This document shows positions 1 through 64,000 of a DNA stretch of 64,000 nucleotides, one piece after another (position 1 is the stretch's first letter; each line of letters begins with the position of its first letter). Source of the DNA: Acidimicrobiaceae bacterium (GTDB lineage Bacteria; Actinomycetota; Acidimicrobiia; Acidimicrobiales; RAAP-2). Under the pieces are notes generated by a model that made no database searches, was not told the DNA's origin, and saw only the letters and a list, made by a program, of their open reading frames with translations. The stretch spans positions 44,895-108,894 of the forward strand of contig DAIDKS010000031.1 in the NCBI GenBank assembly GCA_027449885.1. Reading direction: 5' to 3'. The position numbers and the translations under genes are program-made.

Positions 1-383
1 CCGAGGTTGGTCGGGTGCAGGCCGTCGACGTCCTTCGCCGGGTCGACGCGCAGGAGGGCGCGCTCCTCGTCGAGCCCACCGGGCAGGGGCAGCTGGACGA
101 GGATCGACTGGACCTCGGGGTCGGCGTTCATCTCGTCGATCACCCCCTCGACGTCGGCCTGGGTGGCCGAGGAGGGCAGGTGGCGGTGGACCGAGGTGAC
201 CCCGACCTCGGCGCAGTCGGCGTGCTTCATCTCCACGTAGCGGGCGCTCGAGTGGTCGTCGCCGACGAGGATCGTCCCGAGGCCGACGCCGCGCCCCTGG
301 GCCCTCAGCCGGGCGACGCGGTCGGCCAGCTCCATCTTCATCCGGGCGGCGACGCGCTCGCCGTCGAGCAGGGTGGCGGTCAT
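1..383 (-). CDS. folD: FolD, bifunctional methylenetetrahydrofolate dehydrogenase/cyclohydrolase (partial, N-terminal ~127 residues)
   Basis: Cytosolic one-carbon enzyme interconverting 5,10-methylene-, methenyl- and 10-formyl-tetrahydrofolate. The gene runs off the left edge, so only the N-terminal catalytic domain is visible. Family marks are the Y-x3-K active-site signature ([11 protein letters not shown]), the [12 protein letters not shown] loop and the [12 protein letters not shown] motif with its conserved Asp. ATG at 383; only 7 bases separate it from the purH stop, so it is the last visible gene of the minus-strand operon. The context fits, because FolD supplies the 10-formyl-THF used by PurN and PurH just upstream. 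The missing NADP-binding half prevents any statement about cofactor preference. Confidence 0.95.
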
Positions 384-390
384 GGCTCTC

Positions 391-1932
391 CTAGTGTCGG
401 AAGTGGCGCTCGCCAGTCATCACCATGGCGATCCCGGCCGCCTCGGCGGCGGCCACGACCTCGGCGTCGCGGACCGAGCCCCCGGGCTGGGCGACGGCGC
501 TGACCCCGGCGCTCGCCAGGCTCTCGAGCCCGTCGGCGAAGGGGAAGAAGGCGTCGGAGGCGGCGGCGGCCCCGCGGGCTCGCTCACCGGCCTTGTCGAG
601 GGCGATGCGCGCGGCGACCACGCGGGACTGCTGGCCCGCGCCGACTCCCACGGTGACCCCGTCCCTCACCACGACGATGGCGTTCGAGGTCGTGCGGGCG
701 CAGACGCGCCAGGCGAGGACGAGGTCCCGCATCTCCGACGCGCTCGGCGTCCGGGTCGTCGCCCGCGACCACCCGGCCGGGTCGGCGAGCAGCTCGTCGG
801 GCGACTGGACGAGCGCGGTGTCGCCGACGGTGCGGATGGCGCGTCCGAGGGGCTCGGGCGCCGGGGCGGCGAGCAGGCGGGTGGCCTTGCGGCGGGCCCG
901 CAGCGTCTCGATCGCGCCGGGGCTGAAGGAGCGGGCGATGATGACGTCGGCCTGGGGGCCGGTCGCGACCCGGGCCGCGAGGTCGTCGTCGACGTCACCC
1001 GCGAGGGCGACGACGCCCCCGAAGGCCGACAGCGGGTCGGCGGCGAGGGCCGCGTCGTAGGCGGCGCCGAGGTCGTCGCCGTAGGCGGCCCCCGCGGCGT
1101 TCGCGTGCTTGATGATGGCGACGCTCGCCCGGTCGGGGACGTCGCCCGCCATCTCGTGGACCAGCCGCCAGGCGGCGTCGGCGTCGAAGAGGTTGAGGTA
1201 GGAGAGGGCGGTCCCCGCGTGCTGGGTGACGCCGTCCCACCACGGGTGGGTCCCCGCCACCCGGTAGCGCGCGCCGACCTGGTGGGGGTTCTCGCCGTAG
1301 CGGGTCACCTCGGCCCGCTCGAGGGTGAGGTGGATCGTCGGAGGGAGCACGCGCTCGGCCTCGTCGGGGGTGGGCCCGAGCACGCCCCCACCGTCGAGCC
1401 AGGCGACGATCTCGGCGTCGTAGGCGGCCGTGTGGGCGAAGGCCGCACGGGCCAGGCGGTGGCGCGTCGCGTCGCTGAGCGACCCCGACGCCGCGAGCTC
1501 GGCGAGGACCTCCCCGTACTGGGCCGGGCTGGTGAGGACCCCCACGTGGGCGTGGTTCTTCGCCGCGGCGCGCACCATCGTGGGGCCGCCCACGTCGATG
1601 AGCTCGATCGAGGGGTTCGCGCGGAAGGGGTAGAGGTTGCAGACCACGAGGTCGATCGGGGTGATCCCGTGCTCGGCGAGGGTCGCGAGGTGCTCGGGTC
1701 GGGAGCGGTCCGCGAGGATCGCCCCGTGGATCGCCGGGTGCAGCGTCTTCACCCGGCCGTCCAGCATCTCGGGGAATCCCGTCACCTCGGCGACGTCGCG
1801 GTGCGCGATCCCGGCCGCCGCGAGGGCGCTCGCCGTGCCGCCGGAGGCGACGAGCTCGACGCCGAGCCCCGCGAGCCCGCGGGCCAGGTCCTCGAGTCCC
1901 GTCTTGTCCCAGACGCTGAGCAGCGCGCGCAT
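391..1932 (-). CDS. purH: PurH, bifunctional AICAR transformylase / IMP cyclohydrolase
   Basis: Catalyses the last two steps of de novo IMP synthesis: formylation of AICAR, then ring closure. 513 aa. The N-terminal MGS-like cyclohydrolase domain (about 1-125) opens with [17 protein letters not shown] and has the SGGTA phosphate loop; the transformylase domain follows, with RYGENPHQ and a C-terminal GGSVRD-EV segment. The catalytic Lys-His pair is present in [11 protein letters not shown], but the usual NPCG after it reads NAAG, a mild oddity. The purN stop overlaps the purH ATG (TGATG), indicating translational coupling; folD follows after 7 bases. Identification is secure. Confidence 0.96.
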
Positions 1933-2540
1933 CAGATCTCTCCCGCCACGTCGGCCGGCGCCCCTCCTCGGGCGACGGCCGCCATCACCCTAGCCACGAC
2001 CCGGGGGTAGAGGACTCGCTCGACGGCCTTGATCCGCTCGTGCAGGACGGCCTCGGTGTCGCCGGGCTCGACCGGCACCCGGGCCCGGGCGAGGATCGGC
2101 CCGTCGTCGAGGGCCTCGGTCGCCACGTGGACCGTGCATCCGGTCTCGGGGACCCCGGCCGCGAGGGCGGCCGCGACCGCGTGCCAGCCCCGGAACTCCG
2201 GCAGCAGGCTCGGGTGCGTGTTGAGCACCCGCCCGGGGAAGGCGGCGTGGAAGGGGGCGGCGAGCACCGTGCCGAAGCCGGCCATCGCCACGAGGTCGAT
2301 CCCCGACTCCGCGAGCGCCGCGGCGAGGGCCGCGCTGTAGGCCGCGCGGTCGAAGCCCGGTCCGAAGCCCCCGAAGTCGGCCCGGTCGACGAGGCGGGTC
2401 GGGATCCCCGACCGCGCCGCGACCTCCAGTCCGCGGCAGGGTCGGTCGGCCGCCACCAGGGCGACCTCGAGGTCGGCCTCGACCATCGCCTCGAGGATGG
2501 TGCCCGATCCGGACACCAGCACGGCGAGCCGGACGCTCAA
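1932..2540 (-). CDS. purN: PurN, phosphoribosylglycinamide formyltransferase
   Basis: Transfers the formyl group of 10-formyl-THF to GAR in purine synthesis. 202 aa, normal for the family. The start chosen is a TTG overlapping the sucD stop (TTGA), giving [14 protein letters not shown]; no ATG or GTG fits better. Motifs: glycine-rich VSGSGT phosphate loop, catalytic Asn and His in VLNTHPSLLPEF, and the catalytic Asp in EALDDGPIL. The family's HPSLLP-x-F-x-G reads HPSLLPEFRGWHA. It overlaps purH by one base. The ORF track shows only a longer shadow ORF (1932-3146) in this frame; the part beyond 2540 is sucD read out of frame. Confidence 0.92.
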   Translation of the reverse strand: MSVRLAVLVSGSGTILEAMVEADLEVALVAADRPCRGLEVAARSGIPTRLVDRADFGGFGPGFDRAAYSAALAAALAESGIDLVAMAGFGTVLAAPFHAAFPGRVLNTHPSLLPEFRGWHAVAAALAAGVPETGCTVHVATEALDDGPILARARVPVEPGDTEAVLHERIKAVERVLYPRVVARVMAAVARGGAPADVAGEI

Positions 2541-3427
2541 CCGGCGAGCGTCCGGACGATCTCGACCATCTTTTCGCCGGCCTCGGTCGGGTTCTGGCAG
2601 ACGTGGACGCCGGCCTCGGCGAGGGCGGCCATCTTCGCCTGGGCCGTGCCCTTCGAGCCCGAGATGATCGCCCCGGCGTGGCCCATCTTGCGGCCGGCCG
2701 GCGCGGTCACGCCCGCGATGTAGGCGACGACCGGCTTGGTCATGTGGGCCTTGATCCACTCGGCCGCCCGCTCCTCCTCCGAACCGCCGATCTCGCCGAT
2801 CATCATGACCGCGCGCGTCTCGGGGTCGGCCTCGAAGGCCGCCAGGCAGTCGATGAAGTTGGTGCCCGGCACCGGGTCGCCCCCGATGCCCACGCAGGTC
2901 GTCTGGCCGATGCCCTGCTGGCTGAGCTCGTGGAGGGCCTGGTAGGTGAGGGTCCCCGAGCGCGACACGATGCCCACCGGCCCACCGGGCAGGGCGATGT
3001 CCCCCGAGGTGATGCCGATGTTGCACTTGCCGGGGCTGATGATGCCCGGGCAGTTCGGGCCGAGGAGGCGCACCCCCGGGAACTCGGCCACCAGGCGGTT
3101 GTAGGTGCGGGCCTCGTCGTGGGCCGGGATGCCCTCGGTGATGCACACGATGAAGGTGATGCCGCCCTGGGCCGCCTCGATGATGGCGTCGGCCGCGAAG
3201 CGCGGGGGCACCACGACGAAGGAGGCCGTCGCCCCGGTCGCCGCGACGGCCTCGCCGACCGTGTCGTAGACGGGGATGCCGTCCACGTCGGTGCCGCCCT
3301 TGCCCGGGGTCACGCCCGCGACGACCCGGGTGCCGTAGTCGCGGTTGCGCAGGCCGTGGAAGCGTCCCTGGCCCCCGGTGAGGCCCTGGACGATGACCTT
3401 GGTGTTCTCGTCTACGAAGATGCTCAT
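2537..3427 (-). CDS. sucD: SucD, succinyl-CoA synthetase alpha subunit
   Basis: Alpha subunit of the TCA-cycle enzyme interconverting succinyl-CoA and succinate with NTP formation. 296 aa; ATG at 3427, 8 bases after the sucC stop. N-terminal CoA-binding fold ([21 protein letters not shown]) and the phosphohistidine loop [14 protein letters not shown] near the C-terminus are both visible, as is the [10 protein letters not shown] segment. It is co-transcribed with sucC upstream and overlaps purN downstream. The long 1098-aa ORF in the track (2537-5833) is this gene extended through non-coding frames. Confidence 0.97.
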
Positions 3428-3435
3428 GGTGTTCC

Positions 3436-4578
3436 TCAGGCGTTCGCCAGCGCGACCGCCCGGCGGGCGGCGTCCAGCATGGTGGGCTCGGTCATCAGTC
3501 GGTCGTTGAGGTGCGGCGCGAGGATCGCGCGGCCCTCGGTGGCGTTGGTGCCGTCGAGGCGCAGGACGATCGGCGAGGCGATCTCGACGCGCGAGAGCGC
3601 CTCGAGGACGCCCTTCGCGACCTCGTCGACCCGGGTGATCCCGCCGAAGATGTTGACGAAGATCGCCCGCACCTTGGGGTCGGCGTTGATCACCTCGAGG
3701 GCGGCGGCCATCACGTCGGCGTTGGCGCCGCCGCCGATGTCGAGGAAGTTCGCCGCGGTGCCACCGACCTGGTTCACCACGTCGAGGGTCGACATGGCGA
3801 GGCCGGCGCCGTTGGCGATGATGCCGACGGTCCCGTCGAGGCCGATGTAGTTGAGGCCCTTCTCCTTCGCCATCTTCTCGCGCGGGTCCTCGGTCTCGGT
3901 CGCCCGGTACTCGTCCCACTCGGGGTGGCGGAACGAGGCGTTCTCGTCGAGGCTCACCTTGGCGTCGAGCGCGTGGACCCGGCCGTCCGGCGTGAAGACC
4001 AGCGGGTTGACCTCGGCGAGGTCGCAGTCGCCGTCCTCGTAGCAGCGGTAGAGGTGGACGAGGAGCTCGGCGGCCTGCTCGCGCGCGGCCATGGTCAGTC
4101 CGGCCTCGGCGACCCAGCGGCGGGCCGTCGCTAGGTCGAGCCCGAGGCGCGGGTCGATCGAGAGCATCGCGATGGCGTCGGGGTTCTCCGCCGCCACGAC
4201 CTCGATCTCGACGCCGCCCTGGGCCGAGAGCATCCCCAGGTGGACCTTGTTGGGTCGGTCCAGGGTGAACGAGGCGTAGTACTCCTCGGCGATGTCGGTG
4301 GCGTGCTCGACCCAGAGCCGACGCACCACGTGGCCCTTGATGTCGAGCCCGAGGATGTTGCCGGCGTGGGTGCGGACCTCGTCGACGTTGTCGGCCAGCT
4401 TGACGCCGCCGGCCTTGCCGCGCCCGCCCACCTTCACCTGGGCCTTCACGACGACGGGGTAGCCGACGCGCTCGGCGACCGCCACGGCCTCCTCCACGGT
4501 GTCGGCGACGCCGCCCGGCGACACCGCGATCCCGTAGCGCGCGAAGTACTGCTTGCCCTGGTACTCGAAGAGATCCAT
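3436..4578 (-). CDS. sucC: SucC, succinyl-CoA synthetase beta subunit
   Basis: Nucleotide-binding beta subunit of succinyl-CoA synthetase. 380 aa, usual length. N-terminal ATP-grasp domain with the MDLFEYQGKQYFARYGI start and VVKAQVKVGGRGKAGGV nucleotide loop; the C-terminal ligase domain carries NIFGGITR and the VLRLDGTNATEGR stretch. ATG at 4578. It sits 20 bases after the B12-binding mutase subunit and 8 bases before sucD. Specificity for ATP or GTP cannot be read by eye. Confidence 0.97.
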   Translation of the reverse strand: MDLFEYQGKQYFARYGIAVSPGGVADTVEEAVAVAERVGYPVVVKAQVKVGGRGKAGGVKLADNVDEVRTHAGNILGLDIKGHVVRRLWVEHATDIAEEYYASFTLDRPNKVHLGMLSAQGGVEIEVVAAENPDAIAMLSIDPRLGLDLATARRWVAEAGLTMAAREQAAELLVHLYRCYEDGDCDLAEVNPLVFTPDGRVHALDAKVSLDENASFRHPEWDEYRATETEDPREKMAKEKGLNYIGLDGTVGIIANGAGLAMSTLDVVNQVGGTAANFLDIGGGANADVMAAALEVINADPKVRAIFVNIFGGITRVDEVAKGVLEALSRVEIASPIVLRLDGTNATEGRAILAPHLNDRLMTEPTMLDAARRAVALANA

Positions 4579-4598
4579 GTCCCGCCTTCTTGTTGTGA

Positions 4599-5015
4599 TC
4601 AGCCCGACGTCGCGCGATCACGCGCGTCGAGGGTCTCCTCCAGCCACGTCCCGATCGCCTCGAGGGACGATCCCGGGGTGAAGACCCGCGCCACCCCGGC
4701 CGCCTCGAGCGGCGCCACGTCGGCCTCGGGGATGATGCCCCCGACCACGACGACGACGTCCTCCCGACCGGCCGCGCGCAGCAGGTCCACGACCCGCGGC
4801 ACGAGCACGAGGTGGGCGCCCGAGAGCAGGGAGAGTCCGAGGGCGTCGGCGTCCTCCTGGACGACCGCCTGGACGACCTGCTCGGGCGTCTGGTGCAGAC
4901 CGGTGTAGACGACCTCGAAGCCCGCGTCGCGCAACGCTCGCGCGATGACCTTGGCGCCGCGATCGTGCCCGTCGAGGCCGGGTTTGGCCACGACGACACG
5001 GTAGGTACGCTGCAT
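4599..5015 (-). CDS. Methylmalonyl-CoA mutase C-terminal (B12-binding) subunit, stand-alone
   Basis: 138-aa cobalamin-binding Rossmann domain of the methylmalonyl-CoA mutase family. The base-off/His-on signature D-x-H-x2-G is present as [10 protein letters not shown], followed by SLLSGAH and VVGGIIP, which line the cofactor tail pocket. There is no TIM-barrel catalytic domain, so it must partner with a separate large subunit not found in this window. It heads the sucC-sucD-purN-purH-folD operon, which suits a role in making succinyl-CoA from propionate-derived methylmalonyl-CoA. ATG at 5015 with AAGGA just upstream. A related mutase (for example 2-hydroxyisobutyryl-CoA type) cannot be excluded from the small subunit alone. 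Confidence 0.88.
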
Positions 5016-5101
5016 CGGTCCTTCAGCATAGAGCGCGGGGGCGGGGACGCCCCGACGAGGCGCCCCGGGAGCGTTCCGTAGTGGGGGGTAGCGTAGGTGG
5101 A

Positions 5102-6007
5102 ATGGCCGACGCCCCCGTCACTCGCGGACCGGTGCGGGCGCTGGCCTCGGCCCTGCGGCCCGTCCAGTGGCTGAAGAACGGGCTCATCGTGGTCGCCCCG
5201 GTGGCCGCCGGCATGGCGACCGACGCCGACGTGGTGCGCCACACCGGGGCCGCCTTCCTCTGCTTCTGCGCCGCGGCCTCGGCCATCTACCTCATCAACG
5301 ACGTCCGCGACGCCCCGGCCGACCGCGTCCACCCCACCAAGCGCTACCGGGCGATCGCCGCCGGCCAGCTCTCCCCCGCGGCCGCCGTCGCGGCCGCCGT
5401 CGTCCTGCTGGTCGTCGCCTTCACGCTGCCCCTCGCCCTCTGGCAGCCCGAGGGCCTCTACCTCGTCCTCGCCCTCTACGTGGCGATCCACCTCGCCTAC
5501 AACTTCGGGCTGAAGGAGGTCCCGGTCCTCGAGCTCGCCGCCGTCGCGAGCGGCTTCTTCCTGCGCGCCTACGCCGGCGCCGTCGCCAGCCACATCGGGG
5601 TCTCCATCTGGTTCCTCTCGGTCATCAGCTTCGGGGCCCTCTTCCTCGTGGTGGGCAAGCGCTCGAGCGAGCTGACCCACGTCGGCCGGGGGGCGACCCG
5701 CAAGGTCCTCGCCGAGTACAGCCCCGACTTCCTCCACTCGGCCCTCACCATGTCGGCGACCGTCGTCGTGACGACCTATCTCCTGTGGGCCTTCGAGACG
5801 ACGCCGGGCGGGCTCTCCACGCTGCGCCACCACATCGTCCCGATCCGGCTCTCGATCGTCCCCGTGGTGCTGGCGATCCTCTACGTGATGCGGGCGGCCG
5901 AGACGACCGAGGGCCAGTCGCCCGAGGACCTCCTCTACCGCAACCGGGTCGTCCAGTCCCTCGGCCTGCTCTGGGCCGCGCTCCTCTACATCGGGATCTA
6001 CCGGTGA
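5102..6007 (+). CDS. UbiA-family transferase, probable decaprenyl-phosphate phosphoribosyltransferase (Rv3806c type)
   Basis: Integral membrane prenyltransferase, 301 aa with about eight or nine hydrophobic segments. The UbiA metal-binding signature appears as [19 protein letters not shown]. In mycobacteria this enzyme attaches phosphoribose to decaprenyl phosphate, the first committed step to the arabinose donor DPA. Assignment to that subfamily rests on its partners: dprE1-like and dprE2-like genes follow directly with a 4-base GTGA overlap. I chose the ATG at 5102, preceded by AGGTGGA, over the GTG at 5081 used by the ORF track. Confidence 0.88.
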
Positions 6008-7332
6008 GGACGCTCGTCGGCTGGGGCCGGACCGCGCCGAGCCACGCCGAGGTCTTCACGGTGACGACCGAGGAGCAGGTGCTCGCGGCCTTCGCGACCG
6101 GGCGTCCGGTCATCGCCCGCGGGCTCGGCCGTAGCTACGGCGACGCCGCCCAGTCGGGCGGGGGGCTCGTCCTCGACAACCGGGGACTCGACCACGTCGG
6201 CGACATCGGCCCCGACGGCGTGGTGCGCCTGGGCGCCGGCGTCTCCATCGACGACCTGCTCGCGCGGTCGATCCCCGAGGGCTGGTTCGTCCCCGTCACC
6301 CCGGGCACGCGCCAGGTGACGATCGGCGGGGCCCTCGCCGCGGACGTCCACGGCAAGAACCACCACGTCGAGGGATCCTTCGCGAGCCACGTCCGCTCGG
6401 TGCGCCTCGTCACCCCGACCGGCGGGCGCACCGTGGGCCCCGACCGGGACCCCGACCTCTTCTGGGCCACGGCCGGCGCCATGGGGCTGACCGGGGTGGC
6501 GACCGAGGTCGAGCTCGCCCTCATGCCCATCGAGACCGACCAGGTCCTCGTTGACACCGACCGCTACGACGACCTCGACGCGGTGATGGCGGCGATGCGC
6601 GAGGGCGACGCCCGCTACCGCTACTCGGTCGCCTGGGTCGACTGCATGAGCCGGGGCCGACACCTCGGTCGCGCGATCCTCACCCGGGGCGACCACGCCC
6701 GCGCCGAGGACCTCGATCGCCCCCGTCGCGCCGCCCCCGGGCCGGCCCGGCTCGGCGTGCCCTTCGCGGCGCCCCCGGGCCTGCTCAACCCCTGGTCGAT
6801 CACGGCCTTCAACGAGGCCTGGTTCCGGATGGCCCCGCGCCACCGCGAACGCGAGCCCCAGCCGATCGGTCGCTTCTTCCACCCCCTCGACGGCGTGCGC
6901 GACTGGAACCGCCTCTACGGGCCGCGCGGCTTCGTGCAGTACCAGTTCGTCGTGCCCGACGAGCGCGACGGCGTGGTGCGAGCGGCCGTCGAGCGCCTGG
7001 CGGGAGCCCGCGTGCCGAGCTTCCTCGCCGTGCTCAAGCGCTTCGGCCCGGCCGACCCCGCCCCCCTCTCCTTCCCCCAGCCCGGCTGGACCCTGGCCCT
7101 CGACCTGCCGGTCGGGCCCGCGTCGCTGCCGGGCATCCTCGACGAGCTGGACGAGTTGGTCGCCGAGGCCGGGGGCCGGGTCTACCTCGCGAAGGACGCG
7201 CGCCTGCGGCCCGAGCTCGCCCGGGTCATGTACCCGCGGCTCGCCGAGTTCGCCGCCCTCGCCGATACCATCGACCCGGAGCGGCGCCTGGTGAGCGACC
7301 TGGCGCGGCGCCTTCGACTGCGGGAGGGATAG
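6004..7332 (+). CDS. dprE1: DprE1-like FAD-dependent decaprenylphosphoryl-ribose oxidase
   Basis: VAO-type flavoprotein expected to oxidise decaprenylphosphoryl-ribose at C2', first half of the epimerisation to DPA. 442 aa; the GTG start overlaps the upstream stop (GTGA). The FAD domain carries ARGLGRSYGDAAQ and GGALAADVHGKNHH; the C-terminal substrate domain has FLAVLKRFG, PLSFPQPGW and GGRVYLAKDAR, as in mycobacterial DprE1. The position matching the benzothiazinone-reactive Cys387 of M. tuberculosis (W-x2-C-x-D) is alanine here (PGWTLALDLP, residue 365). Neighbours (UbiA-type transferase, DprE2-like SDR) complete the pathway. Confidence 0.88.
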   Translation: MRTLVGWGRTAPSHAEVFTVTTEEQVLAAFATGRPVIARGLGRSYGDAAQSGGGLVLDNRGLDHVGDIGPDGVVRLGAGVSIDDLLARSIPEGWFVPVTPGTRQVTIGGALAADVHGKNHHVEGSFASHVRSVRLVTPTGGRTVGPDRDPDLFWATAGAMGLTGVATEVELALMPIETDQVLVDTDRYDDLDAVMAAMREGDARYRYSVAWVDCMSRGRHLGRAILTRGDHARAEDLDRPRRAAPGPARLGVPFAAPPGLLNPWSITAFNEAWFRMAPRHREREPQPIGRFFHPLDGVRDWNRLYGPRGFVQYQFVVPDERDGVVRAAVERLAGARVPSFLAVLKRFGPADPAPLSFPQPGWTLALDLPVGPASLPGILDELDELVAEAGGRVYLAKDARLRPELARVMYPRLAEFAALADTIDPERRLVSDLARRLRLREG

Positions 7333-7336
7333 GCCC

Positions 7337-8104
7337 ATGGAGAACGCCTTCGGACAGCCCCAGAGCCTCGTCGTGCTCGGCGGGAGCTCGGACATCGCCC
7401 GGGCCGTCGTGCGCAAGCTCTGCGCCGCGCGCACCGAGACCGTCGTGCTGGCCGGCCGCGACGCCGGACGGCTCGAGGAGGCCGCGGCCGAGGCCCGCGA
7501 CTACGGCGCCTCCTCGACGGCGACCGTCCTCTTCGACGCGACCGACCCCACCGACGCCGGTCGGGCCGTCGGTGAGGCCTTCGACGCGGCCGGCGGGCCC
7601 GTCGACCTGGTGATCGTGGCGGTGGGGCTGCTCGGGCGTCAGCGCGAGTGGGAGGACGACGCGGCCCGGGCCGCCGAGATGGCCCTCGTCAACTACGCCT
7701 GGCCCGTCGCGGCCCTCGCCGAGGTGCGCCGACGCCTGGTCGCCCAGGGCCACGGCCGGATCCTCGTGATGAGCTCGGTGGCCGCGGTCCGCGTGCGGCG
7801 CGTCTCCTACCTCTACTCCGGCGCGAAGGCCGGCCTCGACCGGCTCTGCGTGGGCCTCGCCGACTCGCTCGAGGGCACCGGCGTCCGCCTGCAGATCCTG
7901 CGCCCGGGCTTCGTGCGCTCGAAGATGACGACCGGCGAGCCGGAGATCCCCTTCACCACCGGCGTCAACGAGGTCGCCGAGACGGTGATGGCCGGGCTGG
8001 CGAGCGGGGCCCGGTTCATCTGGAGCCCGCCGATCCTGCGCTACGTCTTCTTCGTCCTGCGCCACCTGCCGGCGCGGGTCTGGCGACTGGTCGCCGACCG
8101 CTAG
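7337..8104 (+). CDS. dprE2: DprE2-like short-chain dehydrogenase (decaprenylphosphoryl-2-keto-ribose reductase)
   Basis: NAD(P)H-dependent SDR, 255 aa, predicted to reduce the keto intermediate made by DprE1 to decaprenylphosphoryl-arabinose. It has an atypical but family-consistent N-terminal nucleotide loop (VLGGSSDIARAVV, GGSSDI rather than TGxxxGxG), then catalytic Ser in ILVMSSVAAVR and YxxxK in YLYSGAKAG. The C-terminus is hydrophobic (YVFFVLRHLPARVW), as in mycobacterial DprE2. ATG at 7337, five bases after the dprE1 stop. Ends one base from a convergent gene. Confidence 0.86.
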   Translation: MENAFGQPQSLVVLGGSSDIARAVVRKLCAARTETVVLAGRDAGRLEEAAAEARDYGASSTATVLFDATDPTDAGRAVGEAFDAAGGPVDLVIVAVGLLGRQREWEDDAARAAEMALVNYAWPVAALAEVRRRLVAQGHGRILVMSSVAAVRVRRVSYLYSGAKAGLDRLCVGLADSLEGTGVRLQILRPGFVRSKMTTGEPEIPFTTGVNEVAETVMAGLASGARFIWSPPILRYVFFVLRHLPARVWRLVADR

Positions 8105-8105
8105 G

Positions 8106-9386
8106 TCAACCCTTCGGGGACGAGGACGCCGTGCCCGACGTGACCGGCGGCAGCGAGGTCGACGTCACCTTCTGGCGCAGCGACATGGTGTAGAAGTCGC
8201 GCGTCCACCAGCTGGCGAAGTAGCGGCCCGGGGGGCCAATCATCGAGCTGAGCAGGCTCGTCCCGTTGTTGCCGTTGACCGGCGCGTTGGGCGCTCCGGT
8301 GAAGGTCGAGTACTGGACCCAGTCGGTGTTGATGTCGAGCTGCATCCCCGTCACGACGCCGGCCCGGGCCAGCACGTTGGCGAGGTCGCTGATCGACATC
8401 GCGGGGCCGCCGACGTAGACGAGGGCTCCGTCCTTCGTGACCCCGAGGCCGGAGCGCCACACGTTGAAGGTGCCCCCGAGGGTCTTGCCCCACGCCAGCG
8501 AGTTCGCGCTGTTGAGGCCGGGGACCGGCTTGCCGTTCTTCACCAGCAGCACCAGGTTCTGGCGGACCGAGGCGATCTGGTTGTTCATCGTGAAGCCCGG
8601 CGTGCCCCAGGCGCCCACGGTCATCGTCCCGTCCTTGAAGACGACGACCGAGGCCCCACCCTTGCGCAGCGGGATGATCATGTGGCCCTGGGTGTAGTAG
8701 CCGCCCTCGGCGTCGGTCATGCGAAAGCCCGCGTTGAAGGCGGCGACGAGGGTGCGACTGGCCAGGGTCGTGATCGGCGCGGTGTAGATCCAGGGCATCT
8801 GGGTGCCGGGGATCGTCGAGCCCGAGTAGAGCTGGGCCTTCAGGAGGGTCGGGTCCATCCAGGCGACGCCCACCACGTAGCTCGTGTGGATGGGATCGGG
8901 CCGGACGTAGGCCTCGTAGATCGTGGGGATGCCGTTCGACGTGCGCCCGGCGACGTGCCACACGCCCTCGCCGGGCAGCGGCGTCCCGGCCGGCGACGGG
9001 ATCGGCGGCGGGGCCGGCAGGTGCCCGCTCGCCGGGACGGCGACGGCCGTCGGGCCCGAGCCGAAGCTGCCCGCCGGCGGCTTGCCGCCGACCTTCGCCG
9101 GGTTGATCTTGTAGTACTCGGTCTCGATCCAGGTGATGACCGTGCCCAGCCCGTGCTGACGACCCCACTCGGCGGCCCGGGCCATGTAGCTGACGCCGTA
9201 GGAGGGGTTGCGCAGGGCCATCGCCAGGGTCGCGCCGAAGTAGCCGACGACGACGACGGTGACGGCCGCCAGCAGCGCGAGCGCGCGGCGACGCCAGTAG
9301 ACGCGGGCCGGGAGTCGGTGGCTGCGGGGCGCCGTGGGGGGCCGATAGGCGGGACGGGCGCTATCCATGACGAACCATTCTTCCAT
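8106..9386 (-). CDS. Membrane-anchored phosphodiester glycosidase (NAGPA/DUF2233-like) family protein
   Basis: 426 aa. An N-terminal basic stretch and one transmembrane helix (ALALLAAVTVVVVGYFGATL) suggest a type II anchor with the rest outside. The C-terminal two thirds resemble the phosphodiester glycosidase domain: LVAAFNAGFRM, GGYYTQGHMIIPL, a YVGGPAMSISDLANVL segment and LDINTDWVQY. Family members cleave GlcNAc phosphodiesters; the true substrate here is unknown, though it lies end to end with the arabinose-donor module and may be an envelope enzyme. An internal ATG at 9368 (MDSARP) has GGAAG about 10 bases upstream and may be the real start. Confidence 0.75.
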   Translation of the reverse strand: MEEWFVMDSARPAYRPPTAPRSHRLPARVYWRRRALALLAAVTVVVVGYFGATLAMALRNPSYGVSYMARAAEWGRQHGLGTVITWIETEYYKINPAKVGGKPPAGSFGSGPTAVAVPASGHLPAPPPIPSPAGTPLPGEGVWHVAGRTSNGIPTIYEAYVRPDPIHTSYVVGVAWMDPTLLKAQLYSGSTIPGTQMPWIYTAPITTLASRTLVAAFNAGFRMTDAEGGYYTQGHMIIPLRKGGASVVVFKDGTMTVGAWGTPGFTMNNQIASVRQNLVLLVKNGKPVPGLNSANSLAWGKTLGGTFNVWRSGLGVTKDGALVYVGGPAMSISDLANVLARAGVVTGMQLDINTDWVQYSTFTGAPNAPVNGNNGTSLLSSMIGPPGRYFASWWTRDFYTMSLRQKVTSTSLPPVTSGTASSSPKG

Positions 9387-9459
9387 CCCGCCCCGACGAC
9401 CCTGTCGGCGCGTCGCCGATTCTTAGCGGCCTCTTACGCCCGTCCACCACGACCAGGGC

Positions 9460-13255
<3,796 letters not shown>

Positions 13256-13259
<4 letters not shown>

Positions 13260-14419
13260 TGCCCCATGCCCACGCCCTGCGCGCGCTGGAGGGCCTTGCC
13301 CTCGGTCTGCAGCGCGGGGGCGAGCATCACCTCGGCCTTCTGGAACTCCTTCAGCGTCTCGTAGCCGCAGGTGGCCATCGAGGTGCGCAGGGCTCCGAAG
13401 AGGTTAAGGCGTCCGTCGTTCTCGTGGGCCGGGCCGACGAGGATCTCCTCGAGGGTCCCGCGCACCTGGGTGCGCACCCGGGTGCCGCGCGGCAGCGTCG
13501 GGTGGAAGGTCGCCATACCCCAGTGGAACCCGCGGGCCGGGGCCTCGACGGCGCTCGACAGGGGCGATCCGATCATCACGGCGTCGGCGCCGCAGGCGAT
13601 GGCCTTGGCGATGTCGCCACCCTTGCTCATGCCGCCGTCGGCGATGACGTGGACGTAGACGCCGGTCTCGTCGAGGTGGCGCATCCGCGCCCCCGCGACG
13701 TCGGCGATCGCCGTCGCCTGGGGCACGCCGATGCCGAGCACGGCGCGCGAGGTGCAGGCGTTGCCCGGGCCCACGCCCACCAGCACGCCGGCCGCGCCGG
13801 TGCGCATCAGGTGGAGGGCCGCCTGGTAGCTGGCGCAGCCGCCGACGATCACGGGGATCTCGAACTCGCGGATGAACTTCTTCAGGTTGAGCGGCTCGAC
13901 CGTCTTCGAGACGTGCTCGGCCGAGACGACCGTCCCCTGGATGACGAGGATGTGCAGGCCGCTCTTCACGATCGTGTCGGACATCCACGCGGCGCGCTGG
14001 GGCGTCACCGAGGCGGCCGTCGTGATCCCGGCCTCGCGCATCTGACGGATGCGCTCTTCGACGAGCTCGAGCTTGATGGGCTCGAGGTACATCTGCTGCA
14101 TGCGCGCGGTGGCCTTGTCGTCGTCGAGCTCGCGGATCTCCTCGAAGAGGGGCATGGGGTCCTCGTAGCGGGTCCACAGGCCCTCGAGGTTGAGGACGCC
14201 GAGCCCGCCGAGCCGACCGATCTCGATCGCCGTGTCGGGCGAGACGGCCCCGTCCATCGCCGAGCCGAGCATGGGCAGCTCGAACTTGTAGGCGTCGATC
14301 TGCCAGGTGATGTCGACGTCCTCGGGGTCGCGGGTGCGCCGCGAGGGCACGATGGCGATGTCGTCAAACCCGTAGGCCTGACGCGCCGACTTGAAGATGC
14401 CGATTTCGACTTCCGCCAT
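13256..14419 (-). CDS. guaB3: GuaB3 family IMP dehydrogenase-like protein
   Basis: TIM-barrel protein of the IMPDH/GMP reductase superfamily, GuaB3 branch, common in actinobacteria and cyanobacteria next to guaA. 387 aa from the ATG at 14419; the upstream in-frame ATG at 14431 is less likely because GGAGGAG lies between the two and serves the second. Features: [19 protein letters not shown], a [17 protein letters not shown] loop around the expected catalytic Cys, and [16 protein letters not shown] phosphate loop. No CBS domains. It may oxidise IMP to XMP for GuaA; activity of GuaB3 proteins in actinobacteria is less settled than that of GuaB2. Confidence 0.9.
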
Positions 14420-14458
14420 GGTCTCCTCCACTGCCCGGGCCCGGACGACGAGACCAAT

Positions 14459-15244
14459 CTACCCGGCCGCCCGACCCCCGACCCGGGGCTCGCCGGGCCA
14501 CGGGACGCCCGTCGCGACGCAGAGCAGCTCGGTGAGCACCCGCGCCGTCGCCCCCCAGACGAGCTCGCCGGGAACGCGGTAGAAGAACATCGGCACGAAG
14601 CCCTCGGCGTCGGCGCCGGGGCGACGCGGGTCACGCCGCCAGTGCTCGACGACGGCGGCCCCGGGCTCGAGCAGGTCGGCCAGGCTGACGGTGAGGATCC
14701 GCTCGACCTCGCCGGTCGTCGCGACGAGGGCGGGCCGGCTCGCGAGGCGCCCGACGACCGGCCAGATCGCGGAGCCCGAGACGAAGGTCACGAGCGGGCT
14801 CAGGCGCGCGACGGGCTCGACGAGCGAGCGGTCGAGCCCCACCTCCTCCTCGGCCTCGCGCAGGGCCGTCGCGACGTCGTCCTCGCCCTCCTCCGCCCGC
14901 CCGCCCGGCAGGGCGACCTCGCCCCGGTGGTGGCGCAGCTCGCTCGAGCGGCGGGTGAGGACGACCCGGGCCACGCCGTCCTCGTCGTAGAGGGCGACGA
15001 GGACGGCCGAGCGGCGGGGTGCGAGGCCTCCGCGGGCGTCGAGCTCGGCCGGCACGGGGGCGTCGGGGGCGGCGTCGAGCGTTCGGCCCGCCGCGACGAG
15101 CCTCTCGACGACGCGCGCGACGCTCGGGCGCCGCTCCGTCGGGGCGAGGTCGGCCCACGGGACGGGCCCGCCCGGGCGGAGCTCGTCGGGCTCGGGGACG
15201 ACTTGGGGGAACTGGTGTCCGGGGAAGCGCTCGGCGCGACGCAC
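14459..15244 (-). CDS. Nudix hydrolase, NudL/CoA-pyrophosphatase-like
   Basis: 261 aa. A complete Nudix box G-x5-E-x7-RE-x2-EE-x-G lies mid-protein (GGRAEEGE...REAEEEVG). The preceding LPGG and the surrounding layout (RRSSELRHHRGEVALPGG) match the NudL-type family that cleaves CoA and related dinucleotides. The first ~80 residues are not clearly conserved. GTG start at 15244. It is divergent from the MMPL gene; a 65-base intergenic space holds a shared inverted repeat over a TATAGT box. Exact substrate unknown. Confidence 0.82.
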   Translation of the reverse strand: MRRAERFPGHQFPQVVPEPDELRPGGPVPWADLAPTERRPSVARVVERLVAAGRTLDAAPDAPVPAELDARGGLAPRRSAVLVALYDEDGVARVVLTRRSSELRHHRGEVALPGGRAEEGEDDVATALREAEEEVGLDRSLVEPVARLSPLVTFVSGSAIWPVVGRLASRPALVATTGEVERILTVSLADLLEPGAAVVEHWRRDPRRPGADAEGFVPMFFYRVPGELVWGATARVLTELLCVATGVPWPGEPRVGGRAAG

Positions 15245-15265
15245 GTGGGACCGACCTCTCTATAC

Positions 15266-15285
15266 GCCTCCTATAGTACGGAGGC
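15266..15285. promoter_or_regulatory. Candidate operator over a -10 box, divergent Nudix/MMPL promoter region
   Basis: Inverted repeat GCCTCC-N8-GGAGGC whose spacer contains TATAGT (15272-15277), a good -10 box for the plus-strand MMPL gene. A bound repressor would cover the polymerase site. No convincing -35 is seen, and no regulator gene is adjacent. Confidence 0.4.
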
Positions 15286-15309
15286 CCCCTCCGGTACTGG
15301 CAGGTCACC

Positions 15310-17490
15310 ATGAAATCCCTCGCCCGCTTCTCCGTCCGTCGACGCTGGCTCGTCCTCATCCTCTGGATCGTCGCCTTCGTCGGCATGAACGGCCTCTCGA
15401 TCCACCTCGGCTCGGCCTACGCCAACGCCTTCAGCCTGCCGAACACCAACTCGAGCCGGGCCATGGACCTGCTCGCGCGCATCCCCACCGCGAAGGGTGA
15501 CAGCGACCAGATCGTCTTCCAGTCCCGCGCGGGCAGCGTCGAGAGCCACGCCGCCGCGATCGACGCCATGCTCCGCGCCGTCGCGAAGCTGCCCCAGGTC
15601 TCGGGGGTCGTCTCGCCCTTCTGCCCGACCGGCGTCACCGTCTGTCCCGGAGCCCACCAGGTGAGCGCCGACCACACCATCGCCTACGCGATCGTCGACT
15701 TCGCCCAGCCGGGCTTCAAGATCCCCCGCGCCCAGGTCCAGCAGGTGGAGACCGTCGGCGCGACCGCGCGATCGGCCACCCTCAACGTCCAGTTCGGCGG
15801 CAACGCCTTCGGCGCCCTCGACGCCCCGACCGGGAGCCCCGGCGAGATCTTCGGGCTCCTCGCGACCGGCGTCATCCTGCTGCTCGCCTTCGGGAGCCTG
15901 CTCGCGATGCTGCTGCCCCTCGGCGTCGCCCTCTTCGCGATCGGCATCGCCTCGGCGGCGACCGTCCTGCTCAGCCACGCGATGAACATCGCCGACTTCG
16001 CCCCGATCCTCGGGTCGCTGATCGGACTGGGCGTCGGGATCGACTACGCCCTCTTCATCGTGACCCGGGCGCGCCAGGGCCTGAAGCGCGGGCTCGGCGT
16101 CGAGGAGTCCATCGTCACGGCGATCAACACCTCGGGCCGCGCCGTCCTCTTCGCCGGCTCGACGGTCGTCATCGCCCTCGCCGGCATGCTGGTGCTGCGC
16201 CTCTCGTTCCTGAACGGCGTCGCGGTGTCGGCCTCGGTGACCGTCGCCATCACGATGCTCGCCTCGCTCACGCTGCTGCCCGCGCTGCTCGGCTTCTTGA
16301 AGACGCGCGTGCTCGGCCGGCGCGAGCGGCGCGCCCTCGCCGAGCACGGGCCCGAGCCCGTCGTCCCGGCCGGCTTCTGGCAGCGCTGGAGCCACTTCGT
16401 CGCCCGGCGGCCGCGCCTGCTGTCCCTGCTCGCGCTCGCCGTCGTCGTGCTCGCCGCCGTGCCCTTCTTCTCCCTCCGCCTCGGCAGCTCGGACCAGGGG
16501 ACGAACCCGCCCTCGACGACCACCCGCCAGGCCTACGACCTGCTGGCGAAGGGCTTCGGACCGGGCTTCAACGGACCGCTCGCGGTGGTCGGCGAGGTGC
16601 ACGGCCCCGCCGACGTCGCGGCCCTCACCTCCCTCGACCACACGCTCGCCCACGTGCCCGGGGTCGTCGCGGTGAGCCCCCTCGCCGTCCTCGCCCACGG
16701 CACCGTCGGGGTGATCTCGGTCGTGCCGTCCACCAGCCCCTCGGCCGCGGCGACGACCGACCTCATCAACCACCTGCGCAACGACGTGATCCCGCGGGCC
16801 ACCTTCTCGAGCCACACCGCCGTCTACGTCGGCGGCCTCACGGCGATCTTCGCCGACTTCGCGACGGTCCTCGGCGCGAAGATCCCGCTCTTCCTCGCCG
16901 TGATCGTGACGCTGGGGTGCCTCCTGCTGATGGTGGCCTTCCGCAGCGTGGTGGTGCCCCTGGTCGCCGCGGCGATGAACCTCCTCGCCGCGGGGGCCTC
17001 GTTCGGGCTCGTCGTCGCCGTCTTCCAGTGGGGCTGGGGCAGCCGACTCCTCAACGCGGGCACCGGACCCGTCGAGTCCTTCCTCCCGATCATCATGATC
17101 GCGATCCTCTTCGGGCTCTCGATGGACTACCAGGTCTTCCTCGTCTCGCGCATGCACGAGGAGTGGCTCAACACGGGGGACAACGAGGAGGCGATCATCC
17201 GGGGCCAGGCCAACACCGGCCGGGTCATCACGGCGGCGGCCCTCATCATGATCTCGGTCTTCCTCTCGTTCGCCTTCGGCGGCCAGCGCATCATCGCCGA
17301 GTTCGGCATCGGCCTCGGGGGCGCCGTCCTGATCGACGCCTTCGTGCTGCGCACCGTGCTGGTGCCCTCGCTGATGCACTTCATCGGGCGGGCCAACTGG
17401 TGGATGCCGCGGTGGCTCGACCGGGTGGTGCCCCACGTGGCGGTCGAGGCGACCGAGGAGGAGCTGGCGATCGACCCGTCGGTCGGCTGA
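15310..17490 (+). CDS. MMPL family RND-type transporter
   Basis: 726-aa membrane protein with two repeated halves, each a first helix, an external loop domain and a cluster of helices, about 12 helices in all. Both halves carry the G-x3-D-Y signature of proton-coupled MMPL/SecD-type carriers (GVGIDYALFIVTRAR and GLSMDYQVFLVSRMHEE). MMPL proteins export lipids or small lipophilic molecules across the inner membrane; the cargo is not evident. It lacks the long extra domains of mycobacterial MmpL3. ATG at 15310. Transcribed from a region with a TATAGT box inside an inverted repeat; ends 29 bases before the convergent SDR gene. Confidence 0.88.
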   Translation: MKSLARFSVRRRWLVLILWIVAFVGMNGLSIHLGSAYANAFSLPNTNSSRAMDLLARIPTAKGDSDQIVFQSRAGSVESHAAAIDAMLRAVAKLPQVSGVVSPFCPTGVTVCPGAHQVSADHTIAYAIVDFAQPGFKIPRAQVQQVETVGATARSATLNVQFGGNAFGALDAPTGSPGEIFGLLATGVILLLAFGSLLAMLLPLGVALFAIGIASAATVLLSHAMNIADFAPILGSLIGLGVGIDYALFIVTRARQGLKRGLGVEESIVTAINTSGRAVLFAGSTVVIALAGMLVLRLSFLNGVAVSASVTVAITMLASLTLLPALLGFLKTRVLGRRERRALAEHGPEPVVPAGFWQRWSHFVARRPRLLSLLALAVVVLAAVPFFSLRLGSSDQGTNPPSTTTRQAYDLLAKGFGPGFNGPLAVVGEVHGPADVAALTSLDHTLAHVPGVVAVSPLAVLAHGTVGVISVVPSTSPSAAATTDLINHLRNDVIPRATFSSHTAVYVGGLTAIFADFATVLGAKIPLFLAVIVTLGCLLLMVAFRSVVVPLVAAAMNLLAAGASFGLVVAVFQWGWGSRLLNAGTGPVESFLPIIMIAILFGLSMDYQVFLVSRMHEEWLNTGDNEEAIIRGQANTGRVITAAALIMISVFLSFAFGGQRIIAEFGIGLGGAVLIDAFVLRTVLVPSLMHFIGRANWWMPRWLDRVVPHVAVEATEEELAIDPSVG

Positions 17491-17501
17491 GGGCGCCCCG
17501 A

Positions 17502-17515
17502 GGACGGAGCCGTCC
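17502..17515. terminator. Short GC hairpin between convergent genes
   Basis: GGACGG-AG-CCGTCC between the MMPL stop and the SDR stop. It could stop transcription from either side, but there is no T tract, so the call is weak. It also marks the left edge of the lower-GC region. Confidence 0.35.
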
Positions 17516-17519
17516 CCCG

Positions 17520-18278
17520 CTAGTCCATGAAGGCTCCGCCGTTCACCGCGATCGACTCCCCGGTGACGAAGGCGGCGTCCTCGGACACGAGGAAGGCAAC
17601 TACGCGCGCGACGTCCTCGGGTGACTCCAGGCGGCGGAGTGGAGTGTCGTCGATCCAGAGTTGGCGCACCGCCTCCGGCTCAATCCCGCGGAGTCCCGCC
17701 TCCCACGCCAACTCACGATCCTGCATTGCGGTGGTGACGTAGCCCGGGCAGACGCTGTTCACGCGAATCCCGTGGGCCGCGAGCTCGAAGGCCATGGCCT
17801 GCGTAAGTCCCAGCACGGCGAACTTGCTCGCCACGTAGTCCGAGAGAAAGGGGATGCGGCCCTGCTTAGCGGCCATCGAGGCGGTGTTCACGATCACTCC
17901 CCGGATGCCGTGCGACACCATAGCCCGGGCGGCCGCCTGGCTGGCGAAGAAGACTCCGTAGGTGTTCACTTCGAACGTGCGGCGCAGATCGCTCGGGGAG
18001 ACGTCGAGAAACCGCTGCATCTTCGAGATCCCCGCGTTGGAGACCCACACGTCCAGCCCCCCCTCGTGATCGACCACGGCGTCGACAACGGCGGCGCACG
18101 CCTCGGGGTCGGTGACGTCAAGAGTCATCGAAGATCCCCCGACCTCCTCGGCGACGCGCGCCGCCGCGATCGGATCGACGTCGGTAACGACAACCCGCAT
18201 CCCGCGGTTCGCGAGTTCGCGGGCGATGGCTGCACCGATACCTGATCCGGCTCCGGTGATCACGGCGATGGATGTCAT
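17520..18278 (-). CDS. Short-chain dehydrogenase/reductase (SDR), last gene of the deoR operon
   Basis: 252-aa classical SDR: TGAGSGIGAAIA nucleotide loop, VSNAGISK, catalytic Ser in VNTASMAAKQG, Y-x3-K in YVASKFA and the CPGYV segment. Acidic residue after beta 2 (VVTDVDPIAA) favours NAD(H). ATG at 18278, with AGGAG six bases upstream, overlaps the kinase stop (ATGA). The ORF track begins 100 codons too early. In this operon it probably oxidises a polyol or sugar before or after phosphorylation by the FGGY kinase; the substrate is not known. Codon use is less GC-extreme than in the MMPL gene next door. Confidence 0.9.
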   Translation of the reverse strand: MTSIAVITGAGSGIGAAIARELANRGMRVVVTDVDPIAAARVAEEVGGSSMTLDVTDPEACAAVVDAVVDHEGGLDVWVSNAGISKMQRFLDVSPSDLRRTFEVNTYGVFFASQAAARAMVSHGIRGVIVNTASMAAKQGRIPFLSDYVASKFAVLGLTQAMAFELAAHGIRVNSVCPGYVTTAMQDRELAWEAGLRGIEPEAVRQLWIDDTPLRRLESPEDVARVVAFLVSEDAAFVTGESIAVNGGAFMD

Positions 18279-19762
18279 GGGTTGCTCCTCGCTAGAGCGT
18301 GGGACAGGGACGTCGTCACGCGGGTGAACTCCTTGAACTGCGCGTAGCGCTCGTCGTAGAGGGCGGTGCGCTCGGGATGGGGCGCAATGACCTCGTCGGG
18401 CGGCAACGCTCCCTTGACGTAGTCGCCATCGGGAATCAGCCCGACACCCACTCCGGCGAGTACGGCCGCCCCAAAGGAGGCCCCCGGATGCTCGACGATG
18501 GAGGCCAGTTCTCGACCCAGGACATCCGCCAGAATCTCGCGCCAGAGTCGAGAGCGCGAACCGCCATTCGTGACCCACGTCCGTTCGACGGCGAGACCCC
18601 GCTCGGCGAACACCTCGATGTGGGCACGAAATCCGTAGGCGATGGCCTCGAGGTAGGCCCGATGCAGATCGCCCCGGGTCGTTCCCAGGTGCAGGCCGAT
18701 GACGGCCCCACGAAGATCCGGATCGTGGAGCGGGGTCTTCTCGCCAAGGAAGTAGGGCAGCGCGATGAGGGCACCGGGGGTCGCCCGGAAGGCCTCAGCG
18801 TCGAGGACGTCGAGGCCCACTCCTCCGAGCAGGGCCTGTTCCCAGCGCAGCAGCGACCCGCTGGTGGCCATGCAGCCGTTGGGCAGCCACTTTCCCGCCA
18901 GTGGATGCTTGTCGAGGTAGAGGCGCGTGTCGACCAGCGGAGTCGGGCTGACCGCGAGGATGTCACCGGCTCCGCCCAACTTCACGAGGCAGTCACCCGG
19001 CTCTACCAGACCGGCGCCGTAGGCGGAGAGGACATGATCGGCGCCGCCGACGACCACGGGGGTTCCGACCGCCAGCCCCGTCGCGGCCGCGGCCGCCGAC
19101 GAGACGGATCCGACAACCTCGCCAGGACAGTGGACGGGTCCGATCAGGGGAGAGTGATCGGGCAGTCGCGCCCACACGGCGTCCAGGGGCTGGCGGTCGA
19201 GGGTGAACAGTCCACTCTCGAGCGCCCAGTTCTCCTCGACGTGGACGTCGGCGCCCAGTCGGCGCGCGAGCCAGTCGTAGGAGCCCTGAACGACCCGGGT
19301 GGCGGCCCACACGTCGGGCTCGTGACGCGCTACCCACCGGAGCGTTGGCGCCACGGACTGCTGCGAGAGGACAGACCCCGTCAGGTGCAGGAGGTCCACA
19401 TCGATCAACTCGGCGCGAAGCTCGCGGAGTTCCTCAACGGCCCGAGCGTCGTTCTGCAAGATCGCGCGACGCAGCGGGAGCCCCTCCACGTCAGTGAGGA
19501 CGACCGCCGGCACCATCCCGCTCACGGCAACGGCGGCGATATCGCCCGCGTCGACGCCGAGAGAGCCGAGCAGGTTAGGTACCAGGGTGCAGACGCCGTC
19601 CCACCACTCGGCGGGATCGGCTTCGGCCCAGCCGACCTGATCGCTGTGGAGCGCCACGGGGCGCGACGCGGATCGCAAGATACCGCGGGCGGGATCGAGG
19701 ATGACCGCCTTGACTCCGGACGACCCGAGATCGATCCCGAGGAGGAGGGTTCCCCTAGGCAC
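18275..19762 (-). CDS. FGGY-family carbohydrate kinase (xylulokinase-like)
   Basis: 495 aa, normal for FGGY kinases. N-terminal ATP/sugar domain begins LLGIDLGSSGVKAVILD; the hinge and second domain show VVGGADHVLSAYGAG, CLVKLGGAGDILAV and the C-terminal GGSRSRLWREILADVLG with the HPGASFGAAVLAG segment. It phosphorylates a sugar, ketose or polyol. The closest familiar member is xylulokinase, but the partners (BtpA/SgcQ-like protein, SDR, DeoR regulator) suggest a less common substrate. GTG start at 19762 lies inside the end of the BtpA gene (8-base overlap). Confidence 0.88.
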   Translation of the reverse strand: MPRGTLLLGIDLGSSGVKAVILDPARGILRSASRPVALHSDQVGWAEADPAEWWDGVCTLVPNLLGSLGVDAGDIAAVAVSGMVPAVVLTDVEGLPLRRAILQNDARAVEELRELRAELIDVDLLHLTGSVLSQQSVAPTLRWVARHEPDVWAATRVVQGSYDWLARRLGADVHVEENWALESGLFTLDRQPLDAVWARLPDHSPLIGPVHCPGEVVGSVSSAAAAATGLAVGTPVVVGGADHVLSAYGAGLVEPGDCLVKLGGAGDILAVSPTPLVDTRLYLDKHPLAGKWLPNGCMATSGSLLRWEQALLGGVGLDVLDAEAFRATPGALIALPYFLGEKTPLHDPDLRGAVIGLHLGTTRGDLHRAYLEAIAYGFRAHIEVFAERGLAVERTWVTNGGSRSRLWREILADVLGRELASIVEHPGASFGAAVLAGVGVGLIPDGDYVKGALPPDEVIAPHPERTALYDERYAQFKEFTRVTTSLSHALARSNP

Positions 19763-20558
19763 TTCGCGCGGCGTCGACGAAGCGCTTCACGCGTTCGGGA
19801 TCGACCTCGTTCCACGTGTAGCCGTCACGCTTGAGATCGCTGCCAACGATGCACCCGTCGGCGTACTTGAGGTAGCTCTGGATCGTCTCGGCCTTCGCTC
19901 CCGTGTTGAGTAGGACAGGAACCTCCGGGTCGAGGGCCTCGCGAACGTCGGCGACCGTGCTCACTTCGGGCTCACTGCCCGCCATCGGACCGGAGACGAG
20001 GATGACGTCGGCCAGACTGGAGACCACCGTCGAGCGAGCCATCGCGGCGGGTGAGCGGCCGCCGACGCTGGAGGCGAACTCGGGCGTGACGTTCGCGAAA
20101 ACGGCGAGGTCGTCGCGACCGAATGCTCGGCGATTCCGCAACAGCGTCGCCGCGTCGGGAGCCCACAGCCCCATGTCGGACTCCCACAGGCCGGTCACGA
20201 CCTCGCGCAAGAAGACCGCGTCGGTGGCCACCGCGATGGCCAGGGCGCACTGGGCATCCCACAGGAAGTCCACCCCGTAGGGGCGGTCGTCGGGACGGCA
20301 CTCGGTCACCACGCGCGACATGACGGCGGATGCTTCGAGTCCCGCGTGGAGCTGGTACGGGCGGTCGCCCTCGTTGCAGAAGAGGATGGCGTCGAATCCC
20401 CCCTCCCGTAAGACCTCGACGTCGCGCTTCACGTGATCGATGAGTCCCGTGACTCCGGCGGCGGAGTCGAAGAGGGGGGTTCCCGGCAGAGGCGGCACGT
20501 GCGCCATAGCGATGAGGGGCTTCGCCGCCTTCGGGAAGATGCTGCGGAAACGGGACAT
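19755..20558 (-). CDS. BtpA/SgcQ family TIM-barrel protein
   Basis: 267 aa. Resembles the BtpA (photosystem I biogenesis factor)/SgcQ family: LIAMAHVPPLPGTPLF near the start, GFDAILFCNEGDRPYQ, YGVDFLWDAQCALAIA, ADVILVSGPMAG and ILLNTGAKAE-like VPVLLNTGAKAETI, ending with ADGCIVGSDLKRDG. Bacterial members in sugar operons are likely aldolase- or isomerase-like barrels, but no reaction is established as far as I know. ATG at 20558 overlaps the deoR stop (TGATG), and the kinase follows with an 8-base overlap, so it probably works in the same pathway. Confidence 0.82.
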   Translation of the reverse strand: MSRFRSIFPKAAKPLIAMAHVPPLPGTPLFDSAAGVTGLIDHVKRDVEVLREGGFDAILFCNEGDRPYQLHAGLEASAVMSRVVTECRPDDRPYGVDFLWDAQCALAIAVATDAVFLREVVTGLWESDMGLWAPDAATLLRNRRAFGRDDLAVFANVTPEFASSVGGRSPAAMARSTVVSSLADVILVSGPMAGSEPEVSTVADVREALDPEVPVLLNTGAKAETIQSYLKYADGCIVGSDLKRDGYTWNEVDPERVKRFVDAARSA

Positions 20559-21343
20559 CAGGGAGATTCCTCCTCTACTGGTTCAACGTGAATGACCTCA
20601 ACGTCCAGTTCTCGAAGGCGCTGGATCGTCTCGTTGCTGGGAGCGGCATTCGTGATCAGGACGTCGATGACGTTGGCAGGAGCGACGCTGACGAGCGCCA
20701 CGCGTCCAATCTTGCTGGCGTCCGCAAGGACGATGCGGCGTCGACCCGAGGCGATGGCCGCCCGCTTCACTTCGGCGTCGTCCAGGTTGTACTCGGTAAG
20801 ACCCGCCTCGACGCTGATGCCGGCGACGCCGAGGAAGACAGCGTCGCAGTGCAGGTCCACGAACGAATCCACGGCGCGTGCGCCAACCAGACTCATCTCC
20901 CCCTGACGGACCACCCCACCCGTCACGATGGTGCGTACGAGGGGCTTCGTGGCGAGTTCGGTGGCGATGAGCAACGAGCTCGTGAGGGCGGTGATCGCCA
21001 GGTCGTCGGGAATGGCCCGCGCCAACTGGTGGGCCGTGGAGCCGACGTCCAGGATGATCGTCTCGTTGGGTCGCAGCGCGGCGGCTGCGGCGGCGCCGAT
21101 CCGGCGCTTCGCCTCCGCCTGCTCGGCGGATCGCTGGAGGACCGGGGGCTCGAAGCCACGCGCCTGGATGGAGATTGCCCCACCTCGGACACGACGAGCC
21201 AGACCCTCTAGCTCGAGCAGTTCGAGGTCACGACGGATGGTCATCTCACTGGTGCCGTAGTCGGCGGCCATCTCGGCGATCGTCGCCTCACCCTCGTGGC
21301 GCAGGCGCTCCACAATGATGGTGCGGCGCGCCTTAGAGTCCAT
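20558..21343 (-). CDS. DeoR/GlpR-family transcriptional regulator
   Basis: 261 aa. N-terminal winged helix (RRTIIVERLRHEGEATIAEMAADYGTSEMTIRRDLELLE, helix-turn-helix about 20-45), then a DeoR-type phosphosugar-sensing domain with ILDVGSTAHQLAR, VTGGVVRQGEMSLVG, FLGVAGIS and the D-x-E-VKRA motif (DDAEVKRAAI). Such proteins normally repress and are released by a phosphorylated intermediate. Its own promoter carries a palindrome also found before the binding-protein gene, so it probably controls both operons. The -10 box ends six bases before the ATG, which suggests a nearly leaderless message. Confidence 0.92.
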   Translation of the reverse strand: MDSKARRTIIVERLRHEGEATIAEMAADYGTSEMTIRRDLELLELEGLARRVRGGAISIQARGFEPPVLQRSAEQAEAKRRIGAAAAAALRPNETIILDVGSTAHQLARAIPDDLAITALTSSLLIATELATKPLVRTIVTGGVVRQGEMSLVGARAVDSFVDLHCDAVFLGVAGISVEAGLTEYNLDDAEVKRAAIASGRRRIVLADASKIGRVALVSVAPANVIDVLITNAAPSNETIQRLRELDVEVIHVEPVEEESP

Positions 21344-21347
21344 GGCT

Positions 21348-21361
21348 CCACACTATGTGAG
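21348..21361. promoter_or_regulatory. Predicted DeoR operator at the deoR promoter
   Basis: CACA-CTA-TGTG palindrome, the same 12-base core (CACACTATGTGA) found before the binding-protein operon. It overlaps the -10 box of the deoR promoter. A lone TCACATT half-site lies about 45 bases upstream (21397-21403), matching the position of a full second palindrome at the other promoter. Confidence 0.65.
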
Positions 21362-21378
21362 TTTTTAACATTCATCAA
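21350..21378 (-). promoter_or_regulatory. Promoter of the deoR-btpA-kinase-SDR operon
   Basis: On the minus strand TTGATG (21373-21378), 17-base spacer, TAGTGT (21350-21355). The same arrangement, TTGCTG-N17-TAGTGT, precedes the binding-protein gene. The -10 box ends six bases before the ATG at 21343, so the transcript would have almost no leader. Confidence 0.55.
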
Positions 21379-21434
21379 CCCCCTTTTGAGTAAATCTCAC
21401 ATTAATAACGACTACTTGTCACACCCACGACGGT

Positions 21435-22424
21435 CTACTCTGTCGACTCCCAACTCATCCACCCGGTACGTGTGCTCCAATGTCTGCCCGAGTCGAGGAG
21501 TCGGATGACCGACTCCTGCAGCCTCGTCGGGCCACCGGCGTGCGGCCGCAAGACGAACTCTCTCACGTCGTGGTCCCCGACGACCTCCCCAGGGACCAGT
21601 GTGAAGCGCCGGGCGAAGCGCAAGAGACGACTCTCGGACCCGAGGATGTCGGCAAGGTGCGGGTCGAATATCCAGGACTGACACGTCACCAAACGTCGAT
21701 GCGGAGCCGGCCACGTTCGCTGGAGCAAGTCGCGCGCCTGCCCCAGCGATTGGTCAACAGCTCCTTCCGAGAGATCGGCACCGTCGGGGATGTGGAGCCC
21801 GACCACCGGATCACCCCATCGAAAGCCGACACCCCGAACGTCAGCCTCCTCGGGCGGGTACCAGGGCGAGGGGGACAGCGTCCCGATCCCCAACCTCAGA
21901 CGGTGGTACTGGAGAGATCCGATGTTGACCAGGTCGCCCCGCAGCGCCAGCATGATCCACCACCCGGCACTGAGTCCCGAGGTGCCGAACTGACGCCGAT
22001 GCACCGCCGCGTGTCGCGCCACGGTCGCGAGGGTGTCCACGATGACGTCGGACGGGAAGCCCTCGGAGATCAGGAAGTCGCGCGTGCCAGACGCCGCGAG
22101 GCCCGCCAGGTAGAGGAACAGGAGCCGTCCGACCACCCCCGTCTCGTCGAGATCCCGGACGATCAGGACGGGGTCGTCTGGCCGTCCCCGCTGCTCCTCG
22201 ACGACGGCCCAAAGCCCCGCGAGCAGGCGCACCCACGCGTCGCTCGCGAGCACATCGCCCCAACGGGTGACGAGCTCGTCACGGTCGCTCAGCGCAAGAC
22301 CCATCGCCGCTAACTCCGACGAGAGACGTGAGGGCGAGACCGAGCGCACGCGGTCCACATCGATCCGCGGTGCCGCGCGAACGTGCTCCCAGAGCACTTC
22401 CGGAATCGGACGGGACGGATTCAC
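21435..22424 (-). CDS. GNAT-like acyltransferase (NAT_N + GNAT_C domain type)
   Basis: 329 aa, cytosolic. Not a classical single-domain GNAT: it resembles the two-domain acyltransferase family described by the NAT_N and GNAT_C Pfam models. Supporting segments are the C-terminal GLHIPDGADLSEGAVDQSLGQ, a Cys-containing TCQSWIFDPHL and LLRFARRFTLV. The acyl donor and acceptor are unknown. The GTG start overlaps the GH20 stop (GTGA), making it the last gene of the binding protein-Dpp-GH20 operon, so an amino-sugar N-acyl step is a reasonable inference. A 91-base gap separates it from deoR. Confidence 0.72.
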   Translation of the reverse strand: MNPSRPIPEVLWEHVRAAPRIDVDRVRSVSPSRLSSELAAMGLALSDRDELVTRWGDVLASDAWVRLLAGLWAVVEEQRGRPDDPVLIVRDLDETGVVGRLLFLYLAGLAASGTRDFLISEGFPSDVIVDTLATVARHAAVHRRQFGTSGLSAGWWIMLALRGDLVNIGSLQYHRLRLGIGTLSPSPWYPPEEADVRGVGFRWGDPVVGLHIPDGADLSEGAVDQSLGQARDLLQRTWPAPHRRLVTCQSWIFDPHLADILGSESRLLRFARRFTLVPGEVVGDHDVREFVLRPHAGGPTRLQESVIRLLDSGRHWSTRTGWMSWESTE

Positions 22425-23938
22425 AGATCGAGTGGGCGGAATCGGACGCCCATCGCGCTCAGTCGCCCGAGATGATCCTCCAGGCGAGGTCGGAAGTCAG
22501 CGAGGTCGGCGACGGTGCCCCACACCACCTCGGCGAACGCGCTGAGGCGAGGGAAGGCCATGTAGTCGAGGTGATCCCGTGTTGCGATGTACTCCGTCCA
22601 CAGTTGAGCCTGGGCACCTCGAACGCGCGCGGCCATCGCGGCGTCGAAGTCGTCGGGCACGACGCGAAAGGCGTACACCCGCTCCCAGGTGGTCACGCGC
22701 GGCGGCGATCCTATGGCGACCGGCTCGCCAGGGGCGTCACTGTTCAGCCAGTCAAAGTAGACCCACTGCATGGGAGCCATGATCACGTCGAGTCCACGTC
22801 GTGCCGCTCGCCGACCCTCTTCCACGTTGCGCCACGCAACGATGACCGTCCCATCGGGCACCACGGCGTCGAGCACCTCGTCCCAAGCGAGGACCTCGTG
22901 ACGCCCCGCTCGAAGTGCGTGGGCCATGACGGCGGTGAAGAGTCCTTGGAGTCCCCGTTCGTCGGCCAGGTGGTGTTCTGCCATGAGAGTCACTCGGCGA
23001 GGGTCGACCTCCCACTCACGAGTCGGGCACTCGTCGCCCCCAATGTGGAAGGGAGCCCCGGGGAAGAGCTCGGCAACCGAGCGTACGACGTCGCGTGCGA
23101 AGCGGCGCGTGATCGGCTCCAGGTTGAGCACGTGCTCGGAAATGCCCCAACGGGTCCAGACTCCCGTGCCCGGAGGTGCCGAACCCAGCTCGGGGTAGGC
23201 GGCGATCGCCGCCTGGGCGTGCCCGGGGAGGTCAATCTCCGGGACGATCACGACGTGTCGACGCGCGGCATAGTGCCGCAATTCCACCAACTCGCGTCGC
23301 GTGAAGAACCCACCGTGCGGCTGCCCATCGTCGCGCCCCTCGGACTCGTGGCCCGCCGGAGACGACGGACGCCACGCACCCACCTCGGTCAAGCGGGGCC
23401 ACGCCGGCACCTCGACGCGCCACCCTTGATCATCGTTGAGATGCAGGTGGAGCCGGTTCAGCCGATGCGCGGCTACTTGGTCGATGAACCGCCGGACCAC
23501 GGCGCCGTCGAAGAAGTGGCGAGCGACGTCGAGATGGGCCCCGCGCCAGGCGAACTGCGGCGCGTCGTTGATCTCGACGTGCGGCACCGGCCACTCCGTG
23601 AGCGTTCCTTCATGACCCCACAGTTCATGGGGACCGAGTTGACGCAGAGCGCCCAGAGCGTAGAAGGCTCCCGCCCCGTCCGCCGCGCTGACGACCACCC
23701 GGCTGGACACTCGCATCCGGTACGCCTCCGCCCCAAGTGTGGGGTCCCAGCGGACGTCGAGATCGGGCTCCTCCGTCACCCGCTCCACGCGCCACCCCAC
23801 GGCCGCATCCAGGTCGTCGGCGAAGAGTTCAACCACGTCGTCAAACCGCACATCGGATCGGACGCGCAACGGAGATCGCCAGACGAGCGTGCCCTCACCC
23901 CGACGAAGTTCTCGAGGTCGCGGAAGCGGCGTCCTCAC
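22421..23938 (-). CDS. GH20 beta-N-acetylhexosaminidase, cytoplasmic
   Basis: 505 aa. GH20 retaining enzyme using substrate-assisted catalysis. The catalytic Asp-Glu pair is in FHIGGDECP (about D302-E303). An N-terminal GH20b-like domain ends near FYALGALRQL; the barrel begins WRGAHLDVARHFF and includes LHLHLNDDQGWRVEV, VPEIDLPGHAQA and AWDEVLD. No signal peptide, so it should cleave imported oligosaccharides. The start is the GTG overlapping the ATPase stop (GTGA); the ORF track starts 38 codons too early. It lies between the Dpp-type transporter and the acyltransferase genes, pointing to a GlcNAc- or GalNAc-containing substrate. Confidence 0.92.
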   Translation of the reverse strand: MRTPLPRPRELRRGEGTLVWRSPLRVRSDVRFDDVVELFADDLDAAVGWRVERVTEEPDLDVRWDPTLGAEAYRMRVSSRVVVSAADGAGAFYALGALRQLGPHELWGHEGTLTEWPVPHVEINDAPQFAWRGAHLDVARHFFDGAVVRRFIDQVAAHRLNRLHLHLNDDQGWRVEVPAWPRLTEVGAWRPSSPAGHESEGRDDGQPHGGFFTRRELVELRHYAARRHVVIVPEIDLPGHAQAAIAAYPELGSAPPGTGVWTRWGISEHVLNLEPITRRFARDVVRSVAELFPGAPFHIGGDECPTREWEVDPRRVTLMAEHHLADERGLQGLFTAVMAHALRAGRHEVLAWDEVLDAVVPDGTVIVAWRNVEEGRRAARRGLDVIMAPMQWVYFDWLNSDAPGEPVAIGSPPRVTTWERVYAFRVVPDDFDAAMAARVRGAQAQLWTEYIATRDHLDYMAFPRLSAFAEVVWGTVADLADFRPRLEDHLGRLSAMGVRFRPLDL

Positions 23939-24903
23939 TCGCCCGTGACCGCGAAGCACGCGACGTCCTGATCCGTCGAGACGGCCCTCAATCGCGGTGT
24001 CGCCACGCGGCACGCGTCGGTAGCGAGCGGGCATCGTGGCGCGAAGCGGCAACCGGGACCGGGGTTGATGACCTTGGGCGGTTCACCGAGATCCGTTAGC
24101 GATGCGTCATCCGAGAGCGGTAGGCGGGGGTCGGGCGCGGTCGACATGAGGAGTCGCGTGTAGGGGTGCTGCGGATGGCTGATCACGTCCTCGGTGCGTC
24201 CCGTCTCGACGATGCGGCCGGCGTAGAGCACGATCATCCGATCCGCGACGTACCTGGCGCTCGCCAGGTCGTGGGTGATGTACAGAATCGACACGCCTTC
24301 GCGATCGCGCAGGTCCCGCATCACGTTTAGGAGGCCGATGCGAATCGAGACGTCCAGCATCGAGACGGGCTCATCGGCCAGGATGAGCGACGGACGTGAC
24401 GCCAGGGCTTGTGCGAAACCCAGGCGCTGACGCTGGCCGCCCGAGAGTTCGTGCGGGAAGCGGCGCAGGACCTCGGCGCCGGGAAGGAGCCCCACCCTCT
24501 CCAGGAGTGAGACGGCCGCATCGTGACGCTGCTCGCCCGACAGCTCCGGTCGGTGCAGTTTGAGGGCTCGCTCGATCCCGTGACCCACCCGGAGAACTGG
24601 ATTGATGGAACCGAACGGATCCTGAAAGACCATAGGCATACGTCCGCGCACGCGACGGCTCGGCCGTCGTCCGACCGACTGGCCCTCAAAGAGGATCCGC
24701 CCCTCGGACGGTGGATAGAGCCCCGCGAGGACACGCGCAATGGTGGACTTGCCCGAGCCCGACTCGCCCACGAGTGCCACGATCTCCGAGGCACCCACCT
24801 CGAAGGTCACGTCATCGATCGCGTGCAGAGTCCCCCGCGTGCGCAATCCACCGACGCGGAACAATCGGGTGATGCTTTCGACGGAGAGGACGGCGTTGCT
24901 CAC
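23935..24903 (-). CDS. Oligopeptide/dipeptide-type ABC transporter ATPase (DppF/OppF-like)
   Basis: 322 aa. Walker A VGESGSGKST, Q-loop VFQDPFGSIN, signature LSGGQRQRLGFAQAL, Walker B LILADEPVSMLD, switch His in YITHDLA. The C-terminal OppD/F extension ends with a Cys-rich segment (GPGCRFAPRCPLATDAC). It pairs with the next ATPase as a heterodimer driving the two permeases. GTG start overlaps the upstream ATPase stop (GTGA). Dpp/Opp-type systems also carry oligosaccharides, as in chitobiose uptake by Vibrio, which fits the GH20 gene that follows. Confidence 0.93.
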   Translation of the reverse strand: MSNAVLSVESITRLFRVGGLRTRGTLHAIDDVTFEVGASEIVALVGESGSGKSTIARVLAGLYPPSEGRILFEGQSVGRRPSRRVRGRMPMVFQDPFGSINPVLRVGHGIERALKLHRPELSGEQRHDAAVSLLERVGLLPGAEVLRRFPHELSGGQRQRLGFAQALASRPSLILADEPVSMLDVSIRIGLLNVMRDLRDREGVSILYITHDLASARYVADRMIVLYAGRIVETGRTEDVISHPQHPYTRLLMSTAPDPRLPLSDDASLTDLGEPPKVINPGPGCRFAPRCPLATDACRVATPRLRAVSTDQDVACFAVTGE

Positions 24904-25865
24904 GGCACCTCCAGCGGGTGAACCAGGTGGCAACGAACTGAACGACTGTCGTCGCTCAGGAGTTCGGGCCGCGTCGTGCGGCAGGCGTCTGTAGCGTTCG
25001 GGCACCGCGGAGCGAAGAGACAGCCCGGGGGCGGCTCAACAAGTGACGGCGGATTGCCCGGGATGCCCGTCAATGGCTTCAGGTCTCCGAGCAGCGACGG
25101 GAAAGCGTCCATCAGTCCGACCGAGTACGGATGCTGCGGGTCGTCGAAGACGGCCCTCGTCGAGCCGAGCTCGACGACCTCCCCGGCGTACATGACGGCC
25201 AGGCGATCGGAGAAGTGCGACACCACGCTCATGTCGTGGGTCACGAACAGGACGGAGAAGCCGAGCCGTTCCCGGAGCGCGTGAATCTGTCGCATCAGCG
25301 ATCGCTGCGCCACGACGTCCAGAGCGGATGTGGGCTCGTCCATGATCACGAGCTTCGGTTCGAGCAGGAGGGCCATGGCGATCATGGCGCGCTGGCGCAT
25401 TCCCCCGGACAACTGGAAGGGGTAGCTCTTGAGGTGCGCTGGGTCAATCGACACCATGGATAAGACTTCGGCACTGCGGTCAGCAATCTGACGATCGTCC
25501 CACTCGGTGTGCGCGCGGCAGACGTCGGCTAGCTGCGCACCGATAGAGAGGGTCGGATTGAGCGCGTTCATCGCGCTCTGCATCACGACCGAGACGTCGC
25601 GCCATCGGTGGCGGCGCAACTCTTCAGGCTTGAGTGCGGTCAAATCCAGCCCATCGAACTGGACCACGCCCCCGGTCATCCGAGCCGGATAGCTCAGCAA
25701 CTGTGCGATTGCGAAGAGCAGGGTCGACTTCCCGCAGCCGGACTCCCCCACGATGGCGAGGAACTCACCCCGGTCGAGGTCGAGAGAGACGCCGTTGACC
25801 GCGCGAGCCGGTCCGGCAGGAGTTTCGTACTCCACGTAGAGATCGTGAACGTGCAGGAGACTCAC
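24900..25865 (-). CDS. Oligopeptide/dipeptide-type ABC transporter ATPase (DppD/OppD-like)
   Basis: 321 aa. Walker [12 protein letters not shown]-loop [11 protein letters not shown], signature [15 protein letters not shown], Walker [13 protein letters not shown], switch FVTHDMS. The C-terminal region carries the Cys-rich oligopeptide-type extension ([17 protein letters not shown]). Partner of the DppF-like ATPase; both overlap their neighbours by four bases (GTGA), so the transporter is translated as a coupled set. Confidence 0.93.
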
Positions 25866-26764
25866 GCGCGGACCGCCCTTCGCGCGCGCCGTCGCGACAC
25901 GGGCCGCAGCGCAGGATTGGCCACCTCGTCAAAGGCGTAGTTGAGGAGGGCCAGCGCACTCCCGAGGACGGCGATCGCGATGCCGGGTGCCAGAGCCCAC
26001 AGTGGCAGTCCCGTCGCGAGGGCCTCGTTGTTCTGCGCCCAGTAGAGCATGGTGCCCCACGACTGCGAGTTGATGTTGCCTAGTCCCACGAACTGGAGTC
26101 CCGAGGCGGCCAAGACGGCGTAGAGGGCGGCACCGAGGAAGTTCGCCACGATCAACGACGTCATCGGTGGGAGCAATTCGACGAAGATCACGTATAGGGG
26201 CGATTCCCCCCGCGCTCGCGCCGCAAGGAGGTAGTCCCGATTGCGAAGCGAGAGCGCCTGGACCCTTAGTTGACGGGCCCCGTACGACCACCCCGTGACG
26301 ACGAGGACGAAGACCATGAGCCAGAAGCTCGCGCTCTTCAAGTAGGCGGTTATCACGATGATCAGCGGGAAAGTCGGGATCACGAGCACGACGTCGGTGA
26401 ACATCGAGAGCAGGTCGTCGATCCAGCCGCCGAAGTACGCAGCGCTCACGCCGATGACAACGGACAGCACCGTCGAGAGAAGCCCCACAATCAACGCAAT
26501 GAACACGCTCTGGCGGGTGCCCGCCATCACCTGACTGAAAACGTCTTGACCGAAGGACGTGGTGCCGAGTGGATGTGACCACGACAGGCCCACCCCTGGC
26601 GTGTAGGCCTCGGCCGACGGGTTGTCGGGGGTGAACCACTGCGGGACGACCGCGATGACGAGAAGGATGAAGAGTATGACGGCCCCGACGAGGGCCTTCT
26701 TGTCGCGCCGTAGGAACCGGCCCACGGATCCGAGCCGACGCCCCAAAGTACGTAGCGCGATCAC
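25862..26764 (-). CDS. ABC transporter permease, DppC/OppC-like
   Basis: 300 aa. One N-terminal helix (ALVGAVILFILLVIAVV) with the OppC_N arrangement, then SHPLGTTSFGQDVFSQVMAGTRQS, five further helices and the ATPase-coupling EAA-type loop (LSLRNRDYLLAARARGESPLYVIFVELLP region). GTG start overlaps the DppB stop (GTGA). Forms the second half of the membrane channel. Confidence 0.93.
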   Translation of the reverse strand: MIALRTLGRRLGSVGRFLRRDKKALVGAVILFILLVIAVVPQWFTPDNPSAEAYTPGVGLSWSHPLGTTSFGQDVFSQVMAGTRQSVFIALIVGLLSTVLSVVIGVSAAYFGGWIDDLLSMFTDVVLVIPTFPLIIVITAYLKSASFWLMVFVLVVTGWSYGARQLRVQALSLRNRDYLLAARARGESPLYVIFVELLPPMTSLIVANFLGAALYAVLAASGLQFVGLGNINSQSWGTMLYWAQNNEALATGLPLWALAPGIAIAVLGSALALLNYAFDEVANPALRPVSRRRARRAVRA

Positions 26765-27744
26765 CGGCTGCTCCTGGTACGCGGGTCGAGGATCGCCGTC
26801 GCCACGTCCGAGATGAAGATGGCGAGGAGCACGGCGATGGTGATGAGGAGGAACAGCGACTGCATCAGCGGGTAGTCCTCATTTTGCACGGCCTGCAACA
26901 GCATGAAACCGAGACCGGGATAGTTGAAGACGTACTCCACCAGGATGGCTCCGGAGATGACAAAGCCCAGCGACATAGCGAATCCGGTGAGGTTCGGCAG
27001 CAGAGCGTTTCGGCCCGCGTACTGCCACAGGATCCGGCGAGGCTTCAACCCCTTCGCCCGCGCCATCTTCACGTAGTCCTCGGCGACGACCGTGATCATG
27101 TTGTTGCGCATGGTCAATATCCACCCGCCGATGGAGGTGATGATGATCGTGAAGGCGGGCAGTATCGCGTGGACCAGGACGTCCCCCACGAAGGACCACG
27201 TCATCGCCGGCGTCGCCGTTTCCGAGTAGCCGCCGAGAAGTGGGAACCAGTTCAGCGTGAGGGCGAAGAGCCAGATGGAAAGAAGCCCGACCCAGAAGTA
27301 GGGGAAGGCGGAGATTACGACGAACGTTGGTGGGAGGACGGAGTCCACCAGCCCTCCGCGACGCCACGCGGCGACTGCTCCGATCGCGGTACCGACGATG
27401 AAGGCAACGACCGTGCTCAGGCCGACCAGTCCGAGCGACCAGGGCAGAGCGCGCATGATGACTGTCGAGACGGGGATCGGGAAGTAACTCGTTGAGATCC
27501 CGAGGTTCCCGCGAAAGGTATTGCCGACGTACTGCACGTATGCCGAGATCAGACTCTCGTGGGAGTTGACCCCGAACGCAACCTCTAGTGCGTGGAGGGC
27601 GGCGGGGTTCACGTGCCCGTGGAACTTGGCCATCATGGCGACGGCTGGATTGCCGGGCATGAGCCGGGGGATGAAGAAGTTCACCGTGAGGGCAACCCAC
27701 AGGGCAACCAGTAGGAAGCCCACTCGGCGAATGAGAAACTTCAT
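26761..27744 (-). CDS. ABC transporter permease, DppB/OppB-like
   Basis: 327 aa with six helices. The N-terminal FLIRRVGFLLVALWVALTVNFFIPRLMPGNP pattern is characteristic of DppB-type permeases, as is the coupling loop (EDYVKMARAKGLKPRRILWQYAGRNALLP region) and the VEYVFNYPGLGFMLLQA segment. ATG at 27744, 37 bases after the binding-protein stop, with GGGGAG immediately before it. Second gene of the operon. Confidence 0.93.
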   Translation of the reverse strand: MKFLIRRVGFLLVALWVALTVNFFIPRLMPGNPAVAMMAKFHGHVNPAALHALEVAFGVNSHESLISAYVQYVGNTFRGNLGISTSYFPIPVSTVIMRALPWSLGLVGLSTVVAFIVGTAIGAVAAWRRGGLVDSVLPPTFVVISAFPYFWVGLLSIWLFALTLNWFPLLGGYSETATPAMTWSFVGDVLVHAILPAFTIIITSIGGWILTMRNNMITVVAEDYVKMARAKGLKPRRILWQYAGRNALLPNLTGFAMSLGFVISGAILVEYVFNYPGLGFMLLQAVQNEDYPLMQSLFLLITIAVLLAIFISDVATAILDPRTRSSR

Positions 27745-27781
27745 CTCCCCGGCTCAGCTCAGCACTCGGTCGTCGCGTCGA

Positions 27782-29455
27782 CTAGTTGATCGGCTTCAGA
27801 TTGTCGAGTATGTAGCCCCAGTCCGGCATGTTGTACAAGGCTGGCTGCGCGTACGGGTTGGACGCCGTCGGGAAGCCCGAGAACTGCTTGTAGTTGTACT
27901 GGAACCAGTCGACTTCCTCGAGGACCGGGATAACCGGGGCCTGCTGCACCATGACCATCTGGAGCTTGTTCACGATGGCGTGCTGGAGCGTCGCGTTCGT
28001 CGTCGTCCCGTACTGGTTGAGCAGCGCGTCCACCGTCTTGTTGGAGAAGCGCTCCCAGTTGGAGGCGGCGGCAGTGCCGATCGGTGCCGAGTTCTTCGAG
28101 AACAGCCACTGACGCAGTTCGTAGAACGGGGTCGGGCCACCGGTCTCCACGTTGTAGGCCAACTGGAACTTCCCGGCGTAGACGTCGGAGTAGAAGTTAG
28201 TCGACGCAATCGGGTTGACGGTCGCGGCGATGCCCACCTTGTTGAGCTCCTGCGCGATCACCTGCACAGTCGCAACCCAGTCGGAGTAGCCACCGTTGGT
28301 GATGATCGAAAGGCTCAACTTCTTGCCGTTCTTGGCGAAGATGCCGTCGCTGCCCTTCTTGTACCCGGCAGACTTCAGCAGACTGACGGCCTTCGCCGGG
28401 TCATAACTGGAGCCCTGAGCCTTGACGGCCGCCGATGACGACCACGCCGAGAAGGTCGGAGCCACGATGCCCGTCTGACTCGCCGGCGGCTCGTAGCCGT
28501 ACTCACCGATCTTGGACACGGTTGGACGATCAATCGCGTAACTGATCGCTTGGCGTACCTTGACGTTGTTCAGTGGCGCCTGAGTGAGGTTCGGGAACAG
28601 CGACACGTTCGCGACCGGCGGGAACCAATAGGCGTTTCCCGGCTTCTTCGCAACGTAGTAGCTCTTGATGTTCGGGATGAACTGAGCGCCCCACTGCGAC
28701 TGGCCCGTGGCGAGGTACTCGTTACAGGTGTTGTTCGAGAGGAAGGCGGGCATGTTGACCGTCTTCACCACGGCCTTGCCGGCCTGCCAGTAGTGGGGGT
28801 TGGCCGTCCACTGAATGTTCTGCGGCGTGCACTTGTTCATCAGGTATCCACCCGTCCCGATGGGGTGTGAGACCGGGTTGGACACCGGGTTGGAGATCTT
28901 GCTCCAAATGTGCTCGGGAACGATCGGCACCTGTCCGGCGACGTAGTAGAAGTACGGAACTGCCGGCGCCGAGAAGTCGAAAACGACCTTGTTCGCCCCC
29001 GCTTGAGTGACGCTCGAGAGCACCGACCACACCGCGTTGGCGTCGAGGGCCGGGTACTTCTTCAGCAGGTTGAACGTGTAGACGACGTCCGCCGCGCTGA
29101 AGGGCTGCCCGTCCGACCACTTCACACCGCTGCGAATCGTGAAGGTCAGCGTCTTGTTCCCATTGCTCCACGCCGACCCGGTGGCCAACCACGGCGTCAC
29201 CTTGCCGCTCTGCAGCGAGTTGACGAACTCGAGCGTCTCGTACGTCACGCCCACCGAATAGGGTGACGACGACGCCAAGAACGGGTTGAACGAGCAGGGC
29301 CACAGCATCCCCTGTTCGTTCGCCAGGTTCAGTGGGACTTGCGGGGCCGCTGCGGCCACGCTCGTTCCCAATAGCCCCGGGGTCACCGAGAACAACAGCC
29401 CGGCGATCATCGCAAAGGACGAGCCGATCAGGCCCAACCTTGACTTCCTTCTCAC
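27782..29455 (-). CDS. Family 5 extracellular solute-binding protein (non-lipidated)
   Basis: 557 aa. SBP_bac_5 fold of peptide and oligosaccharide binding proteins: GVTYETLEFVNS, VKWSDGQPFSAADVVYTF and KVRQAISYAIDR are diagnostic. The signal peptide is basic at the start (MRRKSRLG), then hydrophobic, with an Ala-rich likely cleavage site (SVAAAAPQ). No lipobox Cys is seen, unusual for an actinobacterial ABC receptor. The GTG at 29455 is chosen because GGAGGAG lies seven bases upstream; the track's longer ORF adds 35 implausible residues. First gene of the Dpp-GH20-acyltransferase operon, with about 105 bases of leader. Confidence 0.92.
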   Translation of the reverse strand: MRRKSRLGLIGSSFAMIAGLLFSVTPGLLGTSVAAAAPQVPLNLANEQGMLWPCSFNPFLASSSPYSVGVTYETLEFVNSLQSGKVTPWLATGSAWSNGNKTLTFTIRSGVKWSDGQPFSAADVVYTFNLLKKYPALDANAVWSVLSSVTQAGANKVVFDFSAPAVPYFYYVAGQVPIVPEHIWSKISNPVSNPVSHPIGTGGYLMNKCTPQNIQWTANPHYWQAGKAVVKTVNMPAFLSNNTCNEYLATGQSQWGAQFIPNIKSYYVAKKPGNAYWFPPVANVSLFPNLTQAPLNNVKVRQAISYAIDRPTVSKIGEYGYEPPASQTGIVAPTFSAWSSSAAVKAQGSSYDPAKAVSLLKSAGYKKGSDGIFAKNGKKLSLSIITNGGYSDWVATVQVIAQELNKVGIAATVNPIASTNFYSDVYAGKFQLAYNVETGGPTPFYELRQWLFSKNSAPIGTAAASNWERFSNKTVDALLNQYGTTTNATLQHAIVNKLQMVMVQQAPVIPVLEEVDWFQYNYKQFSGFPTASNPYAQPALYNMPDWGYILDNLKPIN

Positions 29456-29564
29456 AGTGAGACTCCTCCCTCCGGACCCCCTCGGTCCCGGATTCCCCAA
29501 CGTGACCGCCGAACCTGCGGAGTCCGGGACTCTCGTCCCACCCCCCCACCTGGTGACCACACCG

Positions 29565-29577
29565 TCACACTATGTGA
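29565..29577. promoter_or_regulatory. Predicted DeoR operator 1, binding-protein operon
   Basis: Perfect palindrome TCACA-CTA-TGTGA covering the -10 box of the promoter. Identical over 12 bases (CACACTATGTGA) to the site at the deoR promoter. Confidence 0.68.
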
Positions 29578-29595
29578 AGAGTTAACACTCAGCAA
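29567..29595 (-). promoter_or_regulatory. Promoter of the binding protein-Dpp-GH20-acyltransferase operon
   Basis: Minus strand TTGCTG (29590-29595), 17-base spacer, TAGTGT (29567-29572). Start of transcription is expected near 29560, about 105 bases before the GTG. Base composition here is strikingly AT-rich for the window. Confidence 0.58.
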
Positions 29596-29612
29596 GCCAG
29601 CCCTGATCAATA

Positions 29613-29629
29613 TTCACATTGATTGTGAA
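29613..29629. promoter_or_regulatory. Predicted DeoR operator 2, upstream of the -35 box
   Basis: Perfect palindrome TTCACA-TTGAT-TGTGAA, using the same TCACA/TGTGA half-sites as operator 1 but with a 5-base spacer. Lies about 17 bases upstream of the -35, so two sites flank the promoter, permitting cooperative binding. Confidence 0.6.
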
Positions 29630-29660
29630 GAACGTACGACTTTCTCGTTCATTACTGCCA

Positions 29661-30686
29661 TCATGCGCTCGTAGTCACCTTAGACAGCACCGGCGACGAA
29701 TCGATTGAACGCCCCCGACGCTCGCCGAGGCGCAGGGTCAACACCTGTCCGACGACGACTTCGAGAAGGCCCGTAAGCCAGTTCGGCGTCCCGAACGGCA
29801 ACTCGAGGTCAACGTCGGCCCCGAGCGGGTGGCGGCCGCGAGGACGGATGACGAGAGTCCTCGCACCGAGCGCGCGACCCGTCGCGAGGAGCTCCTCGGC
29901 CACCGCGTCGCTCAACTCGTCAGTCAGGATGAGAGTGAGTGCGGTGTCGGTAGCGTCCGCGCCGATGGGTCCATGGAGGTAGTCGGGTGCGGCGAACGCT
30001 TCGGCGCGTAGTCCGGAGACCTCGCGAACCTTGAGTGCGATCTCGCACGCGGTGGCGTAGCCCACCCCCCGGCCCACCATCGTGAGTCCGCGCGGCGCAT
30101 CGATCAGTTCGACTGGCATCTCCGCGCCGAGGGCCCATTCGATGACCTCGCCCACGGCGTCGGCGGTCGCATCCAGACCGTCGAGTGGCTCCGAGCCGAG
30201 TGCCGAAACGATCTGGCCCAGGGCGTGCCAGGTGGCGGTAAAGGTCTTCGTCGAGGCAATGGCGAGTTCGGGGCCCACCCCGAGGTCGATCACCACGTCG
30301 GACTCGAGAGCGAGCGGCGAGTCGAGCGAGTTCGTGATCGCGCCGGTCGGTCGCCCTTGTTCCCTCCCAGCACGGATCACGTCGATCATGCCGGGTGAAC
30401 GGCCCGACTGCGAGATGGCTAGGACTCCCGCACCGCGCAGCCCCGGGACGCGCACCCCCTCGAACAGTGATGGCGCAGCGAGCGCCACCACTAGACCGGC
30501 ACGTTGCCCAGCCAGGTACTGGAAGAACCGCGCGGCGTTGTCCGATGATCCCCGGGCCGCCACCAGGGCGTAGTCCAGTCCTCGCCAAGCCTCGGCAATC
30601 CGCGCCGCCGCCTCGGCTCCGCCGTCAGCCCTGGCCCGCAACAGTTCGCCCTGACTACGGATCTCGGATTCGAAGTTCGTCGTCAC
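29661..30686 (-). CDS. SIS-domain protein, GlmS-C/AgaS-like sugar-phosphate isomerase or deaminase
   Basis: 341 aa with two SIS domains and no glutaminase domain. N-terminus FESEIRSQGELL matches the E-x2-QP region of AgaS/NagB-II-type proteins; sugar-phosphate loops are VAARGSSDNAARFFQY and AISQSGRSPGMIDV, with ASTKTFTA and a C-terminal APDYLHGPIGAD. These act on glucosamine- or galactosamine-6-phosphate, or related substrates. GTG at 30686 is preferred, preceded by GGGGGA; the ORF track begins 12 codons earlier. Downstream of the ROK kinase by 48 bases, so kinase plus deaminase would convert imported amino sugar to a glycolytic intermediate. Confidence 0.82.
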   Translation of the reverse strand: MTTNFESEIRSQGELLRARADGGAEAAARIAEAWRGLDYALVAARGSSDNAARFFQYLAGQRAGLVVALAAPSLFEGVRVPGLRGAGVLAISQSGRSPGMIDVIRAGREQGRPTGAITNSLDSPLALESDVVIDLGVGPELAIASTKTFTATWHALGQIVSALGSEPLDGLDATADAVGEVIEWALGAEMPVELIDAPRGLTMVGRGVGYATACEIALKVREVSGLRAEAFAAPDYLHGPIGADATDTALTLILTDELSDAVAEELLATGRALGARTLVIRPRGRHPLGADVDLELPFGTPNWLTGLLEVVVGQVLTLRLGERRGRSIDSSPVLSKVTTSA

Positions 30687-30734
30687 CGTCCCCCTATCGC
30701 GAGCACGTAGCGTAGCCCGCACGCCGGGTATCGA

Positions 30735-31499
30735 TCACGCTCGGTCGCGAGCGAAGAGTCGACGAGCACCCCGCAGGGTAACCACGGCGTCATTGATCAC
30801 AACGTGTGACGCGAGGTCGGCCACATCACTGGGCTCAAGGTGCCGCGCATTCCCTCCCCCGAAGTGGACGATGTCAGCGTCGAACTCCGCGACGAACCCT
30901 CGCGCGGCCCGGCGCAAGTTGGCCATCCACGCCCGTGGATCGCGCGCCCGAGCCGGTTCGCCGAGGGACTCATCGTAGGTCTCTCCGTCAACGAAGTCCT
31001 CGGCGCCCACATCGCGAACCCGCACCCTATCGCCATCGACGACGAGAGCAATCCCGAAACCCGTGCCCAAGGTGAACACGAGCTCCCGCCCCTCACCGAG
31101 AGTGGCACCCAGGGCCGCGAGAGTTGCGTCGTTCACCACACGCACATCACGACCGGTTGCCTCTCGCAAACGGGCCTGCAGGTCGAATCCCCTCCACTGA
31201 ACATCGATCTCCGCATCGACCGCGGTGTCGATCCCCCCGATTCGCGAGAGGTTCCCGGGCTCGAGGACGCACCCATCCTCCATGTCGCCTGGGAAGCCCA
31301 CCCCCACGTGCTCGCACGGCGCTTCGTCGATCATCGCGGCCAGCGTCGCCACCATGCGTTCGGGAGGACAGGGGTAGGGCGTGGCGACTCGCTGGAGAGG
31401 GCCGATCAGGGCCCCCTCCGCATCGAGGCGCCCCACCTTGATCGACGTCGCTCCAACGTCGACGCTCAGTATGCACGAATCAAAGGAAGCACTCGGCAT
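30735..31499 (-). CDS. ROK-family sugar kinase (polyphosphate-glucokinase-like)
   Basis: 254 aa. ATP/polyphosphate loop SVDVGATSIKVGRLD, sugar loop GVGFPGDMEDG, catalytic Asp in VVNDATLAALG and FTLGTGFGIAL. There is no helix-turn-helix, so it is an enzyme rather than a ROK repressor. The typical ROK zinc motif (CxCG-type) is absent, which together with the compact size points toward the PPGK branch. Substrate probably glucose or an amino sugar. ATG at 31499 chosen over a GTG one codon earlier. First gene of the ROK-SIS pair, divergent from the MFS gene. Confidence 0.8.
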   Translation of the reverse strand: MPSASFDSCILSVDVGATSIKVGRLDAEGALIGPLQRVATPYPCPPERMVATLAAMIDEAPCEHVGVGFPGDMEDGCVLEPGNLSRIGGIDTAVDAEIDVQWRGFDLQARLREATGRDVRVVNDATLAALGATLGEGRELVFTLGTGFGIALVVDGDRVRVRDVGAEDFVDGETYDESLGEPARARDPRAWMANLRRAARGFVAEFDADIVHFGGGNARHLEPSDVADLASHVVINDAVVTLRGARRLFARDRA

Positions 31500-31504
31500 C
31501 ACGT

Positions 31505-31525
31505 GGCAGTGTAGATAACTCTGCC
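31505..31525. promoter_or_regulatory. Inverted repeat in the ROK/MFS divergent promoter
   Basis: GGCAGtGT-AGATA-ACtCTGCC: imperfect 8-base arms with one mismatch and a 5-base spacer. It contains TATCTA on the minus strand and TAGATA on the plus strand, either of which could act as a -10 box. It differs from the TCACA/TGTGA sites, so another regulator may act here. Confidence 0.4.
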
Positions 31526-31558
31526 GCTCATCTCACCTCCGTAGACTCGCGATCGGCC

Positions 31559-32740
31559 GTGACATCCCCCCACTCCAACTCCTCCGATCCACCGACGATG
31601 GTGCACCTGACGAGGATGGGCTTCGTGGTGCTCACTGCCGCTTTCGTGCTTGGTGGAGCCACCACCTCACTCTTCGGACCTCTCCTAGTGACTTTCTCGG
31701 AACGCTTCCACCTCTCGACTGCGGGCGCCGGCCGGATTCTCGCGGTTTACTTCGGCGGCGGTGTCCTGGGCGTTCTGCCGGGCTGGGTAGGAGTCCGACG
31801 TTTCAGCGGCCGCGCGGTCCTCAACGCCGCCCTCATGACGATGGCCTTCGGGGCTGCGCTGGTGTCCCTCGCTTCGCACTGGATCCTCGCGGAGGTCGGG
31901 GCGGGGGTGCTCGGAGTCGGCTTCGGCGCCTCGGGCATTACCTTGAACACGCTGTTGACTCGTACCGCCGTCGAAGTGCGAGCTCACATGCTCAGCGTTG
32001 GCAACGCAGGCTTTGGAGTCGGTGCCGTCGTCACCCCCCTCGCCCTGATCGGCGTCCACCCGATCCACTACGCCCTACTCGTCAGCATCCTCGGCATCGC
32101 CTCGCTCGCCCTCGCCCTGACAACTCGTGGCGTCGTCGCACCACCCCACCGCGACGAGACCCGGGGTACGACGCACCTCGACACCGGCCGACGTCGCAGG
32201 CTGATCGGTCTCTTCATCGGCGGCTACGTCCTCTACGAGTCTGTCGAGTCCGGGGCCTCGGGATGGATGGCCAGCCAGCTCCACGGCACCGGTTACGGCG
32301 ACCGAACGGCGATTCTCGTGACGGCCGGTTTCTGGGCCGGGCTCGCCCTGGCTCGCGCCTTTGGTGGAGCACTCCACCGCCGCTTCCAGGCGCCGGCACT
32401 CGTGATCGGCAGCCTCGTGCTGGCCACCGTCGGTGCGCTCGGCGTTCGAGTCCACGTTCTCGCGCCGGTGGCCTACCCATTCCTGGGACTGGTGATTGCC
32501 TCGATCTACCCCATGGGGCTGATGTGGTTCTCGACATTGTCGCCGCACGACAGCGATGCCACGTCAGCGATCATCCTCTCGGCCATGGCCGGGAGCGTCA
32601 TCGGTCCCGCCCTCATCGACCTCCTGGTCGCCCGCTGGGGCGTCGGGGTGGTTCCTCTCAGTGTCGCGCTCTTCGCGGCGCTCGACGGGGCCGTCTTCTC
32701 GATTGCCCTCGTGAAGGGCTCTGCCCGTACGTCGCCGTAG
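31559..32740 (+). CDS. MFS transporter, sugar-permease-like
   Basis: 393 aa with about twelve hydrophobic helices. The first loop (YFGGGVLGVLPGWVGVRRFSGR) resembles the MFS signature between helices 2 and 3, and the layout recalls FucP-like or fucose/hexose carriers. The start is uncertain: GTG at 31559 or ATG at 31598 (MVHLTRMGF), which lies just before the first helix. Divergent from ROK-SIS and the right-hand end of the lower-GC region. It may take up the free monosaccharide or export a product. Confidence 0.78.
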   Translation: MTSPHSNSSDPPTMVHLTRMGFVVLTAAFVLGGATTSLFGPLLVTFSERFHLSTAGAGRILAVYFGGGVLGVLPGWVGVRRFSGRAVLNAALMTMAFGAALVSLASHWILAEVGAGVLGVGFGASGITLNTLLTRTAVEVRAHMLSVGNAGFGVGAVVTPLALIGVHPIHYALLVSILGIASLALALTTRGVVAPPHRDETRGTTHLDTGRRRRLIGLFIGGYVLYESVESGASGWMASQLHGTGYGDRTAILVTAGFWAGLALARAFGGALHRRFQAPALVIGSLVLATVGALGVRVHVLAPVAYPFLGLVIASIYPMGLMWFSTLSPHDSDATSAIILSAMAGSVIGPALIDLLVARWGVGVVPLSVALFAALDGAVFSIALVKGSARTSP

Positions 32741-32904
32741 CGCTCGGCGTCATTACGTCCTCCCGTGGCGGTGCGGCGCGCCGCGTGCTCGTCACCACTT
32801 CCAGCTCGGCGAGGCGTCGCGATCGCCCCGCGAGGGGATCACGCCCCCGGAGTGGTGACGATCGGGCTCGAGTCCTGGCGCTGGCGTCGTCCGACTGATC
32901 GTCC

Positions 32905-32932
32905 CCGAGCGTCGCCCCGCGACGACGCTCGG
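32905..32932. terminator. Hairpin between convergent MFS and tetR genes
   Basis: CCGAGCGTCG-N8-CGACGCTCGG, a 10-base perfect stem in the 212-base gap between convergent genes. No T tract follows on either strand. The rest of the gap (32741-32952) shows nothing else I can support. Confidence 0.5.
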
Positions 32933-32952
32933 ATCGTGCGTCACGCATCGTC

Positions 32953-33582
32953 CTACGAGTCCGAGCCCGCCGACTGGTCCATCGGCCGCGAGCGCAGCAC
33001 GCCGAGGCAGAAGTCGGCGACGCGCGTCGCCGTCACGTCCAGGCCGTCACGCCGCGGTATGACGAGCTGACCGACCGAGGCCGCCCAGAAGATCGCGACC
33101 AGCATCCCCACGTCGGTCTGGTTGGTGACCCAGCCGCGACGCTGGGCGTCGTCGAGCAGCGACATCCAGCGCGCGTACTGACCCTCGAGCATCTGCTGGA
33201 AGCGGCGGCGCGTGGCCGCGTCGGAGTGGATGTCGATCAGGGTCGTCACGATGGCGATCTGGTCGGCCTCGGCGAAGGACCACGACTCCTCGAGGTCGTT
33301 GCGCACCGCGGCGAGGAAGCCCTCGCGGTCGTCGCGCCCGAGCGCCGCGACGGCCGCCTCGACGTGGTCGTGGAGCGGCTCGGCGAGCCGCAGGTAGTTC
33401 GCCAGCTGGGCCTCGGCCACGACCTGGTCGCGGGACTCGAAGTGGTAGTAGACGGTGGGGACCCCGATGCCCGCCCGCTCGGCGAGGTCGAGGATCCGGA
33501 AGTTCCCGCTGCCCGACTCGGCGACCATCGCGGCCGCGATATCGATGATGCGTTGGCGCGTCAGCGACTCTCTGCGCTCCAC
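32953..33582 (-). CDS. TetR-family transcriptional regulator
   Basis: 209 aa. N-terminal TetR helix-turn-helix (LTRQRIIDIAAAMVAESG, then LAERAGIGVPTVYYHFESRDQVV), where VxTVYYHF is the diagnostic recognition helix. The C-terminal ligand domain is helical and not assignable to a ligand. GTG start at 33582 preceded by GGGGAGGGGA. It lies 79 bases downstream of the FAD-oxidoreductase gene on the same strand and may have its own promoter in that gap, where a direct repeat is seen. Confidence 0.9.
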   Translation of the reverse strand: MERRESLTRQRIIDIAAAMVAESGSGNFRILDLAERAGIGVPTVYYHFESRDQVVAEAQLANYLRLAEPLHDHVEAAVAALGRDDREGFLAAVRNDLEESWSFAEADQIAIVTTLIDIHSDAATRRRFQQMLEGQYARWMSLLDDAQRRGWVTNQTDVGMLVAIFWAASVGQLVIPRRDGLDVTATRVADFCLGVLRSRPMDQSAGSDS

Positions 33583-33640
33583 GTCCCCTCCCCGAACAAC
33601 CTGCCACTGAGGGTACGCACTCCCGTGACGAGGGAAATCG

Positions 33641-33663
33641 AAGGGACTGTTCTAAAAGGGACT
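33641..33663. repeat. Direct repeat AAGGGACT x2 upstream of tetR
   Basis: Two copies of AAGGGACT, 15 bases apart start to start, in the tetR upstream region, the second overlapping the stop codon of the FAD oxidoreductase gene. Could be a regulator site; evidence is only the repeat itself. Confidence 0.3.
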
Positions 33664-34870
33664 ATCGAGAGGAGGTCACCGCCGTCGCCGCCCGACGGCC
33701 GCTGACCAGGGCTCCCTGGATGGAGGGCGTCTGGAGGTGGTCGCCCGCGACCACGAACTCCCCGACGCGCGCCGGGCGCGAGAGGGCGAGGGGGACGGAC
33801 GTCACGGGCAGGGCGCGCGCGACGGTCGTCGTCGTGACGAGGTCGAGGTCGCTCGTCGCGAGCCCGTAGGCGCGGGCCACCACCTCGCGCGCTCGCGGCT
33901 CGCTCGCCGCGGCGGCGACCCCGTTCGCGCTGGCCGCGAGGAGGGAGCGGCCCGCGGGGGCGCGCTCGGGCGCGGGGCCCGCGAGGTCGAGGACGCTCGT
34001 GACGAGCGACTGCGTGGCGTCGAGGCGCAGGCGGCCGCCGTACGCCACGCGGGGCGCGGCGAACCACCAGGCGGTCTGGGATCGCCACCCGAGGTCGGGG
34101 GTGCCCACCCACTCCCGGGCCCGGGAGGCGTCGACCGCCACGACGACGTGACGCGCCCGATACTCGGCCCGCTCGGTGACGACGCGCGTCGGCGCGACCG
34201 AGGTCGCCGCCTCGCCGCGGTGGACCTCGGTGCGCCGCAGCCGTCCCGCGAGGGCCCGCGGCAGGGCCGCGACGCCCGTCGGGAAGGTGACCGGGATCCC
34301 GCGCGCGAAGGACCGCAGGAGCAGCTGCACGTACCGCCACGAGGAGGCGAGGTCGTCCTCGAGCAGCGTGCCGCGCAGGAAGGGCTGGAGCACGCCCTCG
34401 ACGAGGGCCGGGCCGACCCCGAGGGCCCGGAGGGCCGCCGCCGTCGAGCGGTCGGCCCGGCGTCGGATGGCGCCCACCGGCTCGAGGGCCGCCCGCGCGG
34501 CGACCGCGCCGACGCGGACGAGGTCCGAGAGGGGGGCGAGCTCGCGCAGCGCCGCGAGGGCCCGTCCGGGCGAGCGTCGCGGGTCGACCAGGTCGACCAC
34601 GCCGCCCGACGTCGTGACGCGGAGCGAGCGCTCGAAGGGCCGAGCGTCGAGGTCCGAGAGGACACCGCTCGCCACCAGCTCGGGGTAGGCGGGGTTCACC
34701 AACTGGAATCCCTCGTCGATCACGTAGCCGTCGACGACGCGGCTGGCGAGGCGCCCTCCGACGTCGCTCGAGCGCTCGAGCACCACGACCTCGCGGCCCC
34801 GCTCCTCGAGCACCTGGGCGCAGCGCAGCCCGGCGAGTCCCGCCCCGACGATCACCACCTCGACGTCCAT
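33662..34870 (-). CDS. FAD-dependent oxidoreductase (amine-oxidase/phytoene-desaturase-like)
   Basis: 402 aa. N-terminal dinucleotide fold VVIVGAGLAGLRCAQVLEERG with the ERSSDVGGR motif of the flavin amine-oxidase/phytoene-desaturase superfamily; C-terminal FVVAGDHLQTPSIQGALVSGRRAA is the conserved FAD-closing segment. Substrate unknown: desaturases, amine oxidases and protoporphyrinogen-oxidase-like proteins share these marks. ATG at 34870 is preferred; a GTG three codons earlier is possible. It stands alone after the icd terminator, followed by tetR. Confidence 0.85.
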   Translation of the reverse strand: MDVEVVIVGAGLAGLRCAQVLEERGREVVVLERSSDVGGRLASRVVDGYVIDEGFQLVNPAYPELVASGVLSDLDARPFERSLRVTTSGGVVDLVDPRRSPGRALAALRELAPLSDLVRVGAVAARAALEPVGAIRRRADRSTAAALRALGVGPALVEGVLQPFLRGTLLEDDLASSWRYVQLLLRSFARGIPVTFPTGVAALPRALAGRLRRTEVHRGEAATSVAPTRVVTERAEYRARHVVVAVDASRAREWVGTPDLGWRSQTAWWFAAPRVAYGGRLRLDATQSLVTSVLDLAGPAPERAPAGRSLLAASANGVAAAASEPRAREVVARAYGLATSDLDLVTTTTVARALPVTSVPLALSRPARVGEFVVAGDHLQTPSIQGALVSGRRAATAVTSSR

Positions 34871-34898
34871 CGTGTCCACCGCTCCACGCTAGAACGCA

Positions 34899-34930
34899 CG
34901 ACGGCCGGGCCCTCACGGGCCCGGCCGTCG
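34899..34930 (-). terminator. Terminator hairpin after icd
   Basis: 14-base perfect stem CGACGGCCGGGCCC with loop TCAC (plus-strand reading) between the icd stop and the FAD gene start. No clear T run. The inner 12 bases of each arm are identical to the arms of the hairpin after groEL. Confidence 0.7.
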
Positions 34931-34955
34931 GTGGCGCGATGGGTCGCTCGGCTGC

Positions 34956-37181
<2,226 letters not shown>

Positions 37182-37287
37182 ACCGCCCTCTTCGCTCGGG
37201 GACCCATCTCACGATAGAACGTCGCCCCCGTGGCGACCCTCGCCCGATACGGGGCAAAGGGCCCTAGCGGACGCCCCGAGACGACGA

Positions 37288-37313
37288 ACGGCCGGGCCCG
37301 AGGGCCCGGCCGT
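37288..37313 (-). terminator. Terminator hairpin after groEL
   Basis: ACGGCCGGGCCC-GA-GGGCCCGGCCGT, a 12-base stem in the gap between the groEL stop and the icd start. Arms identical to those of the icd hairpin 2.4 kb away; only the loop differs. Confidence 0.7.
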
Positions 37314-37335
37314 CGCGCACTCGCTCGCGAGCGAG

Positions 37336-39254
<1,919 letters not shown>

Positions 39255-39274
39255 GTGGTGTGCCTCCTGTGCAC

Positions 39275-39301
39275 CTAGCACTCAGACTGAGCGACTGCCA
39301 A
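39275..39301. promoter_or_regulatory. CIRCE element 1 (HrcA operator), groES-proximal
   Basis: CTAGCACTC-N9-GACTGCCAA against the consensus TTAGCACTC-N9-GAGTGCTAA: 8/9 and 7/9 matches with exact spacing. Lies 20 bases upstream of the groES ATG. Confidence 0.85.
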
Positions 39302-39329
39302 TTTAGCAGCCCCGGAATCGGAGTGCCAA
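39301..39329 (-). promoter_or_regulatory. groESL promoter
   Basis: Minus strand TTGGCA (39324-39329), 17-base spacer, CTAAAT (39301-39306). The distal CIRCE spans both boxes and the proximal one begins at the -10, so repressor binding would block polymerase. Confidence 0.65.
39303..39329. promoter_or_regulatory. CIRCE element 2 (HrcA operator), distal
   Basis: TTAGCAGCC-N9-GAGTGCCAA: 7/9 and 8/9 matches to the CIRCE arms with exact N9 spacing, one base beyond CIRCE element 1. Confidence 0.78.
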
Positions 39330-39372
39330 CGCCCCGCGGGACCCCTTCGTAGACTGCGCCGGAGGAGGACCC

Positions 39373-40587
39373 GTGTCCGACGAGGAGGCCCCGCGGGGCT
39401 ACAGCCCGACCCAGCGCCGCGACGTGACGCTGCTCGCGGTCTTCCGCGGCACCTCCTTCCTGGGCGACGGCCTCGCGATGGTCGCCCTCTACCTGCGCGT
39501 CGCCGTCCACGGCCACGCCTGGGCCGTGGCCGGCCTGGGGCTCGCCGCGATGGTCCCCTTCGGGGTGCTGGCCCCGGTCGCCGGCGTCGTCGTCGACCGG
39601 GTGCGGGCGAAGCCCTTCCTCGTCTCCCTCGGCGTCGTCGAGGCCGTCGTGAGCGCGGCGTTGGGCCGGTACCACGGGCTGAGCGCGACCATCGTGCTGG
39701 TCGTCGTCCTCAACGCGAGCGTCGCCTTCTCGATGCCCGGCTACAGCGCCCTCCTGCCGGCGATCGCCGGCGAGGCCAACATCGGCACCGCCCAGGGCGT
39801 CTTCCAGGCGGTCCAGGGGCTCGCCTCGGTCGCCGGACCGGTCCTCGGCGGGCTGCTCGTCGGCACGACGGGCCAGAGCCTCCCCCTCTACCTCGACGGC
39901 CTCTCCTTCCTCCTCGGCAGCCTCGGGACGCTCCTCCTGCGCGCCGAGCGCCGGCCGGCCGGGGCCCACCTGGGCGACACCCGCGCCTCGGCCGGGCTGC
40001 GCCACATCGTCGCCAACCCGGTCCTGCGCGACCTCAGCGTGCTGATCTTCGCCTTCATGCTGACGATCGGGGTCATCAACGTCGCCGAGGTCTTCTTCGT
40101 CACCCAGACCCTCCACGGCTCGGCCCTCGCCTACGGGCTGCTCGGCGCCTCCTTCGGGGCGGGGATGATCGGCGGCTCGCTCGTCGGGGGGCGGGGCGCC
40201 CTCGACGCGCGCGTCTTCGCCCGGCGGGCCGTGGTCGCGGTGATCGTCGTCGGGGTCGCCGTCACCGCCGTCGGGGCGGTGAGCGCCGTGTGGCAGATCT
40301 ACCCGCTGATGGTCCTCGCCGGCGCGGCCGTCGGGATCGCCAACGTCGCGGCCACGACGCTCTTCACGGTCCGCTCCCCCGACCACCTGCGGGGCCGCGT
40401 CTTCGCCGCCCTCGTCGCCGTCAACCAGGTGGCCCAGGTCGCCGCCACGGTCGCCGGGGGCGCGATCCTCAGCCTGATCGCGCCGCGCACCGTCTACTGG
40501 TGGGGTGGCGGCCTCGCGACGGCCGTGGCCCTCGGGGTCGGCGGGGCGATGCTGCGCCCGGGTCGGCTCGCCGACGCCGTCGACTAG
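39373..40587 (+). CDS. MFS transporter, MFS_3/enterobactin-exporter-like
   Basis: 404 aa with about twelve helices. The motif VAGVVVDRVRAKPFLV between helices 2 and 3 and IGTAQGVFQAVQGLASVAGPVLGGLL resemble the MFS_3 (EntS-like) drug/siderophore exporter group. GTG start at 39373 with GGAGGAGG six bases upstream. Divergent from groES and convergent with pdxH. Cargo unknown. Confidence 0.82.
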   Translation: MSDEEAPRGYSPTQRRDVTLLAVFRGTSFLGDGLAMVALYLRVAVHGHAWAVAGLGLAAMVPFGVLAPVAGVVVDRVRAKPFLVSLGVVEAVVSAALGRYHGLSATIVLVVVLNASVAFSMPGYSALLPAIAGEANIGTAQGVFQAVQGLASVAGPVLGGLLVGTTGQSLPLYLDGLSFLLGSLGTLLLRAERRPAGAHLGDTRASAGLRHIVANPVLRDLSVLIFAFMLTIGVINVAEVFFVTQTLHGSALAYGLLGASFGAGMIGGSLVGGRGALDARVFARRAVVAVIVVGVAVTAVGAVSAVWQIYPLMVLAGAAVGIANVAATTLFTVRSPDHLRGRVFAALVAVNQVAQVAATVAGGAILSLIAPRTVYWWGGGLATAVALGVGGAMLRPGRLADAVD

Positions 40588-40596
40588 GAACGACGA

Positions 40597-41202
40597 CTAG
40601 GGGGCCCAGCGCTCCCGGCGCCAGCCCTCCCCCTCGCGCAGGTAGACGACCCGGTCGTGGAGCCGGTCGGGACGCTGCTGGAAGAACTCGACGAGGGTGG
40701 GCGCCAGTCGGTAGCCGCCCCAGTGCGTGGGCCGCGGCACCGGGCCGTCCGCGAAGCGAGCCTCGAGCTCCTCGGCCCGTCGCTCGAGCCAGGCCCGGTC
40801 GGGGATCGGCCGACTCTGGGGGCTCGCGTGGGCGCCGACCTGGTGCCCTCGGGGACGTCCCGCGAAGTAGGCGTCGGACGCCGCGGCGCTCGCGGGCGCG
40901 ACCGGCCCCTCGAAGCGCACCTGGCGCCCGCGCGGCTCGCAGTACCAGAGCAGGGCGGCCGTCGGGTTGGCCGCGAGGTCGAGGCCCTTGTGGGACTCGT
41001 AGTTCGTGTACCAGCCCACCGAGGTGGCGTCCACGTGGCGCAGGAGGACCATGCGCACGCTGGGCCGTCCCGCCGCGTCGGCCGTCGCGAGGGCGACGGC
41101 GTCACGCTCCGGCATCTCCCCGCCCTCGTCGAACCAGGCGCGGAACTGGACCATCGGGTCGGGGTCGCACGCCGCGAGGTCGAGGGGCTCCCAGCGGGCC
41201 AT
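40597..41202 (-). CDS. pdxH: PdxH, pyridoxamine 5'-phosphate oxidase
   Basis: FMN enzyme making pyridoxal 5'-phosphate; 201 aa. Split-barrel family blocks: RMVLLRHVDATSVGWYTNYESHKG, AALLWYCEPRGRQVRFEG, the PxSQSR-like ASPQSRPI and the C-terminal RLHDRVVY followed by WRRERWAP. The ATG overlaps the tsaD stop (TGATG). Last gene of the long minus-strand housekeeping run. PLP made here is the cofactor of Alr upstream. Confidence 0.92.
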   Translation of the reverse strand: MARWEPLDLAACDPDPMVQFRAWFDEGGEMPERDAVALATADAAGRPSVRMVLLRHVDATSVGWYTNYESHKGLDLAANPTAALLWYCEPRGRQVRFEGPVAPASAAASDAYFAGRPRGHQVGAHASPQSRPIPDRAWLERRAEELEARFADGPVPRPTHWGGYRLAPTLVEFFQQRPDRLHDRVVYLREGEGWRRERWAP

Positions 41203-42206
41203 CAGCGGACCGCCTCGAGGGACCACCCGGGATCGGCCGACAGGTCGAGGGGGGCGTAGTCGCCGCGGGCCGCGTGCGCCAGCCCGGCCGCGGCGATCAT
41301 CGCCGCGTTGTCGGTGCACATCTCCCGGCTCGGCAGGTGGGCCTCGAGACCCCGGTCGGCGGCGAGCGCCACCACGGCCCCGCGCAGCTGGCCGTTCGCC
41401 GCGACGCCCCCAGCGAGGGCGAGGCCGGCGACCTCGTGGCGCTCGAGGGCGCCGGCGAGCTTGCGGATGAGCTGCTCGACGACGGCCGCCTGGAAGGAGG
41501 CCGCCACGTCGGCGACGCCGAGGTCCGGTCGCGCGCCCACCTGGCGCACCACGGCCGTCTTCAGCCCGGAGAACGAGAAGTCGAGGCCCGGCCCCGGCAT
41601 CGAGGCGGGCAGGCGCAGCGCGCCGGCGTCGCCCTCGCGGGCCAGCCGGTCGATGGGCGGTCCCCCCGGGTACCCGAGGCCCAGCCAGCGGGCGATCTTG
41701 TCGTAGGCCTCGCCGGCCGCGTCGTCGATCGTCTCGCCGAGCACCTGGTGCTCGCCGGGCGCGCGCTGCAGGACGAGCATCGTGTGGCCCCCCGAGGCGA
41801 GCAGCGTGAGCAGGGGGAAGCGCAATGCGGGCGTCTCGAGCAGCGGGGCGAAGAGGTGGCCCTCGAGGTGGTTGACGGCGACGAGCGGTCGCTCCCAGGC
41901 GAGGGCGTAGGCCTTCGCGGCCGAGAGGCCGACCAGCAGCGAGCCGATGAGGCCCGGCCCGCTGGTGACGGCGACCGCGTCGATCGCGGGGTCGTGGGGG
42001 TCGAGCCCGGCGCCCTCGAGGGCCCGGCGCACGACCGGCCCGATCGTCGTCAGGTGGGCCCGGCCGGCCAGCTCGGGGACGACGCCGCCGTAGTCGCGGT
42101 GGATCTCGAGCGAGGACTCGACGACCGAGCTCGCGACGCGCCACCCGCTCTCGACGACGGCGGCGGCCGTCTCGTCGCAGCTGGTCTCGATCCCGAGGAC
42201 TCTCAC
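41202..42206 (-). CDS. tsaD: TsaD, tRNA N6-threonylcarbamoyladenosine transferase subunit
   Basis: 334 aa. Transfers the threonylcarbamoyl group to A37 of ANN-decoding tRNAs. Kae1/TsaD marks: VLGIETSCDETAAAVVE, NHLEGHLFAPLL (metal-binding His pair), TLLASGGHTMLV, GEAYDKIARWLGLGYPGG and the DFSFSGLKTA block. GTG start at 42206. Works with TsaB and TsaE encoded just upstream, all in one run. Confidence 0.96.
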   Translation of the reverse strand: MRVLGIETSCDETAAAVVESGWRVASSVVESSLEIHRDYGGVVPELAGRAHLTTIGPVVRRALEGAGLDPHDPAIDAVAVTSGPGLIGSLLVGLSAAKAYALAWERPLVAVNHLEGHLFAPLLETPALRFPLLTLLASGGHTMLVLQRAPGEHQVLGETIDDAAGEAYDKIARWLGLGYPGGPPIDRLAREGDAGALRLPASMPGPGLDFSFSGLKTAVVRQVGARPDLGVADVAASFQAAVVEQLIRKLAGALERHEVAGLALAGGVAANGQLRGAVVALAADRGLEAHLPSREMCTDNAAMIAAAGLAHAARGDYAPLDLSADPGWSLEAVR

Positions 42207-42228
42207 GCGACCAGCGTAGGGCTCGCCC

Positions 42229-42702
42229 TCAGGGCTGGCGGGGCTCGACGCGACGCGCCGGCAGGTCGGCCCACATGACGAGGGCGTCCTCGCGGGTGCG
42301 GGCGTAGTAGTTCTTGCGCACCCCGACGGGGGCGAAGCCGAAGCGCTGGTAGAGGGCCTGGGCCCGCACGTTGGAGACGGCGACCTCGAGGGTCGCCCGC
42401 ACCAGCCCGCGGGCCGCCGCGTCGTCGAGCGCGTCGGCGAGGAGCCGCGTGGCGACGCCCCGGCCCTCCTCGCCGGGCGCGGCGGCGATGGTGTTGACGT
42501 GGAGCTCGTCGACGACCGTCATGACCCCGCAGTAGCCGACGATGCGACCGTCCTCGACGGCGACCACGTAGCGGCGCGTCGCGACCTGGCTCAGCTCGTC
42601 GAGGAGCATGCCGCGGCTCCAGGGCTCGGGGAACTGGGACTGCTCGATCACGAGCAGCTCGGGCACGTCGCGCCGCTCGGCGGGTCGCAGGATCAGGCTC
42701 AC
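42229..42702 (-). CDS. rimI: RimI-like ribosomal-protein-alanine N-acetyltransferase
   Basis: 157-aa GNAT protein. Acetyl-CoA loop region EEGRGVATRLL and C-terminal ALYQRFGFAPVGVRKNYYARTREDALVMW match RimI, which acetylates the N-terminus of ribosomal protein S18. GTG overlaps the tsaB stop (GTGA). Placement between tsaB and tsaD is the common actinobacterial order. The 428-aa ORF in the track is a frame extension. Confidence 0.9.
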   Translation of the reverse strand: MSLILRPAERRDVPELLVIEQSQFPEPWSRGMLLDELSQVATRRYVVAVEDGRIVGYCGVMTVVDELHVNTIAAAPGEEGRGVATRLLADALDDAAARGLVRATLEVAVSNVRAQALYQRFGFAPVGVRKNYYARTREDALVMWADLPARRVEPRQP

Positions 42703-43364
42703 GACCGCTCGCGCGTGGCGAAGTTGACGACGGCGTCGGCCTCGCGCAGGTAGAGGGGCGCGACGGCGCCGGGCTCGCGGTCGCGGCCGATCGCGAGGGC
42801 CGCCGCGACCGGCGGGACCGCGAGGTCGAGGAGGCGGGCGCCGGGGAGGTCGGCGAGGAGGTCTCGGTAGCGGCGGGCGCCGTCGCCCGCGAGGGTGCAG
42901 GAGGCGAGGGACCGGACCCGCCTCGCGACCTCCTCGGGACGGGCCACGCGCGGCTCGTCGAGGGGCGTCGTCGTCGCGAGGTCGTAGCCCTGCACGAAGA
43001 CCTCGCCGCGGCGGGCGTCGACGAGCGCGAGCAGGGTCCCGGTGGCGCCGGCGTCCCGGGCGCCCTCCGCGAGGAGCTCGAGCGAGCTCACCCCGACGAG
43101 CGCGGCCCCGGTGGCGTCGGCCAGGGCCTGGGCGGTCGCCAGGCCGACGCGCAGCCCGGTGAAGAGCCCCGGTCCGCGATCGACCACGACGCGCTCGAGG
43201 TCGCGCGGGCGCTGGCCGGCCCGATCGAGCAGGGACGCGATGGCCGGGGCCAGGGTCTCGGTGTGGCGCCGCTCCCCCTCGACCACCTCGACGGTGACGA
43301 CCCCGTCGACCTCGAGGGCCGCCGCGCAGGCGCTCGTCGAGGTCTCGATCGCGAGGATCCTCAT
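42699..43364 (-). CDS. tsaB: TsaB, t6A synthesis scaffold subunit
   Basis: 221 aa. Degenerate Kae1-like ASKHA protein that pairs with TsaD. N-terminal [21 protein letters not shown] and the family segment DRGPGLFTGLRVGLATAQALA are visible. ATG at 43364 overlaps the tsaE stop (ATGA). The track's upstream extension has no support. Confidence 0.93.
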   Translation of the reverse strand: MRILAIETSTSACAAALEVDGVVTVEVVEGERRHTETLAPAIASLLDRAGQRPRDLERVVVDRGPGLFTGLRVGLATAQALADATGAALVGVSSLELLAEGARDAGATGTLLALVDARRGEVFVQGYDLATTTPLDEPRVARPEEVARRVRSLASCTLAGDGARRYRDLLADLPGARLLDLAVPPVAAALAIGRDREPGAVAPLYLREADAVVNFATRERS

Positions 43365-43822
43365 CGCCACGCCGCCAGTCCCGCGCGGTCCCGGGCCGCC
43401 GCGCCGCCGACCCGCAGGGTGCGGGCGTCGCCCTCGGGCGTGATCTCCAGGGTGATGACGTCCTCGCCGAAGACGGGGGCCGCCACCTCGCCCCACTCGA
43501 CCAGGGCGACGGCACCCTCCTCGACGAGCTCCCCGAGGGCGAGGTCGATGACCTCGTCGAGCGAGCCCACGCGGTAGACGTCGGCGTGCAGCAGGGTGCG
43601 GATCCCGCGGGCGCCGTCGGCGCGGTGCTCGCGCACGACGGTGAAGGTGGGACTCGTCACCCGCTCGCGCACCCCCAGCCCGCGCGCCACGCCCTTCACG
43701 AAGGTCGTCTTGCCGGCCCCCAGAGGGCCGCTCAGCAGGACGACGTCGCCGGGTTCGAGCAGCCGGGCGAACTCCTCGCCCGCGGCCTCGGTGGCCTCGG
43801 TCGTCGCGCAGTGGCGGCTCAC
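43361..43822 (-). CDS. tsaE: TsaE, t6A synthesis ATPase
   Basis: 153 aa. Walker [28 protein letters not shown] and the Asp-Tyr region [15 protein letters not shown] are family signatures; C-terminal [16 protein letters not shown] corresponds to the conserved W-x-E. GTG start at 43822 overlaps the UDG stop (GTGA). Regulates turnover of the TsaB-TsaD complex. Confidence 0.93.
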
Positions 43823-44364
43823 GCGGCCTCCAGCAGCGTCCGCACCACGCGCAGGTCGGCGCGCACCACCTCCACGAGGGACGGGTCGCGCAACGCGGCG
43901 GCCGGGTGGTAGGTGGCGACGCCGGCGCCGGTCTCGAGGTGCCGGGGTCGCCCGTGGATGCGTCCCATCGGGAGGGTCGCCCCGAGCACCTCGCGCGCCG
44001 CCGTGAGGCCCAGCGTCAGCGTCACTCGGGGTGCCAGGCTCGCCAGCTGGGCGCGGAGCCAGGGCCGGCAGGCCGCGAGCTCGTCGCGGGCCGGCACCCG
44101 GTTGCCCGGCGGCCGGCACTTCACGGTGTTGGTCACGTAGCACTGCGCGCGGGTGCGCCCGACCTCCTCCTCGATCAGCCGGAAGAGCAGGCGGCCGCTG
44201 CGGCCGATGAAGGGCTCCCCGCCCTCGTCCTCCTCGCGTCCGGGCGCCTCGCCGACGAGGACGAGCTCGGCCGTCGCCGGCCCGCTGCCCACGACGACGC
44301 GCTGGCGCGTGGCGGCGAGCCGACAGCGGGTGCAGGTCGGGAGCGCCGCGAGGTCGAGGTCCAT
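43819..44364 (-). CDS. Uracil-DNA glycosylase, family 4 (iron-sulfur)
   Basis: 181 aa. Removes uracil from DNA. The four cluster cysteines are seen: CTRCRL near the N-terminus, then KC-x15-C ([18 protein letters not shown]). Motif [20 protein letters not shown] holds the active-site loop, and [11 protein letters not shown] the second one with its His. ATG at 44364 overlaps the alr stop (TGATG). Confidence 0.9.
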
Positions 44365-45515
44365 CAGTCCACCACGACGCGCGGCACCCGCGCCCCGATC
44401 CCGCAGAGGATCTCCCAGGAGATGGTGGCGGCGCGCCGGGCCCACTCGTCGGCGCTCACCGTCTCGCCGCCCTGGGTCCCGAGGAGCACGACGTCGTCGC
44501 CCACCTCGACCGGGTCGTCCCCGCAGTCGACGAGGATCTGGTCCATCGTGACGGTCCCCGCGAGCGGGTAGCGCCGTCCGTTGATGAGGACCTCGGCGCC
44601 GGCCTCGAAGAGGCGGCGGGGGTAGCCGTCGGCGTACCCGAAGGGCACCGTCGCGATCGTGGCGTCGCGGGTGAGCTCCCGGCGGCGCCCGTAGCTCGGG
44701 CGCTCACCGGCGCGCACCCGGTGGATCGCGACCACCTGGGCCCGCAGGGTGAGGGCCGGCTCGAGGGCCGTCCCGGCCGCCGCGAGGGCCCGGCCGAGCC
44801 AGGCGTCGGGCAGGTAGCCGTAGAGGGCGAGCCCGACGCGGACCATGTCGAAGCGCGACCCCGGGTACCCCAGGGCGCCGGCGGAGTTCGCCGCGTGCAC
44901 CACCCGCGGGCACGTCCCGGCGGCCCGCAGCTCGTCGACCACGCGGGTGAAGACGGCGATCTGGGTCGCGGTGAAGGCCCGATCCCCCTCCCCCGGGCCG
45001 TCGGCGACGGAGAAGTGGGTGAAGACGCCCTCGAGGTCGACGTGGCGCGAGGCGGTGAGGATCGCGACCGCCGGCCCCACCTCCTCGGGGACGACCCCCA
45101 TGCGGTGCATGCCGGTGTCGACCTTCAGGTGCACGCGGTGCAGGCCCCCCAGTCGCTCGGCGGCGGCGACGGCCGCCCGCGCCCCCGCGAGCGAGCCGAC
45201 GGTCAGGGTGAGCGAGTGGCTGAGGGCGTCGGGGATGGTCTCGGCCGGGATCTCGGCGAGCAGCAGGATCGGCTCGCTGATGCCGGCGCCGCGCAGCTCG
45301 ATCCCCTCGTCGACGATGGCGACCGCGAGCGCGTCGGCCCCGCCGTCGAGGGCGGCCCGCGCGGCGAGGGGGGCGCCGTGGCCGTAGCCGTTGGCCTTCA
45401 CGACCGCGCAGAGCCGGGTCGGGCCGATCACCCCGCGCAGGGCGTCCACGTTGTGGGCGAGGGCCGAGCGCGAGATCTCGGCCCAGGCCGGTCGGCGCAC
45501 CCCCTCAACGGGCAT
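44364..45515 (-). CDS. alr: Alr, alanine racemase
   Basis: 383 aa. PLP enzyme making D-alanine for peptidoglycan. N-terminal barrel with AWAEISRSALAHNVDAL and the PLP lysine in AVVKANGYGHG; the C-terminal domain includes the catalytic Tyr block (GERPSYGRRRELTRD region) and TVTMDQILVD. ATG at 45515 lies inside the acpS end (11-base overlap). Confidence 0.96.
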   Translation of the reverse strand: MPVEGVRRPAWAEISRSALAHNVDALRGVIGPTRLCAVVKANGYGHGAPLAARAALDGGADALAVAIVDEGIELRGAGISEPILLLAEIPAETIPDALSHSLTLTVGSLAGARAAVAAAERLGGLHRVHLKVDTGMHRMGVVPEEVGPAVAILTASRHVDLEGVFTHFSVADGPGEGDRAFTATQIAVFTRVVDELRAAGTCPRVVHAANSAGALGYPGSRFDMVRVGLALYGYLPDAWLGRALAAAGTALEPALTLRAQVVAIHRVRAGERPSYGRRRELTRDATIATVPFGYADGYPRRLFEAGAEVLINGRRYPLAGTVTMDQILVDCGDDPVEVGDDVVLLGTQGGETVSADEWARRAATISWEILCGIGARVPRVVVD

Positions 45516-45882
45516 CGTCGCCCTCCGCCACCACCATCGCGATGGCGGTCAGGTCGCTGTGGGTGAGCGAGAGGGAGAAGCGCGCGGCCCCGCGACGGGC
45601 GGCGAGCTCGGCGGCCGCGCCATGCAGGCGCACCGAGGGGGCGCCCGAGGGGGCCTTCACGGTCTCGATCGACTGCCAGGGCACCGAGCCGACCCCGACG
45701 CCGAGGCTCTTCATCACGGCCTCCTTCGCGGCGAAGCGGGCCGCGAAGCGCTGGGTGGAGCCGCGCGCGTCGCGCCGCTCGCCCTCGGTGAAGAGGCGCT
45801 CGAGGATCCGGGGGTGACGGTCGCGCGCCAGCTGGAAGCGCGCCACGTCCACGACGTCCACCCCGATGCCCGTGACGGCCAC
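45505..45882 (-). CDS. acpS: AcpS, holo-acyl-carrier-protein synthase
   Basis: 125 aa. Transfers 4'-phosphopantetheine from CoA to apo-ACP. GIGVDVVDVARF (metal Asp), the RFAARFAAKEAVMKSLG motif and SLSLTHSDLTAIAMV are diagnostic. The start chosen is GTG (V-A-V-TGIGVD) overlapping the glmS stop (TAGTG). Common actinobacterial order glmS-acpS-alr. Confidence 0.94.
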   Translation of the reverse strand: MAVTGIGVDVVDVARFQLARDRHPRILERLFTEGERRDARGSTQRFAARFAAKEAVMKSLGVGVGSVPWQSIETVKAPSGAPSVRLHGAAAELAARRGAARFSLSLTHSDLTAIAMVVAEGDDAR

Positions 45883-47723
45883 TACTCCACCGTCACGGTC
45901 TTCGCGAGGTTGCGCGGCCGGTCCACGTTGCGCCCGAGGAGGCGGGCGAGCGAGTAGGCGAGCAGCTGCAGCGGGACGATGTCGACGACCGGGCTGAGGA
46001 GCGGCTCGAGGGCCGGCACGCGCAGCACGTAGTCGGCGAGGGCGGCGACGGACTCGTCGTCGTCGGTCGCCACCACGACCACCGTGGCCCCGCGGGCCTT
46101 CACCTCGGCGAGGTTGGAGAGGAGCTTCTCCTCGAGGCCCGGGTCCGTGGCGATCGCCACCACCACGACCCCCGGCTCGATGAGGGCGAGGGGGCCGTGC
46201 TTCAGCTCGCCCGCCGGGTAGCCCTCGGCGTGGAGGTAGGTGATCTCCTTCAGCTTGAGGGCGCCCTCGAGGGCCGTCGGGAAGCCCGCCGCGCGCCCGA
46301 GGAAGAAGAAGTCCCGGCTGCCGGCGAGGGCGGCGGCGACCCGCTCGACCTCGTCCGCGCGCTCGAGGGCCGCGGCGACGAGCGGCCCGGTCGCCTCGAG
46401 GGCCCGCACGAGGTTCTCGACGTCGAGCGGCGCGAGGGTCCCTCGCAGCTGCGCGAGGCGCAGGGCCAGCAGCTCGAGGGCGGCGACCTGGGCGACGAAG
46501 GACTTGGTCGAGGCGACCGAGACCTCGAGCCCCGCGCGGGTGTAGACGACGGCGTCGGCCTCGCGGGCGAGCGACGAGTCGACGATGTTGGTCACCGCGA
46601 CGACGCGCGCGCCGCGACGTCGGGCCTCGCGGACCGCCTGGATCGTGTCGATCGTCTCCCCGCTCTGGGAGACCCCGATGACGAGGGTCCCGATCTCGAC
46701 GACCGGGTCGCGGTAGCGGTACTCGCTGGAGATGTCGACCTCGACGGGCAGACGGGCCCAGCGCTCCAGCGCGTACTTCGCCACGAGCGCCGCGTGGTGC
46801 GAGGTGCCGGCCGCGACCAGGACGACCCGGCGAACGGCGGCGAGCTCCTCGTCGGGCACGCGCAGCTCGTCGAAGACGATCTGGCCGTCTCCGCGGCGGC
46901 GCCCCAGCAGGGTCGCGCGCAGGGCGTCGGGCTGCTCGTGGATCTCCTTGGAGAGGAAGTCGTCGTAGCCGCCCTTCTCGGCGGTCTCGAGGTCCCAGTC
47001 GATCGCCAGGCTGCGCAGTCGCACCGGGGCCCCGTCGAGGTCGACGGCCCGCACGCCCTCGGGACCGAGCCGCACGACCTCGTCGTCGGAGAGGGCGAAG
47101 AAGTTCGTCGCCCGGTCGAGGATCGCCGGCACGTCGGAGGCGAGGTAGGTCGTCCCCCGGGCGGTGCCGACGATGAGGGGCGAGAGGCGCCGGGCGGCGA
47201 CGATGACGTCGGGCTCGGCGGCGTCGACGGCCGCCAGGGCGAAGGCGCCGCGCACCACCCCCAGCGCCGTGCGCACCGCGTCGGTGAGCTCCAGGCCGTC
47301 GCGGCGCGACTCCTCGACGAGGTGCGCCAGCACCTCGGAGTCGGTGACCGACGTGAAGACGTGCCCACGGGCCTCCAGCTCGGCGCGCAACTCCACGTGG
47401 TTCTCGATGATCCCGTTGTGGATGATCGCCACCTGGCCGGTGCAGTCGAGGTGCGGGTGGGCGTTGACGGCCTCGGGCGCCCCGTGGGTCGCCCAGCGCG
47501 TGTGGCCGATGCCCGAGCGAAAGCCCGTCGGGGCCCCGTCGCAGGCGTCGCGCAGCGCGGCGACGGACTCGGTGCCCGCCGCGGTGCGCACTCGCCAGGT
47601 CTCGCCCGGGCGCACCAGGGCGACGCCCGCCGAGTCGTACCCGCGGTATTCGAGGCGGGCCAGGCCCTCGAGCAGCGTGTCGAGCGCGTCGTCGGCCCCG
47701 ACGACCCCGATGATGCCGCACAT
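45882..47723 (-). CDS. glmS: GlmS, glutamine-fructose-6-phosphate aminotransferase
   Basis: 613 aa. Makes glucosamine-6-phosphate for cell wall. Mature N-terminal catalytic Cys (MCGIIGVVG), ntn glutaminase domain with YRGYDSAGVAL and GIGHTRWATHG, then two SIS domains (AAGTSHHAALVAKY, GVSQSGETIDTIQAVREA) and the C-terminal LAKTVTVE. ATG at 47723. Directly follows glmM, giving UDP-GlcNAc precursor synthesis in one transcript. Confidence 0.98.
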   Translation of the reverse strand: MCGIIGVVGADDALDTLLEGLARLEYRGYDSAGVALVRPGETWRVRTAAGTESVAALRDACDGAPTGFRSGIGHTRWATHGAPEAVNAHPHLDCTGQVAIIHNGIIENHVELRAELEARGHVFTSVTDSEVLAHLVEESRRDGLELTDAVRTALGVVRGAFALAAVDAAEPDVIVAARRLSPLIVGTARGTTYLASDVPAILDRATNFFALSDDEVVRLGPEGVRAVDLDGAPVRLRSLAIDWDLETAEKGGYDDFLSKEIHEQPDALRATLLGRRRGDGQIVFDELRVPDEELAAVRRVVLVAAGTSHHAALVAKYALERWARLPVEVDISSEYRYRDPVVEIGTLVIGVSQSGETIDTIQAVREARRRGARVVAVTNIVDSSLAREADAVVYTRAGLEVSVASTKSFVAQVAALELLALRLAQLRGTLAPLDVENLVRALEATGPLVAAALERADEVERVAAALAGSRDFFFLGRAAGFPTALEGALKLKEITYLHAEGYPAGELKHGPLALIEPGVVVVAIATDPGLEEKLLSNLAEVKARGATVVVVATDDDESVAALADYVLRVPALEPLLSPVVDIVPLQLLAYSLARLLGRNVDRPRNLAKTVTVE

Positions 47724-47757
47724 GGCCCCGAGCCTACTCGGGGGCCTCCGCGAGCCC

Positions 47758-49032
47758 TCAGGCGCGCAGGCGAGCGACGAACTCCTCGACGAAGGCCCCG
47801 TCGACGCTCTCGACCATCACGCGAACGACCGGCTCGGTGCCCGAGGGGCGCACGACGAGCCGCCGGTCGGCGGTGGCGACGCCGTGGGCCGCGGCGAGCT
47901 CGGCCTCGAGTCCCCGCACGCGCGCCTCGTCGAACTCGTCGCGGGCCACGTTCACGAGGGCCTGGGGCACGCGGGCCCACGACCGGCGCGCGAGGGCGCC
48001 GAGGGGTCCGCGACGCTCCACGAGGTCGAGGACGAGCAGCGCGGTCAGCAGGCCGTCACCCGTCGGGGCGAGGTCGTTGAAGATCAGGTGGCCCGACTGC
48101 TCGCCCCCCACGCGCCAGCCCCGCTCCTCGAGGGCGGCCGCCACGTGGCGGTCGCCGACGGCCGTCTCCACGACCTCGACGCCGGCCCCCGCGAGGGCGC
48201 GCCACAGCCCGAGGTTGCTCATCGAGGTGACGGCGAGTCCGCCATCGAGGACGCCCCGTTCGTGACGGTCGAGGGCGAAGAGGACGAGCAGGTCGTCACC
48301 GTCGCGGACCTCGCCGGTCTCGTCGACGCAGATGAGGCGGTCGGCGTCCCCGTCGAGGGCGAAGCCGAGGTCGGCCCCGTGGGCGCGCACCGCGGCCGCG
48401 AGGTCGCCGGGCGCGGTCGAGCCGCAGCCCTCGTTGATGTTGCGCCCGTCGGGCGCGTCGTGCAGGGCGACGACCGCGGCGCCGGTCGCGGCGAGGAGGG
48501 CCGGGGCCACGTGGCTCGCCGCCCCGTTCGCGCAGTCGACGACGACGCGTCGCGTGACCGGCGCGAGCGGGACGAGGCGGCGCAGGTGCTCGACGTACTG
48601 ACCCTCGGCCGCGGCGTCGGCCGGCGGCAGGGGCCGCGAGTCGGTGGGGACGGGTGCCGCCTCGAGGGCCGTCTCGAGGGCCGCCTCGGTCGCGCGGTCG
48701 AGCTTCGACCCGCCCCGGCCGAGGACCTTCAGGCCGTTGTCGCGGTAGGGGTTGTGGGAGGCCGAGACGACGACGCCCACGGCGTCGCGCTGACGGGCGA
48801 CGACCGCCACGCCGGGCGTCGTGAAGACCCCCAGGTTGGTCGTCGCCACGCCGCCGTCGGCGGCCCCCGCGAGGACCGCCGCGGCGAGCTCGGGCGAGCT
48901 CTCGCGGGTGTCGTAGCCGACGACGACCGGGGAGTCGAGCACGGACGCGACCGCCCGTCCCAGGCGGTAGGCGACCTCGACGGTGACGACCTCGCCGGCC
49001 CGTCCCCGGATGCCGTCCGTGCCGAATCGCAC
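47758..49032 (-). CDS. glmM: GlmM, phosphoglucosamine mutase
   Basis: 424 aa, slightly short for the family. Converts GlcN-6-P to GlcN-1-P. N-terminal MRFGTDGIRG, the phosphoserine loop VVVSASHNPYRDNGLKV, metal loop ALDGDADRLICVDE, sugar-specificity loop GGEQSGHLIF and the C-terminal phosphate loop VVRPSGTEPVVRVMVE are all intact. GTG start at 49032, eight bases after rpsI. Confidence 0.97.
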   Translation of the reverse strand: MRFGTDGIRGRAGEVVTVEVAYRLGRAVASVLDSPVVVGYDTRESSPELAAAVLAGAADGGVATTNLGVFTTPGVAVVARQRDAVGVVVSASHNPYRDNGLKVLGRGGSKLDRATEAALETALEAAPVPTDSRPLPPADAAAEGQYVEHLRRLVPLAPVTRRVVVDCANGAASHVAPALLAATGAAVVALHDAPDGRNINEGCGSTAPGDLAAAVRAHGADLGFALDGDADRLICVDETGEVRDGDDLLVLFALDRHERGVLDGGLAVTSMSNLGLWRALAGAGVEVVETAVGDRHVAAALEERGWRVGGEQSGHLIFNDLAPTGDGLLTALLVLDLVERRGPLGALARRSWARVPQALVNVARDEFDEARVRGLEAELAAAHGVATADRRLVVRPSGTEPVVRVMVESVDGAFVEEFVARLRA

Positions 49033-49040
49033 GGTGGGCT

Positions 49041-49427
49041 CTAGCGCTTCGAGTACTGGGGCGCCTTACGAGCCTTCTTGAGCCCGTACTTCTTGGTCTC
49101 CTTCTTGCGCGCGTCGCGCGTCAGGAGTCCGGCCTTCTTGAGGGCCGGGCGGACCGCTTCGTCGGTCTCGACGAGCGAGCGGGCGATGCCCAGACGCAGC
49201 GCCCCGGCCTGGCCGGCGATGCCGCCACCCTCCAGGGTCGCGTCGACGTCGTAGGTCTCCTGCGCGTCGATCAGGCGCAGCGGCTCCATCACGATCTGGC
49301 GGTGGGTCGCCGACGGGAAGTAGTTGTCGAAGGCGCGGCCGTTGATGGTGATCGTGCCGGTGCCCGGGCGCAGGCGCACCCGCGCCACGGCCTCCTTGCG
49401 ACGACCGGTGGTCTGGATCAGGGACAT
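49041..49427 (-). CDS. rpsI: RpsI, 30S ribosomal protein S9
   Basis: 128 aa. [21 protein letters not shown] start and the basic C-terminal tail [12 protein letters not shown] that reaches the P site are diagnostic. ATG at 49427, eight bases after the rplM stop; the track ORF starts far upstream inside rplM. Confidence 0.98.
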
Positions 49428-49435
49428 GACGCTCC

Positions 49436-49882
49436 TTAGCCGCGGCGGATGGCCGAGGTGTCGTACGCAACGGGCTGCTGGGCCGCGTGCGGGTGGTCGG
49501 GACCGGAGTAGACGAACAGCTTGCCCATCTGGGCGCGGCCGAGGCGGGTCTTCGGGACCATGCCGCGCACCGCGCTCTCCACCAGGCGGACGGGGTCCTC
49601 GGTGAGGAGGGTCTTCCACGAGGTGGCCCGGATGCCGCCCGGGTAGCCCGAGTGACGGTAGGCGAACTTCTGGTCGGCCTTGTTCGAGGTGAGCACCACC
49701 TTGTCGGCGTTCACCACGACGACGAAGTCGCCGGTGTCGAGGTGGGGCGCGAAGTAGGGACGGTGCTTGCCACGCAGGAGCGAGGCGACCACGGTCGACA
49801 GGCGGCCGAGCACCAGGCCATCGGCGTCGATGACGTGCCAGGCGCGCTCGATCTCAGCGGCTTTCGGGGAGTACGTACGCAC
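49436..49882 (-). CDS. rplM: RplM, 50S ribosomal protein L13
   Basis: 148 aa. [29 protein letters not shown] and the [26 protein letters not shown] region match L13. GTG start at 49882 with AAGGAAG upstream. Begins the rplM-rpsI-glmM-glmS run; its promoter lies in the gap after the M13 peptidase gene. Confidence 0.98.
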
Positions 49883-49928
49883 GATTCTTCCTTGGGACCC
49901 GTCGCCACCCGGCGCGGGGGACTCTCTA

Positions 49929-49958
49929 GCCTACCGGTCGCCCGGGAGGCTCGGCAAG
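49929..49958 (-). promoter_or_regulatory. Candidate promoter of rplM-rpsI and following genes
   Basis: Minus strand TTGCCG (49953-49958), 18-base spacer, TAGGCT (49929-49934) in the 80-base gap upstream of rplM. Weak match at -10, but position is suitable. Confidence 0.45.
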
Positions 49959-49962
49959 TTCG

Positions 49963-51912
49963 CTACCAGATGGTCACGCGCTCGGCCGGGTCGAGCCAGG
50001 CGCCATCCCCCGGCCCGACCCCGAAGGCCTCGTGGTAGGCGTCGAGGTTGCGCACGATCTGGTTGCAGCGGAACTCCGGAGGACTGTGGGGATCGATGGC
50101 CAGCAGGCGCGCCGCCTCGGCCGGACGCGAGGCTCCGCGCCAGGCGCGCGCCCAGGCGAGGAAGAAGCGCTCGGCCCCGCTCGTCCCGTCGATCTCGGGT
50201 GCCGGAGCGCCGTCGAGGGCGATCTGGTAGGCCCGCCAGGCGATCCCGAGGCCGCCGAGGTCGCCGATGTTCTCGCCGATGGTGAGGGCCCCGTTCACGT
50301 GCTGCTCGGGGGCCTCGGCCGGGCGGAGCCCGTCGTACTGGGCGATCAGGCGGGCCGCGCGGGCCTCGAAGGCCTCGCGGTCGGCCGCCTCCCACCAGTC
50401 CTCGAGCCGGCCGGCGCCGTCGAACTTCGAGCCCTGGTCGTCGAAGCCGTGGCCGATCTCGTGGCCGATGACGGCCCCGATCGCCCCGAAGTTCGTCGCG
50501 TCGTCGGCCGCGGGGTCGAAGAACGGGGGCTGGAGGATGGCCGCGGGGAAGACGATCTCGTTCATCCCGGGGTTGTAGTAGGCGTTGACCGTCTGGGGGG
50601 TCATGAACCACTCGTCGCGGTCGAGGGGACGGCCGATCTTGCCCAGCTGACGGTCGAACTCGACCGCGGCGGCCCGACGGACGTTGCCGACGAGGTCGCC
50701 CGGGTCGACCTCGAGGGCCGAGTAGTCGCGCCAGCGGACCGGGTAGCCGATCTTCGGCGTGAAGGTCGCGAGCTTCCCGAGGGCCCGCTCGCGGGTCGCC
50801 GGGCCCATCCACTCGAGGCCGGCGATCGACTGTCGGTAGGCCTCGATCAGGTGCCCCACCAGCTCGTCCATGCGGGCCTTCGCCTCGGGACGGAAGTGGC
50901 GCTCGACGTAGAGGCGCCCCACGGCCTCGCCCATCGCGCCGTTCACGAAGCTGACGGCGCGCTTCCAGCGAGCCCGCTGGGCCGGCGCCCCGGTGAGGGT
51001 GCGGCCGAAGAAGTCGAAGTGGGCCTCGACGAAGGCCGACGAGAGGTAGGGCGAGAGCCCGGCGACGACGCGCCAGGCGAGCCAGTCGCGCCAGGCCGGG
51101 AGCTCGTCGTCGACGAGGAGTCCCCCCAGGGCCTCGGCGAAGCTGGGCTGGCGCACCACGACCTCGTCGAGGGAGTGCTCCGGCGCCCCGAGGCGGGCGC
51201 GCCACGCGTCGAGGTCGACGAGGGCGCGCAGCTGCTCCCAGGTGCGCAGGTTGTACGTGGCGCTCTGGTCCCGCGAGCGCACCGCGTCCCAGTGCCCGGC
51301 GGCGATCCTCGTCTCGAGGTCCCTGACCCGCGCGGCCCGGCCCGGGGCGTCCGAGAGCCCGGTCAGGGCGAAGACGCGCTCGAGGTGGGCGAGGAAGGCC
51401 GTGCGAATCGGCGCGAAGTGCTCCTCGCGGTAGTAGCTCTCGTCGGGCAGCGAGAGGCCGGCCTGCTCGACGAAGACGACGTAGCGCTCCGGGTCGCCCG
51501 GGTCGTTGTCGACGAAGAGCTGAAGGAACCCGGCGAGTCCCTCGCGCTCGAGGGCGCCGACGAGGCCGACGAACTCCTCGCGCGTGTGGACCGCCTCGAT
51601 CGCCGCGAGGGTCGCGACGAGGGGGGTCGCCCCGCGCTGCTCGCAGAGCCCCTCGTCCATGAAGGAGGTGAAGAGGTCGCCGACCTGGCGCGCCTCGGTG
51701 CCCGGGTCGGCGCCGCGCGACTCCTCGAGGATGGCGCGCACGTCGCGCTCGGCCCCGTCGGCCAACTCGTCGAAGGTGCCGTAGCGGGCCCGATCGGCGG
51801 GGATCGGGTCGCTCGCCAGCCAGCGCCCGTTCACGTGGCGGAAGAGGTCGTCCTGGGGCCGGATCGCGGGATCCCGGTCGTCTCGTCCCATCCCGTCACG
51901 CGCCCCGTTCAT
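49963..51912 (-). CDS. M13-family (neprilysin-like) zinc metallopeptidase
   Basis: 649 aa. Zinc site HEIGH (about 484-488, within VIGHEIGHGFDDQGSKF) and the downstream glutamate motif in GENIGDLGG; N-terminal QDDLFRHVNGRWL and the C-terminal ERVTIW are typical of PepO/M13 enzymes. No signal peptide or N-terminal helix, so it is probably cytoplasmic, as for bacterial PepO oligopeptidases. ATG at 51912 with an alternative seven codons on (MGRDDR). Lies 10 bases after truA and before the rplM promoter, where most relatives have no gene. Confidence 0.93.
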   Translation of the reverse strand: MNGARDGMGRDDRDPAIRPQDDLFRHVNGRWLASDPIPADRARYGTFDELADGAERDVRAILEESRGADPGTEARQVGDLFTSFMDEGLCEQRGATPLVATLAAIEAVHTREEFVGLVGALEREGLAGFLQLFVDNDPGDPERYVVFVEQAGLSLPDESYYREEHFAPIRTAFLAHLERVFALTGLSDAPGRAARVRDLETRIAAGHWDAVRSRDQSATYNLRTWEQLRALVDLDAWRARLGAPEHSLDEVVVRQPSFAEALGGLLVDDELPAWRDWLAWRVVAGLSPYLSSAFVEAHFDFFGRTLTGAPAQRARWKRAVSFVNGAMGEAVGRLYVERHFRPEAKARMDELVGHLIEAYRQSIAGLEWMGPATRERALGKLATFTPKIGYPVRWRDYSALEVDPGDLVGNVRRAAAVEFDRQLGKIGRPLDRDEWFMTPQTVNAYYNPGMNEIVFPAAILQPPFFDPAADDATNFGAIGAVIGHEIGHGFDDQGSKFDGAGRLEDWWEAADREAFEARAARLIAQYDGLRPAEAPEQHVNGALTIGENIGDLGGLGIAWRAYQIALDGAPAPEIDGTSGAERFFLAWARAWRGASRPAEAARLLAIDPHSPPEFRCNQIVRNLDAYHEAFGVGPGDGAWLDPAERVTIW

Positions 51913-51922
51913 CTGGGTCAGC

Positions 51923-52762
51923 CTACCGGTCGGGGGCCGGGCCGCTCGGCCCGCCCACCTCCTCGGGGTAGCCCACGGCGACGAGGGCGAGCCCCGCGGC
52001 CGGCGCGGGAGCCGGGAGCCCGTCGTGGGTCGGCACGGCGAGGCGCTCGGCGACGATCGCCGGGGCGAGCCGGCCGGCCCCGACGGCGACCATCGTCCCG
52101 ACGAGGGCCCGCACCTGGCGGTGGCAGAAGGCGTTGGCGCGGACCTCGAAGACGAGGAGGTCGCCGCCCCCGGCGGAGAGGCCGAGGAGGTCCGGGACCC
52201 GCCGCCAGCGGGCCGCCATCACGCGCCGCACCAGGGGGTCCTCGGAACCCTTGTCGGGCGGGCGCTTGCAGAAGGCGCGGAAGTCGTGCTCCCCCACCAG
52301 GTCCTCGGCGGCCTGCTCCATGGGGCGCACGTCGAGCACCTCGGGGACGGCCCACGCCACCGCGGCCGCCGGCGCCAGCTCGGTGCCCGGGGCCACCAGG
52401 TAGCGGTAGGCGCGCCAGAGGGCGTCGTGGCGGGCGTCGAAGCCGTCGCGCCGCTCGAGCGCGTGGACGCTCACCCGCCCGCGCAGCTGCGCGTTGAGCG
52501 AGCGCCGCAGCGCCGCGGCGTCGAGGTCGGCCGGGAGGTCGACCGAGACCACCTGGGCGAGGGCGGCGACCCCGGCGTCGGTCCGACCGGCCCCGGTGAG
52601 GTAGGGGGGCTCCTCGAGGCGCAGGGCGCGCGCGAGGGCCTCGCGCAGGGCCCCGACCACGGTGGGGCGGTCGGGCTGGAGGGCGAAACCGGCGAAGGCG
52701 GCCCCGTCGTAGGCGAGGTCGATCCGCCAGCGGGCGGTCAGCTCGGGATCAGACGAACTCAA
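51923..52762 (-). CDS. truA: TruA, tRNA pseudouridine(38-40) synthase
   Basis: 279 aa. Catalytic Asp in the GAGRTDAGVAALAQVV motif; N-terminal RIDLAYDGAAFAGFALQ and the RANAFCHRQVRALVGTMV block are family features. The start is TTG at 52762, inside the end of rplQ (14-base overlap); no better ATG or GTG is available nearby. The rplQ-truA order is standard. Confidence 0.94.
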   Translation of the reverse strand: MSSSDPELTARWRIDLAYDGAAFAGFALQPDRPTVVGALREALARALRLEEPPYLTGAGRTDAGVAALAQVVSVDLPADLDAAALRRSLNAQLRGRVSVHALERRDGFDARHDALWRAYRYLVAPGTELAPAAAVAWAVPEVLDVRPMEQAAEDLVGEHDFRAFCKRPPDKGSEDPLVRRVMAARWRRVPDLLGLSAGGGDLLVFEVRANAFCHRQVRALVGTMVAVGAGRLAPAIVAERLAVPTHDGLPAPAPAAGLALVAVGYPEEVGGPSGPAPDR

Positions 52763-53111
52763 TGCGCGCCATCGGGGCGTTGTCGCCCTGACGCGGACCG
52801 AGCTTCAGGATCCGGGTGTAGCCACCCGGGCGCTGCGCGTAGCGCGGCGCGATCTCGGTGAAGAGCTTGGTCGCCATGTCCTTGTCGCGGATCAGCGCCA
52901 CGACGCGGCGCTGGGCCGCGACCGACCCCTCGGGGCTGTTCTTCGCCGCGGTGACGACCTTCTCGACGATCGGGCGTAGGGCCTTCGCCTTGGCCTCGGT
53001 CGTGACGATCGACTCGGCGGCGATCATCGAGGCCACGAGGTTGCCCATGAGGGCCTTCTGGTGGGCGTTGTCGCCGCCGAAGCGACGTCCGCGCTTGGGA
53101 GTGCCGCGCAT
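52749..53111 (-). CDS. rplQ: RplQ, 50S ribosomal protein L17
   Basis: 120 aa, the compact bacterial form without extension. RGTPKRGRRFGGDNAHQKALMGNLVASMI and YTRILKLGPRQGDNAPMARIEFV match L17. ATG at 53111, five bases after rpoA. Confidence 0.98.
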   Translation of the reverse strand: MRGTPKRGRRFGGDNAHQKALMGNLVASMIAAESIVTTEAKAKALRPIVEKVVTAAKNSPEGSVAAQRRVVALIRDKDMATKLFTEIAPRYAQRPGGYTRILKLGPRQGDNAPMARIEFV

Positions 53112-53116
53112 GTTGT

Positions 53117-54058
53117 CTAGTCCTCTGCTCGCAGCTGGAGACCGCGCTCGTCGAGGCGGTCGACGACGTCCTTCAGCGACGTGGCGCCGAAGTTGGTGAT
53201 CGAGGTGAGGTCGCGCTCGGTGGCGTTCACCAGCTGGGCGACCGTGTTGATGCCCGCGCGCTTCAGGCAGTTGCGCGAGCGCTCGGTCAGCCCGAGCTCT
53301 TCGATGCGGATGTCCAGCTCGTTGGCGGCCGCCTGGGCGAGGCCCACGTCGCCGAGCTCCAGGGCCGGCGCCTCCTCGTCGAAGCCGGCGATCAGGTCGA
53401 GCAGCGCGCCGAGGGTCTTGCCGGCCGAGGCCAGGGCCTCACGCGGGCTGATCGACCCGTCCGTCTCGATGTCGAGGACGAGGCGGTCGAAGTCCCGGCT
53501 CTGGTCGACGCGCACCGGCTCGACGCGGAAGGCCACGCGGCGCACCGGCGAGAAGATCGCGTCGAGGGGGATGACGCCGATCGCGCCCGCGCCCTTGTTC
53601 TCCTCGGCGGGCACGTAGCCCTTGCCCCGCTCGACCGTGAGCTCGAAGGAGAGCGTGCTCTTCGCCGAGGTCAGGTAGGCGAGGTGGAGGTTGCCGTTCA
53701 GGACCTCGACGTCGGCCGTCGTGGAGAGGTCCGAGGCCAGCACCGGCCCCTCGCCTCGCTTGTCGAGGCGCAGCACGACGGGCTCGTCGCTGTGGACCCG
53801 GAGCAGGAGGTCCTTCAGGTTGAGGCAGATGTCGAGGACGTCCTCCTTGACGCCCTCGATCACGTCGAACTCGTGCAGCACGGCGTCGAACTTCACGCGC
53901 GTCGCCGCGGCGCCGGGGATCGACGAGAGCAGCGTGCGGCGCAGGGAGTTGCCCAGCGTGTGGCCGAAGCCCGGGTCGAGCGGTCCCACCGCGAAGGACT
54001 GCCGGTTGTTCTCCTCGTCGCCGAGGGCCTCGATCGTGGGTCGTTGGATGATGAGCAT
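53117..54058 (-). CDS. rpoA: RpoA, RNA polymerase alpha subunit
   Basis: 313 aa. N-terminal assembly domain (FAVGPLDPGFGHTLGNSLRRTLLSSIPGAA region) and C-terminal domain (LTERSRNCLKRAGINTVAQLV, then the NFGATSLKDVVDRL helix) that contacts UP elements and activators. ATG at 54058. Standard alpha-operon position between rpsD and rplQ. Confidence 0.98.
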   Translation of the reverse strand: MLIIQRPTIEALGDEENNRQSFAVGPLDPGFGHTLGNSLRRTLLSSIPGAAATRVKFDAVLHEFDVIEGVKEDVLDICLNLKDLLLRVHSDEPVVLRLDKRGEGPVLASDLSTTADVEVLNGNLHLAYLTSAKSTLSFELTVERGKGYVPAEENKGAGAIGVIPLDAIFSPVRRVAFRVEPVRVDQSRDFDRLVLDIETDGSISPREALASAGKTLGALLDLIAGFDEEAPALELGDVGLAQAAANELDIRIEELGLTERSRNCLKRAGINTVAQLVNATERDLTSITNFGATSLKDVVDRLDERGLQLRAED

Positions 54059-54087
54059 GGGTGACTCCTTGGCCTCGTCGGGGTGCG

Positions 54088-54732
54088 TTACTTCGAGTAC
54101 AACTCGACGATGAGCTGCTCGCGGATCGCCTCGTCGATCTGTTCGCGGGCCGGAGCCACGCGAACGGTCACGGCGAAGCCGTTCTCGGCCGTCTCGAGCC
54201 AGCCCGGCACCGAGCGGTCGAGGACGTCACGGTTGCGCACGACGTTGAAGTTGGCGCGAGTCGGCTCCTTCAGGGCGACCGTCTCGCCCGGGCGGACCCG
54301 GTAGCTGGGGATGGTGACGCGCTTGCCGTTGACGTGCACGTGGCCGTGGCGGACGAACTGGCGAGCCTGGGCCCGCGAGGCGCCCCACCCGGCGCGGTAG
54401 GCGACGTTGTCGAGGCGCATCTCGAGGAACTGCAGCAGGTTCGTCCCGGTGATGCCGGGGCGACGACTGGCCTCCTCGTAGAGGTTGCGGAACTGCTTCT
54501 CCAGCAGGCCGTAGGTGCGACGCGCCTTCTGCTTCTCGCGCAGCTGGGTCAGGTACTCCGACCCCTGACGCTGACGGTCGCGACCGTGCATCCCCGGCGG
54601 GTAGGCCCGGGCCTGGCGGTCCGAGTTCTCGGCGACGGGGCACTTCAGTGAGAAGCACCGCTCGCCCTTCAGGTAGAGCTTCGTGCGCTCACGCCGACAG
54701 AGTCGGCAGACGGGTCCGGTGTAACGAGCCAT
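54088..54732 (-). CDS. rpsD: RpsD, 30S ribosomal protein S4 (zinc-binding form)
   Basis: 214 aa. Starts ARYTGPVCRLCRRERTKLYLKG; four cysteines (CRLC and CFSLKC) make the zinc-binding C+ form. The S4 RNA-binding domain follows (MRLDNVAYRAGWGASRAQARQFV). ATG at 54732; the track ORF begins 64 codons too early. Confidence 0.98.
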   Translation of the reverse strand: MARYTGPVCRLCRRERTKLYLKGERCFSLKCPVAENSDRQARAYPPGMHGRDRQRQGSEYLTQLREKQKARRTYGLLEKQFRNLYEEASRRPGITGTNLLQFLEMRLDNVAYRAGWGASRAQARQFVRHGHVHVNGKRVTIPSYRVRPGETVALKEPTRANFNVVRNRDVLDRSVPGWLETAENGFAVTVRVAPAREQIDEAIREQLIVELYSK

Positions 54733-54740
54733 GAGTCTCC

Positions 54741-55142
54741 TTAGCCGCGACGACGCTTCTTGGGGCGGCAACCGTTGTGGGGCAGGGGCGTGACGTCCTT
54801 GATCGCCACGACCTCGATCCCGGCGGCGGCCAGGGAGCGGATGGCCGTCTCCCGGCCCGATCCCGGCCCGCGCACCAGCACGTCGACCTTCTTCACGCCG
54901 TGCTCCATCGCCGCGCGGGCGCACTTCTCGGCCGCGAGCTGGGCGGCGAAGGGCGTCGACTTGCGCGAGCCCTTGAAGCCGACGTTGCCCGACGAGGCCC
55001 AGGAGATCACGTTGCCCTCGGGGTCGGTGATGGACACGATCGTGTTGTTGAACGAGCTCTTGATGTGCGCGACGCCGAAGGCGATGTTCTTGCGCTCCTT
55101 GCGGCGCCCCTTGCGGGCGGCGGAGGGGGTCGACTTGGCCAT
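54741..55142 (-). CDS. rpsK: RpsK, 30S ribosomal protein S11
   Basis: 133 aa. [27 protein letters not shown] region, [17 protein letters not shown] and the C-terminal [14 protein letters not shown] are diagnostic. The rpsM stop overlaps its ATG (TAATG). Confidence 0.98.
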
Positions 55143-55519
55143 TACTTGGTCACCTTCTTCTTCCCGGCGACGGTGCGCTTCGGGCCCTTGCGGGTGCGGG
55201 CGTTCGTGCGGGTGCGCTGGCCGCGGACGGGCAGCCCCTTGCGGTGGCGCACGCCCTGCAGGCAGTTGATCTCCATCTTGCGCTTGATGTCCTGGGCCAC
55301 GTCGCGGCGCAGGTCACCCTCGACCGTGAGGTTCTGGTCGATGTAGGTGCGCAGCTTGTTGACGTCGGCGTCCGAGAGGTCCTTCACGCGGATCGACTCG
55401 TCGATGCCCGTGGCCGCGCAGATCTGCGCCGCCGTGGTCGATCCGATGCCGAAGATGTAGGTGAGGGAGATCACCGTGCGCTTGTCGCGCGGGATGTCCA
55501 CCCCAGCGATGCGAGCCAT
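55142..55519 (-). CDS. rpsM: RpsM, 30S ribosomal protein S13
   Basis: 125 aa. [25 protein letters not shown] start, [18 protein letters not shown] and a basic tail. ATG at 55519; the track ORF includes the out-of-frame rpmJ region. Confidence 0.98.
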
Positions 55520-55527
55520 CAGTCCTC

Positions 55528-55641
55528 CTAGCCCTGGCGCTGCTTGTGGCGCGGGTTCTCGCAGATGACGCGGACGTGGCCGGCCCGGCGGATCACCTTG
55601 CACTTCTCACACATGGTCTTCACGCTCGCGCGCACTTTCAT
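55528..55641 (-). CDS. rpmJ: RpmJ, 50S ribosomal protein L36 (zinc-ribbon form)
   Basis: 37 aa, too short for the ORF track: begins [19 protein letters not shown] and ends [11 protein letters not shown]-x2-C-x12-C-x4-H zinc ribbon intact. ATG at 55641, TAG eight bases before rpsM. Standard infA-rpmJ-rpsM order. Confidence 0.97.
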
Positions 55642-55670
55642 GTCGTCTTCTTCCTTGCGACGGAGCCTGA

Positions 55671-55895
55671 TTACTTGTACCGATAGGTGATGCGGCCACG
55701 GGTCATGTCGTAGGGCGTGATCTCGACCTGCACCTTGTCCCCGGGCAGGATGCGAATGCGGTGCATGCGCATCTTTCCCGAGCTGTGGGCGAGGACGGTG
55801 TAACCGTTCTCCAGCTCGACCCGGAACATCGCGTTGGGCAGCGGCTCGACGACCGTTCCCTCGACGGTGAACGCGTCTTCCTTCGGCTTACTCAG
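55671..55895 (-). CDS. infA: InfA, translation initiation factor IF-1, with apparent CTG start
   Basis: 74 aa, missed by the ORF track because there is no ATG, GTG or TTG start. Translation from CTG at 55895 gives [19 protein letters not shown], aligning exactly with the usual MSK-x-KEDAI start, and continues through [26 protein letters not shown] and [12 protein letters not shown]. An in-frame TAG lies eight codons upstream with no other start codon between. AGGAG sits seven bases before the CTG. IF-1 occupies the 30S A site during initiation. A sequencing error at one base is the main alternative. Confidence 0.93.
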
Positions 55896-55923
55896 GTTCC
55901 TTCTCCTTCTCGGGCACTACGGG

Positions 55924-55941
55924 TCGACGGCGAGCCGTCGA
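55924..55941 (-). other. Hairpin in the infA leader
   Basis: TCGACGGC-GA-GCCGTCGA, an 8-base stem about 30 bases upstream of the CTG start and inside the predicted leader. It could influence access to the ribosome site or simply be chance in GC-rich DNA. Confidence 0.4.
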
Positions 55942-55976
55942 GAGTGGCCGCGGGCGCACCCGCAGACCGGCTTGCC

Positions 55977-56004
55977 ATTCTACCGAATTTTCCGCGCGAC
56001 GCAA
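55977..56004 (-). promoter_or_regulatory. Promoter of infA-rpmJ-rpsM-rpsK-rpsD-rpoA-rplQ
   Basis: Minus strand TTGCGT (55999-56004), 16-base spacer, TAGAAT (55977-55982, 5/6 match). Gives a leader of about 75 bases. Needed because opposite-strand genes separate infA from map. Confidence 0.6.
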
Positions 56005-56016
56005 AAGCGGCTCCGC

Positions 56017-56028
56017 GGACCATGGTCC
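56017..56028. promoter_or_regulatory. Palindrome between infA and PNPOx-like gene promoters
   Basis: Perfect 12-base palindrome GGACCATGGTCC in the 195-base divergent gap, just upstream of the infA -35. Resembles in shape, not identity, the GGGAC/GTCCC operators of NarL/DevR-type regulators such as the one encoded downstream. Confidence 0.35.
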
Positions 56029-56090
56029 CGGGGCCAAAATGTGACCCCCGGCCCTAGTTGCCCCGGCGGCGCCGGGTTCATGCTGGATCC

Positions 56091-56486
56091 ATGAGCGTAC
56101 CGGGCGAGCGCGTCAGGCGTGCCGTCATTCCCCGCGAGGAGTGTCTCGACCTGCTGCGGCGGGCCGACCTCGCGCGGGTGGTGATCTCGGTGCGCTGCCT
56201 GCCGGCCGCCCTGCCGGCCCGGATGACGGTGATCGACGACGGCCTGGTCCTGCTCGCAAGCGCCGAGGAGGCCGTCGTGGTGGCCGCCCGACGCGGCGAC
56301 GTGCTCTCGATCCAGATCGACGGCCTCGAGGACGACGGCGCCACCTGGTCGGTGATGGGCTCGGGGATCGCCGAGCTGCCGAGTGGGGAGCCGCCCCTCT
56401 CGGAGTCCCTCACCCGGGCCGTCGCCGGGGGCGCGACCCTCATCGCCCTGCCGCTCACGATCCTCTCGGGCGAGCGCGTCGGGTAA
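56091..56486 (+). CDS. PNPOx-like split-barrel (pyridoxamine 5'-phosphate oxidase family) protein
   Basis: 131 aa. Begins MSVPGERVRRAVIPREECLDLL, then an antiparallel split-barrel pattern (LARVVISVRCLPAALPARMTVIDDGLVLL region) like flavin- or F420-binding oxidoreductases of the PNPOx clan. Ligand and substrate cannot be fixed by eye. ATG at 56091; the track's start at 56058 has no support. First gene of a plus-strand trio with the DevS/DevR-like pair, an association also seen in actinobacterial redox/hypoxia regulons. A palindrome overlaps its stop codon. Confidence 0.68.
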   Translation: MSVPGERVRRAVIPREECLDLLRRADLARVVISVRCLPAALPARMTVIDDGLVLLASAEEAVVVAARRGDVLSIQIDGLEDDGATWSVMGSGIAELPSGEPPLSESLTRAVAGGATLIALPLTILSGERVG

Positions 56487-56497
56487 AGGCTTTACCC
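56481..56497. promoter_or_regulatory. Palindrome GGGTAAAG-G-CTTTACCC before the histidine kinase gene
   Basis: Perfect 8+8 inverted repeat with a one-base centre, overlapping the stop codon of the PNPOx-like gene and 28 bases before the kinase start. Suitable for a dimeric LuxR/NarL-type regulator; could alternatively be an RNA hairpin. Confidence 0.45.
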
Positions 56498-56525
56498 CGC
56501 CCCGGCGGGTGTGTGAGACTACGCC

Positions 56526-57662
56526 GTGTCCTTCCGTCGGATCACCGACCCCGCACGCCTTCACGCGCTCATCGACGCGATGCTGCTGATCGAGACCGAC
56601 GCCGACCTCACCGAGCTGCTGGGGCTCATCGTCACGGCGGCGAGCCAGCTGGTCGGCGCCCGCTACGGCGCCCTCGGGGTGGTGAGCGGCGACCGCGCCA
56701 GCCTGAGCCGCTTCGTCACCTACGGCGTCGACGAGGGGGTCCGCTCCCTCATCGGCGCGACGCCCCACGGCCGTGGCGTCCTCGGCGAGACCATCGTCGG
56801 GGCGGCCCCGGTGCGCGTCGACGACCTCGCCCACTACCCGGGGGCGGCCGGCTTCCCGGATCACCACCCGGTGATGCGCAGCTTCCTCGGGGTGCCGATC
56901 CTCGCCGGCGACGGCCGGGTCTTCGGGAACCTCTACCTCACCGATCGCGAGGACGGAGTGCCCTTCGACGAGGAGGACGAGGCCCTGGTGAGCTCGTTCG
57001 GCCGGGCGGCCGGGCTCGTCATCGACCAGGCCAACCTGCGGGCCCACCTACGCGAGCTGATCCTCTCCGAGGAGCGCGAGCGACTGGCCCGCGACCTCCA
57101 CGACACCGTCATCCAGCGCCTCTTCGGGGTCGGCCTCGCCCTGCAGATCACGCTGGGATCCGAGATCGACCCGACCGACCGCGACCGGATCAATCGGGCC
57201 CTCGACGAGCTCGACGGCACCATCCAGGAGATCCGCACCACGATCTTCGAGATCGACCAGGACGACGTCGACGGCGAGACGCTCCTCGTCCGCCTGGCCG
57301 CCATGAGCGACGAGGTCGCCACCCGTCTCGGCATCAAGGTCGACCTCGACCTGCCCGACCAGGCCGCCCTGGAGGTGAGCGCCCACTGCGCCCGTCACAC
57401 CCTGCGGGCCCTGCGCGAGATCCTCTCCAACATCGCCCGTCACGCCCGGGCGAGCGAGGCGACCGTCGCCCTGGCGGAGGAGGGCCCCCTCCTCGTGCTG
57501 CGGGTCCAGGACAACGGCGTGGGGTTCCACGCCCCGGTCGGCCCCGGACGGGGACTGCGCAACCTGCGCGGGCGCGCGCGCGAGCTCGGCGGGGACTGCG
57601 CGATCGAGTCGGCGCCGGGGACTGGCACACTGGTCGAGTGGACGGCCCGGAGGGACGCGTGA
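56526..57662 (+). CDS. GAF-domain sensor histidine kinase, DevS/NarX-like (HisKA_3)
   Basis: 378 aa, no transmembrane helix. One GAF domain (about 25-170: LVGARYGALGVVS, then LGVPILAGDGRVFGNLYL), then the HisKA_3 dimer/phosphoacceptor helix with His about 192 in RLARDLHDTVIQRLFGVG, and a HATPase domain with N-box EILSNIARHARA, DNGVGF and GRGLRNLRGRA. Mycobacterial DevS has two GAF domains with haem in the first; here there is one, so the signal is uncertain. GTG start at 56526. Overlaps the response-regulator gene (GTGA). Confidence 0.92.
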   Translation: MSFRRITDPARLHALIDAMLLIETDADLTELLGLIVTAASQLVGARYGALGVVSGDRASLSRFVTYGVDEGVRSLIGATPHGRGVLGETIVGAAPVRVDDLAHYPGAAGFPDHHPVMRSFLGVPILAGDGRVFGNLYLTDREDGVPFDEEDEALVSSFGRAAGLVIDQANLRAHLRELILSEERERLARDLHDTVIQRLFGVGLALQITLGSEIDPTDRDRINRALDELDGTIQEIRTTIFEIDQDDVDGETLLVRLAAMSDEVATRLGIKVDLDLPDQAALEVSAHCARHTLRALREILSNIARHARASEATVALAEEGPLLVLRVQDNGVGFHAPVGPGRGLRNLRGRARELGGDCAIESAPGTGTLVEWTARRDA

Positions 57663-58303
57663 TCCGACTGCTGCTCGTCGACGACCACGAGATCGTGCGA
57701 CGGGGACTGCGGGAGCTGCTCGAGGCGAACGACGACCTCGTCGTGGTGGCCGAGGCCGGCACCCTCGAGGAGGCCCTCGGGGTGGACGTTCACGCGATCG
57801 ACGTCGCCGTCCTCGACGTGCGCCTGCCCGACGGCAGTGGCGTCGACCTCTGCCGGGACCTGCGCGAGCGACGGGCCGACCTCAACTGCCTGATGCTCAC
57901 CTCCTTCGCCGACGCCGAGGCCCTGGCCGCCTCGGTGATCGCCGGGGCCCGGGGCTACGTGCTGAAGAACGTGCGCGGGGACGCCCTGGTCGAGGACGTC
58001 CGCCGGGTCGCCGCCGGCGAGCTCCTGCTCAGCCCCGAGCAGATCGAGCGGGCCCGCGAGCGCCTGCGCCGCCAGATCACCGAGGACATGCGCCTCGAGA
58101 GCCTCAGCCCCCAGGAGCGGCGCATCCTCGAGCTCCTCGCCGAGGGCCTCTCCAACCGCGAGATCGCGGCCGAGATGTTCCTCGCCGAGAAGACGGTGAA
58201 GAACTACGTGTCGAACCTGCTCGCGAAGCTCGGCTTCCAGCGCCGCACCGAGGCCGCGCTCTTCGCCCAGCGCTACCAGGACCGGTCCCACCCGTCGGGC
58301 TAG
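57659..58303 (+). CDS. NarL/DevR-family response regulator
   Basis: 214 aa. Receiver domain IRLLLVDDHEIVRRGL with phosphoacceptor Asp about 53 (VAVLDVRLPDG), conserved LTSFAD and the Lys of YVLKNV; C-terminal LuxR-type helix-turn-helix LSPQERRILELLAEGLSNREIAAEMFLAEKTVKNYVSNLL region. The GTG at 57659 overlapping the kinase stop is chosen because GGAGGGA lies five bases upstream; an in-frame GTG exists at 57638. Target genes unknown; two palindromes in this locus are candidate sites. Confidence 0.94.
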   Translation: MIRLLLVDDHEIVRRGLRELLEANDDLVVVAEAGTLEEALGVDVHAIDVAVLDVRLPDGSGVDLCRDLRERRADLNCLMLTSFADAEALAASVIAGARGYVLKNVRGDALVEDVRRVAAGELLLSPEQIERARERLRRQITEDMRLESLSPQERRILELLAEGLSNREIAAEMFLAEKTVKNYVSNLLAKLGFQRRTEAALFAQRYQDRSHPSG

Positions 58304-58317
58304 CCCGCGAGACGTCG

Positions 58318-59058
58318 CTAGAGGACGGTCAGGACCTCGGGGCCGTCGTCGGTGACGGCGACGGTGTGCTCGAAGTGGGCCGAGAGGGAGCCGTCGGCCG
58401 TCATCACGCTCCAGCCGTCGTCGAGCACGTAGGTCTCGTAGGAGCCGATGTTGATCATCGGCTCGATGGCGAAGACCATCCCGGGCTTGAGGGTCGGGCC
58501 CGGCGTGCCCGGCCAGTAGTTGGGGACCTGGGGGCTCTCGTGCATCGCGGTCCCGATCGCGTGACCCACGTACTCGCGCACGACCCCGTAGCCCGCGGCC
58601 TCGGCGACGGCCTGGACGGCCCGGCCGACCTCGTGGAGCCGGTTCCCCGGCCGCAGCTGCTCGATCCCGGCCCACAGGGAGCGCTCGGTCACCTCGATGA
58701 GGCGCCGGGCGGCCGCGGAGATCTCCCCCACGCCCGCCGTGTAGGCGGCGTCGCCGTGGTACCCCTCGACGATGGCCCCGCAGTCGACCGAGATGATGTC
58801 ACCCTCGGCGAGCACGTACTCCCCCGGGATCCCGTGGACGATCATGTCGTTCGGGCTGGTGCAGATGACGGCCGGGAAGCCGTGGTACCCGAGGAAGTTG
58901 GAGCGGGCCCCGCGACGCTCGAGGACCTCGGCCGCGACCTCGTTGAGGCGGGCGGTGGTGACCCCGGGCCGGATGGCCGCCCGCGTCGCCTCGTGGATCT
59001 CGGCCACCACGCGCCCGGCCCGGCGCATCTTCGCGATCTCGTCGGCCGAACGCCTCAC
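58318..59058 (-). CDS. map: Map, methionine aminopeptidase type I
   Basis: 246 aa. Removes N-terminal Met. MRRSADEIAKMRRAGRVVAE start; metal ligands in SVDCGAIVEGYHGDAAYT, VGHAIGTAMHESPQVPNY and FAIEPMINIG, plus the final Glu in FEHTVAVT. GTG at 59058 overlaps the adk stop (GTGA). It ends 14 bases from the convergent response-regulator gene, so the usual map-infA link is broken. Confidence 0.97.
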   Translation of the reverse strand: MRRSADEIAKMRRAGRVVAEIHEATRAAIRPGVTTARLNEVAAEVLERRGARSNFLGYHGFPAVICTSPNDMIVHGIPGEYVLAEGDIISVDCGAIVEGYHGDAAYTAGVGEISAAARRLIEVTERSLWAGIEQLRPGNRLHEVGRAVQAVAEAAGYGVVREYVGHAIGTAMHESPQVPNYWPGTPGPTLKPGMVFAIEPMINIGSYETYVLDDGWSVMTADGSLSAHFEHTVAVTDDGPEVLTVL

Positions 59059-59717
59059 GAGCGGGCGAGCCCCCGGGTCGAGAGCGCCGCCGCGATCGAG
59101 GCGGTGACCTCGTCGGGAGCGCGCGAGCCGTCGACGGTGGCGAGCAGGCCCCGGTCCCGGTAGAAGTCGAGCAGGGGCGCGGTGTCGCGCTCGTAGGCGG
59201 CCAGGCGCTCGGCGATGGCCGCCGGCTGGTCGTCGGCCCGTTGGACGACCGGGCCGCCGCAGTGGGAGCACCGCCCGCTCACGCCCTCGGGGTCGCTCGC
59301 GCGGTAGATGGCCCCGCAGCTCGAGCAGACCCGGCGCGCCGAGAGGCGCGCCGTCACCAGCTCGACCGGCACCTCGAGGTCGACGCAGAGCTTCACGCCG
59401 TCGTCCCCGAGCATCTCCTCGAGGGCCTCGGCCTGGTTGAGGGTCCGGGGGTAGCCGTCGAAGAGGGCCCCGCGGACCGCGTCGGGCTGGGTCAGCCGCT
59501 CGGCGACGAGACGGTTGACGAGGTCGTCGGAGACGAGTGCGCCCGACTCCAGGACGGCCTTCACCTCGAGCCCGAGGGGCGTGCCCTCGCGGATCGCGGC
59601 GCGCAGGATGTCGCCCGTCGAGACGTGCGGGATGGAGAGCGTCTGGGCGAGCCGGGTCGCCTGGGTGCCCTTGCCCGCACCCTGCTTGCCCAACAGGACG
59701 AGGATCAGGCGTGCCAT
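59055..59717 (-). CDS. adk: Adk, adenylate kinase (zinc-binding LID)
   Basis: 220 aa. P-loop LLGKQGAGKGTQ, then VSTGDILRAAI and the LFDGYPRTLNQAEAL segment. The LID has four cysteines (CSSCG, CSHCG), the zinc-binding form. Converts AMP plus ATP to ADP. ATG at 59717, one base after the secY stop. Confidence 0.97.
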   Translation of the reverse strand: MARLILVLLGKQGAGKGTQATRLAQTLSIPHVSTGDILRAAIREGTPLGLEVKAVLESGALVSDDLVNRLVAERLTQPDAVRGALFDGYPRTLNQAEALEEMLGDDGVKLCVDLEVPVELVTARLSARRVCSSCGAIYRASDPEGVSGRCSHCGGPVVQRADDQPAAIAERLAAYERDTAPLLDFYRDRGLLATVDGSRAPDEVTASIAAALSTRGLARS

Positions 59718-59718
59718 G

Positions 59719-61008
59719 TCAGCGCTTGAGGAAGCCCTCGTAGTTGCGCATCATCAGCTGGCTGTCGATCTGGCGCATGGTCTCCAGGGCGACGCCCACC
59801 GCGATGAGCAGGGTGGTCCCGTAGTACGGGAAGCGGTTGATCTTCCACAGCGCCATGAGGACCGCGGGCACGACCGCCACGAAGCCCAGGAAGACCGATC
59901 CGACGGTCGTCAGGCGCGAGAGCATCTTCGCGAAGTACTTCTCGGTCGGCAGGCCCGGCCGGATGCCCGGCACGAAGCCGCCCTGCTGGCGCAGGAGCTC
60001 GGCCTGCTGGTGCGGCTCGAAGGCGATGTACACGTAGAAGAACGTGAAGGCCAGGATCAGCAGGAAGTCCGAGAGGATGTAGAAGAAGCTGGTCGGCTGG
60101 AGCGACGAGTTGACGAAGTGCTGGAAGCCCGTCCAGGGGACGACGTTCGACAGCAGGACCGGGATGTAGAGGACCGACGAGGCGAAGATGATCGGGATGA
60201 CGCCCGACTGGTTCACCTTGAGCGGGATGTAGGTCGAGTTGCCGCCCATCTCGCGACGCCCCACCACGCGGCGGGCGAAGGTCACCGGGATGCGCCGCTG
60301 GCCGTTGTCCATGAAGACGATGAACACCAGGAGCGCGAGGGACACCACCAGGATGGTGAAGAACTTGAGCGGGCCGCCCTCGGCGTAGACCGCGCGGCCC
60401 CCCGAGGGCAGGCCGGCCACGACGTTCGCGAAGATGAGCAGGCTCATCCCCTGGCCGATGCCGCGCTGGGTGATGAGCTCGGCCAGCCACATCACGAAGG
60501 CCGTCCCCGCCGTGAGGATGAGGACCATGAAGGCCCCCAGCCAGAAGGTGAACTTCGGGATCAGGTCGATGTTGAAGCCGAGCAGCGCCTGGTCGTGGCC
60601 GTGGAAGGCGTAGACGAGACCGGTCGACTGCAGCAGCGCGAGGCCGATGGTCAGGTACCGGGTCGTCTGGGTGATGCGCTTCTCGCCCACCGCCCCCTGG
60701 TCCCGCCACTCGGTGAGCTTGGGGATCACGGTCGTGAGCAGCTGGATCACGATGGTGCTCGTGATGTAGGGCATGACCCCCAGCCCGAAGACCGCGAGGC
60801 GCGTGAGCGCCCCACCGGAGAACAGGTTGAGGAAGCCCAGCACGCCGCTCGCGCCGGCCTTGGACTGCAGGACCTGCACCTGGGACCAGCTGACCCCGGG
60901 AATGGGCAGGTTGGCCCCCAACTGGTAGAGACCGATGATCGCGACCGTGAACAGGACCTTGTTGCGAAGGTCCGGGACCCGGAAGATGTTCGCCAGCCGA
61001 CGCAGCAC
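59719..61008 (-). CDS. secY: SecY, preprotein translocase channel subunit
   Basis: 429 aa with ten helices. RLANIFRVPDLRNKVLFT start, IPGVSWSQ plug region, TSTIVIQLLTTVIPKL, the cytoplasmic QRRIPVTFARR loop and a C-terminal IDSQLMMRNYEGFLKR tail are characteristic. GTG start at 61008, ten bases after rplO. Confidence 0.97.
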   Translation of the reverse strand: MLRRLANIFRVPDLRNKVLFTVAIIGLYQLGANLPIPGVSWSQVQVLQSKAGASGVLGFLNLFSGGALTRLAVFGLGVMPYITSTIVIQLLTTVIPKLTEWRDQGAVGEKRITQTTRYLTIGLALLQSTGLVYAFHGHDQALLGFNIDLIPKFTFWLGAFMVLILTAGTAFVMWLAELITQRGIGQGMSLLIFANVVAGLPSGGRAVYAEGGPLKFFTILVVSLALLVFIVFMDNGQRRIPVTFARRVVGRREMGGNSTYIPLKVNQSGVIPIIFASSVLYIPVLLSNVVPWTGFQHFVNSSLQPTSFFYILSDFLLILAFTFFYVYIAFEPHQQAELLRQQGGFVPGIRPGLPTEKYFAKMLSRLTTVGSVFLGFVAVVPAVLMALWKINRFPYYGTTLLIAVGVALETMRQIDSQLMMRNYEGFLKR

Positions 61009-61018
61009 GGCGCCCCCC

Positions 61019-61504
61019 CTAGCGGTTCTGGTGCTGGTTGCCCGCGGCCGGCGGACGGACCGCGAAGGGCGGGTCGAGCAGGGTCACCGACCCACCGGCC
61101 GCCTCGATGGCGGCCCGGGCCGAGGCCGAGGCGGCGTGGGCCGCGACGCGCACCGGCGCGCCGATCGTCCCGCGGCCGAGGACCTTCACGAGGTCACCGC
61201 GCCGCGCGAGGCCGTGGGCCACGAGGACGTCGGGGTTGACCTCGTCCAGGCCCAGCCCGGCGAGCGCGTCGAGGTTGACCGGCGTGTACGCCACGCGGAA
61301 GGGGTTGGTGAACCCCTTCAGCTTGGGGACGCGCTGCATCAGGGGCAGCTGACCGCCCTCGAAGCCGGCCGGGATCTGGCGACGGGCCTTCTGGCCCTTG
61401 GTGCCGCGACCCGCGGTCTTGCCACCCTTACCACCGATGCCGCGACCGACGACCTTGCGTCGGTGCGTCGAGCCCGCGGCGGGCGTGAGTTCGTGGAGCT
61501 TCAT
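61019..61504 (-). CDS. rplO: RplO, 50S ribosomal protein L15
   Basis: 161 aa. MKLHELTPAAGSTHRRKVVGRGIGGKGGKTAGRG region with Gly-rich N-terminal tail and GFEGGQLPLMQRVPKLKGF. The ATG overlaps the rpmD stop (ATGA). The C-terminal ~15 residues (VRPPAAGNQHQNR) extend past the usual end. Confidence 0.97.
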   Translation of the reverse strand: MKLHELTPAAGSTHRRKVVGRGIGGKGGKTAGRGTKGQKARRQIPAGFEGGQLPLMQRVPKLKGFTNPFRVAYTPVNLDALAGLGLDEVNPDVLVAHGLARRGDLVKVLGRGTIGAPVRVAAHAASASARAAIEAAGGSVTLLDPPFAVRPPAAGNQHQNR

Positions 61505-61683
61505 TCGGACACCTCTTCCACCGAGATCAGGTGCGGGACCCGCGCGATCATCCCGTGGATCTCGGGACGGTCGGGCAGGACGTTGGACTGGCCGATGCCG
61601 CGCAGCCCGAGCGCGCGCAGCGTGCCGCGGTGCTTGGGCTTGGTGGCGATCGAGGAACGGATCTGCGTGACCTTGAGCTTCAT
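61501..61683 (-). CDS. rpmD: RpmD, 50S ribosomal protein L30
   Basis: 60 aa. MKLKVTQIRSSIATKPKHRGTLRALGLRGIG and IHGMIARVPHLISVEE match L30. Two bases after rpsE; overlaps rplO by four bases. Confidence 0.97.
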   Translation of the reverse strand: MKLKVTQIRSSIATKPKHRGTLRALGLRGIGQSNVLPDRPEIHGMIARVPHLISVEEVSE

Positions 61684-61685
61684 CT

Positions 61686-62234
61686 CTAGCCCTCCACCTT
61701 GAACAGGTCGCCCTCACGCTGACGCTCGCGGTAGGCCCGCAGCGTCCCGGAGGGGATCACCTCGTCGAGGGCGCGGTCGCGCTGGGCCGCGATGACCTCG
61801 GGCCGGCGCAGCTCCTGGAGCCCGGCGATCGTCGCGTGGGCGACGTTGATGCCGTTCGACGACCCGAGCGACTTGGCGATGATGTCCTTCACGCCGGCCA
61901 TCTCGAGGATGGCCCGGGCGGCGCCGCCGGCGATCACGCCGGTTCCGGGCGCCGCCGGCTTCATGAGGACCCGACCGGCGCCCGAGACGCCGATCACCGG
62001 GTAGACGATGGTCGAGCCGGCGAGGGGCACCTCGAAGACGTTCTTGCGCGCCTCCTCGATCCCCTTCTGGACCGCCAGCCCGGCCTCCTTGGCCTTGCCG
62101 TAGCCCAGGCCCACGTGGCCCTTGCCGTCGCCGATCACCATGAGCGCGGTGAAGCTGAAGCGACGACCACCCTTGACGACCTTCGCGACGCGGTTGACCT
62201 TGATGGTCCGCTCTTCAAACTGCTCGAGGTCCAT
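61686..62234 (-). CDS. rpsE: RpsE, 30S ribosomal protein S5
   Basis: 182 aa. [30 protein letters not shown] and [20 protein letters not shown] are typical. ATG at 62234 overlaps the rplR stop (TAATG). The C-terminal ~20 residues form the usual variable tail. Confidence 0.98.
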
Positions 62235-62590
62235 TAGAACTCCAATCCTCCGGCGCGCAGCGCCTCGGCGAACGCGGCCACGCGGCCGTGGTAGTCGAAA
62301 CCGCCGCGGTCGAAGACCACGGTCGTGATGCCCGCCGCGCGGGCCCGCTCGGCGAGCACCGTCGCGACGGCCGTGGCCGCCGCGACGTTCCCGCCGCCGT
62401 TCGAGCGCAGGGCGGCCTCGGTCGAGGACGCGCTGGCGAGCGTGCGGCCCGCCACGTCGTCGATGATCTGGGCCGAGATGTGACGGTTGCTGCGGTTGAC
62501 GGCGACGCGCGGTCGCTCCGGCGTCCCGGCGAGGCGCCGACGGATGCGGGCGTGGCGACGCTCGCGCAGCTCTCGAGTGGTCCGGGCCAT
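62234..62590 (-). CDS. rplR: RplR, 50S ribosomal protein L18
   Basis: 118 aa. [35 protein letters not shown] and [22 protein letters not shown]. The rplF stop overlaps its ATG (TAATG). Confidence 0.98.
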
Positions 62591-63129
62591 TACTTCGCCG
62601 CCTTTCCAGCCTTGCGCAGCACCTTCTCGCCGAGGTACCGCACGCCCTTGCCCTTGTAGGGCTCGGGCTTACGAATCTTGCGGATGGACGCGGCCACCTG
62701 GCCGACGACCTCCTTGTCGGCACCCTTCACGATCACGCGCGTCGGGCTCGGGACCTCGAAGGTGACCCCGGCCGGCGCCGCGAACTTCACGGGGTGGCTG
62801 AAGCCGAGCGACAGGTCGAGCGCGTCGGGCCCGGCCGCCGCGGCGCGGTAGCCGACGCCGATGATCTCGAGCTCCTTGGTCCAGCCCGACGTCACTCCCG
62901 TCACCATGTTGGCGACGAGGGTGCGGCTCAGCCCGTGCAGGCTGCGCAGACGGGTCTCGTCCGAGGCGCGCGTCACGGTGAGGACGTCGCCGTCGCGCTC
63001 GACGTCGATGCCGGCGGGCAGCGTGCGCGACATGGTGCCGTTCGGCCCCTTCACGGTGACGACGGCGTCAGCGACGCTCACCTCCACCCCCGCGGGCACG
63101 GTGATCGGGGTGCGTCCGATGCGCGACAT
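62590..63129 (-). CDS. rplF: RplF, 50S ribosomal protein L6
   Basis: 179 aa. [18 protein letters not shown] start and the C-terminal signature [30 protein letters not shown] lies upstream of the ATG at 63129. Confidence 0.98.
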
Positions 63130-63156
63130 CAGCAGACCTCCTGGGAGAACGTGGGC

Positions 63157-63561
63157 TTACCAGACATAACAGAGCACCTCGCCGCCGAGACGGGCCCGCC
63201 GGGCCTCGCGGTCGGTCATCAGCCCGCGGCTCGTCGAGACGACGGCCACGCCGACGCCGCCGAGCACCTTGGGCATCGAGTCGGCCTTGGTGTAGATGCG
63301 CAGTCCCGGCTTCGAGACGCGCTTGATGCCCATGATCGACTTGCGCCGGTCCTGGGTGTACTTGAGGTCGATCCGCAGAGTGGATCCGGGGCGCCCGTCG
63401 GCCGCCTCGACCGTGTAGCCCTTGATGAAGCCCTCCTTCACCAGCAACTGGGCGAGGTTCTCCTTCAGCTTGGAGCTGGGCATGGACACCTGGTCGAACA
63501 TGGCCGCGTTGGCGTTGCGGATGCGCGTCAGCATGTCGGCGATGGGGTCGGTCATTGTCAT
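63157..63561 (-). CDS. rpsH: RpsH, 30S ribosomal protein S8
   Basis: 134 aa. [30 protein letters not shown] and [31 protein letters not shown] at 63561 favoured by GGAGG seven bases upstream over the ATG two codons later. Confidence 0.98.
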
Positions 63562-63573
63562 GTCCGGTCCTCC

Positions 63574-63759
63574 CTACCAGCTCGCCTTGGTGACGCCCGG
63601 CACCTCGCCCGCGTGCACCATGGTGCGCAGACAGATGCGACAGAGCCCGAACTTGCGGTACACCGAACGCGGCCGGCCACAGCGCTCGCAGCGGCTGTAG
63701 GCACGCGTCGAGAACTTGGGTGTCCGACGCTGCTTGATTCGAAGCGACTTCTTCGCCAT
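63574..63759 (-). CDS. rpsZ: RpsN type Z, 30S ribosomal protein S14 (zinc form)
   Basis: 61 aa, short zinc-binding S14. CERCGRP and CRIC supply the four ligands; [15 protein letters not shown] start. Sits between rplE and rpsH as in other spc operons. Confidence 0.97.
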
Positions 63760-63761
63760 GT

Positions 63762-64000
63762 CTATCGGGTCTCCTGCCTGAAGGGGAAGCCGAACGCGCG
63801 CAGGAAGGCGCGGCCCTGCTCGTCGTTGACGGCCGTCGTGACGATCGTGATGTCGAAGCCCCGCGGGGCGTCGATCTTGTCGTAGTCGATCTCCGGGAAG
63901 ATCAGCTGGTCGTTGATGCCGAAGGTGTAGTTGCCGTGCCCGTCGAAGGACTTCGGCGACAGTCCGCGGAAGTCGCGGATACGGGGGATCGCGAGGCTGA
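63762..64000 (-). CDS. rplE: RplE, 50S ribosomal protein L5 (partial, C-terminal ~78 residues)
   Basis: Cut by the right edge. Reading from the edge: [25 protein letters not shown], then [23 protein letters not shown], matching the conserved C-terminal half of L5. TAG at 63762-63764, two bases before the rpsZ ATG. Not in the ORF track because its start lies outside the window. Confidence 0.96.

Follow-up and report, generated by a model that had tools for sequence, protein, structure and literature searches.

A candidate amino-sugar catabolic island, very probably acquired horizontally, with two gene modules under a predicted DeoR switch

Genes and base composition of the island

We analysed a stretch of 64,000 nucleotides (the window) from G000, the genome of a peatland-type actinobacterium whose uncultured genus comes from peat and freshwater. 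Within it 14 genes lie between an MMPL and a TetR gene (Table 1), and Pfam agrees with every gene name given in the first-pass annotation.

Table 1. Genes and operators at the locus
Feature	Position	Strand	Basis or remark
MMPL	15310-17490	+	Left flank of island
Island, very probably acquired	17491-32952		Between convergent 3′ ends of MMPL and TetR; empty site and GC3 mismatch
SDR oxidoreductase, polyol/sugar dehydrogenase-like	17520-18278	-	PF13561/PF00106
FGGY carbohydrate kinase, xylulokinase-like	18275-19762	-	PF00370/PF02782
BtpA/SgcQ family TIM barrel	19755-20558	-	PF03437
DeoR/AgaR-like regulator of transcription, predicted to repress both operons	20558-21343	-	PF08220/PF00455
Operator ATGTTAAAAACTCACATA, deoR promoter	21354-21371	-	Top window match of matrix trained on relatives only
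N-acyltransferase NAT (NAT_N + GNAT_C)	21435-22424	-	PF18082/PF18164
GH20 beta-N-acetylhexosaminidase	22421-24052	-	PF00728 (1e-97); longest ORF, start uncertain
DppF-type ABC ATPase	23935-25005	-	PF00005 + PF08352; longest ORF, start uncertain
DppD-type ABC ATPase	24900-25865	-	PF00005 + PF08352
DppC-type permease	25862-26764	-	PF00528/PF12911
DppB-type permease	26761-27744	-	PF00528/PF19300
Secreted family-5 solute-binding protein (SBP)	27782-29455	-	PF00496 (4e-71)
Operator GTGTTAACTCTTCACATA, SBP promoter	29571-29588	-	Nesting as in deoR promoter: TTGCTG-17-TAGTGT
SIS-domain sugar-phosphate isomerase/deaminase, glucosamine-6-phosphate deaminase NagB-II-like	29661-30722	-	PF01380
ROK family sugar kinase	30735-31502	-	PF00480
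MFS carrier, divergent from ROK	31559-32740	+	PF07690
TetR	32953-33582	-	Right flank of island

The ATG of the SDR, a start picked by eye, overlaps the stop codon of the FGGY gene. The nearest solved structure to the SDR is 3ak4, an NADH-dependent quinuclidinone reductase (228 bits), and that to the FGGY kinase is 3ifr, an FGGY kinase without an assignment. The BtpA protein passes the family model TIGR00259 (205 bits, cut-off 153); assignment as the BtpA of photosystem I biogenesis was rejected, the score to NF045918 being only 141 bits with a cut-off of 400. Sequence searches against solved structures gave weak barrel matches only; the predicted structure has a pLDDT of 94, and its neighbours in a fold search are phosphate-binding barrels. 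In the literature searched we found no reaction assigned to BtpA/SgcQ proteins, and nothing relevant on BtpA together with FGGY. The FGGY, DeoR and SIS proteins all score below the cut-offs for named equivalogs, i.e. XylB (TIGR01312; 288 vs 380 bits), AgaR (NF040755; 185 vs 260) and NagB-II (NF046059; 142 vs 430). The SIS protein matches 3hba and 8eol (E=5e-30) and fits NagB-II/GlmS far better than MurQ, and the ROK kinase matches 1woq, a polyphosphate/ATP glucomannokinase (E=4e-17). The SBP begins at a GTG at 29455 (start read by eye), preceded by GGAGG, and its N-terminus resembles a signal peptide. The MFS carrier is kept at the equivalent place in seven other carriers of the island.

The GH20 enzyme matches 3rcn with E=5e-114, and its catalytic Asp-Glu pair motif H-x-G-G-D-E is present in 32 of 32 long matches. 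No signal peptide was seen, placing it in the cytoplasm. The NAT gene overlaps the GH20 stop codon and belongs to the operon running from the SBP operator. NAT falls in one family with Tcp24 (E=4e-25) and Dbv8, acyltransferases that act on the glucosamine of glycopeptides. Both of its domains score above cut-off and its AF2 model has a TM of 0.73 to 4q36, so that it shares domains and overall fold with Tcp24/Orf11* and Dbv8, which acylate N2′ of a glucosamine (PMC7567792). By contrast, identity is 27-28% over the structural alignment, and NAT lies in a catabolic operon rather than an antibiotic cluster. It is the fastest-evolving gene of the island (36-54% identity), and follows GH20 in all GH20 carriers with the region covered except L048. 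The family is rare (9/397 genomes of the phylum). Outside the island, NAT was not found beside GH20 in the further sequences checked, namely seven more genomes from the phylum, another genus of the host's taxonomic family and two plasmids.

The GC content is 0.659 at 17491-32952 compared with 0.729 over the remainder of the window; in 1-kb steps it is 0.61-0.69 across 17-33 kb and mostly 0.70-0.77 outside. The profile agrees with the lower-GC block drawn in the first-pass annotation from the end of MMPL (stop at 17490) to the stop of the MFS gene (32740), and its hand counts of 37/60, 40/60 and 45/60 are exact on recount. Mean GC3 is 0.804 for the 14 island genes and 0.902 for 289 other genes of G000. 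The codon-level deviation is stronger in SDR, ROK, GH20, DppF and SIS; in SBP, DppB and DppC, the stretch that had been counted by hand, GC3 is close to the genome value (0.84-0.875), and the low GC there arises mainly from amino-acid composition. Two further 20-kb samples of G000 (L111 and L121) are equally low in GC. For both reasons GC alone was rejected as proof of transfer, and the decisive evidence is the empty site, a host-by-host comparison of GC3 and the trees.

Operators at two promoters

An operator matrix was built from relatives, leaving the window out of training. In the window it matches just two promoters, i.e. those before deoR-btpA-FGGY-SDR and before SBP-dppBCDF-GH20-NAT, and 351 kb of G000 gave no match above 10 bits. 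The pattern TGTKAANNNNTCACATA occurs twice in the 1.98-Mb G000 genome, both times inside the island, with none in the control. In the deoR promoter the operator lies between a probable -35 TTGATG and -10 TAGTGT, with a second site ~31 bp upstream; the SBP promoter likewise has a second site ~31 bp upstream (29603-29620). Since a consensus sigma-70 scan of the island returned no match, the hexamers given here are inferred from where they lie and from relatives, whose sequences match better. The operator upstream of deoR is present also in genomes that carry only the deoR-btpA-FGGY-SDR core cassette, and weakens as DeoR diverges.

It is thus strongly indicated by the promoter sequences that DeoR would bind paired operators at both promoters, so that the two transcription units should be switched together. 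We regard a single DeoR regulon joining most of both branches as highly probable. The matrix scan found no operator before MFS-ROK-SIS, and therefore these genes are only putative members.

Insertion site, distribution and transfer

In G002, G077, G065, G026 and G072 the MMPL and TetR genes are adjacent, i.e. the site is empty, with a convergent gap of 12-60 bp; G002, G077 and G026 are sister species. In the sampled relatives the locus is either empty or has other content, and in the carriers examined the island is flanked by genes other than those in G000. Island GC3 is 0.819 compared with 0.977 for core genes in G000 (~0.82 vs 0.98), whereas in every other carrier measured it lies within ~0.07 of that of the host. 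The island tree and a core tree of four genes from one neighbourhood, the island-holding one, are rejected reciprocally in AU tests (p = 8e-6 and 2e-11). They agree at the level of larger clades, and the conflict is strong for the placing of G000 with G072. The distribution is patchy, forcing at least seven gains or losses. What was found is therefore not a common locus with congruent trees, and the proposal of a foreign, sharply bounded sugar and amino-sugar utilization island is upheld by site, GC3 and trees.

Horizontal acquisition of the island is almost certain, and because the GC3 mismatch is confined to G000 and the trees reject each other, it was recent. The donor is a relative of another species in the same genus, and the island entered the stretch between MMPL and groEL, which is variable. 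The comparison also shows an older transfer, linking the genus with low-GC actinobacteria that belong to a different lineage. Searches found no tRNA or Rfam RNA and no integrase among the genes named by Pfam, and the two edges have no repeat of ≥10 bp in common, in agreement with the first reading. Insertion by such elements was thus rejected, and homologous recombination through the flanks is a possible route. Foreign composition, patchy distribution and precise insertion are shared with catabolic genomic islands, from which this one differs in lacking integrase, tRNA and flanking repeat.

The gene set was sought in other genomes, and recurs in the same order in many, including other carriers of the genus. 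Order and adjacency persist over wide divergence, even in L048 with a GC of 0.37. The pairing of FGGY/SDR/BtpA with GH20/ROK/SIS had been taken as an oddity; that description no longer fits, with the pairing found in many genomes and one operator serving both main units, and judged from gene order the combination is a conserved unit. The core cassette also occurs alone in many bacteria with other importers; the genus members L035 and L045 carry only the core. In Thermus and Rhizobium it accompanies sugar importers without GH20, in keeping with a pathway for sugars or polyols.

A proposed pathway and its alternatives

Our preferred reading, with a probability of about 0.5, is that the acquired island serves the catabolism of small beta-linked N-acylhexosaminides and comprises two modules under one DeoR switch. 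The route itself is proposed more tentatively, at somewhat under even odds. SBP and the Dpp-type system would import a hexosamine-bearing disaccharide or glycoside. GH20 catalysis requires a 2-acetamido group, so NAT would acylate the free 2-amino group in the cytoplasm before GH20 releases the hexosamine, which would then reach glycolysis through the ROK kinase and the NagB-II-like SIS enzyme. The SDR would oxidize the freed partner, a sugar or a polyol, to a ketose for phosphorylation by FGGY, and the phosphate-binding BtpA barrel would isomerize or cleave the product. A monosaccharide may be the cargo of the MFS carrier. It is doubtful but conceivable that this constitutes a new pathway, in which a glycopeptide-type NAT prepares free glucosaminyl groups for GH20 and BtpA/SgcQ acts on the partner once SDR and FGGY have converted it to a phosphorylated form.

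There is precedent for acetylation before cleavage in the fungal RmNag GH3 hexosaminidase, which is fused to a glucosamine N-acetyltransferase, and in bacterial enzymes cited with it (PMC4680927). RmNag combines a hexosaminidase with an amine-acetylating enzyme that enables cleavage (as predicted for the island), whereas the island enzymes are of other families and separately encoded. Nag-type sets for GlcNAc/chitobiose resemble the island in having an importer, a hexosaminidase inside the cell, a sugar kinase and a DeoR/AgaR-like regulator; the NagB-II-like SIS protein would be the counterpart of their deaminase. The island differs in lacking NagA and GH18 chitinase, and in adding NAT and the BtpA/FGGY/SDR cassette under one operator. 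NagA (TIGR00221) has no match in the G000 assembly, which is 84% complete; it is above cut-off in 6/61 genomes of the genus and in none of several near-complete carriers. The plain GlcNAc route is therefore incomplete. No GH18 was found in 19 genomes, G000 included, and no island gene encodes a GlcNAc-6-phosphate deacetylase. The island is sharply bounded as first described, but calling it self-contained overstates the case. Deacetylation would be supplied from outside, perhaps by a PIG-L deacetylase; G000 encodes such enzymes. The DeoR-BtpA-FGGY-SDR cassettes of Thermus, Rhizobium, Microbacteriaceae and freshwater actinobacteria have the same core genes, frequently in the same order, and an adjoining importer, but here a Dpp-type importer, GH20 and NAT replace a CUT1 or other carrier. 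We found no characterized substrate for these cassettes in the literature searched.

The two modules could instead be unrelated pathways that moved together and share a regulator, a chitobiose/GlcNAc set (SBP, Dpp, GH20, ROK, SIS) and a polyol/sugar cassette (BtpA, FGGY, SDR). The solitary core cassettes, including those of L035 and L045, are in keeping with this, but both units share the operator, promoter architecture and 31-bp spacing, and adjacency survives even in L048, making it rather unlikely. It is a little less probable that NAT is a passenger modifying or detoxifying aminoglycosides or glycopeptides, with no catabolic role. Its nearest solved relatives tailor antibiotics and its family is rare, against which stand its constant place behind GH20 (L048 apart), the overlap with the GH20 stop and the shared operon.

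Dpp/Opp systems are peptide carriers, and recycling or scavenging of peptidoglycan fragments might be envisaged, with Dpp importing GlcNAc muropeptides, NAT re-acetylating de-N-acetylated residues and GH20 freeing GlcNAc. Bacterial glucosamine N-acetyltransferases do recover non-acetylated residues of such fragments ahead of hexosaminidase cleavage (PMC4680927), and the missing GH18 is also consistent with this. Yet the 14 genes include no MurNAc etherase, amidase or peptidase, SIS is much closer to NagB-II/GlmS than to MurQ, and SDR, FGGY and BtpA would be left unexplained, so we consider it improbable. Least probable by far, and already disfavoured, is old vertical inheritance, with an island ancestral to the genus, often lost and relocated within G000. 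Agreement of the trees for larger clades and the existence of core-only carriers would suit it; the GC3 mismatch unique to G000, the conflicting placement with G072 and the island-free site in the three sister species argue against it.

Returning to the acquired two-module island, its gene content suggests that it probably lets its hosts import and degrade small amino-sugar compounds. It provides a clean example of a catabolic block that has moved both within an uncultured actinobacterial genus from peat and freshwater and between larger lineages. The BtpA/SgcQ family is widespread, and its link, in a conserved operon, to a glycosidase, an importer and a single operator reduces the range of candidate substrates and renders its function testable.

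Gene content and composition of the island

The first-pass annotation described a distinct, lower-GC island, and Pfam confirmed every gene name that it had given, fourteen genes in all. The MFS gene is divergent from the remaining thirteen, which share the minus strand and run ROK, SIS, SBP (solute-binding protein), dppB, C, D, F, GH20, NAT (N-acyltransferase), deoR, btpA, FGGY and SDR, with frequent overlap of stop and start codons. The host genome (1.98 Mb in 49 contigs, 84% complete) belongs to a genus of many species, and related records are labelled Acidimicrobiaceae, with peat, fen and freshwater as sources.

The GC content of the island is 0.659, compared with 0.729 for the remainder of the window, and third-codon-position GC (GC3) is 0.804, compared with 0.902 in 289 other genes of the same genome; earlier hand counts of 60-base lines were exact on recount. 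GC3 is near normal at 26-29 kb, so that the GC dip there is partly a matter of amino acid composition. Composition alone is weak evidence of transfer, since two other sampled stretches are equally low. Both come from the same genome, being the first 20 kb of contigs C1 and C16 (L111 and L121); their GC is near 0.66 and their GC3 is low, and they are possibly further acquired DNA.

Insertion site and acquisition within the genus

The gene order IMPDH-NUDIX-MMPL-TetR-groEL is conserved among relatives, and in G002, G077, G065, G026 and G072 MMPL and TetR are adjacent, with no island between them. The full MFS-to-SDR set is present in identical order in seven other genomes of the genus (G021, G029, G031, G017, G011, G025 and G009), where it adjoins different genes. 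The gap in GC3 between island and core genes is at most about 0.07 in the other measurable carriers, and 0.158 in the genome of the window. In the island tree this genome pairs with G072 with support of 100/100, the alternative being rejected (p = 8e-6). In the core tree it groups with G002, G026 and G077 and pairing with G072 is rejected (p = 2e-11); this tree comprises four genes of a single neighbourhood, and the island sits in that same neighbourhood; this is the main limit of the transfer analysis. From gene order, GC3 and the conflicting trees we therefore conclude that the island was recently acquired from a relative inside the genus, which supports and sharpens the transfer proposed earlier.

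The MMPL-groEL interval contains differing extra DNA in G082, G023, G073 and G064, and is thus a variable spot. We note that the interval (window 17490-37336; sampled loci L131, L136, L139 and L150) resembles an insertion hot spot, and that no integrase is visible within it at these loci. A monomeric isocitrate dehydrogenase gene at 34956-37181, between NAD8 and groEL, is present in 10 of 61 genomes of the genus and missing from the corresponding place in G002; this is a second, separate gain or loss, adjoining the island.

A predicted operator shared by two promoters

An operator matrix was constructed from the NAT-deoR regions of 24 relatives, leaving out the window. It gave three matches above 8 bits in the window, and 351 kb of further sequence from the same genome yielded none above 10 bits.

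Predicted operators in the window
Feature	Position	Location	Evidence
Predicted operator	21354-21371	before deoR	matrix match >8 bits
Predicted operator	29571-29588	before SBP	matrix match >8 bits
Predicted operator	29603-29620	before SBP	matrix match >8 bits

The pattern TGTKAANNNNTCACATA occurs twice genome-wide, both times in the island (control 0). At both promoters TTGATG or TTGCTG stands 17 bp from TAGTGT and the site fills this spacer; another site lies about 31 bp further upstream. The predicted operator is also found upstream of deoR in genomes having only the core cassette (deoR-btpA-FGGY-SDR), and disappears in genomes whose DeoR is distant; because the two co-occur, we infer that DeoR is the operator-binding protein. 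The operator is missing before SBP in carriers L034, L036, L037 and L050, and none is predicted for MFS-ROK. The gene combination, unrecognised as a pathway in the first-pass annotation, is indeed odd-looking, but is not a local accident; the recurring order and common predicted operator mark a conserved, co-regulated unit.

Related cassettes and candidate substrates

Loci L017 (GC 0.50) and L048 (GC 0.37) contain SBP-dppBCDF-btpA-FGGY-SDR, L048 having GH20 in addition. Their DppB and BtpA are 77-83% identical to the island proteins, whereas IMPDH of these genomes is only 62-63% identical, compared with 86-94% inside the genus. These identities indicate an older transfer, in one direction or the other, between distant actinobacterial lineages. 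The core cassette accompanies CUT1-type sugar importers on Thermus and Rhizobium plasmids, and in Microbacterium lies alongside an amidohydrolase and a Bmp/PnrA-type importer. DeoR-BtpA-FGGY comes after these two in L059 (4703-9169) and in comparable loci of Microbacteriaceae, which suggests a substrate different from that of the island, perhaps nucleoside-like.

BtpA is modeled as a confident barrel (pLDDT 94). In fold it comes closest to PcrB/GGGP synthase, KDPGal aldolase, ribulose-phosphate epimerase and further phosphate-binding barrels, at TM 0.5-0.6, so that only the fold class is assignable. The SIS protein resembles NagB-II deaminases in sequence.

GH20 catalysis employs the 2-acetamido group of the substrate itself, and this may be the reason for coupling an N-acyltransferase to GH20. 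There is a fungal precedent in a hexosaminidase fused to an N-acyltransferase-type enzyme (PMC4680927). By sequence and model (TM 0.73) NAT belongs to the Tcp24/Dbv8 acyltransferases, which place the acyl group on N2′ of glucosamine (PMC7567792). On a Paenibacillus megaplasmid (L182, 8001-10316), a relative of NAT has a groEL gene as its neighbour.

NagA was not found in the 84% complete genome of the window, nor above the cut-off in carriers G011, G017, G019, G021 and G029; it is present in carriers G009, G025 and G031. PIG-L deacetylases occur in all 19 genomes checked. The same 19 contain no GH18 chitinases, which would cast these bacteria as scavengers of small products. SDR and FGGY together provide the usual chemistry of polyol breakdown, making a hexosaminyl-polyol one candidate substrate. 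Every substrate assignment for the island proteins is one that we infer; the function proposed here is plausible and testable.
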